Notes under the pieces: generated by a model
Database searches by the model: none
What the model was told of the DNA's origin: nothing
What the model saw: only the letters and a program-made list of their open reading frames with translations
Shown here: piece after piece, positions 1 to 64,000 of the stretch
Position numbering within the stretch: position 1 is the first letter of the stretch
How the letters are laid out: each line of letters opens with the position of its first letter
Made by a program: the position numbers and the translations under genes
From: Beroe forskalii
Taxonomy: Eukaryota > Ctenophora > Nuda > Beroida > Beroidae
NCBI GenBank assembly: GCA_011033025.1
Contig: WFMF01000539.1
Location: forward strand, 1-64,000
DNA: 64,000 nt
Direction: 5' to 3'

Positions 1-360
1 TTTAATTTTTTTTTGGGGAAACCCCGAAACCTTTGGGTTTTTTTCACTCTTTTTTCCACATGTAGGGTATGGTTAAATGACATTTTTAAATTTTTTTGTG
101 GGAAATCCTCCCTAAAATTTAAAATTTTATTTTGGGAAGGTTTTTTAAATTTTAATCGGGATTTGGGGAAGTGACACTTTTTGAAATCTCTATAATCGTA
201 AAATTTTTCCTTTTTGGTTTTGGGAATTAATTTTCCGTTGAAATCTCATTATAATTTCCCTTTCTTGTTTTTTCACCCCTAACCGCCCCTTGGGAAATTG
301 CAGGGCAGATTGGTTGGGGGGATCATTTCTTTTTTTGTTTGAATTGGATTTCTTCTTTGA
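1..360. other. Low-quality, homopolymer-inflated sequence
   Basis: Long runs of T, G, C and A of uneven length, with no coding frame and no clear repeat. The texture matches the stretches near 38.2-38.7, 39.0-39.5 and 44.6-45.4 kb and differs sharply from the rest of the window. Most likely unpolished or poorly base-called consensus. Nothing in it should be annotated as biology. Confidence 0.7.
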
Positions 361-362
361 TA

Positions 363-2000
363 TGATTAGAATTTTTGATGCGGTAAAAAGTATAAAGTTG
401 ATTTGAATTGTGGGATTCGAAATTTGCGAACGAGGTGCTGCGTAGCAGCGCCGAGTGAGCTGTGTATTTGCAGGCCCAACGGGCCTGCTAGTCTCCTAAT
501 AATCGTAGGTATGTATGGTTGAAGTGACACTCTGTTGAAATGTCCTAATAATCGTAGGTATGTATGGTTGAAGTAACACACTCTGTTGAAATCTCCTAAT
601 AATCGTAGGTATGTATGGTTGAAGTAACACTTTCTGTTGAAATCTCCTAATAATCGTAGGTATGTATGGTTGAAGCTACTCTGCTGAAATCTCTAAATTG
701 TAAATTGTATGGTTGAAGTGACACTCTGTTGAAATGTCCTAATAATCGTAGGTATGTATGGTTGAAGTTACACTCTGTTGAAATGTCCTAATAATCGTAG
801 GTATGTATGGTTGAAGTAACACACTCTGTTGAAATCTCCTAATAATCGTAGGTATGTATGGTTGAAGTTACACTCTCCGTTGAAATCTTACTTATAAAGT
901 CGCATTTTCTGTATGTTCTCTGTACGTCACGCACCATGGCAACGCGCGCGCAATTGGAGAAATTGCACGTGCAGATTAATTACGCACGCGTTCATTTCTG
1001 TTTAATGGCGTTTTTCATTCGCCGCTCCATAACTTATGATCTGATTGGGAAAATCTCGGTAAAATCGTAGGTATGTATGGATTTGAATTGAAATTTGCGA
1101 TCGAGGTGCTGCGTAGCGTAGTTGAGTAATGGCTTGCAGGCCCAACGGGCCTGTTAAATCTTACTTTATAAATCGCAAATGTGTATGTTTTGTACGTCAC
1201 GCCCCCATGGCAACGCGCGCATAATGGGGAAATACGTGCAGATGAATTGCACGCGTTCCATTTCTGTTTAATGCTGTTTTGATTTCGGAGCTTCATAACT
1301 TGATGTGGTTGGGTTTTGTTGCGGTAAGTTATTTATGGTTGATTTGATTTCAGTGAACGAGGTGCTGCGTAGCAGCACCGAGTGATCGTATTTATGTATG
1401 GTTGGGGCCTGCTAGTCTTACTTATAATTTCGCAACCTCTGTAATATTATTTTGTACGTCCGTCACGTTTTTTCGTCCTTTGTAATACACATTTTGGGGT
1501 GCCCATGGTATAAGGGACAATGCGCGCGTTGCTATGGTTACATATTGCGCGCGTTCATTTCTCGTTCAATGCTGTTTTGAATACGTTGCTTGATAACTTA
1601 TGATCTGACAATTAGTTTTTTGATGCGGTTAAAAGTATTTAGTTGATTTGAATTTTGCGAACGAGGTGCTGCGTAGCATGTATGGCAGGACCAACGGGCC
1701 TTCTAGTCTTACTAATTTCGCATTTCGTGTATGTTTTCTGTGACACGTCCCATGCAACGCTCGCACAATGGGGAAATGCGTAGATTAACTGCGCGCGTTT
1801 AAAACTGTTTAATGCTGTTTTGATTTCGGAGCTTCATAACTTTTGATGTGGTTGGAATTTTTTGATGCGGTAAAAAGTATTTAGAACTTGATTTGAAATT
1901 TGCGAACGAGGTGCTGCGTAATGTCCGAGTGAGCAGGTATGTATAGGCCCAACGGGCCTGCTACTAATATAGATTTTACTGACCGCTATCAAAGTGATGG
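363..2000. repeat. Clustered copies of a dispersed hairpin-bearing repeat
   Basis: At least five diverged copies follow one another. Each shares a block with the words GAGGTGCTGCGTAGCAGC, a perfect hairpin GCAGGCCCAACGGGCCTGC followed by TAGTCTTA, and CCATGGCAACGCGCGC. Copies differ by small deletions. Another near-complete copy lies at about 4430-4780 and a fragment near 14412-14470. This looks like a short non-autonomous element family amplified locally. No coding potential was seen and the family is not recognised. Confidence 0.65.
490..880. repeat. 51-bp tandem repeat, first array (about 7 units)
   Basis: The unit contains CGTAGGTATGTATGGTTGAA followed by a variable ACACTCTCTGTTGAAATC stretch. 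Spacing is about 51 bp with some shortened units. It interrupts a copy of the dispersed hairpin repeat. The same unit forms a larger array at 5386-6077. Each unit carries AG|GTATGT, a near-consensus splice donor on the plus strand. Confidence 0.85.
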
Positions 2001-3311
2001 AACGTAACTTCAAATAAATTGTCGTCTTTGCAGTTCTAATAATACCTTCAGTGAAACGCTAAAAATCTTCCGTACGTAAAGAAGCAGGTATCTTTGAACA
2101 AAGTCTCAATTTAAATTCAATCATGATTACAGTTGGAGAGCGTTGTAAAAGGCGGGTAATACAAAAAGAAGGAAAAGGATATGCTGTCTCATTGTGTGTA
2201 TCCAACCTAATCAAAAGGATACTGTAGTATTTGCTGCATAGTATGCATGGCATAGTATGCGTTTTTATCAAAGAATGCGTGTTGCAATGTCGTAAAAATC
2301 GCACGTATTGTCGGATAGTCCACCATTATTCGAAACTACAAGCTTACAAGCTCCAGTGAGCTTTTTTAATTGTCCCACGAGCAATTCTTGGTTTTTCTCC
2401 GTGATGTTTGGTTACTTTGCATGGTCATGCGATGCTTTTTAGTCAATATTTTAGTTGTGCCACTAGATGCCGATGAAGAATCGTAGCTGGGCATGTATGG
2501 TTTGGAACGAATACTTTTCACTTGAAAATTTGGATGACGATTTAAGGTATGTATGGGACTGAAAAGAAGGAACCCGTGTCAGGGAAGCACTCGACAATCT
2601 TCTACCAAGGCAATTGTATTGACACATCAGGCTCCGTGTACCTGTGACAGAACCAACATGCTTATTCGGGTGCAGAATGGAGGTTGGAAATACAACTGTC
2701 GGAGGGTTGCAGCATCTTCGTCTTCCAATTCATGAATTTCACTTGTGCTCTCCACCACAGTCCTTTTAATTATAGAACCAAAGACATCATCCCAGATTTC
2801 TGGTCTGAATCAAACAACCGATATATGGACATGACATGTATGGAAACGATAAGTGATGTTTTGGCAACGCAAATCTTCAAAATTAGGCGAGATAGGAAGT
2901 GTCTATCTAAAACTACCAAAGGAGCCGTAAACGCACAAAACATCACCGTGGGCTACAAATTGAAGTCACTTCCCTGTTCCAAAGCCGATCTCTGAATGTC
3001 ACTCTTTTCGACAATGCCACAAAGCATTCCGGAGGAAGAGATCAAGTAGTAGTTAGGTTTCTCCACGACAATCCACAATGGAGCATGGAGCACATTTATA
3101 ATACCTCTAACAGAGCTTTCCGCAGCATTTGTCAAAGACAAAGAATCCGGTCAGAGAATAGTAATGTCTAGAGATAATATGAATGATCGCTCGTATTCAC
3201 TGATAACTGAAGGCCCTCCAGTTCTCCTCCTTTTCACGTCCTTGCAAGGCTGCCATTTGACGATCTTGAAGTAAAGCACATGGGGATTGAAATTCCATAA
3301 ACCTGTCTCAG
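2001..3311. other. Intergenic or upstream intronic DNA; possible CUB-like coding remnants
   Basis: No gene is certain here. From about 2650 to 2995 one plus-strand frame stays open and is rich in Cys and aromatic residues (it includes GCSIFVFQFMNFTC). From about 2940 to 3165 a second frame continues with SLNVTLFDNATKHSGG and VVVRFLHDNP. Together they vaguely resemble the two halves of a CUB domain placed before the sushi exon downstream. The frame change near 2950-2995 has no obvious intron, so this could be a decayed exon, a sequencing error or chance. Confidence 0.25.
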
Positions 3312-3712
3312 TACGGAAGTGTTTGCTCAAAGACCTCTCAGTGCAGAACGGCGAGATAGTTAATGAGGGAAATGCCCCCTTCTTCGTGGAGGGGAGCATA
3401 GTGACCATCCTCTGTTACCCCGGCTTCCGGGTCCAGGGAAGCAACTCCTCTACCCGCCAACTGGTGACATGTGACGAGAGTGTAAATCCGAAGAGTTGTC
3501 TCAAGGATAAGTCTTTTCCTGATGTCTCAATTTACCTGGGTGTGATCGGTGTGCTGGCAGTGGCTCTCATGATCTGCTGTTACAACCTACCTTGGTCGTC
3601 TCTGTGTCGGAAAAGACAGCAAGTGAAGCCTCAAGTTGAAGCGCAAAGTGAAGAGCAAAGTGAAGCACCAATTGAAGCGCAAATTGAAGCACCAATTGAA
3701 GCGTGCAATTGA
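3312..3712 (+). CDS. Sushi (CCP) domain plus transmembrane helix, 3' exon of a membrane protein
   Basis: This is the last coding exon of an unrecognised single-pass membrane protein. An in-frame stop lies upstream, so the exon probably starts at the acceptor CCTGTCTCAG just before 3312. One sushi/CCP domain follows with its four cysteines in order: KC at the start, ILCYPGF in the middle, VTC, then KSC. The Trp usual between Cys3 and Cys4 is absent. A hydrophobic helix (IYLGVIGVLAVALMICC) comes next, then a basic stop-transfer WSSLCRKRQQ, then a short tail of Glu/Gln/Ala/Pro repeats. Sushi domains mediate extracellular protein binding. The tail repeat continues past the stop in another frame, so a one-base slip inside the repeat may have shortened the cytoplasmic end. 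Upstream exons were not resolved; a CUB-like stretch at 2.65-3.1 kb may belong to it. Confidence 0.7.
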
Positions 3713-4429
3713 GGCGCCAATTGAAGCTCAACAGATTTAAAAGTAAAAAGAAGCTCGTTATGGGCGACGAGGATGAATGACTCGTGTGTTTTACTCCATA
3801 ATGGCTGATATGGTAAAGTCACACGTGAATAATGTTTGTATGTGCCGCCGTACACAATTAAAAATTGAGCTTGCCAAGAACTTATCAAGAGAAACGAATG
3901 CAAAAGGGAGAAATGAGGCGCCGTTGCTATGGAAACTAATTTTTGCAGATTATAATCAGTTCTATGCGAGTGCTTTCTATTACGATTCTTCTGTTAAAAA
4001 TGCTGTGCTGTAAATTTTGAAAATTTGACGTTTTCTTTTCTTCAAATTCAAGTTTCAAGATGGAGAATGGACCTAATATAACTTGAATAACGGAGGATAT
4101 TTTAGATGGATTGTTTTCTGTGGCAGAGTTTGGCAGATAATCAAAGCTGAGTCGGTGATAACAATAGTAACTTTAGTTTCGAAATTAGCCGTTTCGTTTA
4201 GTTTACAAAAGTGTACAATTCAATCGAGTCAAATATAGGTGTATAGCAGATTACGAAGACAGTTCCTGGCCTGGATTAATGTAAACAAAACAAAATGGTC
4301 CAATGTCAATATCAGTATGAGAATTAACATACACTTCTTGCAATCAAAACGGAACTCTTGAACAAAACTCATATGGTTTAGCATAAATAACACTAACCGA
4401 CGTCCTTCGATCTATTTTCCACTCTGCTC
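3713..4429. other. Intergenic DNA, no feature recognised
   Basis: AT-rich sequence without a convincing coding frame or repeat. A few short open frames are present but have no family resemblance. Confidence 0.5.
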
Positions 4430-4780
4430 CTTCATAAAATTGAATAATGATTTAATAGATTTCGTTACGAATAACTTTTGATCTACTTGGGATTTTTGAT
4501 GCGGTAAGAAGGTAAGAAGTATCCAATCAATTTGAATGGTAGTTTTTAAAATTTGCGAACGAGGTGCTGCGTAACTATGTGACCTGTGTATATGCAGGCC
4601 CAACGGGCCAGCTAGTCTCTTTTATAAAGTCGCGAATCGTGTTTCTTTGTACGTCACGCGTCATGGCAACGCGCGCGTAATGGGGGAATTGCACGTGCAG
4701 ATGAGTAGCGCGCGCTCATTTCGGTTTAATGCTGTTTTGATTTCGGAGCTTTATACCTAACTTTTGATTGGAATGGAATT
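4430..4780. repeat. Dispersed hairpin-bearing repeat, separate copy
   Basis: This copy has the same ordered words as the 0.36-2.0 kb cluster: GATGCGGTAA, GAGGTGCTGCGTAA, GCAGGCCCAACGGGCCAGC, TAGTCTCTTTTATAAAGTCG, CATGGCAACGCGCGC and the closing TTAATGCTGTTTTGATTTCG. It diverges in the hairpin (one mismatch). Confidence 0.6.
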
Positions 4781-4790
4781 TTTTCCCTCC

Positions 4791-4830
4791 CCATTGGCCT
4801 TTTTGTGAATACAAAAAGGCAAATGAGAGG
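4791..4830. repeat. Perfect 10-bp hairpin
   Basis: The arms GCCTTTTTGT and ACAAAAAGGC surround the four-base loop GAAT. The symmetry continues for several more bases with one mismatch. It is followed by about 550 bp in which I see no gene. Confidence 0.6.
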
Positions 4831-5385
4831 GCTGGCAGAGATCGTGGTTCGGGAAGGTTAGAAATAGGATATGTGTATAGCAGGTTTAGATTTGCAATAC
4901 AACTACTTTAATTTCTGGAAAGTGCCCGGATTGCTCCTTTATAATATCAGTCGCGAAAATGTCCCTCCCTCCGTCCTTCCGTCCGTCCCCTTATCACAAA
5001 TCTTCAAAATTACGAATTTTATAATCATTGGCTGTCGGTTGTCAAAACTAAAGTCTGACTAGGTCCATCCGTGGAAAATGCTCAAATTCTCTAAAATTAT
5101 GATAAATTTTAAATTGAAGGGCTGTTGAAGAATTCGTGACTTAAGATCTTAAGAGTGAGTAGGGCTATGGATTGAGGGATAAGATGATAAGGTTTCGGTT
5201 CTGTATTAGTTTTATAGTACCAAACTGTATCACTTTCCGACTGTATACTGAATTCGACTAAGTTCAAAAAATACGGTGGGTCGATGTGATTTGTGAAAGA
5301 CGAATGATTCTTTTCGGAACGAGTGACAGCATTGAAACAGAAAGCATGAAATTTGAAATTTTGAAGATAAGATGAAAGGGACATC

Positions 5386-6077
5386 AACAGTAATAATCGT
5401 AGGTATGTATGGTTGAAGTGACACTCTCTGTTGAAATCTCCTAATAATCGTAGGTATGTATGGTTGAAGTGACACTCTCTGTTGAAATCTCCTAATAATC
5501 GTAGGTATGTATGGTTGAAGTAACACTTTCTGTTGAAATCTCCTAATAATCGTAGGTATGTATGGTTGAAGTGACACTCTCTGTTGAAATCTCCTAATAA
5601 TCGTAGGTATGTATGGTTGAAGTGACACTCTCTGTTGAAATCTCCTTATAATCGTAGGTATGTATGGTTGAAGTGACACTCTCTGTTGAAATCTCCTAAT
5701 AATCGTAGGTATGTATGGTTGAAGTAACACTTTCTGTTGAAATCTCCTAATAATCGTAGGTATGTATGGTTGAAGTGACACTCTGTTGAAATCTCCTAAT
5801 AATCGTAGGTATGTATGGTTGAAGTGACACTCTCTGTTGAAATGTCCTAATAATCGTAGGTATGTATGGTTGAAGTGACACTTTCTGTTGAAATCTCCTA
5901 ATAATCGTAGGTATGTATGGTTGAAGTTACACTCTCTGTTGAAATGTCCTAATAATCGTAGGTATGTATGGTTGAAGTGACACACTCTGTTGAAATCTCC
6001 TAATAATCGTAGGTATGTATGGTTGAAGTAACACACTCTGTTGAAATCTCCTAATAATCGTAGGTATGTATGGTTGC
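5386..6077. repeat. 51-bp tandem repeat, second array (about 13-14 units)
   Basis: Near-identical units of CTAATAATCGTAGGTATG plus TATGGTTGAAGTGACACTCT and a short remainder. Because 51 is a multiple of three, a long minus-strand frame reads through as a repeated NHTYLRLLGDFNR peptide; this is a by-product of the repeat. The array lies directly upstream of the first RGP1 exon I can recognise. Every unit contains the donor-like AG|GTATGT on the RGP1 sense strand. Confidence 0.9.
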
Positions 6078-6231
6078 TTCCATGCTTTTTAACAAATGAA
6101 CTGCAACGAAGAAATTTTACAGTAAAGGAACTTAATGAATGAAATACCGAACATGAAGGGAGCTTGCTCGATGATTCAGGTATCAATGATATATTTTTTA
6201 AATGCCTAACTAATATGCATCCCCTTGGCAG

Positions 6232-9200
6232 AGTTGACGAGAGGCATGTCAAGATAGCGCGAGAAAACGATGACGGGATCGTCAATACGTCAGCACTCAC
6301 GAAGCATCTCTCCAACGACTGCTTCTTTTCGTCAGATCCTGAGATTCTGTTCTGTGACTTGGTTCTGCCCCCGCACTCACACAAGGTAGAAGCTCCACAG
6401 TTAGGTAGATCATCTGCTGACTAAATGGTTTATTGATTACATAATTGTATGGGAAGGAGGTGACATTCCCATGCTCGTTAAATATACTTTGCAGCAGATC
6501 TGTGACAGAACTCGCCTCAGTTCTGTGACAGAGACCGCCTCAGTTCTATGGTAAAACCTGTTGTAGTTCAGTGGCAGAACATTTTGCAGTGATTTGACAC
6601 CAGCTTCTCTCACGTCACATTGCCGAACGGTATTAGTGTTCTTCAGTGACGTAACCAGAGGGTATGCAAACTATGCCTTGCACACTCTGAAAAAGTCCCT
6701 TGCGTAGTCTCAAATTTTGGGAAAATATTTTATCGTATCTGATTAGGCCTAATTTGTCAATAAACCGTGAAAATCTGCATACCGGCCCTGGAGATATTTT
6801 TCATGCCCTGATCTCAAATCCTGGATACGTTATTACGTTACTGCTCTATCTCAAGTGACCCAATAACCCATCTCTTAACCTAAAGTGACCCCAATCTGCG
6901 CAGTATTGACCGTCTTAAGTAACCCACTGACCCTTGTCCTAAACCCGTAGTCCCTAAAATTTCATCAGATAACGCCAGATAAATTAATGTGGAAGACAGT
7001 AAAAGTCATTTATTGAATTGTGTTTGAAAATCTAAAAAGTATTGTATTTAGAAAACCTAAAGCCATGACAGCTGTATTTGAATACTATAATCAACAATGA
7101 ATTCGATGTCTTCTTCGTAGATCTGATGATGGAATCCCTGTCGTCATCTGTCTTCTTTGTGATCTTTTTAGTCCCTGTCGTTGGTAGGATCCTCGCAAGC
7201 GTCATTATCTGGCTGTTAAATCTGATTATGTCGTCATCTGTCTGCAAAATCTGAGAGTGGCTGTGGCAATTACATCGTTTGTGACTGGTTGTAGTGTTGA
7301 TAGCCTAAAGATTATAGGCCCCCGTCCCCTGAAATGGAATAGATGTCATATATCAAACTAAAATTACAATGCATTTAAAATGTAATAGAGGCTAAATGAA
7401 TAACTTGCATTGCAACCACATCGCGAATGATATCGGAAAATCAGCGAAAGGGAAATGTAAAACGAATGAATTATGTTTTTACCTGATAAAAGTCTTGTAG
7501 TAAAGGGGCACTTGTCTGAATCTGAAATGGTTAATACCTACCTGTTTGCTGTAAAGTATGGTTAGGGATGATAAATACAAGATTTCCTATCAATTAATAA
7601 TATCTGGTCTAACTGTTTTTGAACAAAACCAAACTACATCAGACCATTTGGTCGTCATAAATTTTTGAATTTTGTTCAAGTCAAGTTTACCAAAGCACAA
7701 TAATTAAGCTATGTCCTATGCCTTAAAATATGATATGCACCAGTCCAAAGTTTCCCCGAACAAAATCAAACGACATCAGACCATTTGGTCGTCATAAATG
7801 TTTGAATTTTGATCGAGTCACTTTGAACTTAGCACAGTTGTAAATATGAATAATCACAGGACATGTTTCAAGGTTCAAATCGCCTCCACAAATTCAAACG
7901 ACATCAGACCGTATGGTCGTCATAAATATCTGAATATGTGTAAGTTGATATGAACCTAAAAAGAAATGAAAATGACTCCTAAACCTAACTAATAGCCCCG
8001 GTCAAAATAATGGAAATCCAGAAAAACAGGCATTTGTTCTTCTGGATATTCCCAGGCTATTATGACCGGGAGGGGCTCCAACTGCTCCCCCTCCTCTGTT
8101 CGGGGTGGCAAGTCCCCCTCGAGAGTGAGGACTTCCACCCCCTCCACCTCCCACTCCTCCCCCTCAACACTGGTGCTGGAGGAGGCGAGCGGGAGTGGAG
8201 ACTCCCTAACCTTACTTATAGGCGGCTGATACTTCTCTCTCCGCGGCACATGCATGAACCCGATAGCCCCATAAAACCTCGCCATCCTCGACCTCCTATA
8301 TGCCTCCGCTTCCTCGTCGTAGATATAAACCCTGTCACTCTTGTTGCCCCTGAAACATTTCTTCACTTTCTTTAAGGTCTTTGACAACTTCATTTTCAAT
8401 ACAACGTTCGAACGATGAGTAAAGTTGATCAGATGTTAGCAAATAGCAAAGCGGGCAACTGGAAATGAGCATGTGACAGGGATATAGGGGCTCCACGTTG
8501 CCATGGGAATTTTCCTTATTTCAAACTGCTCCTTCAGAAAAATTTTTGTTTTGCACGTAACTAAAATAATTTCTTCACGAGTGCGCGGCGCACTGCATTT
8601 CACAATGCAATCTTAACCCCTATCCGTGCTGAATCAGAAAAGTCTCTCTTCTCTCTCCTGAGTGACCCACCGACCCAATTCCCAAACCTCACTGTTATGT
8701 GACCCCTATCACAGTGACGTAGCCAGTATAAAATTTTGATAAAATTTTTTATCACTCCTGGTAAGGCCTAATTTGGCAGTCAACTGTGAGACTATTCCTA
8801 CTCAGTAAATATTTTGTATGTCCTGATCTCCAATCCTGGATAAGTTTCTATTGCGCTTTCGATGTAGTACTATGCAATCACATACAGAACTTCTTGGAAA
8901 GTGGCAAAAAGTTTGTCAAGCGCGGACGCCATCTGACATTTACGTGACGCCGGAAAAGGTCTTGAGCACTTTTGGGCCGGCTGCACTGCGCGCTGTTTGT
9001 AACCCATTTCTTTATTGGCTGGCGATAATTGCCCATAAAATAAGATCCCGTGGTTCACATCCATATGTTCATCGTTGGGACTTTAGTCTTAATTGCCTTT
9101 ACATGCAGCTGATTCCATTTCTCATCCAATCCGTTGTACTCCTTTCCGGTTCCTACTAGTGTGTGCTCTTCGGTTAAAGCGGGGAGGTTGAAGTCTCCGC

Positions 9201-12200
9201 TCAAAAAAGGTGTTTTTTCTTCAGACTATAAAAGGAAAAAACAGCGTAGAGTCAAGGTGACCCATCTTTCCGGAGTCGTGGAGTTTTGCTTTCCTATTTT
9301 ACATTACGCTTGTTGCTTTCGATCCTGACTGACAGAGTCGGGTGCGCTTCTAACAAGTCGGCAGATCTGCTCGCAGTCAGGCTTACAATTGGTGGACTTT
9401 AGTTCGCGGCGGACTTTCAAAACCTCTGCTGGTAGTCCACTAAAGTAGTAATGTCCAACAAATATTTTTATGGTGGACTTTAGTGGAGTCCGCTGTGGAC
9501 CCAGTGAACCCTCTGCTGGTCCGCCGCGGACTAAAATCCACTAATTTTTTAGCCCACAGTCACACTGGAAAATTTTTGCAGCGGGGAGCAGACATTTCAC
9601 CTACGACAATTCACGTCACGACACTTCATCTATATTTCACTTCTGAGGTTAGGGTCTGGGTAAGAATCAAGACATTGGGTAAGGTGAGGGTCATGCTTTA
9701 GGTCAGGGCAAAGAGATGAAGTGCCGTGAGGTGAAATATTGGGCTCCTATCCAAGTTACTTGGAACTTCAATTTTTTTTGTTCGACCCCTACCATAGTGA
9801 AGCGGTACCAACCCACTCACCCCCTCTTACCACAGACATTGTTTCAGGAGCTGAAGTTCAGTGGAGTGGTACCGACCCACTCTCCCCCTTCCTACCACAG
9901 ACATTGTTTCAGGAGCTGAAGTTCAGTGGAGTGGTACCGACCCACTCTCCCCCTTCCTACCACAGACATTGTTTCAGGAGCTGAAGTTCAGTGGAGTGGT
10001 ACCGACCCACTCACCCCCTCTTACCACAGACATTGTTTCAGGAGCTGAAGTTCAGTGGAGTGGTACCCACCCATTCACCCCCTCATACCACAGACATTGT
10101 TTCAGGAGCTGAAGTTCAGTGGAGTGGTACCAACCCACTCACCTCCTCTTACCACAGACATTGTTTCAGGAGCTGAAGTTCAGTGGAGTGGTACCGACCC
10201 ACTCGTGGTACGCCCCTCTTACCACAGACATTGTTTCAGGAGCTGAAGTTCAGTGGAGTGGTACCGACCCACTCACCCCCTCTTACCACAGACATTGTTT
10301 CAGGAGCTGAAGTTCAGTGGAGTGGTACCAACCCACTCACCCCCTCTTACCACAGACATTGTTTCAGGAGCTGAAGCTCAGTGGAGTGGTATCTACCCAC
10401 TCGCCCCCTCTTACCACAGACATTGTTTCAGGAGCTGAAGTTCAGTGGAGTGGTACCGACCCACTCGCCCCCTCTTACCACAGACATTGTTTCAGGAGCT
10501 GAAGTTCAGTGGAGTGGTACCGACCCACTCACCCCCTCTTACCACAGACATTGTTTCAGGAGCTGAAGTTCAGTGGAGTGGTACCAACCCACTCACCCCT
10601 CTTACCACAGACATTGTTTCAGGAGCTGAAGTTCAGTGGAGTGGTACCAACCCACTCACCCCCCTCTTACCACAGACATTGTTTCAGGAGCTGAAGTTCA
10701 GGAGAAGTTCAGTGGAGTGGTACCAACTCACTCACCCCCCTCTTACCACAGACATTGTTTCAGGAGCTGAAGTTCAGTGGAGTGGTACCAACCCACTCAC
10801 CCCCTCTTACCACAGACATTGTTTCAGGAGCTGAAGTTCAGTGGAGTGGTACCAACCCACTCGCCCCCTCTTACCACAGACATTGTTTCAGGAGCTGAAG
10901 TTCAGTGGAGTGGTACCGACCCACTCGCCCCCTCTTACCACAGACATTGTTTCAGGAGCTGAAGTTCAGTGGAGTGGTACCGACCCACTCACCCCCTCTT
11001 ACCACAGACATTGTTTCAGGAGCTGAAGCTCAGTGGAGTGGTACCGACCCACTCGCCCCCTTCCTACCACAGACATTGTTTCAGGAGCTGAAGTTCAGTG
11101 GAGTGGTACCGACCCACTCGCCCCCCTCGTATAGGGGCTCCTACATAAAGTACAGCTACATTGTGTTGGTGGGACTGCAGAGAATCAGTAAACCCGTGTC
11201 TCTCATCAGTTTACCTATCAGGATAATAAACCTGCCTGGTTAGTGGGTGGAGGGAGTTTTTATTTTAGCTGGGGGTGGTCTCTCCTGAAGTCATAAATTA
11301 TTCTAATCGACACATAAGACTACAGAACTGCTGTGATTTGATCCGTTCATATCTCTGTTTGGTGTGTTATGAGTCTGTTTTTATAGAAATAGCATCCATG
11401 AAATGTTTTCTAATTATCAAGGAGCACAGTTTCGTTAGCTATCCTATTTATAATTATCTAAAAGCAATAGTTTTGTTGCGTATCCTTTTATTCATGTATT
11501 ACTTTATGCGGCTCAAATCGTATGAATAATTTGTTACAAATGGTTAGAAAAAAGAGCTCTATTGAGATTGCGTTCTCGTTTTCCGTAGAAGCCTTTAAGA
11601 TCTTTGCTGTGTGAAGCAGATGAAGTATTGAACATGTATTCACTATCTTAGGATATCGAATCGAGCAGGATATATACCATGCCTCAGAAATTATCAAACC
11701 CAGCCCCCCAGGCCCCATACATTGGCATTGTTAACATGCTGGTTTCTTTATCCTGAGCCTGTGTTTTTGCAGCATTCCCTAATTATAATTAAGACAGGAT
11801 GCTCGAATTTGGATGATATGCATAATAATTACGATCTGCACGAAATTTTCCTAGTTACAGTATGCGGATATGTGCTCAAAAATCAGTAGATTCTAATGAG
11901 TTCTTATAGGATTATGAACATTACGATTTACGTTATTTTGAGAAATTTACCAATTATTCGATTTTCAGATTAGGTCCCAAGATTCATGAATTTTAAGGCA
12001 GTCATATATATGACCCCTTCATTTATTTGATATTTAATTACACCACGTAAAATACACGTTATCATGCTCATTGCGATTTCACTCCGCAATGCTTTGCTGG
12101 ATATCTAACTTTGCCAAGATTTTTAAAAACTGTATCCATAATTCTCTGATTATAAGCTGAATATAACCAGTAACATGGTTATCTCTGCTCAGGTATTGGT

Positions 12201-14121
12201 CTGGTTGACGGCCCTAAAGCCACCCCTTCCCACCCGTTCGCTAAGAAAGAGGAATGCCTGAATTATGAGGACTATTTCATGGACAAAGTACAGGTACAAC
12301 TCATGCGCCTTCCCAAGGACCGAATGCTCGCTTGCACTCACTCACTTATTTTCGTGATACCAATAACTTCGAACACTGATCTGTTTTTCGGACTTTCGCG
12401 AGTGAACTTAACAATCATTTATCTCGTTCAGTCGTTGTGCTGTAAGAAGCCCAGAAGCTTTGAAGTGAAGACCAGCCTGGGATTGGTTGCCAAAGTACGG
12501 TTAACGAAGGGCGCCTACAGACTAGGAGATCCAATCGAAGTTGGCTTGGAGTTTGGTGACTTGTCGTGTGTCCAGGTTGATACTGCTAGGCTATGCTGTT
12601 TGCGCTCATCCACAGTCCCCTGATGAAGCTGCGCATCATGCGTTTACTGAGTCATGATCTCACGCTCAGAGCCTCTTTACGTAGGCTTAACAGTGTTGCG
12701 AAAGCTGACCCTGAGTCCTCGGTAGCCTAACGACTTCCGTAATCCTTCCTGACCTTCTTACCAATTATAATTTTAAGTGTTTCTTGTTATCTCTCCGTTT
12801 TAGAAGTTATTGTAAGCACGTTAAGTTGCTCTCTCTGACATTAGTTGCTGCGTGCTAGGTCCCTGACTAACTCTCTGCGTGCCAGGCACGGAGTGTGCCC
12901 AGGCAGCGTGTTATTCCACAGTCTGGGATGCCTCAACGCATACCTGCATTCCGCTAATCAGTCCCGGAAATCAGGGGAAATCACGCAAATACGCCTGGCT
13001 CTTGTCAAATGTGCGGCTTTGACCGACAATACTCCTATCTTTTCATTCAACAGTGATCAGCCCTTGCCAAATGGCAATCTCATCAAAATAAATAACTCCT
13101 AGTTCTTGGTACAGATATCAAAAATTTTGTGAGGCTGAATAAACCCTTCTACGTTTTACGTAATCACGTTTGAAATGAAAGGGTTTCAAGTTTTTACTTT
13201 TCACGCAAGAATCTCTTCTCAACATGATTGAGACGCACAACTTCATGCGCCACTTGTTGTACCTAATCGTGACAACAACTGAGACAGTTCCTATAAGTAT
13301 ATGTTAATTTCAGGTGACACTGAAGTTACAAGCCCGTGAGACCATCTCGCCTGAGAGCGAGGTGGATGAAGGTACGGAGACCCGGTGCGCGACGCACGAC
13401 AGCCGGACTATCGAATGTGTGCACACCACTGCTACTGCAGTGTCGCTACACGTGCCCCTCAACGTGGCAAACACCTTCTCTACCAACATGGTGCTGGTCA
13501 GATGGCAGGTCAGAGGGGAGGTGGTAGTCAGAGGGGGTTATGGGGGTCAGGGGTGGTTTGGAAGAGGGGGTTGGGGAAGGGTCGTTTGTTAGAGAGGTTT
13601 ATGGGGAAGGGGTGGTTGTTAGCGGGGGTTGAAGGAGGAAAGGGTGGTTAGGAAGAGGGCTGAGGGGTTTGGGGAAGGTAGACAGAGGGGGTGCAGCATA
13701 TCGAAATTTAGGTGTCAACCTCAACCTGATTACGCTATATGTGAACCATCTCTAAGAGGGGAAGTGGTGGTTGAGAGTGAAAGGTGAGTAGGTGGCTTGA
13801 GGTGGCCTGGTATCACTAGTAACTACTGCCATGCTTACGACAGCAGTAAGATAAACATCCTCTTATTCTCCTACCCGACACCTCTTTCCCTTCCAGGTTC
13901 ATTTCGACTTCGTTATCGCTCAGCTACCACGAAGTGGCGAGGTAGTTGACGCAGGGATGACGTCCGTCTCAGACAAGGGTCTTGACTGTGATTGGAGACC
14001 TCTGGAGACCCTGAACGTCTCGACGTTGTCATGGCAACTACCAATCAGAGTGGTCCCTACCCTGCCCCAGTACATATCGACTGTTGCTTGGCAACGGACT
14101 CAAACCAAGGAGAATGTGTGA
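6232..14121 (+). CDS. RGP1: RGP1 homologue, Rab6A-GEF complex partner 2 (N-terminus not found)
   Basis: RGP1 pairs with RIC1 to form the Golgi exchange factor for Rab6 and has arrestin-like folds. Exons read: 6232-6385, 11085-11238, 12193-12293, 12432-12575, 13314-13508 and 13897-14121 (stop TGA). Splice phases agree throughout. The peptide matches remembered RGP1 blocks in order: PEILFCDLVLPP, PPSYRGSYIKYSYIVLVGLQ, VRLTKGAYRLGD, ECVHTTATAVSLHVPL, VRWQVHFDFV and STLSWQLPIRVVPTLP. The join 6385/11085 aligns without gaps to human RGP1. The first arrestin-like segment and start codon were not located; they may lie upstream, hidden among the 0-6 kb repeats. The intron before exon 11085 ends in a 64-bp array that repeats the acceptor, and the intron after 13508 opens with a G-rich array. 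Confidence 0.85.
6386..7630. other. RGP1 intron; dispersed repeat, no gene
   Basis: Intronic DNA. The stretch 6645-6835, starting GTGACGTAACCAG and ending near CCTGGATACG, recurs in diverged form at about 8713-8850, so it is a dispersed repeat, possibly a retroelement fragment. A GTGACC/AACCC-rich stretch at 6840-6960 precedes AT-rich DNA. No coding frame is convincing. Confidence 0.5.
7633..7935. repeat. Three diverged tandem copies of a ~130-bp unit
   Basis: Each copy carries ACATCAGACCATTTGGTCGT (the third has GTATGG in place of ATTTGG), spaced 126-138 bp apart, followed by CATAAAT and TGAAT. The core GACCATTTGGTC is a short hairpin. The unit stops just before the ORF at 7989. Confidence 0.75.
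7989..8399 (-). CDS. Unrecognised 136-aa protein, single exon, nested in RGP1 intron
   Basis: An uninterrupted minus-strand frame of 136 codons beginning MKMKLSKTLKKVKKCFRGNK. The N-terminus is strongly basic. A middle part with REKYQPPISKVRESPLP is followed by an acidic, Glu-rich half ending in FLDFHYFDRGY. There is no signal peptide and no membrane helix. The frame is not a simple repeat, and its ordinary amino-acid composition favours a real gene over chance. It lies antisense inside the 4.7-kb RGP1 intron. I do not recognise the family. A plus-strand frame of similar length covers the same bases but looks less protein-like (many Pro and His). Transcription is not shown by the sequence. 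Confidence 0.45.
   Translation of the reverse strand: MKMKLSKTLKKVKKCFRGNKSDRVYIYDEEAEAYRRSRMARFYGAIGFMHVPRREKYQPPISKVRESPLPLASSSTSVEGEEWEVEGVEVLTLEGDLPPRTEEGEQLEPLPVIIAWEYPEEQMPVFLDFHYFDRGY
8400..9390. other. RGP1 intron, no gene; second copy of dispersed repeat
   Basis: It contains the diverged copy (about 8713-8850) of the repeat seen at 6645-6835. The rest is unremarkable intronic sequence with only short random open frames. Confidence 0.45.
9391..9542. mobile_element. Short TIR element (MITE-like), ~150 bp
   Basis: The ends are inverted copies of each other: left GGTGGACTTTAGTTCGCGGC continuing GGAC, right GTCC then GCCGCGGACTAAAATCCACT. Matching CCTCTGCTGGT segments lie just inside. 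It is too short to encode a transposase, hence non-autonomous. I cannot assign a target-site duplication. Confidence 0.55.
9790..11127 (+). repeat. 64-bp minisatellite carrying the RGP1 splice acceptor, ~20 units
   Basis: Each unit contains CTCTTACCACAGACATTG, then TTTCAG|GAGCTGAAG, then TTCAGTGGAGTGGTACC and ACCCACTCACCCCC. I count about 20 copies of TTTCAGGAGCTGAAG between 9841 and 11090. The last copy is the true acceptor and the first ~40 nt of the RGP1 exon at 11085. So the repeat unit is intron end plus exon start. Sixty-four is not a multiple of three, and reading from an upstream acceptor meets AGC TGA after two to three units. Some units are longer through small insertions, for example near 10205 and 10700. 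Confidence 0.92.
11239..12192. other. RGP1 intron, no feature
   Basis: AT-rich intronic sequence with donor GTTAGT and acceptor CTGCTCAG. No repeat or coding frame is supported. Confidence 0.6.
13509..13695 (+). repeat. G-rich degenerate repeat beginning at an RGP1 splice donor
   Basis: Immediately after exon end CAG the intron opens with GTCAGAGGGGAGGTGGTA, then GTCAGAGGGGGTTATGGG and GGTCAGGGGTGG, continuing as looser GGGGAAGGG units. The donor sequence itself appears to be the repeated word. Runs of three or more G at short spacing could form quadruplexes in the pre-mRNA. Confidence 0.6.
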
Positions 14122-15330
14122 GGTGAAGGATTTTCTGGTCCATTCCTTCTCTCTCGCTGTTGGCGAAGATTAAAGAATTGTGCTATGGGTATTCAGTAAA
14201 TTAATTGCTTGACAGCATTCATTTGTTACAATTTACGGCTGTTGTTTTGGTGATTTATGTTATAATGTTGTATTTTAATGGGTTGTCGAGACAGATTTAA
14301 CTATTAAGTTATTACCTTTGGTGCTTTCTTAATAGAACTTGATGAAAGAAAAGGAGAGAGTAAAAATAAAACTTTACAGTCATTGATATGCATCCATTCC
14401 TTATCATTCTAGCAGGTCCAACGGGCCTGCTAGTCTTATAATTTTTGAGGCAGTAAAAAGTATGATGCGTTGGATAAATGCATGAAGAGGCATCTAGTTC
14501 CTGTGGCTGGATTTCCTGTAGCCTAGAATGTCCATCTAGTAGGTACCGTACACCCCCACAGAATCTATATAGTACTTGATATGTCACCTTCTTTTAAAGA
14601 TTATATGCAATTTTATCAGGAAGGGTATTAGAGTAAAAATATTCATGAGCAGTTATTGTTTCTAACTGCATGTTTTGAGAAATAACGAAATTTTAATTGT
14701 ATATTGTGCTCATTTTTGTTGATAATTATGTGATGACGTGTTTGCCATTTACTCCATAAACATTCCCTAGTTTTCACTGTTTAAGATTCTCTAAGCCTTG
14801 ACGAAATGATATAATGTGGCTTAATTTTCAGTTTTTTTAAAAATTTAGCTTCTTTTAAGTGTTTTTTGATTATTTAAGATACAGTCCATCTCTTACGATT
14901 TGTAGATGCCAGATAGCGTTTCATACTTTCCACTGTTCAATTCTGAAACAGTGGAATATGCAAACAGTCTTCTTTTGACATACTGTTGACGACTGACGTG
15001 TACAATACTGCATTGATGAAAAGTGCAGAAAACTGTGTATTTTATGAAGGGAAACTTTTACGGTATTCTCCTACACCTAGTTACATTCAGCTCAACGATT
15101 CAATTATTAATATGCTTTGCGCACGTTTTCGCGCAAATTTCTATCAAACTTGCTCCTTTTAACCAAAATCCTTGCCAATTGTACTGTTTGTCACCCTTTA
15201 GCTCTAGGTTTTATAAGTATGACCCTACCACCCATAGCAATAGGATGTATTGTTGTATAACCCACTTTTACCCTCCGTACTATAGGATGGATTAGGATGA
15301 CATTGGCTCCCCTCCCTCCCCCTTGACACC
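14122..15330. other. Intergenic spacer between RGP1 and MINPP1-like gene
   Basis: It holds the RGP1 3' flank and a fragment of the dispersed hairpin repeat near 14412-14470 (AGGTCCAACGGGCCTGCTAG). The rest is AT-rich and without recognised features. The MINPP1-like promoter must lie in the right half, but I see no diagnostic element. Confidence 0.5.
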
Positions 15331-18300
15331 ATGCCTCACCTCCTCCTCCTCCTCCTCTTCCTATTTCCTGCCTCCTCCCCTCTCCACACTCCCTACGGTT
15401 CCAAGGCACCATACCGGCTGATAGGAGGGGATATCAGGGAGTTCAAGTTCCCATGTAAACCTACTGCTTTGTACAGGTGAGAAGAGACCCGTGTCTATTT
15501 CATATGGAAAATGCTGTGAATACATATTTAGTTATCGATAATGAGAATTTTGTTATCTAAAATAAGAATTTTGAGTTTATATTATGCCATTCATATTATT
15601 TTCATTAACTTTTCTTATACACATGTGTGTGTTTCAGTTTGCACCGTCACGGGACACGAAATATCGGAGAGAAGCATGTGAAGAAGATTAACCTGCTCAT
15701 CAAGTCTCTGAAAGAGCATTACAAATCGGAGGGAGGACCCAGCCCCGAACTGTCCTGGATTCTAGGTAAGGCAGAATTATTATGCGCCACGTATTTATTT
15801 CCCTACAATTATTTCCCTAAATTACAGTTCCAAAAAACAGAGGCATACCATAGTCCAGACCAACGTCTTCCCCACCGCCCCGTACCCAGCAACCCCTTTA
15901 ACCCCATGACGTTTACTTCGCGTAACTGTCTCGGATTCTAGGTAACTCAGCATTACTAACTTGCTCGCGTAACTCAAGTAAAGCTTGTAAGCGACGCATT
16001 ACTATTTAACCCAAAGCACTTCATGGTTCAACCAATCACTGCACGCTGAATTATACAAATCTCCATACTCAACACGGTATCGGTAAAGTAGTGCTCCCCC
16101 GTAACTGATACAAATAACTACACACAATCGTGTCGTCAAAACATTTCATCTACACAAAACTAATCTCAATCCACACTAAAATTGTATGCAAGAATTATTA
16201 CACAGCAAGGCTGCCTCCTTCTTGCGACCCTTCCCAACAGATTCACACCTACACTGAGTCCTGCAGTCCCCCTCCAGAACTTTAACCTGGGTCCCTGTCT
16301 TAGTGTACCCTGAAACTCCATCCCAGTTGGTGAAAGGACACATGTTATTGCACGCCTTCATTGTGCACATTGCTTCGTCCTGTCCGGCGCATCTGCACGT
16401 GTTGCAGCCGTCGACATAACTCTCTCCTATGTTAGCATAAGCTGACTCCCCGTCTTTAATGTACGCACATGTGGTAACAGGCGATCTGGCAGCAGCAAGC
16501 GAGGTCAGGAGTAGACACGTCAGGGCACCCAACATCATAACGATCTAATACAGAAATTATTTATTAAATTAGTTGGCAAACCATATTGGTGAAAAATTAC
16601 CACTGCATAGGTACGTCGATACAAAAAGGCGGGAACCACCCGAACCAAGCCGAAACCACCAAACACTCCTGAAACTACCCGGACCCATCTGAAACCACCT
16701 GAACCAACCCGAAGCCACCAAAACTCATACTTTAGGTTTTGTTCAGGTGGTTCCAATGGAAAGCGCGCATCACAATTTGGTTACGAAGTAGGATAAGCTG
16801 ACAGTGCATTTAGACATGCTCAACATATTAACATAACTTAGTGAATTAGGACACTAAGAGTTTAAGAAAAGCGACAAAACCCGAGTGGTTGATCCTCCAA
16901 ATAACCCCCCCCCCCCCCTGGTAACAAGGTGCTCTCTGCAATCAACACTTCACGTGGCTCATCCAAGTCAGTGGGGTTATCCGGCACTCGTGATTTCTTC
17001 CACACCTCGAATAAGCAGGGTGTCTGCAGCTTGTTCGTAGAACAACAAACAACCTCACTGGGCACTGGCTGTGTAGCGATTCCTTGAACACTTAGCAATG
17101 CAAGTGTGAAAGAAAATGAGGCGGGCTAGAATGTAAAATGTATACATAATATGCGGGACATTTCCTTATGTTCGAAAAGTCACGCCACAAAATTATGTTG
17201 GTGAATACCTCAAGTCTTGCAAATGTTGCGCAATCCAACGTGTAACTCTCTGCACTGTCACGGTTTACACTTTTTCTTAGATAAAGATTAACTCCTCAAT
17301 CTCCATAGCAACCTTCCCTCTTAACCTCACTCTAACCTCTACTCTTTGTAGAGACAAACATGATTCGCGTGCGCTTACAGGGCCAGTTCGAACTACAGTG
17401 AGTACGTCTCTTATGTGCGCGGCTTTAGTTTGCGCGACGTACAGTAACAACTAACAACGCGGAGTTAGTACTCCGCGCAAACTTAAGCCGCGCACACGAA
17501 AGACGCGCAAACTGCAGTTCGAACTGTTACCGTTACGATGATATCGCGAATTAATATAAATTATGATTACCTGATTAATATTATTGTTTTTTACGATAAT
17601 CACTAAGAATATCCTTCAGATTTTGAGCACGGTCACCAGCCTGACAAGGAGTTGGTAGAAGAGGGCTACGCAGAGTTACTGGGCCAAGGTGAGCGGTTTG
17701 CAGAAGCCTTCCCCCACCTCTTTGCCCCCTCCCCTTCCTCCTCCCCCTCTTCCTCCTCCTCCTCCTCCCCCTCCTCCTCCTCCTCCTCCCCCTCCTACAA
17801 TATCGAAGTAGGCACCACATCTAAAGGTCGTTGTGCCAGCTCCGCACTCAGCTTCCTGCACGGTGCGCTGAGTTCCCACTACCATATCCTGAACGAGAGC
17901 CGAGTGCTGGATAAGGAGGATGTGGGGCGGCACTGTGGGGCGCTGTGCGGCGTCTACACGCCCCTCTCCCACCCGGACCCCTCCACCCCCGCCCTCTCCT
18001 TCCACCACGACCAGGACGCCTTACTGCGCTACTACTCCGCCTGCAGGCGCTACAAGGAGAAGGAGCGGGACAAGGCAGAGTGGATGACTGAGTCCCAGCA
18101 GTACCTGACGGGGAAGGTCATGAAACAGGTGGTGGTGAAGTTGGGGAGGAGGTTAGGGCTGGATATCTCCCCCTACGATGCAGTGACGCTCCATGTCCTG
18201 TGTTCGCTGGAAGTACTACTTCCCAGACTCACCCCACACTCCGACTTCTGTTCCTTGTTCAGGGATGAGGAGATGTACGTCACGGCTTACTACCAAGACT

Positions 18301-18791
18301 TGTTGAGATACGCAGGCAAACTCATGCCGGAAGCGGTGGACGCTAGTTGCATTCTCTGGCAGGATGCTCTGCGCTTTCTGAACAAGAGTCAGGGAGGAGT
18401 TAGTCTGAAGTTCGCTCACACTGAAACCATATTCCCGCTGCTGGAGCACGTGGGGTATCTCACTGAGCCTATGAAGGGAAGTAATCTCAGTCTGACAGAC
18501 AGACAGTTCTTCGGAGACCTGACCCCCCTGGCTAGCAACTTCTTCCTGGTTGCCATGCAATGTCCGGACTCCCAGGAAACTACCGTCCAAGCCTTCCTGA
18601 ACGAGCGACCTATCGAGCTATCCCGCTGTGGGACCCCCTGCTCTCTCAACAAGTTGCTAGAGGTCTTCCCACCCTCCGGCTGTGACTTTGTGGCAATTTG
18701 CCAGGAGACACTCCCTACTAACTATCTGATAGGGGCTGGGCTGGCGGTCATCGTGTTGGGAGAACTGGTCAGACGCCGTGTTATTATTTGA
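15331..18791 (+). CDS. MINPP1: Multiple inositol polyphosphate phosphatase, MINPP1-like (copy 1, complete)
   Basis: Histidine phosphatase that removes phosphates from InsP6 and lower inositol polyphosphates in the secretory pathway. Three exons join in phase: 15331-15476, 15638-15765 and 17620-18791, giving 481 residues (human MINPP1 is about 487). Residues 1-16 are a signal peptide (MPHLLLLLLFLFPASS). The catalytic RHGTR sits at residues 52-56 in exon 2. ELLGQGERFAEAFPHLF and TSKGRCASSALSF are family blocks. The proton-donor motif HAE appears as HTE (358-360) in SLKFAHTETIFPLL. A Ser/Pro run coded by TCC repeats (about residues 126-150) is an insertion. The C-terminus has a hydrophobic segment (YLIGAGLAVIVLGEL) and RRR instead of the ER-retrieval SDEL, suggesting a membrane-anchored enzyme. 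An in-frame stop lies just upstream of exon 3 in the intron, so exon 3 needs splicing here. Confidence 0.9.
16176..16538 (-). CDS. Secreted two-domain pacifastin/VWC-like Cys-rich protein
   Basis: A 120-residue single-exon frame nested antisense in MINPP1 intron 2. Residues 1-17 form a signal peptide (MMLGALTCLLLTSLAAA). The mature part has two six-cysteine modules: C24, C45, C48, C50, C58, C63 and C67, C92, C96, C98, C113, C117. Module one contains DGCNTCRC then CTMKAC, close to the pacifastin pattern of CNxCxC followed by CTxxxC. Module two is looser (GDCRTQCRC). Pacifastin domains are small serine-protease inhibitors of the extracellular space, so inhibition of a protease is plausible but inferred; a VWC-like binding module is the alternative. 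A 5' non-coding exon is possible (AG precedes the ATG by a few bases). The second copy of this region does not contain the gene. Confidence 0.72.
   Translation of the reverse strand: MMLGALTCLLLTSLAAARSPVTTCAYIKDGESAYANIGESYVDGCNTCRCAGQDEAMCTMKACNNMCPFTNWDGVSGYTKTGTQVKVLEGDCRTQCRCESVGKGRKKEAALLCNNSCIQF
16621..16757. repeat. Dispersed GGTTTCGGGTGG-type degenerate repeat
   Basis: Degenerate units around GAACCACCCGAACC and GAAACCACC alternate over 140 bp. The same family occurs at 45.36-45.88 kb, directly upstream of the second MINPP1 copy. It therefore marks the left edge of the duplicated block in both copies. Confidence 0.6.
16764..17619. other. Intronic DNA shared with the second copy
   Basis: Aligns with about 46020-46856. 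It includes a poly-C run near 16908 and a palindromic GC-rich stretch near 17400-17520, where GCGCGCAAACTTAAGCCG-type words occur in both orientations. No gene is seen. Confidence 0.55.
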
Positions 18792-19837
18792 CCGTGTCTC
18801 AACAAGATGAATATCTAAAAGTCAATTTGATTATTCTGAAGCTTTTTGATATAATGAAATAAATAATGGGGTCATCCATAAAGGACGTCCACAAAATTTT
18901 GTCCATTTTAGACCCTTCCAATTCCATCCCCCTTGTCCGAAAACATCCGAAATCCACTTTATAACTATAAGCCAATGAACCGTATCAGTACGTACTTTTT
19001 GATCCTGGTGAAAAGTACGTATGGGGAAATTCATAAATTATATTGCTAAACTTGGAAAAAGACGGAACATGCGGCCTAAAACAACGTATGTGACAAATTC
19101 TAGAACTCTGCAGAAGACTTTTAGGGCATGATTCACGTGCAAATGTGTGCTACAATAATGATCGAATCTCCACAAGAAATTATGATTATTCAAAAAATGA
19201 TTTGTACTAGTACGTACTTGAGGCCCAGTACTTCTATGAGAAGATGAGAAGTTCTCATCTTAGCCCCCCACCTCATTGCGTTTGCAGCAGTCTTTATTTC
19301 TTGAAGGCCCCTATTGTGGCTTAATTTTAGAAATTAGAAAAAGATTAATCATTAAGTTTGGTACAATTACAAAATCCATCACAATCATGCAGACCAACTT
19401 AGTTAAACTTAATTGGAATTGGATTGTTTGTATATTTCGAGTTGATACCTTAACAGTAAAGGGACGGTTGTATGGCAAAAATGCCCGCACACACCTAAAC
19501 CATTATGTGGAGAAGCCATTTTTAAAGCTAGAGTTCTGGTTTTTTCAGTAGCTTAGGTTTTGCCTATCTAGTACACGACAAAATTAAAATCATTTCTGTG
19601 GATTAATTAATTTCTTAATGAGAGCTAATTCAATTGAGGAGGGTGTAAAAATGATACCCGGAATCTGCTGTATGGCAAATTTGCCCGACACGGCTAGGAT
19701 GATGTAACTCAATTATCCTGCGATCTATGGAAGAGAGGTGTTTATGTAAACAAATTAAGCTTTCCGTCTAATTGCTCTTCAAAGAATTCGCGGTAATCGA
19801 GGGTGTGTAGTGTGTACCTATGGTGTTTCATGTTTTA
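18792..19837. other. MINPP1 3' flank, shared with second copy up to about 19450
   Basis: Matches 47996-48730 with small changes. It includes an inverted pair, GTACGTACTTTTTGATCC and GGTGAAAAGTACGTAT. From about 19450 it has no counterpart in copy 2. No gene is supported. Confidence 0.55.
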
Positions 19838-20624
19838 CCTTAGTGGTAGAAATTATGATGTGTACTTATTATGACGAATGAAATTATGATCGGTACTAAT
19901 TATGATGAAAAAATTTTGGGATAAAAACAAAGGTCTTTTTAACTTTGAACAACCAGTGGAATGAAATTTCATTATTTTATCATTTTAGCCGGCCCTTTAA
20001 ACCATAATTGTCCAGAATCCTCCCGAAATTCGATTAAAAAATCATGAAATAAGACTTGATGCCGGCTATTTTCTGACAAAATCATTTCGTTTAGCATGAT
20101 TTACATCATAATTGTGCTAACTTTCAACATCATGGTGATTGGGAAGTTAATGTCATGTGAATATCATGCCCCCATTCACATATTGTTTTTCGACCGATGT
20201 GCTGTCGTGTTTCATTTTTGGATCAAATGTAAATTTGGTCTTTGATAAGGTCCGACAGTAAGGTAGCTTATTTGGAGGTTAGGGCCCTGATTATTGGTAT
20301 CAAGTAAGTTGGTGAAACTCCGTAATCATGTCAACTCCATGATATGAAAGCACCGCAACCTTTGATTTTGAAAATTTGCTGATTGAAGTTGTATTACAAA
20401 GATGTGAAAAAGGCCTTGAAGCCAACCATAATTTTTTGGGCAACATGTGGTCATCCTGGTTGTTTCAACATATTTTCAAAAAGTCTAAATAATGGTCAAT
20501 TTTGAGAAAGTATAAATTATGATCTGTAGAAATTATGATGTGTAGAATTTATGATGCGTACTAATTATGATCATTTTGCAAAAATAATCATAATTAGTAC
20601 GCATCATAATTTCTACCACTAAGG
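19838..20624. mobile_element. CCTTA-ended TIR element, 787 bp, TA target site
   Basis: The left end CCTTAGTGGTAGAAATTATG and the right end (reverse complement) are the same for about 40 bp with two or three mismatches. Both ends are flanked by TA. The interior repeats words of its own TIR, such as AATTATGATCNGTAC, in both orientations. There is no transposase frame, so it is non-autonomous. TA duplication suggests a Tc1/mariner-type mobiliser, but that is inference. It lies in DNA absent from copy 2. Confidence 0.75.
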
Positions 20625-21014
20625 TATATGTTTGTGTGTAGAGAAAGATATCTCTTGTTACACAAAATGTGAGACTGTGAGATCGAGACAATGTCCGTGC
20701 GCTGAAGGTGCCTGCAGCTCGACGGATAAATCCTAAAAATTGCAAAGTTGCAATCAACTGCAAACTGCGACTTTAAATTGAAAACATAAATTATTAGACC
20801 TGCTCGAGCGTACTTAGGAATTTACATGAGCGAACCGAATTATGGGCAGACATAATTGTGGGCGCTCGAAGGTATAGTTGAAAAAGTCAGAAATTTTGAC
20901 ACAATTATGATTATGGGCGTGATCAGGCATCATTCATCAGTCTCTTTTAGCAAATTTTTAACTCACCCGTTAACCATAAACATGTTACAGAAACGTGGAC
21001 CATACTTGAGTGGT

Positions 21015-22000
21015 GATCTCGTGTTACGCAAAGTGCACTCGTGTTAAGTATGTAACATACTCGTGGGGCGAGCTCTTGTGACACACTCGTGTTTAGTGTA
21101 ACATACTCGTGTGGTGAGCTCGTGTTTACACACTCAGTGTTTAGTGTGTAACACTCGTGTGGCGAGCTCGTGTTACTCACTCAGTGTTTAGTGTAACATA
21201 CTCGTGTGGTGAGCTCGTGTTACGCACTCAGTGTTTAGTGTAACATACTCGTGTGGTGAGCTCGTGTTACGCACTCAGTGTTTAGTGTAACATACTCGTG
21301 TGGCGAGCTCGTGTTACGCACTCAGTGTGTTTAGTGTAACATACTCGTGTGGCGAGCTCGTGTTACACACTCAGTGTTTAGTGTAACATACTCGTGTGGT
21401 GAGCTCGTGTTACACACTCAGTGTTTAGTGTAACATACTCGTGTGGTGAGCTCGTGTTACACACTCAGTGTTTAGTGTAACATACTCGTGTGGTGAGCTC
21501 GTGTTACATTCAGTGTTTAGTGTAACATACTCGTGTGGTGAGCTCGTGTTACACAGTGTTTAGTGTAACATACTCGTGTGGTGAGCTCGTGTTACGCACT
21601 CAGTGTTTAGTGTAACATACTCGTGTGGTGAGCTGGGTTACACTCAGTGTTTAGTGTAACATACTCGTGGGGCGAGCTCGTGTTACACACTCGGTGTTTA
21701 GTGTAACATACTCGTGGTGAGCTCGTGTTACGCACTCAGTGTTTAGTGTAACATACTCGTGTGGTGAGCTCGTGTTACTCACTCAGTGTTTAGTGTAACA
21801 TACTCGTGTGGTGAGCTCGTGTTACTCACTCAGTGTTTAGTGTAACATACTCGTGGGCGAGCTCGTGTTGTGTTACACTCAGTGTTTAGTGTAACATACT
21901 CGTGTGGTGAGCTCGTGTTACGCACTCGTGTTACGTGTAACATACTCGTGGGCGAGCTCTTGTGACACACTCGTGTTTAGTGCAACATATTCGTGGGCGA
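21015..22000. repeat. ~47-bp tandem repeat, ~20 units
   Basis: The unit reads TGTAACATACTCGTGTGG, TGAGCTCGTGTTAC, then a CACTCAGTGTTTAG part. Units vary mainly at GGTGAG/GGCGAG and by short deletions. Each contains inverted GTAACA and TGTTAC. The array is present only in copy 1; copy 2 lacks the surrounding 3.4 kb. Confidence 0.9.
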
Positions 22001-23574
22001 GCTGGAAATCGAACTCCTTTATTCGAGCGGATTCGTGTATCAGAATTGGGTAAAGGAGTAACAGCCTCTATGAGTAAATATGTAACGACTTACAGGTAGA
22101 TACCAGCATCTAGGTAAGAAGGTAGGTACCTATAGTGTAGCGGATACGTTAACCAGATTCTACCTATGCCTCAGCCGCGGCCTACCCTTGTACATTACGC
22201 ACTTACCAAACTACAAAATTCTGGGGCTTAAGGAGCAGGAACCTTATGTTCAAAGTCTCAGCACGGATTCAATCAACTCATTAATTAAAATTATTGATTG
22301 TTTAAATAAATGGCATCATACCTAAATCCTCGCCGTATTTGAAGCATTGGAGCATCACCTTACTGTGTATCTACTCCCGTCACCCAGTGGCCTGCTTCAA
22401 GAATCAAACCGAATATTATTGTGTGTAAACTTTGTGTGTGTAAACTTTGAGTGTAGCATTCTACTACAGTAGTGTGACTTGATTGAGTGACACACAAAAT
22501 TGATTGTTATTCTTTCAAGAGAAAACGATGAAGGTGTGAAATACTACCGCAATCAAAGGAATGTGGGTCGTGACAGATCTAATTACGCGCCCACACATAG
22601 CGGCTAGTAGGAAATATATAGATTGATGCTGATCGAATTAACGACAGAGTAAAGTGCAGAGGGGAACCACTGGTATAGTTTAGCCGATGTTTTTTCGAAA
22701 ACTAATGAAAGCTGATTACAGATCCTTGTTGAGATTGAAATGGGTTTTTCAGAGATATAAATTATACCTTCTAAAGACATCGGGAAATTGTAGGGCAAAT
22801 TTGCCATACAGCCGTCGACTCTATATAACGTTCAGTCCATTTCGTGTTAAAAGTGGAAAACTACTCCAACTCCCTGCCAATTGTATAAATCGAAATGAAG
22901 CAATTCTGCAAATCTTCAGTACATTAATTTTATCATCATCAAGTTGCAAAAGGAATATAAATATTGCATTTGCAATTTAGCATATTGATACATCAAGTTA
23001 CGTATAACTGTATCTAACTTTTAGTTTATTTAAGTTTAACCTACGAAAGAGAATATTATTTATGTATTTGATGCCCGTTGTTTTTTATTGTATTTATATG
23101 TCGTCGTTGATTTTCATGTACTTTTATCATAAATGATGGATTTTACCCATCCAGCGCTCAACTCCCCGGCCCCCGGAAAAGTGATTGCGATCGCATTGTC
23201 CGCCTTCGGTGGGTCTGACATTGACAACGATTGTGGAGAGGGTAAAATCCTTCTAAATCTACGACAATTCGATTTAAAAACATATATTGTATTCATTGTT
23301 TACAAAATTTTTGTTTATCTTCTAAATTCTACATTATATTTTTCTACATTATATTTTCAAATTTCATCTCAGACTGAAAGAGTCTTTGTCAGTTTCTATC
23401 GTTGCTATTAATAAAAAAAAGCATACCCCTGTTCGCGTTGCCAGGCTCGCTTCCTCCATAGGAAAGCGCTGCTGGATTACAAACACCTATGTTTTCCCGC
23501 GTACTAAAGAGCGCAACGCGTACAGAGGTAAACCTTATAATTATTGAGAATTATCACAAACTTAAGTTTCACGG
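22001..23574. other. No gene; part shared with second copy from about 22850
   Basis: From about 22911 it matches 48745 onward. A small segment at 23136-23258 is framed by inverted GGATTTTACCC/GGGTAAAATCC and may be a short foldback element. No coding frame is supported. Confidence 0.5.
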
Positions 23575-25680
23575 ACTCCAGGCAACAGCGTTACGCTGCT
23601 GTAACAGCGTTACGTTGGATTACAAACACCTATGTTTTCCGCGTTTAGTTGCTGTAACAGCGTTTACGCAGCGATTTTACGCTGCTGTAACAGCGTTACG
23701 TTACAACAGCGTTACGCTGCTGTAACAGCGTTACGCTGCTGTAACAGCGTTATTGCAACAGCGTTATTGCTGCTGAAGCTTAATCGTTGCACAGCGTTAC
23801 GCTGCTGTAACAGCGTTACGCTGCTGTAACAGCGTTACGCTGCTGTAACAGCGTTACGCTGCTGTAACAGCGTTACGCTTCTGTAACAGCGTTACGCTTC
23901 TGTTACAGTGTAACAGCGTTACGCTGCTGTAACAGTGTTACGCTGCTGTAACAGCGTTACGCTGCTGTAACAGTGTTACGCTGCTGTAACAGTGTTACGC
24001 TGCTGTAACAGTGTTACGCTGCTGTAACAGTGTTACGCTGCTGTAACAGTGTTACGCTGCTGTAACAGCGTTACGCTGCTGTAACAGCGTTACGCTGCTG
24101 TAACAGCGTTACGAGCTGCTATAACAGCGTTACGCTGCTGTAACAGCGTTACGCTGCTGTAACAGCGTTACGCTGCTGTAACAGCGTTACGCTGCTGTAA
24201 CAGCGTTACGCTGCTGTAACAGCGTTACGCTGCTGTATAGTACATAGCTGTTGCCAGACAGCGTTACGCTGCTGTAACAGCGTTACGTTGCTGTAACAGC
24301 GTTACGCTGCTGTAACAGCGTTACGCTGCTGTAACAGCGTTACGCTTAAGCTGTAATTAACAGCGTTACGCTGCTGCGTTACGCTGCTGTAACAGCGTTA
24401 CACTGTAACAGCGTTACGCTGCTGTAACAGTTACGCTTCAACAGCGTTACGCTGTAACAGCGTTACGCTGCTGTAACAGCGTTACGCTGCTGTAACAGCG
24501 TTACGCTGCTGCACTGTAACAGCGTTACGCTGCTGTAACAGCGTTACGCTGCTGTAACAGCGTCACGCTGCTGTGACAGCGTTACTGCTGTAACAGCGTC
24601 ACGCTGCCAGACAGCGTTACGCTGCTGTAACAGCGTTACGCTGCTGTAACAGCGTTACGCTGCTGTGACAGCGTTAGCGCTGCTGTGACAGCGTTACGCT
24701 GCTGTAACAGCGTTGCTGCTGTAACAGCGTTACGCTGTAACAGCGTTACGCTGCTGTAACAGCGTTACACTGCTGTAACAGCGTTACGCTGCTGTAACAG
24801 CGTTACGCTGTAACAGCGCCGTTGTAACAGCGTTACGCTGCTGTAACAGCGTTACGCTGCTGTAACAGCGTTACGCTGCTGTAACAGCGTTACGCTGCTG
24901 TGACAGCGTTACGCTGCTGTAACAGCGTTACGCTGCTGTAACAGTGTTACGCTGTAACAGCGCGTTATGCTGCTGTAACAGCGTTACGCTGCTGTAACAG
25001 CGTTATGCTGCTGTAACAGCGTTACGCTGCTGTAACAGCGTTACGCTGCTGTAACAGCGTTATGCTGCTGTAACAGCGTTACGCTGCTGTAACAGCGTTA
25101 CGCTGCTGTAACAGCGTTACGCTGCTGTAACAGCGTTACGCTGCTGTAACAGCGTTACGCTAGTGCTGTAACAGCGTTACGCTAGTGCTGTAACAGCGTT
25201 ACGCTAGTGCTGTAACAGCGTTACGCTAGTGCTGTAACAGCGTTACGCTAGTGCTGTAACAGCGTTACGTTGCTGTAACAGCGTTATGCTGCTGTAACAG
25301 CGTTACACTGCTGTAACAGCGTTACGCTGCTGTAACAGCGTTACGCTGCTGTAACAGCGTTACGCTGCTGTAACAGCGTTACGCTGCTGTAACAGCGTTA
25401 CGCTGGTGTAACAGCGTTACGCTGCTGTAACAGCGTTACGCTGCTGTAACAGCGTTACGCTGCTGTAACAGCGTTACGCTGCTGTAACAGCGTTACGCTG
25501 CTGTAACAGCGTTACGCTGCTGTAACAGCGTTACGCTGCTGTAACAGCGTTCCGCTGCTGCTGTAAAAGCGTTACGCTGCTGTAAAGCGTTACGCTGCTG
25601 TAAAAGCGTTACGCTGCTGTAAAAGCGTTACGCTGCTGTAAAAGCGTTACGCTGCTGTAAAAGCGTTACGCTGCTGTAAC
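23575..25680. repeat. 19-bp satellite, copy 1 array (about 2.1 kb, ~110 units)
   Basis: The dominant unit is GCTGCTGTAACAGCGTTAC. It contains two overlapping hairpins: CAGCGT-T-ACGCTG and GTAAC-AGC-GTTAC. Variants include AGTGTTAC, TTATGC, a run with CTAGTGCTG near 25160-25260, and AAAGCG near 25560-25670. A corresponding, longer array with another dominant variant lies at 49.4-54.1 kb. Confidence 0.95.
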
Positions 25681-26923
25681 CTTTTAACAGCGTATTGCTG
25701 CTGTAAGACAAGCACAACATGAATCTGTACCGGACCGAAAGTGCTGCGCACAAATTTAGTTCATTAATTCTCTTACCACTTACCCTACAGTCGCGCGCGG
25801 CGCAACGTTCCACAATCCACATTCGGACGTCACTTGCACTTTGCGCTCTTGACATCCAGGGCTAGTGTCCCATATAACTCTGAGCTCTTCATTATCTATG
25901 ATAATGACGTCACTCAGAAAATTACGTTTAAGCGCACCTAGCGCTTTAAGGACTAGAGTTAGGGTCAGGATTAGGATTTGTTAGGGTTAGGGTAAGGATT
26001 TAGGTTAGGGTTTTGGTTGGGGTCATGGTTAGGTTTAGGATACAGAAAAATTGACGTTTAGATCTGTGACGTCATTCAGCCGGAGTTATATGGGACACAT
26101 ACCACATCCAGTCAGAAGAAATATTCGGGCAACGTCCGCGTCCGTCGAGAGTGAAATGGTCAAAATTCGCGCGCAGCACTTTCGGTCTGAAACTGATTCA
26201 TGTTGTGCACAGGTTTTATGTTTTCGTTGCGCGCGCGAGCGGGGCCAGGCAACGTCTGGCAATATTTTCGCGTTGGATAATAAGAGATGATCAAACATAG
26301 TCGTCCTAAGCCCGCATAGGTGTGCGTACGCGCGCAGGGGTATGCGTTTTACTTTCAAGCTACTGCTAGGGTTTCCTAAGCCTCCATATCCCTATGTTAT
26401 TGGATGTATATTCTGTGCAAGTGTAGACCAGAAAAGTTATTTATTTTAGCTATAATTTAACAAGAAATGACAGTAGAAAAATAATTTCTTTACTCATTTG
26501 CTCGAAAATTGTTAACCGTGATGTACAAATGATGAAACCTCTATTAACTATCGAATTCCTGGTATAACATACAAGAAAGTTGTCTATGAGATAAAATTAC
26601 AATAATTGTTAAAAAGCTGCAGTTGACAACATTTACATAAGAATATCTTAGTTCCTTTATGTTACAGTATAATGATAAATCCAAGAACAGATGCAAATTT
26701 AACATTTTCCTATATCTTTTCACAGAACCTGTTAGACGTCAGTGTTAAAATAAATATACGGACAATTTTATGGCATTATCATTATTATCACTCATAGCTG
26801 GTGTAAGTGTAACAGTACAGAATACAGAGTCATTTTCATGGTATTAATGGTAGGTCAAATTGTATCTTTCACAATTTATGGAATTCCTCTTTATCGAAAT
26901 ATCGATGCAAGATCACTTCATTA
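25681..26923. other. Intergenic DNA with degenerate telomere-like stretch
   Basis: At about 25955-26035 GGTTAG/TTAGGG-like words recur (GTTAGGGTTAGGGTAAGG) with many errors. The rest, from about 26170, matches 54.43-55.16 kb of copy 2. No gene is seen. Confidence 0.5.
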
Positions 26924-28063
26924 GGGATCGTTCACATATTACGTAATCAATTTTTGGGCATTTTTTACCCCCCTCCGTAATCAAACGTAATCATGGCCAA
27001 ACCCCCCCTCTTTTTCGGAAAATATTACGTAATCATTGCCCAACCCCCTCCTTCAGTTTTTTTGACGTCACCAAAACTGTATTAACTGACAAAAAATTAG
27101 AACAGTATTGTGTGTTTCAATTCAATCATCAACATCATCGACCTGAAGATGACATTCAAAAGTTCAAAGCTTCTTTTAGTTTTTCCTATGGAAATCTCGC
27201 CTACGACAACTCCTCTGACAATGAGATGGACACCTCCTCCTCTTCCTCTGTTCCTCCAAGGCATCCTCATCTGCTCATCATCCTCCTTTACCTCCAACAG
27301 ATAATCCTCCTCCTCTACACCTGAGGCTCCCAGTTCCACTAAAGAGCCAGAAATCAACGTCTTGGTCCCACCTCAACCTCCTTCAAAACCGATGGAACCA
27401 AAGTTCAGTATCCGTGTCCTGCTCATCTGCCGACAGAACCCAAGATCCAGATCAGCCCTAGTGCCTAGCCCCTAAGTGCCAGATCAGAGTCTGGCAACTT
27501 CACAGACAACTGCAGCTTCCTATACTTTCATCAAAAAGATTGATTCCTGGATAATGGAGCTGCAGATGTACTCCAAGACCTGCTCTGGCATCAACTCTAG
27601 AGCTCTAGGGAAAGAAAGGCCTCCGAACCTCTGATCAAGCACAGAGCAGCAAACCTTAAATACAAAGAGGCACTGAAGTGATTTGGAAGAGTTCAACGAA
27701 TGGAGTACATCCCTTCTTTATGGGAAGCACTAAAGGAACTATACATTCTGAACCATATTGAGTTAGAGTAGATCATGTTTTAATCATAATTATGAAATTT
27801 TGACAATTTTTCTGCAAATGGTTAATTTTTGCTAATAAAATTCAGAAACTTTAAAATTTTCATAAAATTCTTGAAATTTTCATGAAAATTCTTTCAATTT
27901 TAATGAAAATTCGTGAAATTTTCATAAAAACTTGAAATTTTCATGAAAATTCAGATATTTTGATTACGTAATCATTGGCCAAACCCCCTCCCCTCGTAAT
28001 CAAACGTAATCATTTGGAAACCCCCTCCCCCCTCGGCTGATTACGTAATATGTGAACGATCCC
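26924..28063. mobile_element. 1,140-bp TIR element with TTA target duplication, empty site in copy 2
   Basis: Both ends carry a perfect 26-bp inverted repeat: GGGATCGTTCACATATTACG plus TAATCA. TTA flanks each end. Copy 2 reads straight through CTTCATTATCTATAG at 55158-55172, the expected pre-insertion site with one TTA. Subterminal ATTACGTAATCATTGGCCAA words and ACCCCC runs repeat near both ends. The interior has only broken frames (e.g. 27110-27324) and a CATGAAAATTC repeat near 27850-27950. A 3-bp TTA duplication points to PIF/Harbinger-like mobilisation, by inference. Non-autonomous or decayed. Confidence 0.88.
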
Positions 28064-28334
28064 TTATCTATACTATAGCGTAACATCTTGACACGATGAG
28101 AAAAAGTATTCTACATTACCCAGCAAGACATCTTTCAACATGCAATTGTACATCTTCAAAATACAAATAAACTCCTTTGACTGTCGTCACTTTTTTGATA
28201 AACAATCGTCTACACCGTTTTGGTATTCATATACAGCGAAGGGTAAATTCTTTACTCATGCATTCTGCTATTGGAGGTTGTTTCTCAGATGGGTAGATTC
28301 CAGAATTTTACCCACTGTCTCACTTACAGTTACA

Positions 28335-28445
28335 ATGTCTCAAGGACTGATCATGTCTCAAGGACTGATCAGATCTCAAGGACTGATCATTTTCCAAGGA
28401 CTGATCATTATATCTCAAGGACTGATCATGTCTCAAGAACCGATG
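28335..28445. repeat. 18-bp tandem repeat, ~6 units
   Basis: The unit TCTCAAGGACTGATCATG has small changes. The equivalent in copy 2 (55437-55525) has about five units with GACGGATCATG or GACTGACCATG variants. It lies downstream of the PLD stop codon. Confidence 0.85.
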
Positions 28446-28555
28446 ATAAAGTCTTGTTTTTAAAGAACCACTTTCTGAACTAAATGCACCGCGCATTGAG
28501 ATTGTCACCGCACAGACTACCACAGATTACAGACTATAAACAGACTCAGCAGCCC

Positions 28556-31500
28556 TCAGACAGTCAGTCTGCTGGGCAGGTAGCTGGACTTCGTGCCGAG
28601 GATGGGCGCCGTGGTGTCTGGGAAGTGTCCGGAGGCGGTCCCCGGGGCTATCTCCCCGTGCTTGTTGATCTTTATGGGGTATGGTAGCAGGTGTCCAGGA
28701 GTGTTCTCTGGCTGCCTGCCAAGGGAATATGTTGAGGGAAAAGTAAAATAATTTCCTTGCTGTACGGCATGCTAAGGAATTGTAACTGAGGGGTTCCGTA
28801 CAGACTAGTCTATTATTCTATAGTGACGTGTGTGAAAAGAGCCCTTATTAAGATTCTCTCGATAAAACAGATGATGTAACTAAGATGTCCTGCTCCCTAA
28901 CTCACTTGTTTTCGATGTAAGCCTCCCAGTTCTTGGCAGCTAGTTCCCTGACCCTCTGCACGCACTCCAAAGAGGAGGGGTTATCAAACACAGGCTCGTA
29001 CTGGCCCAGGTGCTCACTCCACAGCCCCTTCCTCAGGCCCTGAACATGGCCGTCGCTCACTAGCCGGGAGTCCGGTTCCGCCTCCCAACACCCCACTGCT
29101 ACCTCAGTGTCTCGCCTGCCGTCCATACTCCGCTGGTTGATGTTAGCACTGCCCACTATCGCGTAGATGTCATCTGTCACCATAGCCTGCGGGTGAAAAC
29201 TTAGAGTAACAGTGTCACCATAGCATGCGATTGACAGTAACACGAATAGGCGGGAACAGGGTTGTACTTTTACAATTGGTAAAATATGTATTTAACAAAC
29301 TTGGGCGTGGAAATATCCGCCATCCCAAGTAAATGTAATGCTCTTTAGGTTGTCTACCTAGGGTTGGTATTTGTGGAAGCAATAAATCGTACCTTGCTGT
29401 GCACGTAGATCATCCCTCGGCCGTGTTTGGACATGTTGGCTGCAGGAGTGTCGCTGGTTTGCAGTTTGAGGATACTCTCTGGGGGCTGCTCACGCTTACC
29501 TGGTGCCAGAATCAGTAGTCAATAACCAACAAAGTGGATTACTGGATTATACTAGGAAAATGAGAATGTGGGGATGGAGTCCATGGGGACTCGGGGAAAA
29601 ATTTAATCAAGTTTACAGATCACAATGCGGCATCAGTTAATGATATTTTTAGAGTGAAAGTAGTCCCTTTTCCTACCTAAACAGAAGAAGTTGAGATAGT
29701 CACAGGGGTGAGCTTCCACTTCGTATTTCTTGATAGCTTTAGCGACTTTACGGTACATCATGGACATGGTCTTAGTCTGCCAGAACAGTATTTCCTGGAT
29801 GTGGGGCGCGGTAGGGTCGCCTGAAAACATGACGTCATCAACGTAGTTTAGAAAGGAGACTTGATGACTTTATCATACTCATAGTTTAGAAAAGAGACTT
29901 GATGATTTTATCATCATACACGGTGACTTGATGACACAAAAACACCTGTGTAATTGTGAATTCAAGAGGGTAATGACTTCGTTACCTTCAGGGAAGAGAG
30001 GGATGAGGATGTAGACTGCAAAGCGTTTTCCTTTCTCTATCTGCTCACAGATCTGCTCTGCAATCTCCACTGGTACCAAGTGGTTGCAACGAGGTGCTGA
30101 AATAGAGTCAAAACTTTAGTCATTGTTATGGATTAAAGAATAACCACCAACAATAAACTCAGTCAAAATAACACTAGACAATTATCATTCAATTAATCAA
30201 ATGCAGAATAGGATAACATTAGATATAATGTAAAATAGGATAGCACAAGAGATTTAAAGCTGAAGAGTAGCTTACTGTGGTACCAGCTGAAAGGTTTTAG
30301 GAACTTCACGTCCTTCAGGTAGTTCTGCATAACGTCCAGCTGGTGACCTGAAGCAACTTGATAAAACCTTTACTTTCATGACTGGAGGATTCTTTAGAGG
30401 CCTTCTTATTGTCATAGAGGAACAGTAGAAAACTATCGTCTAAAATTACCCGATCCAAGGTTTTATGATCATGAGTTAGTTCTTCGTCTGCTATACCATG
30501 CATCTACGTGTATATTAAACACAAGAAAACGCACCAATCACCATGTAGAGGGGCTTGAGCCCCTCTGGCAACATTAGATTATAACGGCTCTGTTACATGG
30601 TATGCTTGTGGTTGTATCAGCAAGCCCAGCACTGATACAACAGTATAAAGTGCCGGAAAAAAGAAGTAGCTATTCACCATCATGCGTCGTTGAGAACGTT
30701 AATAAATGAATAAGCCAAGAACCCTTCTAATTACATGAGTAAGATATAACGAATATAGCAGTTAGCAGATCCTCAATTAATAGTGCACCACTCATGCAGT
30801 CAAGAGACATGCACTTTCTATCTATCCCGCACTATTTCAATAACTTAAGTATTTATTGCTAATAGTCTCATGAGTTATAGATCGTTGATTCTGATCAAGC
30901 ACATTCTCAAATCATTATCAGGTTAATTAATCATTCAGGCCTGTCAATAACTACTAGATTCAGCAAAAATTGTTAATCTTACAGCATTTCATGATAGGTG
31001 CAGAATTATCAATAGCAATTACTGCTCCAATGAATCTATCACCAACCAAATCAAAGTCAACATTAATTGCTTCATTCCGTATTCCAGTTGGTAAGATTCA
31101 CACCTCACAATTTCACATGGATCAGGTAAGTGTAATTTGAATTAGTACATGCGCGCGAAAAATAGGCGGTTCAACTTCATCGATAGGACAATAGGTACTT
31201 ATGAGCAACTTTATATTGGTCATGGTTGGCAACGCTTCTGAACGGGGCAAGGATCTGTGGAGGATGGATCTGTGGGGGATGGATCTGTGGGGGACGGATC
31301 TGTGAGGGATGGATCTGTGGGGGATTGTTCTTTGGGGGATGTATCTGTGGGGGATGGATCTGTGAGGGATGGATCTGTTGGGGATGGTTCTGTGGGGGAT
31401 GTATCTGTGGGGGATGGATCTGTGAGGGATGGATCTGTTGGGGATGGTTCTGTGTGTGATGGATCTGTGGGGATGGTTTTGCAGGGGATAGATCTGTGGG

Positions 31501-34500
31501 AGATGGATCTGTGGGGGATGGATCTGTGAGGGATGGATCTGTGAGGGATGGATCTGTGGGGGATGTATCTGTGGGGGAAGGGTCTGTGAGGGATGGATCT
31601 GTGAGGGATGGTTCTGTGGGGCATGGATCTGTGGGGCATGGATCTGTGGGGGATGGTTCTTTGGGGATGGATCTGTTGGGGATGGTTTTGTGGGCATTTC
31701 CATTAGCCTTCCAGTCCACCGCCTATCTATCTCGCGCAGCAATCACAATAACACTGTAAAATCACTGACTTTGCACGCCCCTTACTCTCAGAGAACATGT
31801 CAAGGGCGGAGGTCGAGTAATTACTGGGAAATGGTTTCACTTGGTCTGGCGGGATTCCTCTAGCAAACCTGTCTGCGTTGTAGAATTTTACGGTGGACAA
31901 TTCTTTAATCTATCTTAAATGGTCAAGTTTATTTTCAATATAGTCAACTTTATTCTACTGACCAGCGGATATCCAAAACATCATGTCCTCCTATCATACT
32001 TCACGTCATGTAATTATAAGTCTAACTGTAATCTTCAAGATTATAGATTCAATTTTCAAGTACCTAAGTAAATTCGTGAAGTGAAAGATATTTTGATTGA
32101 AAAATTAAAAAAAGAGATGTAAAAATTCTGAACTCTGTACTCTGTGGATGTGAATATTATTAAATTTCACTGTGTGAACTGCGAATGAAATGGTACAAAT
32201 CAATAACTTACTTTCTGACTCCTCGTCAGATGAGTCTTCTTGTGTTGGGGTGAAGTAGTAAGCTGGAAGGAGTGAATGAAATGATCATGAAACGTGAACG
32301 ATTGTGAAATGTGACTTGATGTAAAACCCAGTCTTCAGTTTGATATTCGGATATTATCAAAACTTCATATTGGGGCATAATGGGGCTAACGCTTTAAAAG
32401 TTTCAGGGTATAGGACACTACGGGCTACGGCACAGGACTCTAGGGCACAGGACACTACGGCACAGGATTCGTGGGCACACTTTTCAGTTTTGGGGGGACG
32501 CTGCGGCACACTTTGGTTTTAGGGTGGACTCTGCGGCACATAAAATTCAAGTTCCACTAATAAAAGGAATATCTCCTATAAACAACAACTTAGCCGTAGG
32601 GTCCAGTGCCCTAGAGTCCTGTGCCGTAGTGTCCGAACTCCAATTTTCATTAAGGCCATGGTTGTATTGAACCAACCATTTTTGCATTTATTCGATTTAT
32701 GGGTGGCCAAATATCAAATAGACTAAGAATTTCTATCGGGTTTCCGCTCTGAAATAAAATCTAAACTTGTGTATAAGGTTTTGAAAATGATTTGCAATGG
32801 TGGGAAATGAAGAGCAGCATTTGTTAACTATATTGACTCACATTCATCCAGGCTAATGTCATGATATTGTTTTGGTGAAGATGTGATGAATTGGTCATCT
32901 ATGAAGATTTTGTGATCTCTGTGCAGGCGGTTTATGGGTGCTGAGAAGAAATGGACGATCAAAGAAGATGAAGGAGATTGGGAAAATGGGAAAATGTGAT
33001 TAGAGAGTCACTTAAAATAGTCAGTCACAGAAGTAATAAAAGTGATATCATGGGATGTGAAAATAAAAGTAGGTTAACTATGAGACGAGTAGGTAAAATC
33101 AACAGTGAAAGTAGTACTAAGTATGATAAGAATAATCCACTAAATTGATTACCATCTTAGTTACACTGCCTAGCCCACAGGAGCTAATAATCAGTACTCA
33201 CTTCCTTTTTCGTACCACGTATGGGCACTGCCTAAGAAGTACTGATTCTCGATGTAGATGAAGCTGTCGGAGTTACGGACTGCCCTCACGTAGGCTCGGT
33301 GAATGCTCGCCTCGTACGTTCTGCCGTGCTGAGGTGGGGGATGGGGTTAGCAGAGAAGGGATGTAGAGGGGGTTAGCAGAGGGGGAGGGGGTTAGCAGAG
33401 AAGGGGAGGTTAGCAGAGAAGGGGGTTAACAGAGGGGGGGTTAGCAGAGGGGGTAGCAGAGGAGGGGAGGGGGTTAGCAGAGGGGGAGGGGGTCAGCAGA
33501 GGGGAGGGGGTTAGCAGAGGAGGGGTCAGCAGAGGGAGGTTAGCAGAGAAGGGAGGGGTTAACAGAGGGGAGGGGTTAGCAGAGGGGAGGGGGTTAGCAG
33601 AGGGGAGGGGGTTAGCAGAGGGGGAGGGGGTTAGCAGAGGGGGGGGCGGGGGGTTAGCAGAGGGGAGGGGTCGTAGAGGGGAGGGGTTAACAGAGGGGGA
33701 GGGTTAGCAGAGGGGAGGGGTTAGCAGAGGGGAGGGGTTAACAGAGGGGGGTTAGCAGAGGGGGAGGGGTTAGCAGAGGGGAGGGGTCAGCAGAGGGGAG
33801 GGGGTTAGCAGAGAAGGGGCAACAGAGGGGAGGGGCAGGTTAGGGGAGGGGTGTAGAGGGGAGGGGTTAGCAGAGGGGGAGGGGGTTAGCAGAGGGGAGG
33901 TTAGCAGAGGGGGGCGGGGGTTAGCAGAGGGGGAGGGGGTCAGCAGAGGGGGAGGGGTTAACAGAGGGGGGTGGGGCGGGGCCTAGAAGATCACGGGGTT
34001 AGGAGAGGAAGGGTACGACATTTCATCTCCCTGTCCTGATGACCCTAATCATAACCCTAACCGTAACAGGAAGTCTTACCCATACCCAAACCCTAACCCA
34101 GACCCTTACTTTTGCGTAGAGTTGACATGATGCGAGATAACGTGTCTTGAGATGAAGTTTCGTGAGAGGAAAAGTCCGTTCCCCAAAGTTACAAATTTAA
34201 GGGTGTAAATCTCCTCCTACCCCTTGACTCTTTTGAATGCTGATTCATCTTCAGAACCCCTCTTACATTTTACTTACCTTTGATTGCAAGCAGTTCATCT
34301 TGGTTTCATCAAACTGCGCTGAATCGATGGGTATGGATCGGAAGAGCTGTATTTTCCACCTTGACTCGTCTTTGTCCTCCGCTGGGAGGTCGGCAAGGCA
34401 GGTATCCTGAAATATAAGGTAGAAATTGTGGGAAATCCGTGCAGGAGATCAAGACGTTCCAGGTCACAAATTGACCAAATACCAATTTTAGTTGAAATTA

Positions 34501-37500
34501 TTGGAGTTTAATATGAAAGTTAGCTACAATAAGAAAACTGCTGATCTCAAGAATGGTCGATCGCCTATTAGTTGAACACAGTGAGGTTTAATCACAGAAT
34601 GATTGAGTGACAAGGAACACAAATTACCATGAATTGTGAGTGAGTGAGTGGAGTATGGAATGTTGTTGGTTGAGATAGTAACATGGCTGGGACAATTCTT
34701 AGCGGTGAAAATACGTCCTGAGAAAGTGAGAAAAAGGGGCTTTGAAGAAGTCTTTTTACGAAAATTTCTTTGACATCGTGAACTAAATTCGTAAAACACT
34801 TAAGGTCACGAATACGAGATTAAAAAAACACCAGCTGATTAATAAAACTTTAAAACGTGACCTAACACTGCACAGTTACCTCAGCAGGTGCCTCAATCCG
34901 CCAACGCTCCGTGAAGTTAGTGATTATGTCCAGGGCAGCCTCCCCAGTCACTCGGGCGTGTACGTCGTGCCACGGCTGTCTGGGCCCTTGAGAGCCGTTG
35001 TTAATACCCGGGAATGTCTGAAAAGGAGAGGAGGATGGAGTGGTTACAATTAACACTACCTGAGCTGTGCAACCGCCTCGACTTCGTCTCGGTAGTATTT
35101 GCACAGCTCTCGAATTATACATACAATTCGCCAATACGTGTGCTAGGTCCTATGTCCCTAATCGAAGCCTGACATAACTCTTAAGGTATCCCCACTAAAT
35201 GTAACTGCTAGAATCCCCACTAAGTGTAGCTGGTAGAATGGTATCCCCACTAAATGTACCTGGTAGAATGGTACCCCCACTAAATATACCTGGTAGAATG
35301 GTATCCCCACTAAATGTACCTGGTAGAATGGTACCCCACTAAATGTACCTGGTAGAATGGTACCCCCACTAAATGTACCTGGTAGAAAGGAATCCCCACT
35401 AAATGTACCTGGTAGAATGGTATCCCCACTAAATGTACCTGGTAGAATGGTATCCCCACTAAATGAACCTGGTAGAATGGTATCCCCACTAAATGTACCT
35501 GGTAGAATAGTATCCCCTTTAAATGTATCTGGCAGAATGGAATCCCCACTAAATGTACCTGGTAGAATGGTACCCCCACTATTAATGTACCTGGTAGAAT
35601 GGTATCCCCACTAAATGTACCTGGTAGAATGGTACCCCCACTATTAATGTACCTGGTAGAATGGTATCCCCACTAAATGTACCTGGTAGAATGGTATCCC
35701 CACTAAATGTACCTGGTAGAATGGTATCCCCACTAAATGTACCTGGTAGAATGGTATCCCCACTAAATGTACCTGGTAGAATGGTATCCCCACTAAATGT
35801 ACCTGGTAGAATGGTATCCCCACTAAATAAATGTACCTGGTAGAATGGTATCCCCACTAAATGTACCTGGTAGAATGGTATCCCCACTTAATGTACCTGG
35901 TAGAATGGTATCCCCACTAAATGTACCTGGTAGAATGGTATCCCCACTTAAAAGAATGGCATCCCCACTTAATGTACCTGGTAGAATGGTATCCCACCAA
36001 ATGTACCTGGTAGAATGGTATCCCCACTAAATGTACCTGGTAGAATGGTATCCCCACTAAACGTACCTGGTAGAATGGTATCCCCACTAAATGTACCTGG
36101 TAGAATGGTATCCCCACTTAATGTACCTGGTAGAATGGTATCCCCACTTAATGTACCTGGTAGAATGGTATCCCCACTAAATGTACCTGGTAGAATGGTA
36201 TCCCCACTAAATGTACCTGGTAGAAGTCGTCCTGGTGCTGGTTGAGGTTGCTCTGAAAGAGAGAGTGAATCTGGTCATCGTACCGCCCCACGGTCAGGTC
36301 CAGACCCCCGATATACCCCACTGTGCCGCATGAAGCATCCGCGTCATCGCACACCACTGGGGGAGGAGTTGTAAGAGGGGGGATTGTAAGAGGGGGTGTT
36401 AGAGGGAGGGGGTTGTAAGAGGGGGTCAGGTCCAGACCCCCGATATAACCCACTGTGCCGCAGGAAGCATCCGCGTCATCGCACACCACTGGGGGAGGGA
36501 TTGTAAGAGTTGTTACATAGAATTCAAATTGTAACTTTGGAAGAGTGTTACGGATATGTTGGCTGTTGCCAGTTCTGAGAATGACTTTTGAAATTTCCGC
36601 ACCACCGCCATTTTAATGTGTAACGTTATACTGATTTAACAGTATAGTACGTACATGGTGGATGGTATTGAATTGCAAGCCTTTAGAAGATCAGGGCAAG
36701 ACACTATGGAAGTATGGATATAAATAGCATCGAATTCAAATTGAATGTGTCCTAGGTGTTACAATTTGTGAAAAATCAATAGAAAAAGTTGCATACTTCA
36801 TACTACATACTTGGCGAACGTTGCCTTGTTTTATAAATCATGTATGATAACTATGCCAGTGATATCATATGACTCACCTATTTTCTGGTGGTGAGAGAAG
36901 GAGGTGTTGCTAACTAATGTTTCCAACATGCCTCGCGTGTTCTTCTTCCGGGCCGCAAGAACACACTTCACCTAACATGGATAACTTGTTAATGGTGAGT
37001 GACGAATGCCAAAGGACACTGTAAAGAAAAGAGGGGATCTTTTCAGAGGGTGGCGAAAACTATCACATTTTCATTTGAAAAACCTTGTTTTAAAAACCTC
37101 GGTATCTCCGAAACCTTGGTATTAGCGAAGTAGTTCCGAGTAATCTCGTCGTTGGTACCTACAACTCCTGCCATCGTCATTTCCTCGTTGTTAAAAGGCT
37201 CGTCCCACAGCAAGATCTGGAAAATAGTCTTATTATTTTCCCGTACTCTACAAAAATCAAGGAACAGGTATTATTTTTTTCGACCACTGACGGGAAACCT
37301 CTTCACCAAATCCCCACCGAAAATCTGGGAATCATTGTCAAACAGCGAGTGCAGATTTCGGCCACCCAAATGATATTTTGCCCACCAATCCATCATGTTT
37401 TCCTAATACTGACCGCACAAGCTGACACTCGTTCGCTTTCTGCTTGAAAGAATCTCCCAAGATGGCACAGCCGACTTGGTCTTCTCTGGGAGTCGAGGGA

Positions 37501-38893
37501 GTCCCGCCTGAGCCTGATGTCATGCGTCATCGACCACCCTAGGGGAGGGAGCAGGGCTTCAGAAAATCATTACAATACAAAACATCTTTTATATTTACAA
37601 TGGTCTCACTCTCAGGGACACAAAAACTATGAACACTTTCAAGCTTCGCTCCGCAGTGGTTATAAAAACGTTGATAAAGCTGTCCATATATTTGATACCA
37701 TATATGAGCATATGTATGTTTCAGTTTTATTGTTGTACTGGCATCGTGAATCAGACAAGAATTCTGTCTAGCAACTTGGCCTCCCTGAGACTCAAGTTAA
37801 CAATTTATTATTGATTACGCTAATAAACAATCTATTATTGATGACGCTAATAAACGCCAAATTACCAGTGAAATAGATGAACTTCTGTGCCTTCTCTATG
37901 CTGTGAGCAATGTCATCCCATGCTGATCTAGCTGTAAAGGAGCTGCTGACAGATGTGTTGGTATGTAGGTAGACAACAGGCGTCTTGGTAGAGTGTCACT
38001 TCACCTGACTGGGAGGAAGTGGTGTCAGGGCGGGTGTCAGCTTGTAGAGGAGATTAGCTGATAAGTGACAACATACGTACATACGTGACAAACCAAGTGT
38101 TATGTACTCTGCAAACACGGACAACAATACCTCCTTACAAATACAAGTGACAAGTGACAACATACACAAACACCGGAAACAATGACAAAAATTTATAAAC
38201 AAGGACAAACAAAAAACACAAGACAAAAAAACAACACAATTTTACAACACACAAATTATATACCCCCAAATTTTAAAATAACGGAACTTTAATCCCAATT
38301 TTCAACGGCCCCCCTTTCAAAGATTTTGTTTTGAAGGGAAGAGGAAATTTGTTTTATCCCCCACGCTGACATCCTTTTTTTTTCCCCTGAGGGGTTCCAT
38401 TTTTTAAAAAAAGGGCCCCCCCTTTTTTTTTTAAACCCCAAGGTTTTTTTTTGGGGGGGGGGGCCCCCCCCCCGGGGGGGAAAAAAATTTAAAATTTTTT
38501 TTTTTTTTAAAAAATTTTAAAGGGAAAAAAAACCCCTTTTGGGGGGTTTTTTTTTTTTTTTGTAAAAAAGGGGAAAAGGGGGCCCCCGGTTTTTTTTTTT
38601 TAAAAAGGGCCCCCAAAATTTTAAAATTTTTAAAAAATTTAAAAAATTTTTTTAAAAAAATTAAAAAACCAAAATCAAGGTAGCAGACTTCACAACTGAT
38701 AAACGTGATACATCTTTTGGGGAAATGGAACTTCACATAGCTTAAAAACAATACACTGCATCTCGTGAAACAACTCACAAACCTTTTTGTGTATGATGTC
38801 TTTGAGGTTGATGGAGGCATGTCCTAGTTTCTCCTTCCCAATGACATCGTCATCCCAAACCCAGAAGAACATCTTAGTACCCTCGTGGGATAC
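28556..38893 (-). CDS. Plant-type phospholipase D (C2 + two HKD), copy 1
   Basis: PLD cleaves phosphatidylcholine to phosphatidic acid; this subfamily binds membranes through an N-terminal C2 domain. Minus-strand exons, first to last: 38783-38893 (C2: KMFFWVWDDDVIGKEKLGHA), 37866-38004, 37414-37507, 37115-37216 (ILLWDEP), 36878-36971, 36217-36356, 34880-35017 (GPRQPWHDVHARV), 34278-34406, 33202-33328 (SFIYIENQYFLGS), 32842-32940, 32212-32262, 30276-30347, 29986-30096, 29677-29820, 29393-29499, 28906-29186, 28556-28715 (stop). Both catalytic motifs are intact: HQKIVVCD and HSKAMVTD followed by IVGSANINQRSMDG. The end LPSRLTV fits the family. Phases agree from 37216 down. Exon 37866-38004 switches frame between EVTLYQDA and SAWDDIAHSIEKAQKFIYF, and 37414 does not join in frame, probably sequence errors. 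The first C2 exon(s) and those in the low-quality 38.0-38.7 kb are missing. Confidence 0.92.
30348..32211. other. PLD intron with TIR-bounded minisatellite
   Basis: Intronic DNA shared with copy 2 (57470-62579), apart from a 2.5-kb difference after about 30500. A short inverted GAGGGGCTTGAGCCCCTC hairpin occurs at 30546. No exon was found between 30347 and 32212. Confidence 0.6.
31150..31735. mobile_element. TIR-bounded unit holding a 15-bp minisatellite
   Basis: Left end GCGCGCGAAAAATAGGCGG and right end CCGCCTATCTATCTCGCGC are imperfect inverted repeats. Between them, 31245-31690 is a 15-bp repeat GGATCTGTGGGGGAT with about 30 units. The same arrangement occurs in copy 2 at 60741-62110. 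A related pair of ends (GAGAAATAGGCGGTTCAACG and ACCTATTTCTCGTGCG) occurs without a minisatellite at 44437-44522. On the PLD sense strand each unit contains CCCCCACAG, an acceptor-like word. Confidence 0.65.
32408..32632. repeat. Foldback element in PLD intron (copy 1)
   Basis: GGACACTACGGGCTACGGCA and nearby GGCACAGGACTCTAGGGCAC on the left are mirrored by CCCTAGAGTCCTGTGCCG and TAGTGTCC on the right, leaving a loop of about 130 bp. The same element is at 62781-63022 in copy 2, so it predates the split of the two copies. Confidence 0.65.
33331..33985 (-). repeat. CTAAC/polypyrimidine minisatellite abutting a PLD acceptor (copy 1)
   Basis: On the PLD sense strand the degenerate unit is TCTGCTAACCCCCTCCCC, about 18-20 bp, repeated some 33 times. 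It ends directly at the acceptor CCCCCACCTCAG of the exon 33202-33328. Each unit contains CTAAC, which fits the animal branch-point consensus, followed by a pyrimidine run. The array therefore multiplies the branch point and polypyrimidine tract of a working acceptor. On the other strand it is G-rich. Copy 2 has its own version at 63716 onward. Confidence 0.85.
33986..34277. other. PLD intron, degenerate CCCTAA-like words
   Basis: ACCCTAATCATAACCCTAACC and related words near 34040-34110 resemble degenerate telomere repeats but are too irregular and too short to be one. No coding sequence is present. Confidence 0.4.
34407..34879. other. PLD intron, no feature
   Basis: A GT-AG intron of 473 bp with no repeat or nested gene that I can support. 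Confidence 0.6.
35185..36216 (-). repeat. 30-bp minisatellite carrying a PLD splice donor, ~34 units
   Basis: On the PLD sense strand each unit reads TTCTACCAG|GTACATTTAG then TGGGGATACCA. The exon ending at 36217 reads GACTTCTACCAG|GTACATTTAG, so the unit is the last 9 nt of the exon plus the start of the intron. Thirty is a multiple of three, so reading past the first donor adds VHLVGIPFYQ per unit. The frame stays open for two units, and a GTACATTAAG variant then gives a stop. Variants with TTAATG, ATTAATG or a short deletion are interspersed. Confidence 0.93.
36357..36488 (-). repeat. 132-bp tandem duplication of acceptor and exon start in PLD copy 1
   Basis: The acceptor CTCCCCCAG and the following 64-68 nt of exon (VVCDDADASCGTVGYIGGLD) occur twice, 132 bp apart. 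The downstream copy continues into the full exon 36217-36356. Between them lies pyrimidine-rich DNA (CCCTCTTACAA repeats). The duplication is in frame and free of stops, so the upstream acceptor would add 44 residues right after the first HKD motif. Confidence 0.85.
38240..38690. other. Low-quality, homopolymer-inflated sequence
   Basis: Runs of up to 14 identical bases of all four kinds in mirrored order. It falls where PLD exons completing the C2 domain are expected. Almost certainly consensus failure rather than biology. Confidence 0.8.
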
Positions 38894-38999
38894 CTGCAGA
38901 GAACGAAAGTTTAAACATGGGGATTACAAAAGATGCAGTTCTCATATCAGCCTGACTGGGAAATATAATGGGAGCTATCGCCAAACATAGAAACATAGA

Positions 39000-39525
39000 A
39001 TATTTCCTTTATTCTTAAAAAGAGGACTTAAAAACCCCATCAGAAACGTAAGAAAGGGTTGGGGGGTTTTATCTAAAAGGAATTGAAAATTGTAGTATGG
39101 CCCAAAAAGAATTTTAAAATGGTACCCGTAGAGGCCCCTGGTGTCAATGTTTTATTCCCCCAATTTTATCCAACTCCCCATGACTTTTTTGAATCTTTAA
39201 AGTCGGGCAAAACAACCCTTCAATTTTTGGGTCTAAAGGGAAAACCCAAACCAAAAACGCTTATTTATAAAAGGGGGGGCTTTTCTCCAAAGGTTAAAAA
39301 CAACCTGATTTCATTTTAAATTTTTTTTTTCCGAACAAATTTAAAATTTTTTTTAAAAACAATATGCATAAGTGCATTATTAAAATATTTTAAAACATAA
39401 AGAAACTTTTAAAACCCCCTAAAGGCCCAAACTTTCCCCCAAATTTTTAAATTTTCCCATCTTGAAATTTTCCCCCACCATCATTTTTTGGGGGGGTTGA
39501 AAACCCCCTTTACAGCAGACTTCGT
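39000..39525. other. Low-quality, homopolymer-inflated sequence
   Basis: The texture is as at 38.2-38.7 kb, with many runs of A, T, C and G doubled or tripled. It lies just upstream of the first PLD exon I can read, so the 5' end of PLD copy 1 is probably hidden here. Confidence 0.7.
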
Positions 39526-42028
39526 GTCTCCTCGAAAGCAAACGCAGTCCTTCTCTTCACCCTTTGTGTACCGAAAATGGCAAGATTCAGAATAATAATG
39601 AGGAAATAAGTTTTAACACAATTTACGTATCAGAGTAAAATAGATGATTATATTCTTTGCCATTGAGAATAACCTCCCACCCACTTTATACCATTTTAGC
39701 ACAAATGATTTCAAATCACTTTAACTCTGCGATTTTTCGAGGGTCGGTATTGTGCGATATAATGGAGTCTCCTGGCTACTGGCCAGTCTGTGGCATTATT
39801 GGAAGTGAGAACTCCAGAATGTTTTTTAAGTTACTGATCTAGCACCCTAAATTGTATTCGCAACGTCTGATAGACTCCTTATAGGTGTCATCTCATAATT
39901 CATTCCCGGGTCGCGTGTTGAAACGATTTTGTACTGTGCAATTTCAACAATTTTTCATTGCATGACTGCACGAGTGTTTTAATTCATCCAAATCTTATAT
40001 ATACTTTGTCACTGTCAATTGCCAGGTTTCACAACACTTTAATGAGACACACGAGCTGATTATAAAATAGTAAAGTACTTTCAGAACATCATCAGTGCTA
40101 CAATCATATTTGAGGCTCCCATCTTAATATGATCTTAATTATCAGGGAAAAATCACGTACTTTTTTGTACGTCGTAACTGAGCTGTGCACAACGTAAATC
40201 AGTTTCGGAACGAAAGTGTTGCGTAGTACCTGAACACTAGAGGACTGCTCATGGCTGCTGGTTCGACGTTTCCTATGGGATGCGCACGAGAAAAGACCTT
40301 TGAAGTAACTCCTCATGATGGTGTTAAGGGAAACACTGACATGGATTACAGCACTTCTGTATTGTGGTTTGTAGATGAAAATAACACTAGGTATGTGCCT
40401 CAAGATTCAGGATAAACCTTCCCACAAAGATACACAATACTTTAGGTGGTGAAACTGAGAAGCAGCAAACCCAGGGGTCAGGCTAAGCGAAGTGTGAAAA
40501 AGGATGGGATAAGTTCTGTAGTACGGAACCACACGTTCAGTCAATATAATCGTAGAAAATAAATAATAGTAGATACCATAAGTGATAGTAAAAAAGAATT
40601 ATCAATACAAGAATACAGTATAGGTACACTAAATACGTCGTTTTAGAATCTATCTTAAATTCTGAATGATTAAAACGAACTGGACAAGACTCCGCAGAAA
40701 ATGGAGGAAATATGAGAAGGGTTTCGTTTCTGTGTACACTGACAAACTGCACATTATGATACTATGATAATTATATGATGTTCTTAATTAATGTATTTCT
40801 TAATCAGTTCATCAGTATATTCAAATACGTGGTAATTAAACGTGTCAGTAAAAAGTTATTATTTTGTAGAACTTAATTAGTTGGGTGACGGAAAAACTTT
40901 AAAAAGGTTAATCATTCTCCACCACTTATCAGATATCACCACTACAATTAATAGCAACTACAATTTGCCATTTGCCAAGTTACGATTTATGTAAAAACTT
41001 GAAAAGGGAAAAGAATGCCCTTCACTTTTGTACCACCTACTGCACTCTACGACAGTACGACGAAAGCAAAGAAGAGGGAAACTCCAGAAGTTGTAACAAA
41101 GGGAAGATTGAGGAGCAATTTCACTTCCGTGTTTTACCACTGAAGTCGATAATCAAATGAGATGGGACGACTGTAGGTAGATCCTTAGTACCTACCTACA
41201 TAATGTTATTATGATGTACCTACCTAGTAGCAAAACTATTCAACTAATATTTCAAACTATTGATATTGAATGGCCAGGGGTTATCATGAATGTATGAATT
41301 AGTTCAATCAACTATGAGGCCAAAGGCCGAATTTTAAATTGACTTTTTTCACGATTTACATGAATTTGCATGAATTTTGGCCGATTAATACATCATTCAT
41401 TCCTTCGTTCATGAGACACAGAGACAGTCAGACAGATATTTTGATCGCACAAAACCCCACGATTTTGTTCTTGAATAAATCAGAAATTATTTCATATCTG
41501 ACCAACTACCCGCAATTAATGACGTAATTAGTAATTCGCTGATCAGCAATTTAAGCAAATCAAAAAGAAGACTGATTCAAAACAACACCCTTCTCTTTCG
41601 CTTACTGACAATTTGTTAAAAACTAAACCACGGGCCCCAGAAAATGGATTATACAAAGAGTCACAATTATAAAGCAACAATTAAAAGTTTATGTTACAAA
41701 AAATGAGTGGTGTTAAGTGAAGAGACAGGAAATGGATTGTACAAAGAGTCACAATGATAAACAATTAAAAGTATATGTTACAAAAAAGAATTGAGTGGTG
41801 TTTAGTAAAGTTGTTTAATGATACAGAGCAAGGCGGCAGCTATTATAATGGGCTAACACTTGGTTAACACTGTGTTTCCCTCAATATTCCTAGTACAAAG
41901 AAACACATCTGGGCACGCGAAGTAAACGCCACACATTGAGCATTCTTAAGTCTGAAAATGACGCAACGTCCAGTTGCCTGCAATTCGTGCACAAACAGTC
42001 TTAGTATTTTAGAGGTACCAAGATCAAT
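39526..42028. other. Unique spacer, no gene recognised
   Basis: This DNA has no counterpart elsewhere in the window. Short open frames exist on both strands, none with a recognisable domain. The segment near 39525-39580, read on the minus strand, gives a short Lys/Glu-rich frame that could be a PLD 5' exon, but I cannot support it. Two similar ~70-bp stretches near 41640 and 41735 (ATGGATT..TACAAAGAGTCACAAT) form a small direct repeat. Confidence 0.45.
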
Positions 42029-42030
42029 TA

Positions 42031-42539
42031 CCTTAGTACACTTAAGAACGGCGTCACTTAATTAGTGCGATTTGGAAAAAACCGCACTAATTAAGTGTAC
42101 AGTAATTTAGTGCGCATAAAATTAAGTGTATGCTAATTAAGTGAACAATTTTATGAATTTTGCATTTTTTCCGATTGCGGGTTTTTTCGGGCATCATGAC
42201 CGTCAGCTAAAACTTCAATAGTTTAAAGAATGAAATTATTATGTTGCCTTTCTGAGATATGCACTGTCCAAACTGCAGCACTTCTGTACTGTAGTTTGTA
42301 GATTAAAATGATGGATACTACAAGTACAACATATTACTGTTGAAAATTTGTTTCTTTTCATAATTGCAAAATTGTATATTAGTGGTCCCATGAATATGAT
42401 GTCTAGCAATCAAGAGAAAAATTTCAAATTTTATTCATATTTACACATCGTTTTCAATCTCATAAAAACCGCACTAATAAAGTGCGCCGATCTTAAAGTG
42501 CGCGCAAATTACGTGATGCCGTTCTTAAGTGTACTAAGG
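42031..42539. mobile_element. CCTTA-ended TIR element, 509 bp, TA target site
   Basis: The ends CCTTAGTACACTTAAGAACG (left) and its reverse complement (right) match over 27 bp with one mismatch, and TA flanks both. The interior repeats ACTTAATTAGTGCG and CGCACTAATTAAGTG words in both directions. No coding frame. Confidence 0.8.
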
Positions 42540-42795
42540 TAGTGAAGAGCGCATTTTAACTATTGATTTTTAGTTAAAAAGAACGCAAACTTACTCCAAT
42601 AATATATTACTTACTCCGATAATATATTAATTCACCAATTATCTGTTGCCGTGACCATGTAATTGAGCCGTTATAATTTGATGTTGCCTGGCAGAGGGTG
42701 GCAAGCCCCTCTTTTCAAGGTGATTGGATCGTATTCATGCGTTTTAATAATTCAATATTCTGTTGTTAAAGTCACCAATAAGCCAATGCGGTTAT

Positions 42796-42943
42796 ATACG
42801 GTAAATACACACTTGGGTGTGTAATTACCACATTAATTCCACGAGCTTGCGAGTGGAATTCATGCAATAAATGCACGAGCTTGCGAGTGCAATTACGATG
42901 GTAATTTACACACCCAAGTGTGTATTTACTGTATTATTACCCT
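42796..42943. mobile_element. Foldback element, ~145 bp
   Basis: GTAAATACACACTTGGGTGT and ACACCCAAGTGTGTATTTAC form arms of about 30 bp with one or two mismatches. The loop holds two copies of the hairpin CACGAGCTTGCGAGTG. Probably a small non-autonomous element. Confidence 0.7.
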
Positions 42944-44436
42944 GCCATATACGCATCAATCAAAGTAGACGGTTTGAAACTTAGGTATTCGAACTCAATG
43001 TTTTATGAATAATGGGTACACTATTTCATAGTTGAAACAGGCGAGAATTTTGGACAAATTTGCCAGTGATTTGTAAAAGTCAGAATCGCATCATCATCGT
43101 ATCGGGGTCAATTCAGCGAATAAGTTCAAAAGTCCAGCGCCCACCATTGATACATACTGTTAGTGTATGTCGTAGTGTATGTATATTATGTACTTTACAA
43201 AAATTTTGTTTTGATCTTTCATTGCCTTAAAAAAATGAACCACCATGAAAGTTAAGTACTCAATCGAAAACAAAACAATTCACACCACAAACATTAACAA
43301 CTGACTCGAGAGCTACAATCTCATTTGGATCTCGTATAGAATCTGCCCTGTGAATCATAGTCAGCTAAATCTTTAGAATACATCAAAATGTATGTATGTA
43401 CTCCTCAGTTGATCAATAAGTTTTGCGCCATCCCGATCTAAAATAAGTAACGAACACTGACAGATAGAAATGACGGCACATAGAAATAATTTAGATGAAT
43501 TTGATAAAACGGAGCAATACACCCTATATATGGCGCCACAAGTCTCTAACACTAGATAAATAAACATTGAAACACGGATGGAGTTATCAAGCCCGTCTGG
43601 GTGGCGCCATTTAGTTGTGTACGATAGTGTTCCTTCTATCTATTTTATCTTTATCTTGTCCTATAATATCGTTTAGATATATCGTATTTTATATATTGTG
43701 CTCCTATTTACTTTATCTTGTGCTACCGAATGTACCGAACATATTGTGCTCCTTATCGCTATTTTATCTTGTTTCACAGTATATATACGGTTAAGAATAA
43801 ATTATATCAAATCGTTTTTTATATGAAAAGTGCGATAACAGATATCATGGGAGCTTATTTACATCCGCACAGAGATAGCAAATAGGTTAGAATCGTGCGA
43901 ATGGCCGTTTCAGAAAATTGGTAGTAATTCAACAGTAGTAATTAAACAGTTGGGAATAGTAATTCAACACTTGAATAGTAATTCAACAGTTGGGATATAG
44001 TAATTAGGTACACACTTGACAGTAATTCAACTGCTGGGTACGGTGATATTACATGATTAATATTGCTCAAAAATTCGAAAAGTAATTACACTGCAGGGTA
44101 ATAATAGGCAAAACATCACTGACACTGACAGAAGAGTGCAAGTTTAGTTACCAAACAATAGTTAAAGGTACACGCTGCAGAAAAGGAACAACAATTTCTA
44201 ATAAAGTTATAAGTTCTTAAAGTCTTTACAATAGCAGGCAGCTATAATAACAAAGCAACATTAGCAAAAGAAGAAAGGAATAAAGGAATAACAATAAACA
44301 GGTAACATTGGGAAGTTGGAATATTAGCTCCAATAAGAAAGTTCAAAGAAATTGAACACTTGAGATGTTTTCCCACACCGAAATCGTGAACATATGGCAC
44401 ACAATAGGCAGTGAAGTGTGCCGGCTGAACGCCGCA
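42944..44436. other. Unique spacer, no gene recognised
   Basis: AT-rich DNA. A short stretch at 43915-44040 repeats TAGTAATTCAACAGT irregularly five or six times. No coding frame is supported. Confidence 0.45.
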
Positions 44437-44522
44437 CATGAGAAATAGGCGGTTCAACGTCATCAACGCACTACATCATGATATCATTATGACGTAATCC
44501 TACCCACCTATTTCTCGTGCGA
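44437..44522. mobile_element. Short TIR element related to the minisatellite-bearing unit
   Basis: The ends GAGAAATAGGCGGTTCAACG and, reversed, CGCACGAGAAATAGGTGGG are inverted. The left end matches the ends that bound the 15-bp minisatellite units at 31.15 and 60.74 kb. Only about 85 bp long and without a minisatellite. Confidence 0.5.
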
Positions 44523-44559
44523 GGGCGGCTGAGGACGCAGTTTTTGTTTTCGTATAATT

Positions 44560-45410
44560 GGGAATACTTTTTTTGTTGAATGAAATTTAGATTGTTGCCT
44601 TTCTTTTTTTTTACAATTTTCTTTTTTCATTTCCCGTGGGGGAAAAAAAGGGGAAACTAAAGAAGAAATTATATTCCGGGGAAACTTTTTTTAAAAAAAC
44701 CCAGGCGTTTTTTGGAAGGGAAAGGGGGAAAAAAAACTTAAATTTTTTGGGGTTTGTTTGGGGAAACGCAAACTGTTGATAAATTTAAAAGGTGTTTTGG
44801 AAAAAAACCTTTAGGGGCGCTTTTCCCCCAAATTTTGCCCCCCGTTTTTTTTTTTCCCCCCCCCTTTGATCCCAAAAAAGAGGTGGCATACCATCCCTTT
44901 CACCCCCCTAACTATAAAAAAATCCCAAATTTTCCCAAAAAACATTCCACTTTAATAAAAAAAAATTAAATCCAACCTGGAAAATACAACAACTGTTTCC
45001 TTCGGGTTCCCAACAATTCCCCTACCCCAGCCTCCCCTAAATTTTTAATTTCCCAGGCCCCGCCCCCCCAAACAAAACCTTTTTTTTGCACCCCGGTAAT
45101 TTTCCTTCCGGGTTCCCCTGGCAGGTCCAAACTCCTCCAATTGCAAAACCCCCCAAAATTTTTTGTGGTAACACGCCCGGGCAGCGAACGATCGGGGGAA
45201 AAAACCCCATTTTTGGGCTTGAAACTTTTTTTAAAAAAACCCAGATGAAAAAAACATCAGGATTTCGAACGGGAAAAATTGAACCCACCCCAAAAAAAAT
45301 TAAGCCTGGGAACCCCCCCCAAACCCCATCTGAAACCTCTGCCCCCCCCTTTTTTCAAACCCCCCAACCCCCCAAACCAAAACTCCTAAAACCCTGGCCC
45401 TTTCTAAAAC
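44560..45410. other. Low-quality, homopolymer-inflated sequence
   Basis: The fourth such stretch, with runs of A, C, G and T throughout. It lies immediately left of the second copy of the MINPP1-PLD block, close to where the two copies are joined in the sequence. Confidence 0.8.
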
Positions 45411-45880
45411 CCATCCGAACCAACACGAAACCACCAAGACACATACTTAATAGGTGGGTTCGCCTGGTTCCGCTCATTTCGGGTTTGTTCAGGTGGTTCC
45501 ATTTCTAAGTCAAATTTTACTATTTTAGCTCGTTTCGCAATTTTTGCATAACTTGGAAAACCGTATGGACCAAAACCACACGAACCCACCTAACCCTAAC
45601 CCACCCGAAGTCATGGGAGCTAGCCGAATCCAGCCAAACACTGAATTTTGACTGCTTTCGGGAGATTCCACATTTGACAATTGTTCGGACAACTTTGGTA
45701 TTTTCAAAAAAAAATCATTGAAAAAAAACGAAGTTTCAGACGGGTTCGGGTAGTTTCGGGTTTGTTCGGCCGCGCCGGGTGGTTTCAGGTGGGTTTTTGG
45801 TTTCGGGTTGGTTCGGAAGGTTTCGAGACTAAATTCGGTGGGTTTCGGGCGGGTTTGGTGGTTTCGGTATATTGCATATA
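45360..45880. repeat. Dispersed GGTTTCGGGTGG-type degenerate repeat (second copy)
   Basis: GTTCAGGTGGTTCC, GGTTTCGGGTTGG and CGAAACCACC recur on both strands. Corresponds to the repeat at 16621-16757 and marks the left edge of copy 2. Confidence 0.55.
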
Positions 45881-46019
45881 GGTGTCGTTCCGGTTAATTG
45901 TCGAGATTTAAAAACAAATTGGACGAAATTTTGTGACAAATGAGCAACTCGGTAGTAAGCTGTAAGCAATTCCTAATATGCCGTTTAGTCTGAGGCACGC
46001 CTTTCACTTTGGTTAATAA

Positions 46020-46856
46020 GTGCGCCTCAAATTTTGGTTGCAAAGTAGGGTAAGCTGACTGCGCATTTAGACATGCTCAACATAACTTGGTGAATTAGGA
46101 CACTAAGAAAAGCGACAAAACTCGAGTGGTTGATCCTCCAAATAACCCCCTGCTAACAGCTGCTCTCTGCAATCAACTTTTCACGTGGCTCATCCAAGTC
46201 AGTGGGGTTATCCGGCACTCGTGATTTCTTCCACACCTCGAATAAGCAAGGTGTCTGCAGCTTGTTCGTAGAACAACAAACAACCTCACTAGGAACTGGC
46301 TGTGTAGCAATTCCTTTAACACTTTGAAATGCGAGTGTGAAAGAAAATGAGGCGGGCTAGAATGTAAATGTATACATAATATGCGGGACATTTCCTTATG
46401 TTCGAAAAGTCACGCCACAAAATGTTGGTGAATACCTCAAGTCTTGCAAATGTTGCACAATACAACGTGTAGCTCTCGTCTACACTGTCTGTCAGTGCCA
46501 CGGTTTGCACTTTTTCTTAGATAAAGATTAAATCATCAATCTCCATAGCAACGGTCCCTCTCAACCTCACTCTAAACTCTATTCTTTGTAGAGACAAACA
46601 TGATTCGAGTGCGCTTCAAACTAATAACAGATTGAGCGTCTCTTGTGTGCGCGGCTTAAGTTTGCGCGGCGTACAGACATATTAATTAAACAGTAACCAC
46701 TGGTTTATAAATTATACGCCGCGCATACTTAAGCCGCGCACACAAGAGAGCCGCAAACTGCAGTTCGAACGATGATATCATCAATTATTAACAAATTATG
46801 ATTACCTAATTTAAAGATGATTGTATATAACGATAATCACTCGGAAAATCCTTCAG
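46020..46856. other. DNA matching MINPP1 intron 2 of copy 1
   Basis: It aligns with 16764-17619 with substitutions and small indels. The poly-C run of copy 1 is shortened. The splice acceptor before the MINPP1 last exon (ATCCTTCAG) is conserved. Neither the pacifastin-like gene nor MINPP1 exons 1-2 is present to the left. Confidence 0.65.
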
Positions 46857-47995
46857 ATTTTGAGCACGGTCACCATCCTGATAAGGAGCTGGTAGAAGAG
46901 GGATACGCAGAGTTACTGGGCCAAGGTGAGCGGTTTGCGGAAGCCTTCCCCCACCTCTTTGCCTCCTCCTCTTCCTCTTCCTCCTCTTCCTCCCCCTCCT
47001 ACAATATCGAAGTAGGCACCACATCTAAAGGTCGTTGTGCCAGCTCTGCGCTGAGCTTCCTGCACGGTGCGCTGAGCTCCCACTACCACATCCTGAACGA
47101 GAGCCGGGTGTTGGATAAGGAGGACGTAGGGCGGCACTGTGGGGCGCTGTGTGGCGTCTACACGCCCCTCTCCCACCCAGACCCCTCCACCCCCGCCCTC
47201 TCCTTCCACCACGACCAGGACGCCTTACTGCGCTACTACTCCGCCTGCGGGCGCTACAAGGCCAAGGAGCGGGACAAGGCGGAGTGGATGACGGAGTCCC
47301 AGCAGTTCCTGACGGGGAAGGTCATGAAGCAGGTGGTGGTGAAGTTGGGGAGGAGGTTAGGGCTTGATATCTCACCCTACGATGCTGTGACGCTCCATGT
47401 CCTGTGCTCCCTGGAAGTATTACTTCCCAGACTCACCCCACACTCCGACTTCTGTTCCTTGTTCAGGGATGAGGAGATGTTCGTCACAGCGTACTACCAG
47501 GACTTGTTGAGATACGCAGGTAAACTCATGCCGGAAGCAGTGGACGCTAGCTGCATTCTCTGGCAGGACGCGCTACGCTTCCTGAACAAGAGTCAGGGAG
47601 GAGTTAGTCTGAAGTTCGCTCACACTGAAACCATATTCCCGCTGCTGGAGCACGTGGGGTATCTCACTGAGCCTATGAAGGGAAGCAACCTCAGTCTGAC
47701 AGACAGACAGTTCTTCGGAGACCTGACCCCCCTGGCCAGCAACTTCTTCCTGGTTGCCATGCAGTGTCCGGACTCCCAGGAGACTACCATCCAAGCCTTC
47801 CTCAACGAGCGACCTATCGAGCTATCCCGCTGTGGGACCCCCTGCTCTCTCAACAAGCTGCTAGAGGTCTTCCCGCCGTCCGGCTGTGACTTTGTGGCAA
47901 TTTGCCAGGAGACACTCCCTACTAACTATCTGATCGGGGCTGGGCTGGCGGTCATCGTGCTGGGAGAACTGGTCAGACGCCGTGTTATTATTTGA
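46857..47995 (+). CDS. MINPP1: MINPP1-like last exon, copy 2 (no catalytic exon nearby)
   Basis: This copy of the MINPP1 third exon is intact to the stop codon. Outside the Ser run, which is 11 residues shorter, only six residues differ from copy 1 (H/Q near the start, G/R and A/E, two F/Y, I/V), while some 35 differences are silent. That pattern means purifying selection on both sequences. It retains HTE and the C-terminal hydrophobic segment. No signal-peptide exon or RHGTR exon was found between 39.5 and 46.8 kb. The frame is open leftwards to an ATG at 46817 (392 codons), since the intronic stop of copy 1 is absent, but that product would lack the catalytic His and a signal peptide. It may instead be an alternative last exon for exons at 15.3-15.8 kb, or one haplotype of copy 1. 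Confidence 0.85.
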
Positions 47996-49434
47996 CCGTG
48001 TGTCCACAAGATTAATATCTAAAAGTCAATTTGGTTATTCTGGAGCTTTTTGATATATACTGAAATGAAGCTTGGCTATGAGGTCATCCATAAAGGACGT
48101 CCACAAAATTTTGGCCATTTTAGACCCTTCCAATTCCATCCCCCTTGTCCGAAAACATCCGAAATCCACTTTATAACTATAAGCCAATGAACCGTATCAG
48201 TACGTACTTTTTGATCCTGGTGAAAAGTACGTATTATGGATTATGTTGCTAAATTTGGAAAAAGACGGAACATGCGGCCTAAAACAACGTATGGGACAAA
48301 TTCTAGAACTCTGCAGAAGACTTTTAGGGCATGATTCACGTGCAAATGTGTGCTACAATAATGATCGAATCTCCACAAGAAATTATGAATCATACGATTT
48401 TTTGATTAATCATAATATGATTAATCAAAAAATCGTACGGGTATGTACTTTTCAAATGATTTGTACTAGTACGTACTTGAGGCCCGGTATCTTACGTACT
48501 TCTCTGAGAAGATGAGAAGTTCTCATCTTAAGTCTTAGCCCCCCACCTCATTGCGTTTGCAGCAGTCGTCATTTCTTGAAGGCCCCTATTGTGGCTTAAT
48601 TTTAAAAATTAAAAAAGATTAATCATTAAGTTTGGTACGAAATCCATCATTATAAGATCACAATCATGCAGACCAACTTAGTTAAACTAAATTGGAATTG
48701 GATTATTTGTATATTTCGAGTTGATACCTGAAAAGTGGAAATCTTCAGTACATTAATTTTATCAGCACCAAGTTGCAATAGGTATATAAATATTGCATTT
48801 GCAATTTAGCATATTACGTATATCTAACTTTAAGTTTATTTAAGTTTAACCTACGAAAGAGAATATTATTTATGTATTTGATTTATGTTTTTTATTGTAT
48901 TTATATGTCGTCGTTGATTTTCATTTACTTTTATTATAAATGATGGATTTTACCCATCCAGCGCTCAACTCCCCGACCCCCGGAAAAGTGCGTGCGATCG
49001 CATTGTCCGCCTTTCGGGGGTCTGACATTGACAACGATTGCGGAGAGGGTAAAATCCTTCTAAAAGTAAATTTACGACGATTCGATTTAAAAACATATAT
49101 TGTATTCATTGTTTACAAAAATTTTTGTTTATCTTCTAAATTCTACATTATATTTTTCTACATTATATTTTCAAATTTCATTTCAGACTGAAAGAGTCTT
49201 TGTCAGTTTCTATCGTTGCTATTAATAAAAAAAAGCATACCCCTGTTCGCGTTGCCAGGCTCGCTCCCTCCATAGGAAAGCGCTGCTGGCGTACAAACAC
49301 CTATGTTTTCCCGCATACTCATAGGTGTGCGTACGCGCGCAGCGCTTCCCTGGGGGAGCGCAACGCGTACAGAGGTAAACCTTATAATTATTGGACATAA
49401 TTATCGCAAACTTTAGTTTCACGGACCTAACGCT
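47996..49434. other. MINPP1 3' flank, copy 2
   Basis: Matches copy 1 up to about 48730, where copy 2 jumps over the 3.4 kb that in copy 1 holds the CCTTA element and the 47-bp array. It then resumes matching at 22911 of copy 1. It contains a perfect palindrome at 48393-48437. No gene. Confidence 0.6.
48393..48437. repeat. Perfect 45-bp palindrome
   Basis: Two 22-base arms, starting TACGATTTTTTGATTAATCA, surround a single central A. Copy 1 has only a remnant (TTATGATTATTCAAAAAATG near 19185). Confidence 0.9.
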
Positions 49435-52400
49435 GTAAGTGTAACAGCGTTACGTTGCTGTAACAGCGTTACGCTGCTGTAACAGCGTTACGCTGCTGTA
49501 ACAGCGTTACGCTGCTGTAACAGCGTTACGCTGCTGTAACAGCGTTCCGCTGCTGTAACAGCGTTCCGCTGCTGTTTTGTAACAGCGTTACGCTGCTGTA
49601 ACAGCGTTACGCTGCTGTAACAGCGTTACGCTGCTGTAACAGCGTTACGCTGCTGTAACAGCGTTACGCTGCTGTAACAGCGTTACGCTGCTGTAACAGC
49701 GTTACGCTGCTGTAACAGCGTTCGCGTTACGCTGCTGTAACAGCGTAATACGGCTGCTGTAACAGCGTTACGCTGCTGTAACAGCGTTACGCAAGTTACG
49801 CTGCTGTAACAGCGTTACGCTGCTGTAACACCGTTACGCTGCTGTAACAGCGTTACGCTGCTGTAACAGTGTTACGCTGCTGTAACACCGTTACGCTGCT
49901 GTAACAGCGTTACGCTGCTGTAACACCGTTACGCTGCTGTAACACCGTTACGCTGCTGTAACACCGTTACGCTGCTGTAACACCGTTACGCTGCTGTAAC
50001 ACCGTTACGCTGCTGTAACACCGTTACGCTGCTGTAACACCGTTACGCTGCTGTAACACCGTTACGCTGCTGTAACACCGTTACGCTGCTGTAACACCGT
50101 TACGCTGTAACACCGTTACGCTGCTGTAACACCGTTACGCTGCTGTAACACCGTTACGCTGCTGTAACACCGTTACGCTGCTGTAACACCGTTACGCTGC
50201 TGTAACAGCGTTACGCTGCTGTAACACCGTTACGCTGCTGTAACACCGTTACGCTGCTGTAACGCGTTACGCTGCTGTAACACCGTTACGCTGCTGTAAC
50301 ACCGTTACGCTGCTGTAACAGCGTTACGCTGCTGTAACAGCGTTACGCTGCTGTAACAGCGTTACGCTGCTGTAACACCGTTACGCTGCTGTAACAGCGT
50401 TACGCTGCTGTAACACCGTTACGCTGCTGTAACACCGTTACGCTGCTGTAACACCGTTACGCTGCTGTAACATCGTTACGCTGCTGTAACACCGTTACGC
50501 TGCTGTAACACCGTTACGCTGCTGTAACACCGTTACGCTGCTGTAACACCGTTACGCTGCTGTAACACCGTTACGCTGCTGTAACACCGTTACGCTGCTG
50601 TAACATGTTACGCTGCTGTAACACCGTTACGCTGCTGTAACACCGTTACGCTGCTGTAACACCGTTACGCTGCTGTAACACGTTACGCTGCTGTAACACC
50701 GTTACGCTGCTGTAACACCGTTACGCTGCTGTAACACCGTTACGCTGCTGTAACACCGTTACGCTGCTGTAACACCGTTACGCTGCTGTAACACCGTTAC
50801 GCTGCTGTAACACCGTTACGCTGCTTGTAACACCGTTACGCTGCTGTAACACCGTTACGCTGCTGTAACACCGTTACGCTGCTGTAACACCGTTACGCTG
50901 CTGTAACACCGTTACGCTGCTGTAACACCGTTACGCTGCTGTAACAGCGTTACGCTGCTGTAACACCGTTACGCTGCTGTAACAGCGTTACGCTGCTGTA
51001 ACACCGTTACGCTGCTGTAACACCGTTACGCTGCTGTAACACCGTTACGCTGCTGTAACACCGTTACGCTGCTGTAACACCGTTACGCTGCTGTAACACC
51101 GTTACGCTGCTGTAACACCGTTACGCTGCTGTAACACCGTTACGCTGCTGTAACACCGTTACGCTGCTGTAACACCGTTACGCTGCTGTAACACCGTTAC
51201 GCTGCTGTAACACCGTTACGCTGCTGTAACGTTACGCTGCTGTAACGTTACGCTGCTGTAAGCGTTACGCTGCTGACCGCTGCTGTAACAGCGTTACGCT
51301 GCTGTAACAGCGTTACGCTGCTGTAACACCGTTACGCTGCTGTAACAGCGTTACGCTGCTGTAACACCGTTACGCTGCTGTAACAGCGTTACGCTGCTGT
51401 AACACCGTTACGCTGCTGTAACACCGTTACGCTGCTGTAACACCGTTACGCTGCTGTAACACCGTTACGCTGCTGTAACACCGTTACGCTGCTGTAACAC
51501 CGTTACGCTGCTGTAACATCGTTACGCTGCTGTAACACCGTTACGCTGCTGTAACACGTTACGCTGCTGTAACACCGTTACGCTGCTGTAACACCGTTAC
51601 GCTGTAACACCGTTACGCTGCTGTAACACCGTTACGCTGCTGTAACACCGTTACGCTGCTGTAACACCGTTACGCTGCTGTAACACCGTTACGCTGCTGT
51701 AACAGCGTTACGCTGCTGTAACACCGTTACGCTGCTGTAACACCGTTACGCTGCTGTAACAGCGTTACGCTGCTGTAACAGCGTTACGCTGCTGTAACAG
51801 CGTTACGCTGCTGTAACAGCGTTACGCTGCTGTAACAGCGTTACGCTGCTGTAACACCGTTGTACGCTTTGCTGCTGTAACACCGTTACGCTGCTGTAAC
51901 AGCGTTACGCTGCTGTAACACCGTTACGCGCTGCTGTAACACGTTACGCTGCTGTAACAGCGTTACGCTGCTGTAACACCGTTACGCTGCTGTAACACCG
52001 TTACGCTGCTGCGTTACGCTGCTGTAACACCGTTACGCTGCTGTAACACCGTTACGCTGCTGTAACAACGTTACGCTGCTGTAACACCGTTACGCTGCTG
52101 TAACACCGTTACGCTGCTGTAACACCGTTACGCTGCTGTAACAGCGTTACCGTTACGCTGCTGTAACAGCGTTACCGTTACGCTGCTGTAACAGCGTTAC
52201 CGTTACGCTGCTGTAACAGCGTTACCGTTACGCTGCTGTACTGCTGTAACAGCGCGGTTACGCTGCTGTAAAAGCGTTACGCTGCTGTAACACCGTTACG
52301 CTGCTGTGTAACACCGTTACGCTGCTGTAACACCGTTACGCTGCTGTAACACCGTTACGCTGCTGTAACACCGTTACGCTGCTGTAACAGCGTTACGCTG

Positions 52401-54125
52401 CTGTAACACCGTTACGCTGCTGTAACGTTAACACGCTGTGCTGTAACACCGTTACGCTGCTGTAACACCGTTACGCTGCTGTAACACCGTTACGCTGCTG
52501 TAACACCGCTGCTGTAACAGCGTTACGCTGCTGTAACACCGTTACGCTGCTGTAACACCGTTACGCTGCTGTAACACCGTTACGCTGCTGTAACACCGTT
52601 ACGCTGCTGTAACACCGTTACGCTGCTGTAACACCGTTACGCTGTTGTAACACGTTACGCTGCTGTAACACCGTTACGCTGTTGCGTTACGCTGCTGTAA
52701 CACCGTTACGCTGCTGTAACACCGTTACGCCACGCTGCTGTAACACCGTTACGCTGCTGTAACACCGTTACGCTGCTGTAACACCGTTACGCTGCTGTAA
52801 CAGCGTTACGCTGCTGTAACACCGTTACGCTGCTGTAACAGCGTTACGCTGCTGTAACAGCCGTTACGCTGCTGTAACACCGTTACGCTGCTGTAACACC
52901 GTTACGCTGCTGTAACACCGTTACGCTGCTGTAACACCGTTACGCTGCTGTAACACCGTTACGCTGCTGTACCTTAACAGCGTTACGCTGCTGTAACAGC
53001 GTTACGCTGCTGTAACAGCGTTACGCTGCTGTAACAGCGTTACGCTGCTGCTGTTACGCTGCTGTAACAGCGTTACGCTGCTGTAACAGCGTTACGCTGC
53101 TGTAACACCGTTACGCTGCTGTAACAGCGTTACGCTGCTGTAACACCGTTACGCTGCTGTAACACCGTTACGCTGCTGTAACACCGTTACGCTGCTGTAA
53201 CACCGTTACGCTGCTGTAACACCGTTACGCTGCTGTAACACCGTTACGTTGCTGTAACACCGTTACGTTGCTGTAAGACCGTTACGTTGCTGTAAGACCG
53301 TTACGTTGCTGTAAGACCGTTACGTTGCTGTAACACCGTTACGATGCTGTAACACCGTTACGCTGCTGTAACACCGTTACGCTGCTGTAACACCGTTACG
53401 CTGCTGTAACACCGTTACGCTGCTGTAACACCGTTACGCTGCTGTAACACCGTTACGCTGCTGTAACAGCGTTACGCTGCTGTAACTGTTGTAACACGTT
53501 ACGCTGCTGTAACAGCGTTACGCTGCTGTAACCGTTACGCTGCTGTAACACCGTTACGTTACAACACGCTGCTGTAACACCGTTACGCTGCTGTAACAGC
53601 GTTACGCTGCTGTAACACCGTTACGCTGCTGTAACACCGTTACGCTGCTGTAACACGCCGTTACGCTGCTGTAACACCGTTACGCTGCTGTAACACCGTT
53701 ACGCTGCTGTAACACCGTTACGCTGCTGTAACACCGTTACGCTGCTGTAACACCGTTACGCTGCTGTAACAACGTTACGCTGCTGTAACACCGTTACGCT
53801 GCTGTAACACCGTTACGCTGCTGTAACACCGTTACGCTGCTGTAACACCGTTACGCTGCTGTAACACCGTTACGCTGCTGTACGCTGCTGTAACACCGTT
53901 ACGCTGCTGTAACACCGTTACGCTAACAGCGTTACGTAACACCGTTACGCTGCTGTAACACCGTTACGCTGCTGTAACACCGTTACGCTGCTGTAACACC
54001 GTTACGCTGCTGTAACACCGTTACGCTGCTGTAACACCGTTACGCTGCTGTAACACCGTTACGCTGCTGTAACACCGTTACGCTGCTGTAACACCGTTAC
54101 GCTGCTGTAACAAACACCGTTACGC
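49435..54125. repeat. 19-bp satellite, copy 2 array (about 4.7 kb, ~245 units)
   Basis: The same 19-bp repeat as at 23.6-25.7 kb, but here most units are GCTGCTGTAACACCGTTAC, with C replacing G at one position. The original type is common near both edges and in patches. The change breaks one pair in the CAGCGT/ACGCTG hairpin but not the GTAAC/GTTAC one. A few units have GACCG or AACG variants. A tiny remnant of two units reappears at 54384-54427. Confidence 0.95.
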
Positions 54126-55637
54126 AATCCACATTCGGACGTCGTGGTGTTTGCGCTCTTGACAAAAGGGCTACGCACCATTAACACGCCAGCTCTTCAT
54201 TATCTAAATCTCCGTGACGTCCTCATGGCGCGCACTGAGTGCGCCGTCTTTATGTGGAAACACCACGTTAGGGTTGTTGTATTTTGTTAGGCGTTGTTGG
54301 GGTCATTCGCGCGCGCGATACACGGCTCGACATTATTTAATCTGTGAAAAATTTGAAATAATGGGTCTGACGACGTCAGACAAGCTGTAACACCGTTACG
54401 CTGTTGTAACATCGTTACGCTGCTGTTACACTTTCGGTCTGAAACTGATTCATGTTTTCGTTGCGCGCGCGAGCGGGGCCAGGCAACGTCTGGCAATATT
54501 TTCGCGTTGGATAATAAGAGATAATCAAACATAAGCCTAAGCCCGCATAGGTGTGCGTACGCGCGCAGGGATGAGGGGTATGCGTTTTACTTTTCTGCTA
54601 CCGCTAGGGTTTCCTAAGCCTCCATATCCCTATGGGAGCGTAGGAATGTTATTGGATGCATATTCTGTGCAAGAAAAGTTATTTATTTTAGCTATAATTT
54701 AACAAGAAATGACGGTTGAAAAATAATGTCTTTACTCATTCGCTCGAAAATTGTCAATCGTGATGTACAAATGATGAAACCTCTATTAACTATCGAATTC
54801 CTGGTATAACATACAAGAAAGTTGTCTTGTGAGATAAAATTACAATAATTGTTAAAAAGCTGCAGTTGACAACATTTACATAAGAATATCTTAGTTCCTT
54901 TATGTTACAGTATAATGATAAATCCAAGAACAAATGCAAATTTAACATTTTCCTATATCTTTTCACAGAACCTGTTACTGTTAGACGTCAGTGTTAAAAT
55001 AAATATACGGACAATTTTATGGCATTATCATTATTATCACTCATAGCTGGTGCAAGTGTAACAGTACAAAATACAGAGTTATTTTCATGGTATTAATGGT
55101 AGGTCAAATTGTATCTTTCACAGTTGATGGAATTCCTCTTAATCGAAATATCGATGCAAGATCACTTCATTATCTATAGCGTAACATCTTGACACGATGA
55201 GAAAAAGTATTCTACATTACCCAGCAAGACATCTTTCAACATGCAATTGTACATCTTCAAAATACAAATAAACTCCTTTGACTGTCGTCACTTTTTTGAT
55301 AAACAATCGTCTACACCGTTTTGGTATTCATATACAGCGAAGGGTAAATTCTTTACTCATGCATTCTGCTATTGGAGGTTGTTTCTCAGGTGGGTAGATT
55401 CCAATAAGTTACCCACTGTCTCACTTTCATTATACAATGTCTCAAGGACTGACCATGTCTCAAGGACGGATAATATCTCAAGGACTGACCATGTCTCAAG
55501 GACGGATCATGTCTCAAGAACCGATGATAAAGTCTTGTTTTTAAAGAACCACTTTCTGAACTAAATGCACCGCGCATTAGTGATTGTCACCGCACAGATT
55601 ACCACAGATTACAGACTATATACAGACTCAGCAGCCC
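54126..55637. other. Intergenic DNA, copy 2
   Basis: From 54430 it matches 26.17 kb onward of copy 1. It includes the empty site of the 1.14-kb TIR element near 55158-55172 and the shortened 18-bp repeat at 55437-55525. No gene. Confidence 0.6.
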
Positions 55638-58600
55638 TCAGACAGTCAGTCGGCTGGGCAAGTAGCTGGACTTAGTGCCGAGGATGGGCGCCGTGGTGTC
55701 TGGGAAGTGTCCTGACGCAGTCCCCGGGGCTATCTCCCCGTGCTTGTTGATCTTTATGGGGTAGGGGAGCAGGTGGCCCGGGGTGTTCTCTGGCTGCCTG
55801 CCAAGGGAATATGGTGAGGGAAAAGTAAAACAGAAATAAAGTTATTTCCTTGCTGTACGGCATGCTAAGGAATTGTAACTGTGAGGTTCCGTACAGACCA
55901 ATCTATTGTGACGAGCCCACGTGGAAATAGCCACTATAAAGATTCCCTCGATACAACAGAGGATATAAGACGTCCTACTCCCTGATTGACTCACTTGTTT
56001 TCGATGTAAGCCTCCCAGTTCCTGGCAGCTAGTTCCCTGACCCTCTGCACGCATTCCAAAGAGGAGGGGTTATCAAACACAGGCTCGTACTGGCCCAGGT
56101 GCTCACTCCACAGCCCCTTCCTTAGACCCTGCACATGTCCGTCGCTCACTAGGCGGCTGTCTGGTTCCGCCTCCCAACACCCCACAGCTACCTCAGTGTC
56201 TCGTCTGCCGTCCATGCTCCGCTGGTTGATGTTTGCACTGCCAACTATCGCGTAGATGTCATCCGTCACCATAGCCTGCGGTTAGAGGGAATTGGAAATA
56301 TCCGCCATTTCAACTTCAAGTAGACGTTATGCTCTTCAGGTTAGGAACCGACCGGTTAACCGAACCGAAAAACCGGTTTACCGGGGGCTTCAGCCAACTG
56401 AAACCGGATATATTCAGAAATGATAACCAGTCGTTTACTGCTTCGGGTTGTCTACCTAAGATTGGTACTTGTGAATCCAATAAATCCTACCTTGCTGTGC
56501 ACGTAAATCATCCCTCGACCGTGTTTGGACATGTTAGCTGCTGGAGTGTCACTGGTTTGCAGCTTGAGAATGCTCTCTGGGGGCTGCTCACGCTTACCTG
56601 GTGCCAGAATCAGTAGTCAATAACCAACAAAGTGGAATAGTAAGATGAGAATGTCCATGAAGGCTCGGGAAAAGATGAAATGAAGTTGACAGTGCACAAT
56701 GTGGCATCAGTTGATGAGGATTTCACTGATACTTTCAGTCTGCAAGCAGCCTCTTCTCCTACCTAAACAGAAGAAGTTGAGGTAATCACAGGGGTGAGCT
56801 TCCACTTCGTATTTCTTGATAGCTTTAGCCACTTTACGGTACATCATGGACATGGTTTTAGTCTGCCAGAACAGTATTTCCTGGATGTGGGGCGCCGTAG
56901 GGTCGCCTGAAAACATGACGTCATGAAAAACGATGATTGATGACGTCATCATCATATTTTAGATAGGAGACTTGATTACGTCATCATCATAATTTAGAAA
57001 GGAGCTTCATGACGTGATTATCATACTTGATGACACGTAAACAGTAAACAGTGAAAACACCTGAGTAAGAGTGAATTTAAAGGGTAATACCTTCAGGGAA
57101 GAGAGGGATGAGGATTACCTTCAGGGAAGAGAGGGATGAGGATGTAGACTGCAAAGCGTTTTCCCTTCTCTATCTGCTCACAGATCTGCTCTGCAATCTC
57201 CACTGGTACCAAGTGGTTGCAACGAGGTGCTGAAATAGCCAAAACTTTAGTCATGGTCAAAAGAATAACCACCAGCAATAAACTCAGTCAAAATATAACA
57301 CTGGACAACAATTATCTGCATTCAATTGGACAAATACCAAATAGGATAACACAAGAAATAACACTAGAAATAAATATAATGCTGAAGAGTAGCTTACTGT
57401 GGTACCAGCTGAAGGGTTTTAGGAACTTCACGTCCTTCAGGTAGTTCTGCATAACGTCCAGCTGGTGACCTGAAGCAACTTGATAAAACCTTTACTTTCA
57501 TCATTCATGACTGGAGGATTCTTTAGAGCCCTTCCTACTATTATAGAGGGACAGTAAAAACCTATCGTCTAAAATTACCCAATCCAAGGTTTTATGATCA
57601 TGAGTTAGTTGTTTGTCTGTTATACCATGCATATATATATATGTACTTTAGAGGCGTAAGACGAACACGCAGACAATATAGAGCCCTGCGAGGCAGGCTC
57701 TATATATTTAAATGTCGACAGCGTAGCTGGAACATATAAATAATTTGGGGAGTGCGAGGCGAAGCAAGAAGCTGAGCCGAGTGCTCTAAATCATATTCTG
57801 CGGTGAGTCTGAAGGCCTCTACAACTACTAATGATCGAACGATTGTACAAAGACACACCCTGTACACAACAAGCACACATTACCTTATATGGTAATAATA
57901 GAAAATGCTTGTTAACACAAAACAAAAAAGCGCATAACTCAGCCGTTTTTGAGCAATTTTGATCAAACTTTCAGGATATTACGGGCAAGATATGACCAAT
58001 ACATTCCTTGAGTAGCTAACATTTCTGACCCTCAGAAATTGAGATATGACAGATAAACCGGTGTTTTGTTTTAAAGTTACCGCTTAACAACTGGCTTTTC
58101 GGTCATAACTCCGTTTCTGGAGCTCAAAAATGAATCTAAACTTCACTGAGATGTTGCTTTTATGAAGCTCTAAATATCCTGAAAGTTTCATCAAGTTTGC
58201 TCAAAAACCTCGGAGATATGCACATTTTGTAACATAAAAAGCAAAAGGTCGCGTAGATGTGTATTTAAATTGGTGTGTCATAACAAACACATGATATAAA
58301 GCGCGAGTAGAACAAGACTCTACGCATATAGTACTATAGAACTATTAACCGAAGTAGAGGTAAGTAACATGATATATGTTGCGAGCGCCAGCGAGCGACA
58401 TATATATGCATTATTGTACGAGGCGAAGCCGAGTTCAATAATGTGTTTTGTACGAGGCGAAGCCGAGTTCAAAACTAGATGTTACTTATCTACTGAGGTT
58501 AAGGTAAATATATATGAAACCACTCATAAAACATGGTTAAAACATGGAAAATAATGGTCTTTCGATAGGAGCTGCAGACTTCCGGAAGCTTAAAGAGCCA

Positions 58601-61600
58601 TTGGTAATCTTATTCACAGGGCTGATTACATTTAGTTTTTAAAGTATCGAATACTCAAATATGCAGTACAGAATTTACAGGCCGAATGAAAATGAATTAC
58701 ACCGGATTATAGTTAGATGTTTAGATAATTCGTTCATCTTCATGTGTTGAACCGGTAACTTAATGAAGCGATACCCTTTTCCTCTTCACCTGAACATCAT
58801 GGTAATTCTTAAAATTCCATCAGAATTAGCCTGGGCTATCACATACCTTATTGTAGGAAATTAAGCACTCAGAAAATTAAGCACCAATGCCTCGAAAAGG
58901 GCTTAATTTCATGGTGCTTAGTGACGTGCTGGCTTAATTTTTGTATACCTTTATTTTCAAATAATTTTGAGATTTTCAACATCAAAAATTTCGATATTTT
59001 GCAATGGAAGTCCAGAATCTAAATAATAATTTAATGATGAATTGAAAATAATGGAATAATCAAACATCCTTGTCGTATGGCCTCCATCTCGTCTTCAGCT
59101 TCCACAAAGTCTTCTTTCTATCCTCCTAGTCATCGTTATCATTTTGTTTCCTGTCCATATAACATCAAAAACTTAGCCTTTTCTTCAACTGGTTGTTCAA
59201 GTTTGACCTGACTCTTCGTCTACAGCCCTCCTTGTGTGATTGGTGACCAGAACTGTTCTTCAGTCAGAACTTTAATCCGTTTTAGATGACAGATGCACAT
59301 TAAAACTTCCATGTCATTTGAATAAATTTTGAAATATTCAAACTAAGCCTACATGCAATTTGGCACACATGTAATCAAGCCTACATGCAATTTAGCACCA
59401 GATGTCTCAAAAGGGCCTAATTTCATGGTGCTTAATGACATGTAGGCTTAATTTTCTGAGTGCTTTATTTCCTACAATAAGGTATAAGGGAGCTTGGTCG
59501 GTACTTTGAATTCGCTACTTATACGCATGATAATGACGCTATAAGAGTCTACCGCTAATTTGTTTGGCAGAAAGTTTTAACATTCTAATTGTGGTTCATG
59601 ATTCATCTCGAATCTCGATTCCCGAGTACAGAGTCATGTCAAACCGTGATACCGATAAATTGTAAGCGGATGAACAGTATGTGTTTCAATCGCCGTTTGC
59701 TATCATGAATTTCGTTAAGACTGATTTAGAGCACCTAATTTTTGACTCCTCTGACTTTGAGAAGCTCTAATTGCTGTTGCGACGAATGTGATTATGCAGC
59801 CAAGATTAAGATTGTTCAATTGATAAAATTTACTCTTAATGTCGTTGGGTTATTCGGTCGATCTGGACTAATAACCCGTCTCGAGACTCAATATAAGGGT
59901 TATTAACCTGGATCAGGTTAGTAACCCTTCAATACCATGTACATGATAGCAAATAAGGGCTTGGGAGCCATATAATATATTAGTATTCGACAGCATTGAG
60001 ATGCATATTGATGCATATTTGACGAGGCGAAGCCGAGTTTCATACACAATATGCATTGAAACGATATTATCTAATATTAGTAGGTGAGCAGAAAGATAGT
60101 AGTGCATAAGCATGCATAATATGCATGGGAAAAGTTAGCGAACCTACTAATACCCTTTAAATCGGTCAAAACTTGTCGTGAGACTACTATATATGTGTAT
60201 GAGTATGCTCTGGTTATATCAGCAAGCCCACCACTGATACAACAGTAAAAAATGCCGGAAAAAAGAAGTAGCTATTCACCATCATGCGCCCTTGACAACG
60301 TTAATAAATGAATAAGCCAAGAACCCTTCTAATTACATGAGTAAGATATAACGAATATAGCAGTTAGCAGATCAATTAATAGTGTACCACTCATGCGGTC
60401 AAGAGACAGGCACTATCTATTTAGCCCTCACTATTTATCCCTCACCATTTCAATTACTTATTACAAGTCTCATGAGTTATAGATAGTTAATTCTGATCAA
60501 GCACATTCTAAAATCAAGTAAATTAATCATTCAGGCCTGTCAATAACTACTAGATTCAGCGAAAATTGTTAATTTTAGTTTTACAGCATTTCATGATATA
60601 TGCACGATCATCAATAGCAATTACTGCTCCGATGAATCTATCACCAACCAAATCACAGTCAGCATTAAATGCTTCATTCCGTATCCCAGATGGTATGATT
60701 CACTTCACATGGATCAGGGCAATGTAATTTGAATTAGTACATGCGCGCGAGAAATAGGCGGTTCAACTTCATCGATAAGACAAAGTAATATCTGTCGGGG
60801 ATGCATCTGTGAGGGATGGATCTGTGGGGGATGGATCTGTGAGGGATGGATCTATGAGGGATGGATCTGTGGGGGATGGATCTTTGGGGGATGGATCTGC
60901 GGGGATGGTTCTGTGGGGCATGGATCTTTCGAGATGGATCTGTGTGGGATGGACATGTGGGGGTGGATCTGTGGGGGATGGATCTGTGGGGGATGTTTCT
61001 GTGGGGGATGGTTTTGTGGGAGATGGATCTGTGTGGGATGGATCTGTGGGGGATGGATCTGTGGGGGATGGATCTGTGGAGGATGGATCTGTGGGGGATG
61101 GATCTGTGGGGGAGGGATCTGTGGGGGATGAATCTGTGGGCGATGGATCTGTGTGTGATGGATCTGTGGGGGAGGGATCTGTGGGGGATGGATCTGTGGG
61201 GGATGAATCTGTGGGAGATAGATCTGTGGGGGATGGGTCTGTGGGGGATGCATCTGTGGGGGATGGATTTGAGAGGGATGGATTTGTGGGGGATGGATCT
61301 GTGGGGGATGAATCTGTGGGGGATGGATCTGTGGGCGATGGATCTGTGGGGGATGGATCTGTGGGAGATGGATCTGTGGGGGATGGATCTGTGAGGGATG
61401 GTTCTGTGTGTGATGGATCTGTGGGGGATGGATCTGTGGGGCATGGATCTGTGGGGGATGGATCTGTGTGTGATGGATCTGTGGGGGATGGATCTGTGGA
61501 GGATGGATCTGTGGGGGATGGATCTGTGGAGGATGGACCTGTGGGGCATGGATCTGTGAGGGATGGATCTGTGGGGGATGGATCTGTGGGGGATGGATCT

Positions 61601-63707
61601 GTGGGGGATGGATCTGTGGGGGATGGTTCTGTGTGTGATGGATCTGTGGGAGATGGATCTGTGGGGGATGGATCTGTGAGGGATGGTTCTGTGTGTGATG
61701 GATCTGTGGGGGATGGATCTGTGGGGCATGGATCTGTGGGGGATGGATCTGTGTGTGATGGATCTGTGGGGGATGGATCTGTGGAGGATGGATCTGTGGG
61801 GGATGGATCTGTGGAGGATGGACCTGTGGGGCATGGATCTGTGAGGGATGGATCTGTGGGGGATGGATCTGTGGGGGATGGATCTGTGTAGGATGGATCT
61901 GTGGGGGATGGATCTGAGGGGGATGGATCTGTGGGGGATGGATCTGTGAGGGTTGGTTCTGTGGGGGATGGATCTGTGGGGGATGGATCTGTGGGGAATG
62001 GATCTGTGGGGGATGGATCTGTGGGGGATGGATCTGTGGGGGATTCTCTGTGGGGGATGGATTTGGTGGGTATTTCAATTGAAAGTCCACCGCCTATCTA
62101 TCTCGCGCAGCAATCACAATAACACTGTAAAATCACTGACTTTGCACGCCCCTTACTCTCAGTGAACATGTCCAGGGGGGATGTAGAGTAATTACTGGGA
62201 AATGGTTTCACGTGGTCTGGCGGCATTCCTCTAGCAAACCTATCTGCGTTATAGAATTGAACGGTGGAAAATTCTATCTTAATCGGTCAAGTTTATTTTC
62301 AAGTGGTAAACTTTATTTTCAATATAGTCAACTTTATTCTACCGACCAGTGGATATCCTTAACATGTCCTGTCATACTTCACGTCATGTAATTATAAGTC
62401 TTGACTGTAATCTTCAAGATTATAGATTCAATTTTCAATAAAGTAAATTCGTGAAGTGAAAGATATTTTGATTGAAAAACTAAAAAAAGAGATGTAAAAA
62501 TTCTGAACTCTGTGAATGTGAATATTATTAAATTTCCCTGTGTGAACTGCGAATGAAATGGTACAAATCAATAACTTACTTTCTATCTCCTCATCAGATG
62601 AATCTTCTTGTGTTGGGGTGAAGTAGTAAGCTGGAAGGAGTGAATGTGATGATCATGAAACGTGAACGATTGTGAAATGTGACTTGAAGTAAAACCCAGT
62701 CTTCAGTTTGATATTCGGATATTATCAAAACTTCATATTGGGGCATAATGGGGCTTACGCTTTGAAAGTTTCAGGGTATAGGACACTACAGGCTACGGCA
62801 CAGGACTCTAGGGCACTGGACTTTACGGCACAGGACACTACGGTACAGGATTCGTGGCACACTTTTCAGTTTTGGGGGGACGCTGCAGCACACTTTGGTT
62901 TTAGGGTGGACTCTGCGGCACATAAAATTCAAGTACCACTAATAAAAGGAATATCTCCTATAAACAGCAACTTAGCCGTAGGGTCCAGTGCCCTAGAGTC
63001 CTGTGCCGTAGTGTCCGAACTCCAGTTTTCATTAAGGCCATGGTTGTATTGAACCAACCGTTTTTGCATTTATTCGATTTATGGGTGGCCAAATATCAAA
63101 TAGACTAAGAATTTCTATCGGGTTTCCGCTCTGAAATAAAATCTCAACTTGTGTATAAGGTTTTGAAAATGATTTGCAATGATGGGAAATGAAGAGCAGC
63201 ATTTGTTAACTATATTGACTCACATTCATCCAGGCTAATGTCATGATATTGTTTTGGTGAAGATGTGATGAATTGGTCATCTCTGAAGATTTTGTGATCT
63301 CTGTGCAGGCGGTTTATGGTTGCTGAGAAGAAATGGCGATCAAAGAAGATGAGGGAGATTGGGAAAATGGGAAAATGTGATTAGAGAGTCACTTAAAATA
63401 GTCAGTCAAGAGTAATAAAAGTGATATCATGGGATGTGAAAATAAAAGTAGGTTAACTATGAGACCAGTAAGAAAAATCATCAGTGAAAGAAGTACTAAG
63501 TATGATAAGAATAATCCACTAAATTGATTACCATCTTAGTTACACTGCCTAGCCCACAGGAGCTAATAATCAGTACTCACTTCCTTTCTCGTACCACGTG
63601 TGGGCACTGCCTAAGAAGTACTGGTTCTCGATGTAGATGAAGCTGTCAGAGTTACGGACTGCCCTCACGTAGGCTCTGTGAATGCTCGCCTCGTACGTTC
63701 TGCCGTG
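55638..63707 (-). CDS. Plant-type phospholipase D, copy 2 (cut by window edge)
   Basis: Nine exons are readable and collinear with copy 1: 63581-63707, 63224-63322, 62580-62630, 57398-57469, 57119-57229, 56763-56906, 56491-56597, 55995-56275 and 55638-55797 (stop). All have the same lengths and phases as in copy 1, so the frame is intact. The second catalytic motif HSKAMVTD with IVGSANINQRSMDG is present; exons with the first HKD lie beyond the window. Most differences from copy 1 are silent; exceptions include S to I (DEESE to DEEIE) and P to T at a splice junction. The donor of the exon at 57119 is duplicated. One intron is about 2.5 kb longer than in copy 1. Either a recent paralogue or the other haplotype of copy 1. 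Confidence 0.9.
56339..56450. repeat. ~110-bp insertion in PLD copy 2 intron
   Basis: Present between matching flanks (CTCTTCAGGTT and GGTTGTCTACC) of copy 2 and absent from copy 1. It carries AACCGGTT-type inverted words (CCGGTTAACCGAACCG, AAACCGGTTTACCGGG). Confidence 0.6.
57091..57146 (-). repeat. 28-bp tandem duplication of exon end and splice donor in PLD copy 2
   Basis: On the sense strand, ATCCTCATCCCTCTCTTCCC then TGAAG|GTA occurs twice, 28 bp apart. Copy 1 (29986) has it once. The first donor keeps the protein in frame. Using the second would read PEGNPHPSLP and then a stop. Confidence 0.9.
57920..58240. mobile_element. Foldback element with ~60-bp arms
   Basis: The left arm runs through GCATAACTCAGCCGTTTTTG and ATCAAACTTTCAGGATATT. 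The right arm reads AATATCCTGAAAGTTTCATC and CTCAAAAACCTCGGAGATAT. The arms are imperfect (about 80 percent by eye) with roughly 200 bp between them. Confidence 0.65.
58846..59482. mobile_element. CCTTA-ended TIR element, 637 bp, TA target site
   Basis: The ends CCTTATTGTAGGAAATTAAG and its inverted counterpart match over about 38 bp with one mismatch; TA flanks both. The interior repeats TTAAGCAC and GCTTAATTT words in both orientations, including GGGCTTAATTTCATGGTGCT and a related GGGCCTAATTTCATGGTGCT. No transposase. Confidence 0.8.
60741..62110. mobile_element. TIR-bounded unit with 15-bp minisatellite (copy 2)
   Basis: Left end GCGCGCGAGAAATAGGCGG and right end CCGCCTATCTATCTCGCGC. The 15-bp repeat GGATCTGTGGGGGAT fills 60795-62060, about 85 units against about 30 in copy 1. 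A block of about 240 bp recurs within it (compare 61380-61560 with 61675-61850), showing higher-order duplication. All six frames give long repetitive open frames because 15 is a multiple of three; these are not genes. Confidence 0.85.
62781..63022. repeat. Foldback element in PLD intron (copy 2)
   Basis: Counterpart of the element at 32408-32632, with an additional GGACTTTACGGCACAGGACA segment. The arms GGACTCTAGGGCACTGGAC and GTCCAGTGCCCTAGAGTCC are perfect. Confidence 0.7.
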
Positions 63708-63715
63708 CTGAGGTG

Positions 63716-64000
63716 GGGAGGGGGGTTAGCAGAGAAGGGGGAGGGGTTAGCAGGGGAAGGGGGGTTAGCAGAGGGAGGGGGTTAGCAGAGGGGGGGGAGG
63801 TGGTTAGCAGAGGGGGAGGGGGGCAGAGAGAGGGGGGAGGGGGTTAGCAGATGGAGAGGGGTTAGCAGAGGAGGGGGGTAACAGAGGGGGGGGGGGTTAG
63901 CAGAGGAGGAGGGGGTTAGCAGGGGGAGGGGGGTTAGCAGATGGAGGGGGGTTAGCAGAGGGGGAGGGGGGTTAGCAGAGGGGGGTTAGCAGAGGGGAGG
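63716..64000 (-). repeat. CTAAC/polypyrimidine minisatellite at PLD acceptor (copy 2, runs off window)
   Basis: Same position and unit type as 33331-33985, next to the acceptor of exon 63581-63707, with a different order of variants (units with AGATGGAGGGG and AGCAGGGGGAGG). It continues past the right edge. Confidence 0.85.

What the first reader, a model, noticed from the sequence alone, without database searches (positions are those of the whole stretch)
9790..64000. Tandem repeats built on splice junctions: a recurring local process
At six places in two genes the tandem repeat touches or contains a working splice signal: RGP1 acceptor (64 bp x ~20), RGP1 donor (G-rich), PLD donor (30 bp x ~34), PLD acceptor with exon start (132 bp x 2), PLD branch-point/pyrimidine tract (~19 bp x ~33, both copies) and PLD donor (28 bp x 2, copy 2 only). 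This is more than I would expect from random placement, since exons occupy a small share of the locus. One explanation is selective: a duplicated splice signal leaves one usable site, so such arrays are tolerated, while arrays inside exons are purged. Another is mutational: AGGT and pyrimidine tracts may promote slippage or R-loop breaks. Tandem duplication around AGGT is an established route to new introns, and these arrays look like that process caught in stages.
Basis: partly seen in the sequence, partly recalled or inferred. Interest (0 to 1): 0.88.

Follow-up and report, generated by a model that had tools for sequence, protein, structure and literature searches.

The report
Splice-junction minisatellites in a ctenophore
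In this animal genome, apparently a comb jelly, the DNA at some exon-intron borders has been copied head-to-tail, in places dozens of times, so that one real splice site sits beside many intact copies of itself, a pattern known from amphioxus as 'mirages'.

Summary
The observation largely holds and reaches beyond the window. The genome looks like a ctenophore's (best hits Mnemiopsis leidyi, 67-69% identity). Spliced alignment shows that the RGP1 array (64 bp x ~20) repeats 42 nt of exon start plus 22 nt of intron end, and the PLD donor array (30 bp x 35) repeats 9 nt of exon end plus 21 nt of intron. The 132-bp and 28-bp PLD duplications also span junctions. The pyrimidine/branch-point arrays only abut an acceptor; the G-rich RGP1 donor repeat is weak. 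The pattern recurs elsewhere in the genome: 11 of 195 kinesin edges and 3 of 40 kinase edges (window genes 4 of 67). It matches amphioxus 'mirages'. Per base, junctions are hit less often than intron interiors (5% against 19%). Per array, with random founding units, there is a modest excess (14 of 64 against 7.8, P=0.009), confined to arrays of five or more copies (cut-off chosen after seeing the data). AGGT is not enriched, splice dinucleotides in copies are neither specially kept nor lost, and four or five kinesin arrays lie in introns shared with paralogues. Recurrent tandem duplication at junctions is supported; AGGT-driven breakage and intron birth are not. RNA data are missing.

The parts
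9796..11125 (+). RGP1 acceptor array: 64-bp unit x ~20; unit = 22 nt intron 3' end + 42 nt exon start; the last copy is the real exon start
   Evidence: TRF, spliced alignment with Mnemiopsis RGP1 P0121, unit analysis: AG intact in 19 of 19 other copies
11085..11238 (+). RGP1 exon whose first 41-42 nt are the array unit
   Evidence: spliced alignment; Mnemiopsis protein reads KELKFSGIVPTHSPPSYRGS there
6232..14118 (+). RGP1 gene, exons 6232-6385, 11085-11238, 12193-12293, 12432-12575, 13314-13508, 13897-14118 (first exon(s) not settled)
   Evidence: spliced alignment, score 1346, no frameshift event
13496..13611 (+). G-rich imperfect repeats at and after the RGP1 donor at 13508/13509 (weak)
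   Evidence: TRF scores 40 and 73
35185..36225 (-). PLD copy-1 donor array: 30-bp unit x 35; unit = 9 nt exon end + 21 nt intron
   Evidence: TRF; copy 2 has the same donor with no array; GT intact in 30 of 33 other copies
36217..36356 (-). PLD copy-1 exon between the duplicated acceptor and the donor array
   Evidence: spliced alignment with P0001
36297..36509 (-). PLD copy-1 acceptor plus exon start duplicated (132-bp shift, two copies)
   Evidence: alignment of the two copies
33343..33982 (-). PLD copy-1 pyrimidine/branch-point-like array near the acceptor of exon 33202-33328 (no exon bases)
   Evidence: TRF; exon by spliced alignment
57088..57143 (-). PLD copy-2 donor duplication, 28 bp x 2 (25 nt exon + GTA), exon 57119-57229
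   Evidence: TRF 100% match, sequence, exon
63715..64000 (-). PLD copy-2 pyrimidine/branch-point-like array (continues to about 64302) abutting the acceptor of exon 63581-63707
   Evidence: TRF, spliced alignment
16761..44530 (.). segmental duplication, copy 1 (carries PLD copy 1, aligned exons 28559-38896)
   Evidence: self-BLAST, spliced alignment
46018..64000 (.). segmental duplication, copy 2 (continues to 71940; PLD copy 2, aligned exons 55641-68794)
   Evidence: self-BLAST, spliced alignment

Best explanation
These are 'mirage' minisatellites. A short segment that happens to straddle an exon-intron border is tandemly duplicated by an ordinary process (slippage or unequal exchange; inferred). 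Because the copy touching the exon body is still intact and, by inference, is the one paired across the short exon (exon definition), the spliced mRNA is unchanged. The other copies lie in the intron with their splice signals and exon fragments and drift and expand there like any intronic minisatellite. Shown: unit anatomy, in-place origin from the exon, recurrence in several genes, presence in one and absence in the other of two paralogues, intact extra splice sites, strong constraint on the encoded protein. Inferred: use of the outer site, neutrality, the duplication mechanism.
For: Units contain coding sequence that continues into the real exon: RGP1, PLD, kinesin loci L068 and L053 and L073m. 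17 of 302 edges carry a junction-spanning copy at the 5/4-nt rule (14 of 262; 3 of 40), 18 with the 5/3-nt rule; 0 of 5240 single-nucleotide shuffles reach score 40 (maximum 25). The copies are competent by consensus: acceptor AG intact in 117 of 118 copies of seven arrays, donor GT in 56 of 63 copies of four arrays. Splice dinucleotides are no more and no less conserved than neighbouring column pairs (combined P 0.88 for five acceptor arrays, 0.95 for three donor arrays). PLD copy 1 has the 35-copy donor array and copy 2 none, yet 1 of 471 codons differs in amino acid against 36 of 196 fourfold sites (ten equal-length exons). Arrays below five copies (units of 15 bp or more) are placed as random founding predicts (5 of 38 against 3.8).
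Against: No RNA data, so use of the outer copy is unproven. High-copy arrays exceed the random expectation at junctions (9 of 18 against 3.7, P=0.0008), which plain neutrality does not predict, though the five-copy cut-off was chosen after seeing the data and arrays cluster by gene (two of the nine are in locus L063 and a third, L073m, on the same contig C897). In L049 none of 25 copies reaches the real acceptor's score, a possible sign of selection for the outer site. PLD copy 1 is degenerate at its 5' end (frameshifts at about 37500 and 37951, C2-domain exons not found), so that copy may not be fully functional despite the conserved catalytic part.
Confidence: 0.75

Rival explanations
1. A junction-directed mutational process (R-loops, stalled or co-transcriptional splicing, or splice-signal sequence itself) breaks or re-replicates DNA at splice sites and drives expansion there.
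For: Excess of junction-spanning arrays overall (14 of 64 against 7.8, P=0.009) and among arrays of five or more copies and units of 15 bp or more (9 of 18 against 3.7; worst leave-one-locus-out P=0.0125); arrays spanning or within 20 bp 24 of 64 against 14.4 (P=0.001). Both donors and acceptors, several gene families.
Against: Arrays below five copies show no excess (5 of 38 against 3.8), so initiation is not junction-biased; AGGT not enriched; per base, junctions are below intron interiors; without PLD copy 2 and L063 the overall P is 0.03.
Confidence: 0.25
2. Selection keeps the arrays, because many splice sites strengthen or tune splicing (for example by U1 or U2AF recruitment).
For: In most of the eleven arrays scored, many copies have sites as strong as the real one.
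Against: Splice dinucleotides are not more conserved than neighbouring columns; the donor array is absent from a paralogue that keeps the same protein; in L049 no copy matches the real site.
Confidence: 0.08
3. The arrays are stages of intron birth by tandem duplication around AGGT.
For: Tandem duplication of exon sequence is a documented route to introns (PMC3443670 passages; PMC4974935 abstract); a mirage-based model of intron gain was proposed for amphioxus globins (PMC3087553 passages).
Against: The arrays lie in existing introns; four kinesin array introns share position with a paralogue and a fifth; no AGGT excess; no unit shown to be spliced as a new exon or intron.
Confidence: 0.07
4. 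The placement is chance only: introns are short (median 245 bp) and units long, so many random tandem duplications must overlap an edge.
For: Expected 7.8 of 64 by chance alone; window genes alone 3 of 29 against 1.75, P=0.25; kinesins alone 8 of 31 against 5.0, P=0.08.
Against: Combined P=0.009, and stronger for high-copy arrays.
Confidence: 0.35

Closest known systems
Mirages of amphioxus (Adh3, Canestro et al. 2002, cited as B68 in PMC3087553; globins BflGb6 and BflGb9; troponin C and PGBD5 per PMC3902484)
   Same: minisatellite-like tandem duplications spanning exon-intron boundaries, at both 5' and 3' borders, with AG/GT signals in many copies
   Different: apparently a ctenophore rather than a cephalochordate; up to 46 copies counting the real one (L073m) against 3 and 6 repeats in the two BflGb6 haplotypes; counted units here 24-132 bp; present at about 6% of 302 edges sampled; amphioxus has RT-PCR evidence of normal splicing (PMC3087553), absent here
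Human internal tandem repeats at exon-intron boundaries in segmental duplications (PMC2812944, passages)
   Same: variable minisatellites at exon-intron boundaries of duplicated genes
   Different: there tied to new introns with transcript evidence in recent primate paralogues; here arrays lie in existing introns and no transcript was seen
[quoted passage not shown] potato RdRp, PMC4974935 abstract)
   Same: tandem duplication across an intron-exon boundary supplies extra splice signals
   Different: no new intron is shown here
Human IFI6 (6-16) minisatellite providing several splice donors (recalled; one search did not list a paper on it)
   Same: tandem repeat made of splice-donor sequence at a real donor
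   Different: from memory only; single human gene

Membership tests
Mirage minisatellite | tandem repeat unit spans an exon-intron boundary | tested here: met
   junction-spanning copies at 17 of 302 edges (5/4-nt rule) or 18 (5/3-nt rule); unit anatomy; L052 and L055 are two diverged copies rather than arrays
Mirage minisatellite | occurs at both donor and acceptor borders | tested here: met
   6 donors and 9 acceptors in the 262-edge set; 1 donor and 2 acceptors in kinases
Mirage minisatellite | copies carry splice signals | tested here: met
   AG in 117 of 118 copies of seven acceptor arrays, GT in 56 of 63 copies of four donor arrays
Mirage minisatellite | regular mRNA splicing is not disturbed | not testable with these tools
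   no transcripts held; indirect: PLD copies differ by 1 amino acid in 471 codons
Mirage minisatellite | length instability between alleles or cells | tested here: inconclusive
   array present in one PLD paralogue, absent in the other; no population or read data
Mirage minisatellite | found in cephalochordates (if the name is restricted to that lineage) | tested here: not met
   best relatives of two genes are Mnemiopsis leidyi proteins
Intron gain by tandem duplication | intron absent at that position in relatives | tested here: not met
   four kinesin array introns share position with a paralogue, a fifth; the other array introns are not resolved; phase not checked
Intron gain by tandem duplication | duplicated AGGT supplies both splice sites | tested here: not met
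   AGGT not enriched at duplicated junctions

The most novel reading that the evidence does not exclude
In this ctenophore, splice junctions are preferred places for minisatellite expansion: initial duplications fall at random, but arrays that contain a splice junction expand to high copy number more often, through some coupling of splicing or transcription to repeat growth. Thousands of genes would then carry arrays of their own splice sites and rely on exon definition to pick the outermost.
Probability: 0.25. Interest if true: 0.85.

Novelty: new member of a known kind. Interest (0 to 1): 0.6.

Why it matters
Mirages were described in amphioxus and thought possibly general there (PMC3087553 passages). 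Finding them at about 6% of sampled splice edges in an apparent ctenophore, with dozens of intact competing splice sites, suggests the phenomenon is not confined to cephalochordates. It offers natural tests of how the spliceosome chooses one site among many identical ones (exon against intron definition), and of how often junction duplications feed intron or exon gain. The two PLD copies, one with and one without the donor array, are a ready comparison.

Tried and rejected
Per-base enrichment of arrays at junctions was tested and rejected. AGGT as a driver was rejected. Special conservation or decay of splice dinucleotides in array copies was looked for and not found. That PLD copy 1 is a plain pseudogene was considered: its catalytic exons are strongly constrained, although its 5' part is degenerate. 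A mobile-satellite origin of the RGP1 unit was checked: the only other contig reported is C717 (the tool scores only its best candidates), where a 67%-identical copy of the sequence after the array also lies, so it looks like a duplicate of the locus; I could not read C717.

Rows dropped. Kinase loci L025, L033, L035 and L081 were aligned but left out because the alignment gave no clear intron chain; six kinase stretches were fetched and five used. Dropped before the 262-edge count: L040 and L071 (weak or tandem-exon loci), inner pseudo-exons of L063 and L049 that lay inside the arrays (removed by hand), and L044 alone (joined to L073); edges with identical 24-base context counted once. For the array counts L064, L059 and L050 were dropped as repeats of L047, L048 and L054; for the final count the second TRF row of the L049 array was dropped, and the five kinase arrays were entered by hand. 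Not counted as spanning in the TRF-based test although junction copies exist: the 132-bp PLD acceptor, L041 acceptor, L052, L055, and the 19-bp L044 donor array. L052 and L055 are weak members (two diverged copies), and L067 has only 4-7 exon nt. The five-copy cut-off was not pre-specified. The DEAD-helicase search was not used.

Full report
What the locus is. The window is contig C624:1-64000 of a 216-Mb genome in 1134 contigs. The best relatives of its two main genes are Mnemiopsis leidyi proteins: a C2-type phospholipase D (P0001, 67% identity over the query) and RGP1 (P0121, 69%). It is therefore most likely a ctenophore; no rRNA or species name was checked. A segmental duplication puts two PLD copies in the contig: 16761-44530 and 46018-71940.

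Exon edges. I wrote a protein-to-genome spliced aligner and used the Mnemiopsis proteins to set exon borders: RGP1 exons 6232-6385, 11085-11238, 12193-12293, 12432-12575, 13314-13508, 13897-14118 (+); PLD copy 1 from 28559-28715 up to about 38896 (-); PLD copy 2 from 55641-55797 to 68653-68794 (-). All splice statements rest on these alignments, not on RNA.

The arrays contain the junctions. In RGP1 the 64-bp unit is 22 nt of intron end (CCTACCACAGACATTGTTTCAG) plus 42 nt of exon start. The exon part reads ELKFSGVVPTHSPP, and Mnemiopsis RGP1 has KELKFSGIVPTHSPP, so the last unit is the true exon and about 19 further copies of acceptor plus exon start lie upstream in the intron. In PLD copy 1 the 30-bp unit is TTCTACCAG|GTACATTTAGTGGGGATACCA: nine exon nt and 21 intron nt, 35 copies. 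In copy 2 the same donor is followed by an ordinary short intron. The PLD acceptor with about 65 nt of exon start is duplicated in both copies, spacing 132 bp in copy 1 and 137 bp in copy 2; in copy 1 the reading frame from the upstream acceptor to the exon is open (36151-36612). The copy-2 donor at exon 57119-57229 is duplicated exactly (28 bp). The pyrimidine/CTGCTAAC arrays lie beside an acceptor but hold no exon bases, and the G-rich repeats at the RGP1 donor are weak.

Beyond the window. Kinesin motor loci (family search) aligned to kinesins of the same genome gave 195 edges in 33 loci, some loci being parts of one gene; 11 carry junction-spanning copies. Examples, with copies besides the real one: L049 acceptor (58 bp, 25), L073m acceptor (56 bp, 45), L068 acceptor (39 bp, 9), L063 donor (45 bp, 19) and acceptor (30 bp, 14), L053 donor (28-36 bp, 9), and L048 donor (43 bp x 2). 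L068 repeats the codons GGNSMTLM and L053 the codons SKLTRLLQ, which I recall as kinesin motifs (sequence). Six kinase stretches, fetched after this pattern was seen and chosen for having split domain hits, gave five usable loci with 40 edges, of which 3 are spanned (L077 acceptor, L079 acceptor, L079 donor). Window genes: 4 of 67, one of them only by the 3-nt rule. The total is 17 of 302 by the 5/4-nt rule, 18 by the 5/3-nt rule. A longer probe also shows the copy-2 PLD acceptor.

Is it more than chance? Three answers. (a) Against random sequence, yes: in 20 single-nucleotide shuffles of the intron side of all 262 edges none of 5240 reached score 40 (maximum 25), while 14 of 262 real ones did. 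(b) Against intron interiors, no: 1043 of 5528 interior points (18.9%; mean per intron 10.7%) have such copies, against 5.3% of junctions; exon interiors 25 of 2722 (0.9%). Interior points were searched on both sides, junctions on the intron side only. (c) Per array, assuming that each array began as one unit dropped at random in its own intron, 14 of 64 span a junction against 7.8 expected, P=0.009; 24 of 64 span or lie within 20 bp against 14.4, P=0.001. The excess is in arrays of at least five copies and 15-bp units (9 of 18 against 3.7, P=0.0008; worst leave-one-locus-out P=0.0125) and absent below five copies (5 of 38 against 3.8). Without PLD copy 2 and L063, 11 of 47 against 6.5, P=0.03. 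By subset: window genes 3 of 29 against 1.75 (P=0.25), kinesins 8 of 31 against 5.0 (P=0.08), kinases 3 of 5 against about 1.1 (summed). The P values treat arrays as independent; the two PLD copies and the loci on contig C897 are not.

Mechanism. AGGT at the junction does not raise the chance of an array (donors 5 of 6 against 72 of 125, P=0.40; acceptors 3 of 9 against 44 of 122, P=1.0). Within eight arrays the splice dinucleotide columns are no more and no less conserved than other column pairs, so there is no clear sign that inner sites are selected for or against; most remain intact (117 of 118 AG, 56 of 63 GT). One exception to note is L049, where no copy reaches the real acceptor's score (0 of 25). 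PLD copies differ by 1 amino acid in 471 codons of ten equal-length exons but at 36 of 196 fourfold sites, so the catalytic part stayed under strong constraint while one copy carries 35 donor units and the other none; two further exons differ in length and the 5' part of copy 1 is degenerate. The simplest account is random tandem duplication, tolerance because the exon-adjacent copy is used (exon definition; inferred), and drift of copy number.

Intron birth. Kinesin array introns at L063 (both), L073m and L053 sit at positions shared with paralogues on other contigs, and L068 shares its position with an L073m intron by the alignments (phase not checked). The other kinesin array introns showed no shared position or could not be placed. 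At least these four or five are older than their arrays, so they are not introns in the making.

Known kind. [quoted passage not shown] PMC3902484 passage; the original Adh paper is not held). Human internal repeats at exon-intron boundaries (PMC2812944 passages) and intron gain by tandem duplication (PMC3443670 passages; PMC4974935 abstract) are neighbours. My searches for ctenophore cases (20 of 27 listed, none found) and for junction-spanning repeats (12 of 32 listed, 15 of 57, 20 of 43) listed no title about such arrays in a ctenophore; of the papers only passages of PMC8527503 were opened. Subscription papers are mostly not held.

Limits. The sample is kinesins, five kinase loci and three window genes, so the 6% rate should not be taken as genome-wide.

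Noticed in passing
G000 contig C717:9373-10818 and 8447-9009 (not fetched): A second copy of the RGP1 array (pieces at 73-92% identity, one 34-base piece 100%) lies beside a 67%-identical copy of the sequence after it; parts of the array are more alike than the flank.
   Followed up: partly
23677-25680 and 49440-54112: 19-bp arrays (about 106 and 245 copies, TTACGCTGCTGTAACAGCG type) at matching places of the two duplication copies, differing more than twofold in length.
   Followed up: no
492-888 and 5391-6076: The same 51-bp unit forms two arrays about 5 kb apart.
   Followed up: no
G000 C291:171201-174881 (L071): Repeated hits to the same kinesin model positions (221-264 three times, 263/266-300 four times) 0.8-2 kb apart suggest tandem exon duplication; alignment of L071 was weak.
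   Followed up: partly
31251-31694 and 60790-62062: 15-bp GGATCTGTGGGGGAT-type arrays in the same PLD intron of both copies, about 30 against 85 copies, open in several frames.
   Followed up: no
17728-17796 and 46962-47000: CCT-rich coding microsatellite differing in length between two copies of an exon matching Pfam His_Phos_2.
   Followed up: no
11298-11366: A stretch of about 60 bp has 45 further short matches listed in the genome (dispersed repeat).
   Followed up: no
16176-16544 (-): Open frame with a Pacifastin_I match just under the curated cut-off.
   Followed up: no
37500-38896 (-): PLD copy 1 has frameshift events and lacks recognisable C2-domain exons present in copy 2.
   Followed up: partly
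L044:2180-3054 (G000 C897): A 19-bp x 47 array begins at the end of a kinesin exon alignment and may be one more donor array; not counted because the exon end was not settled.
   Followed up: partly
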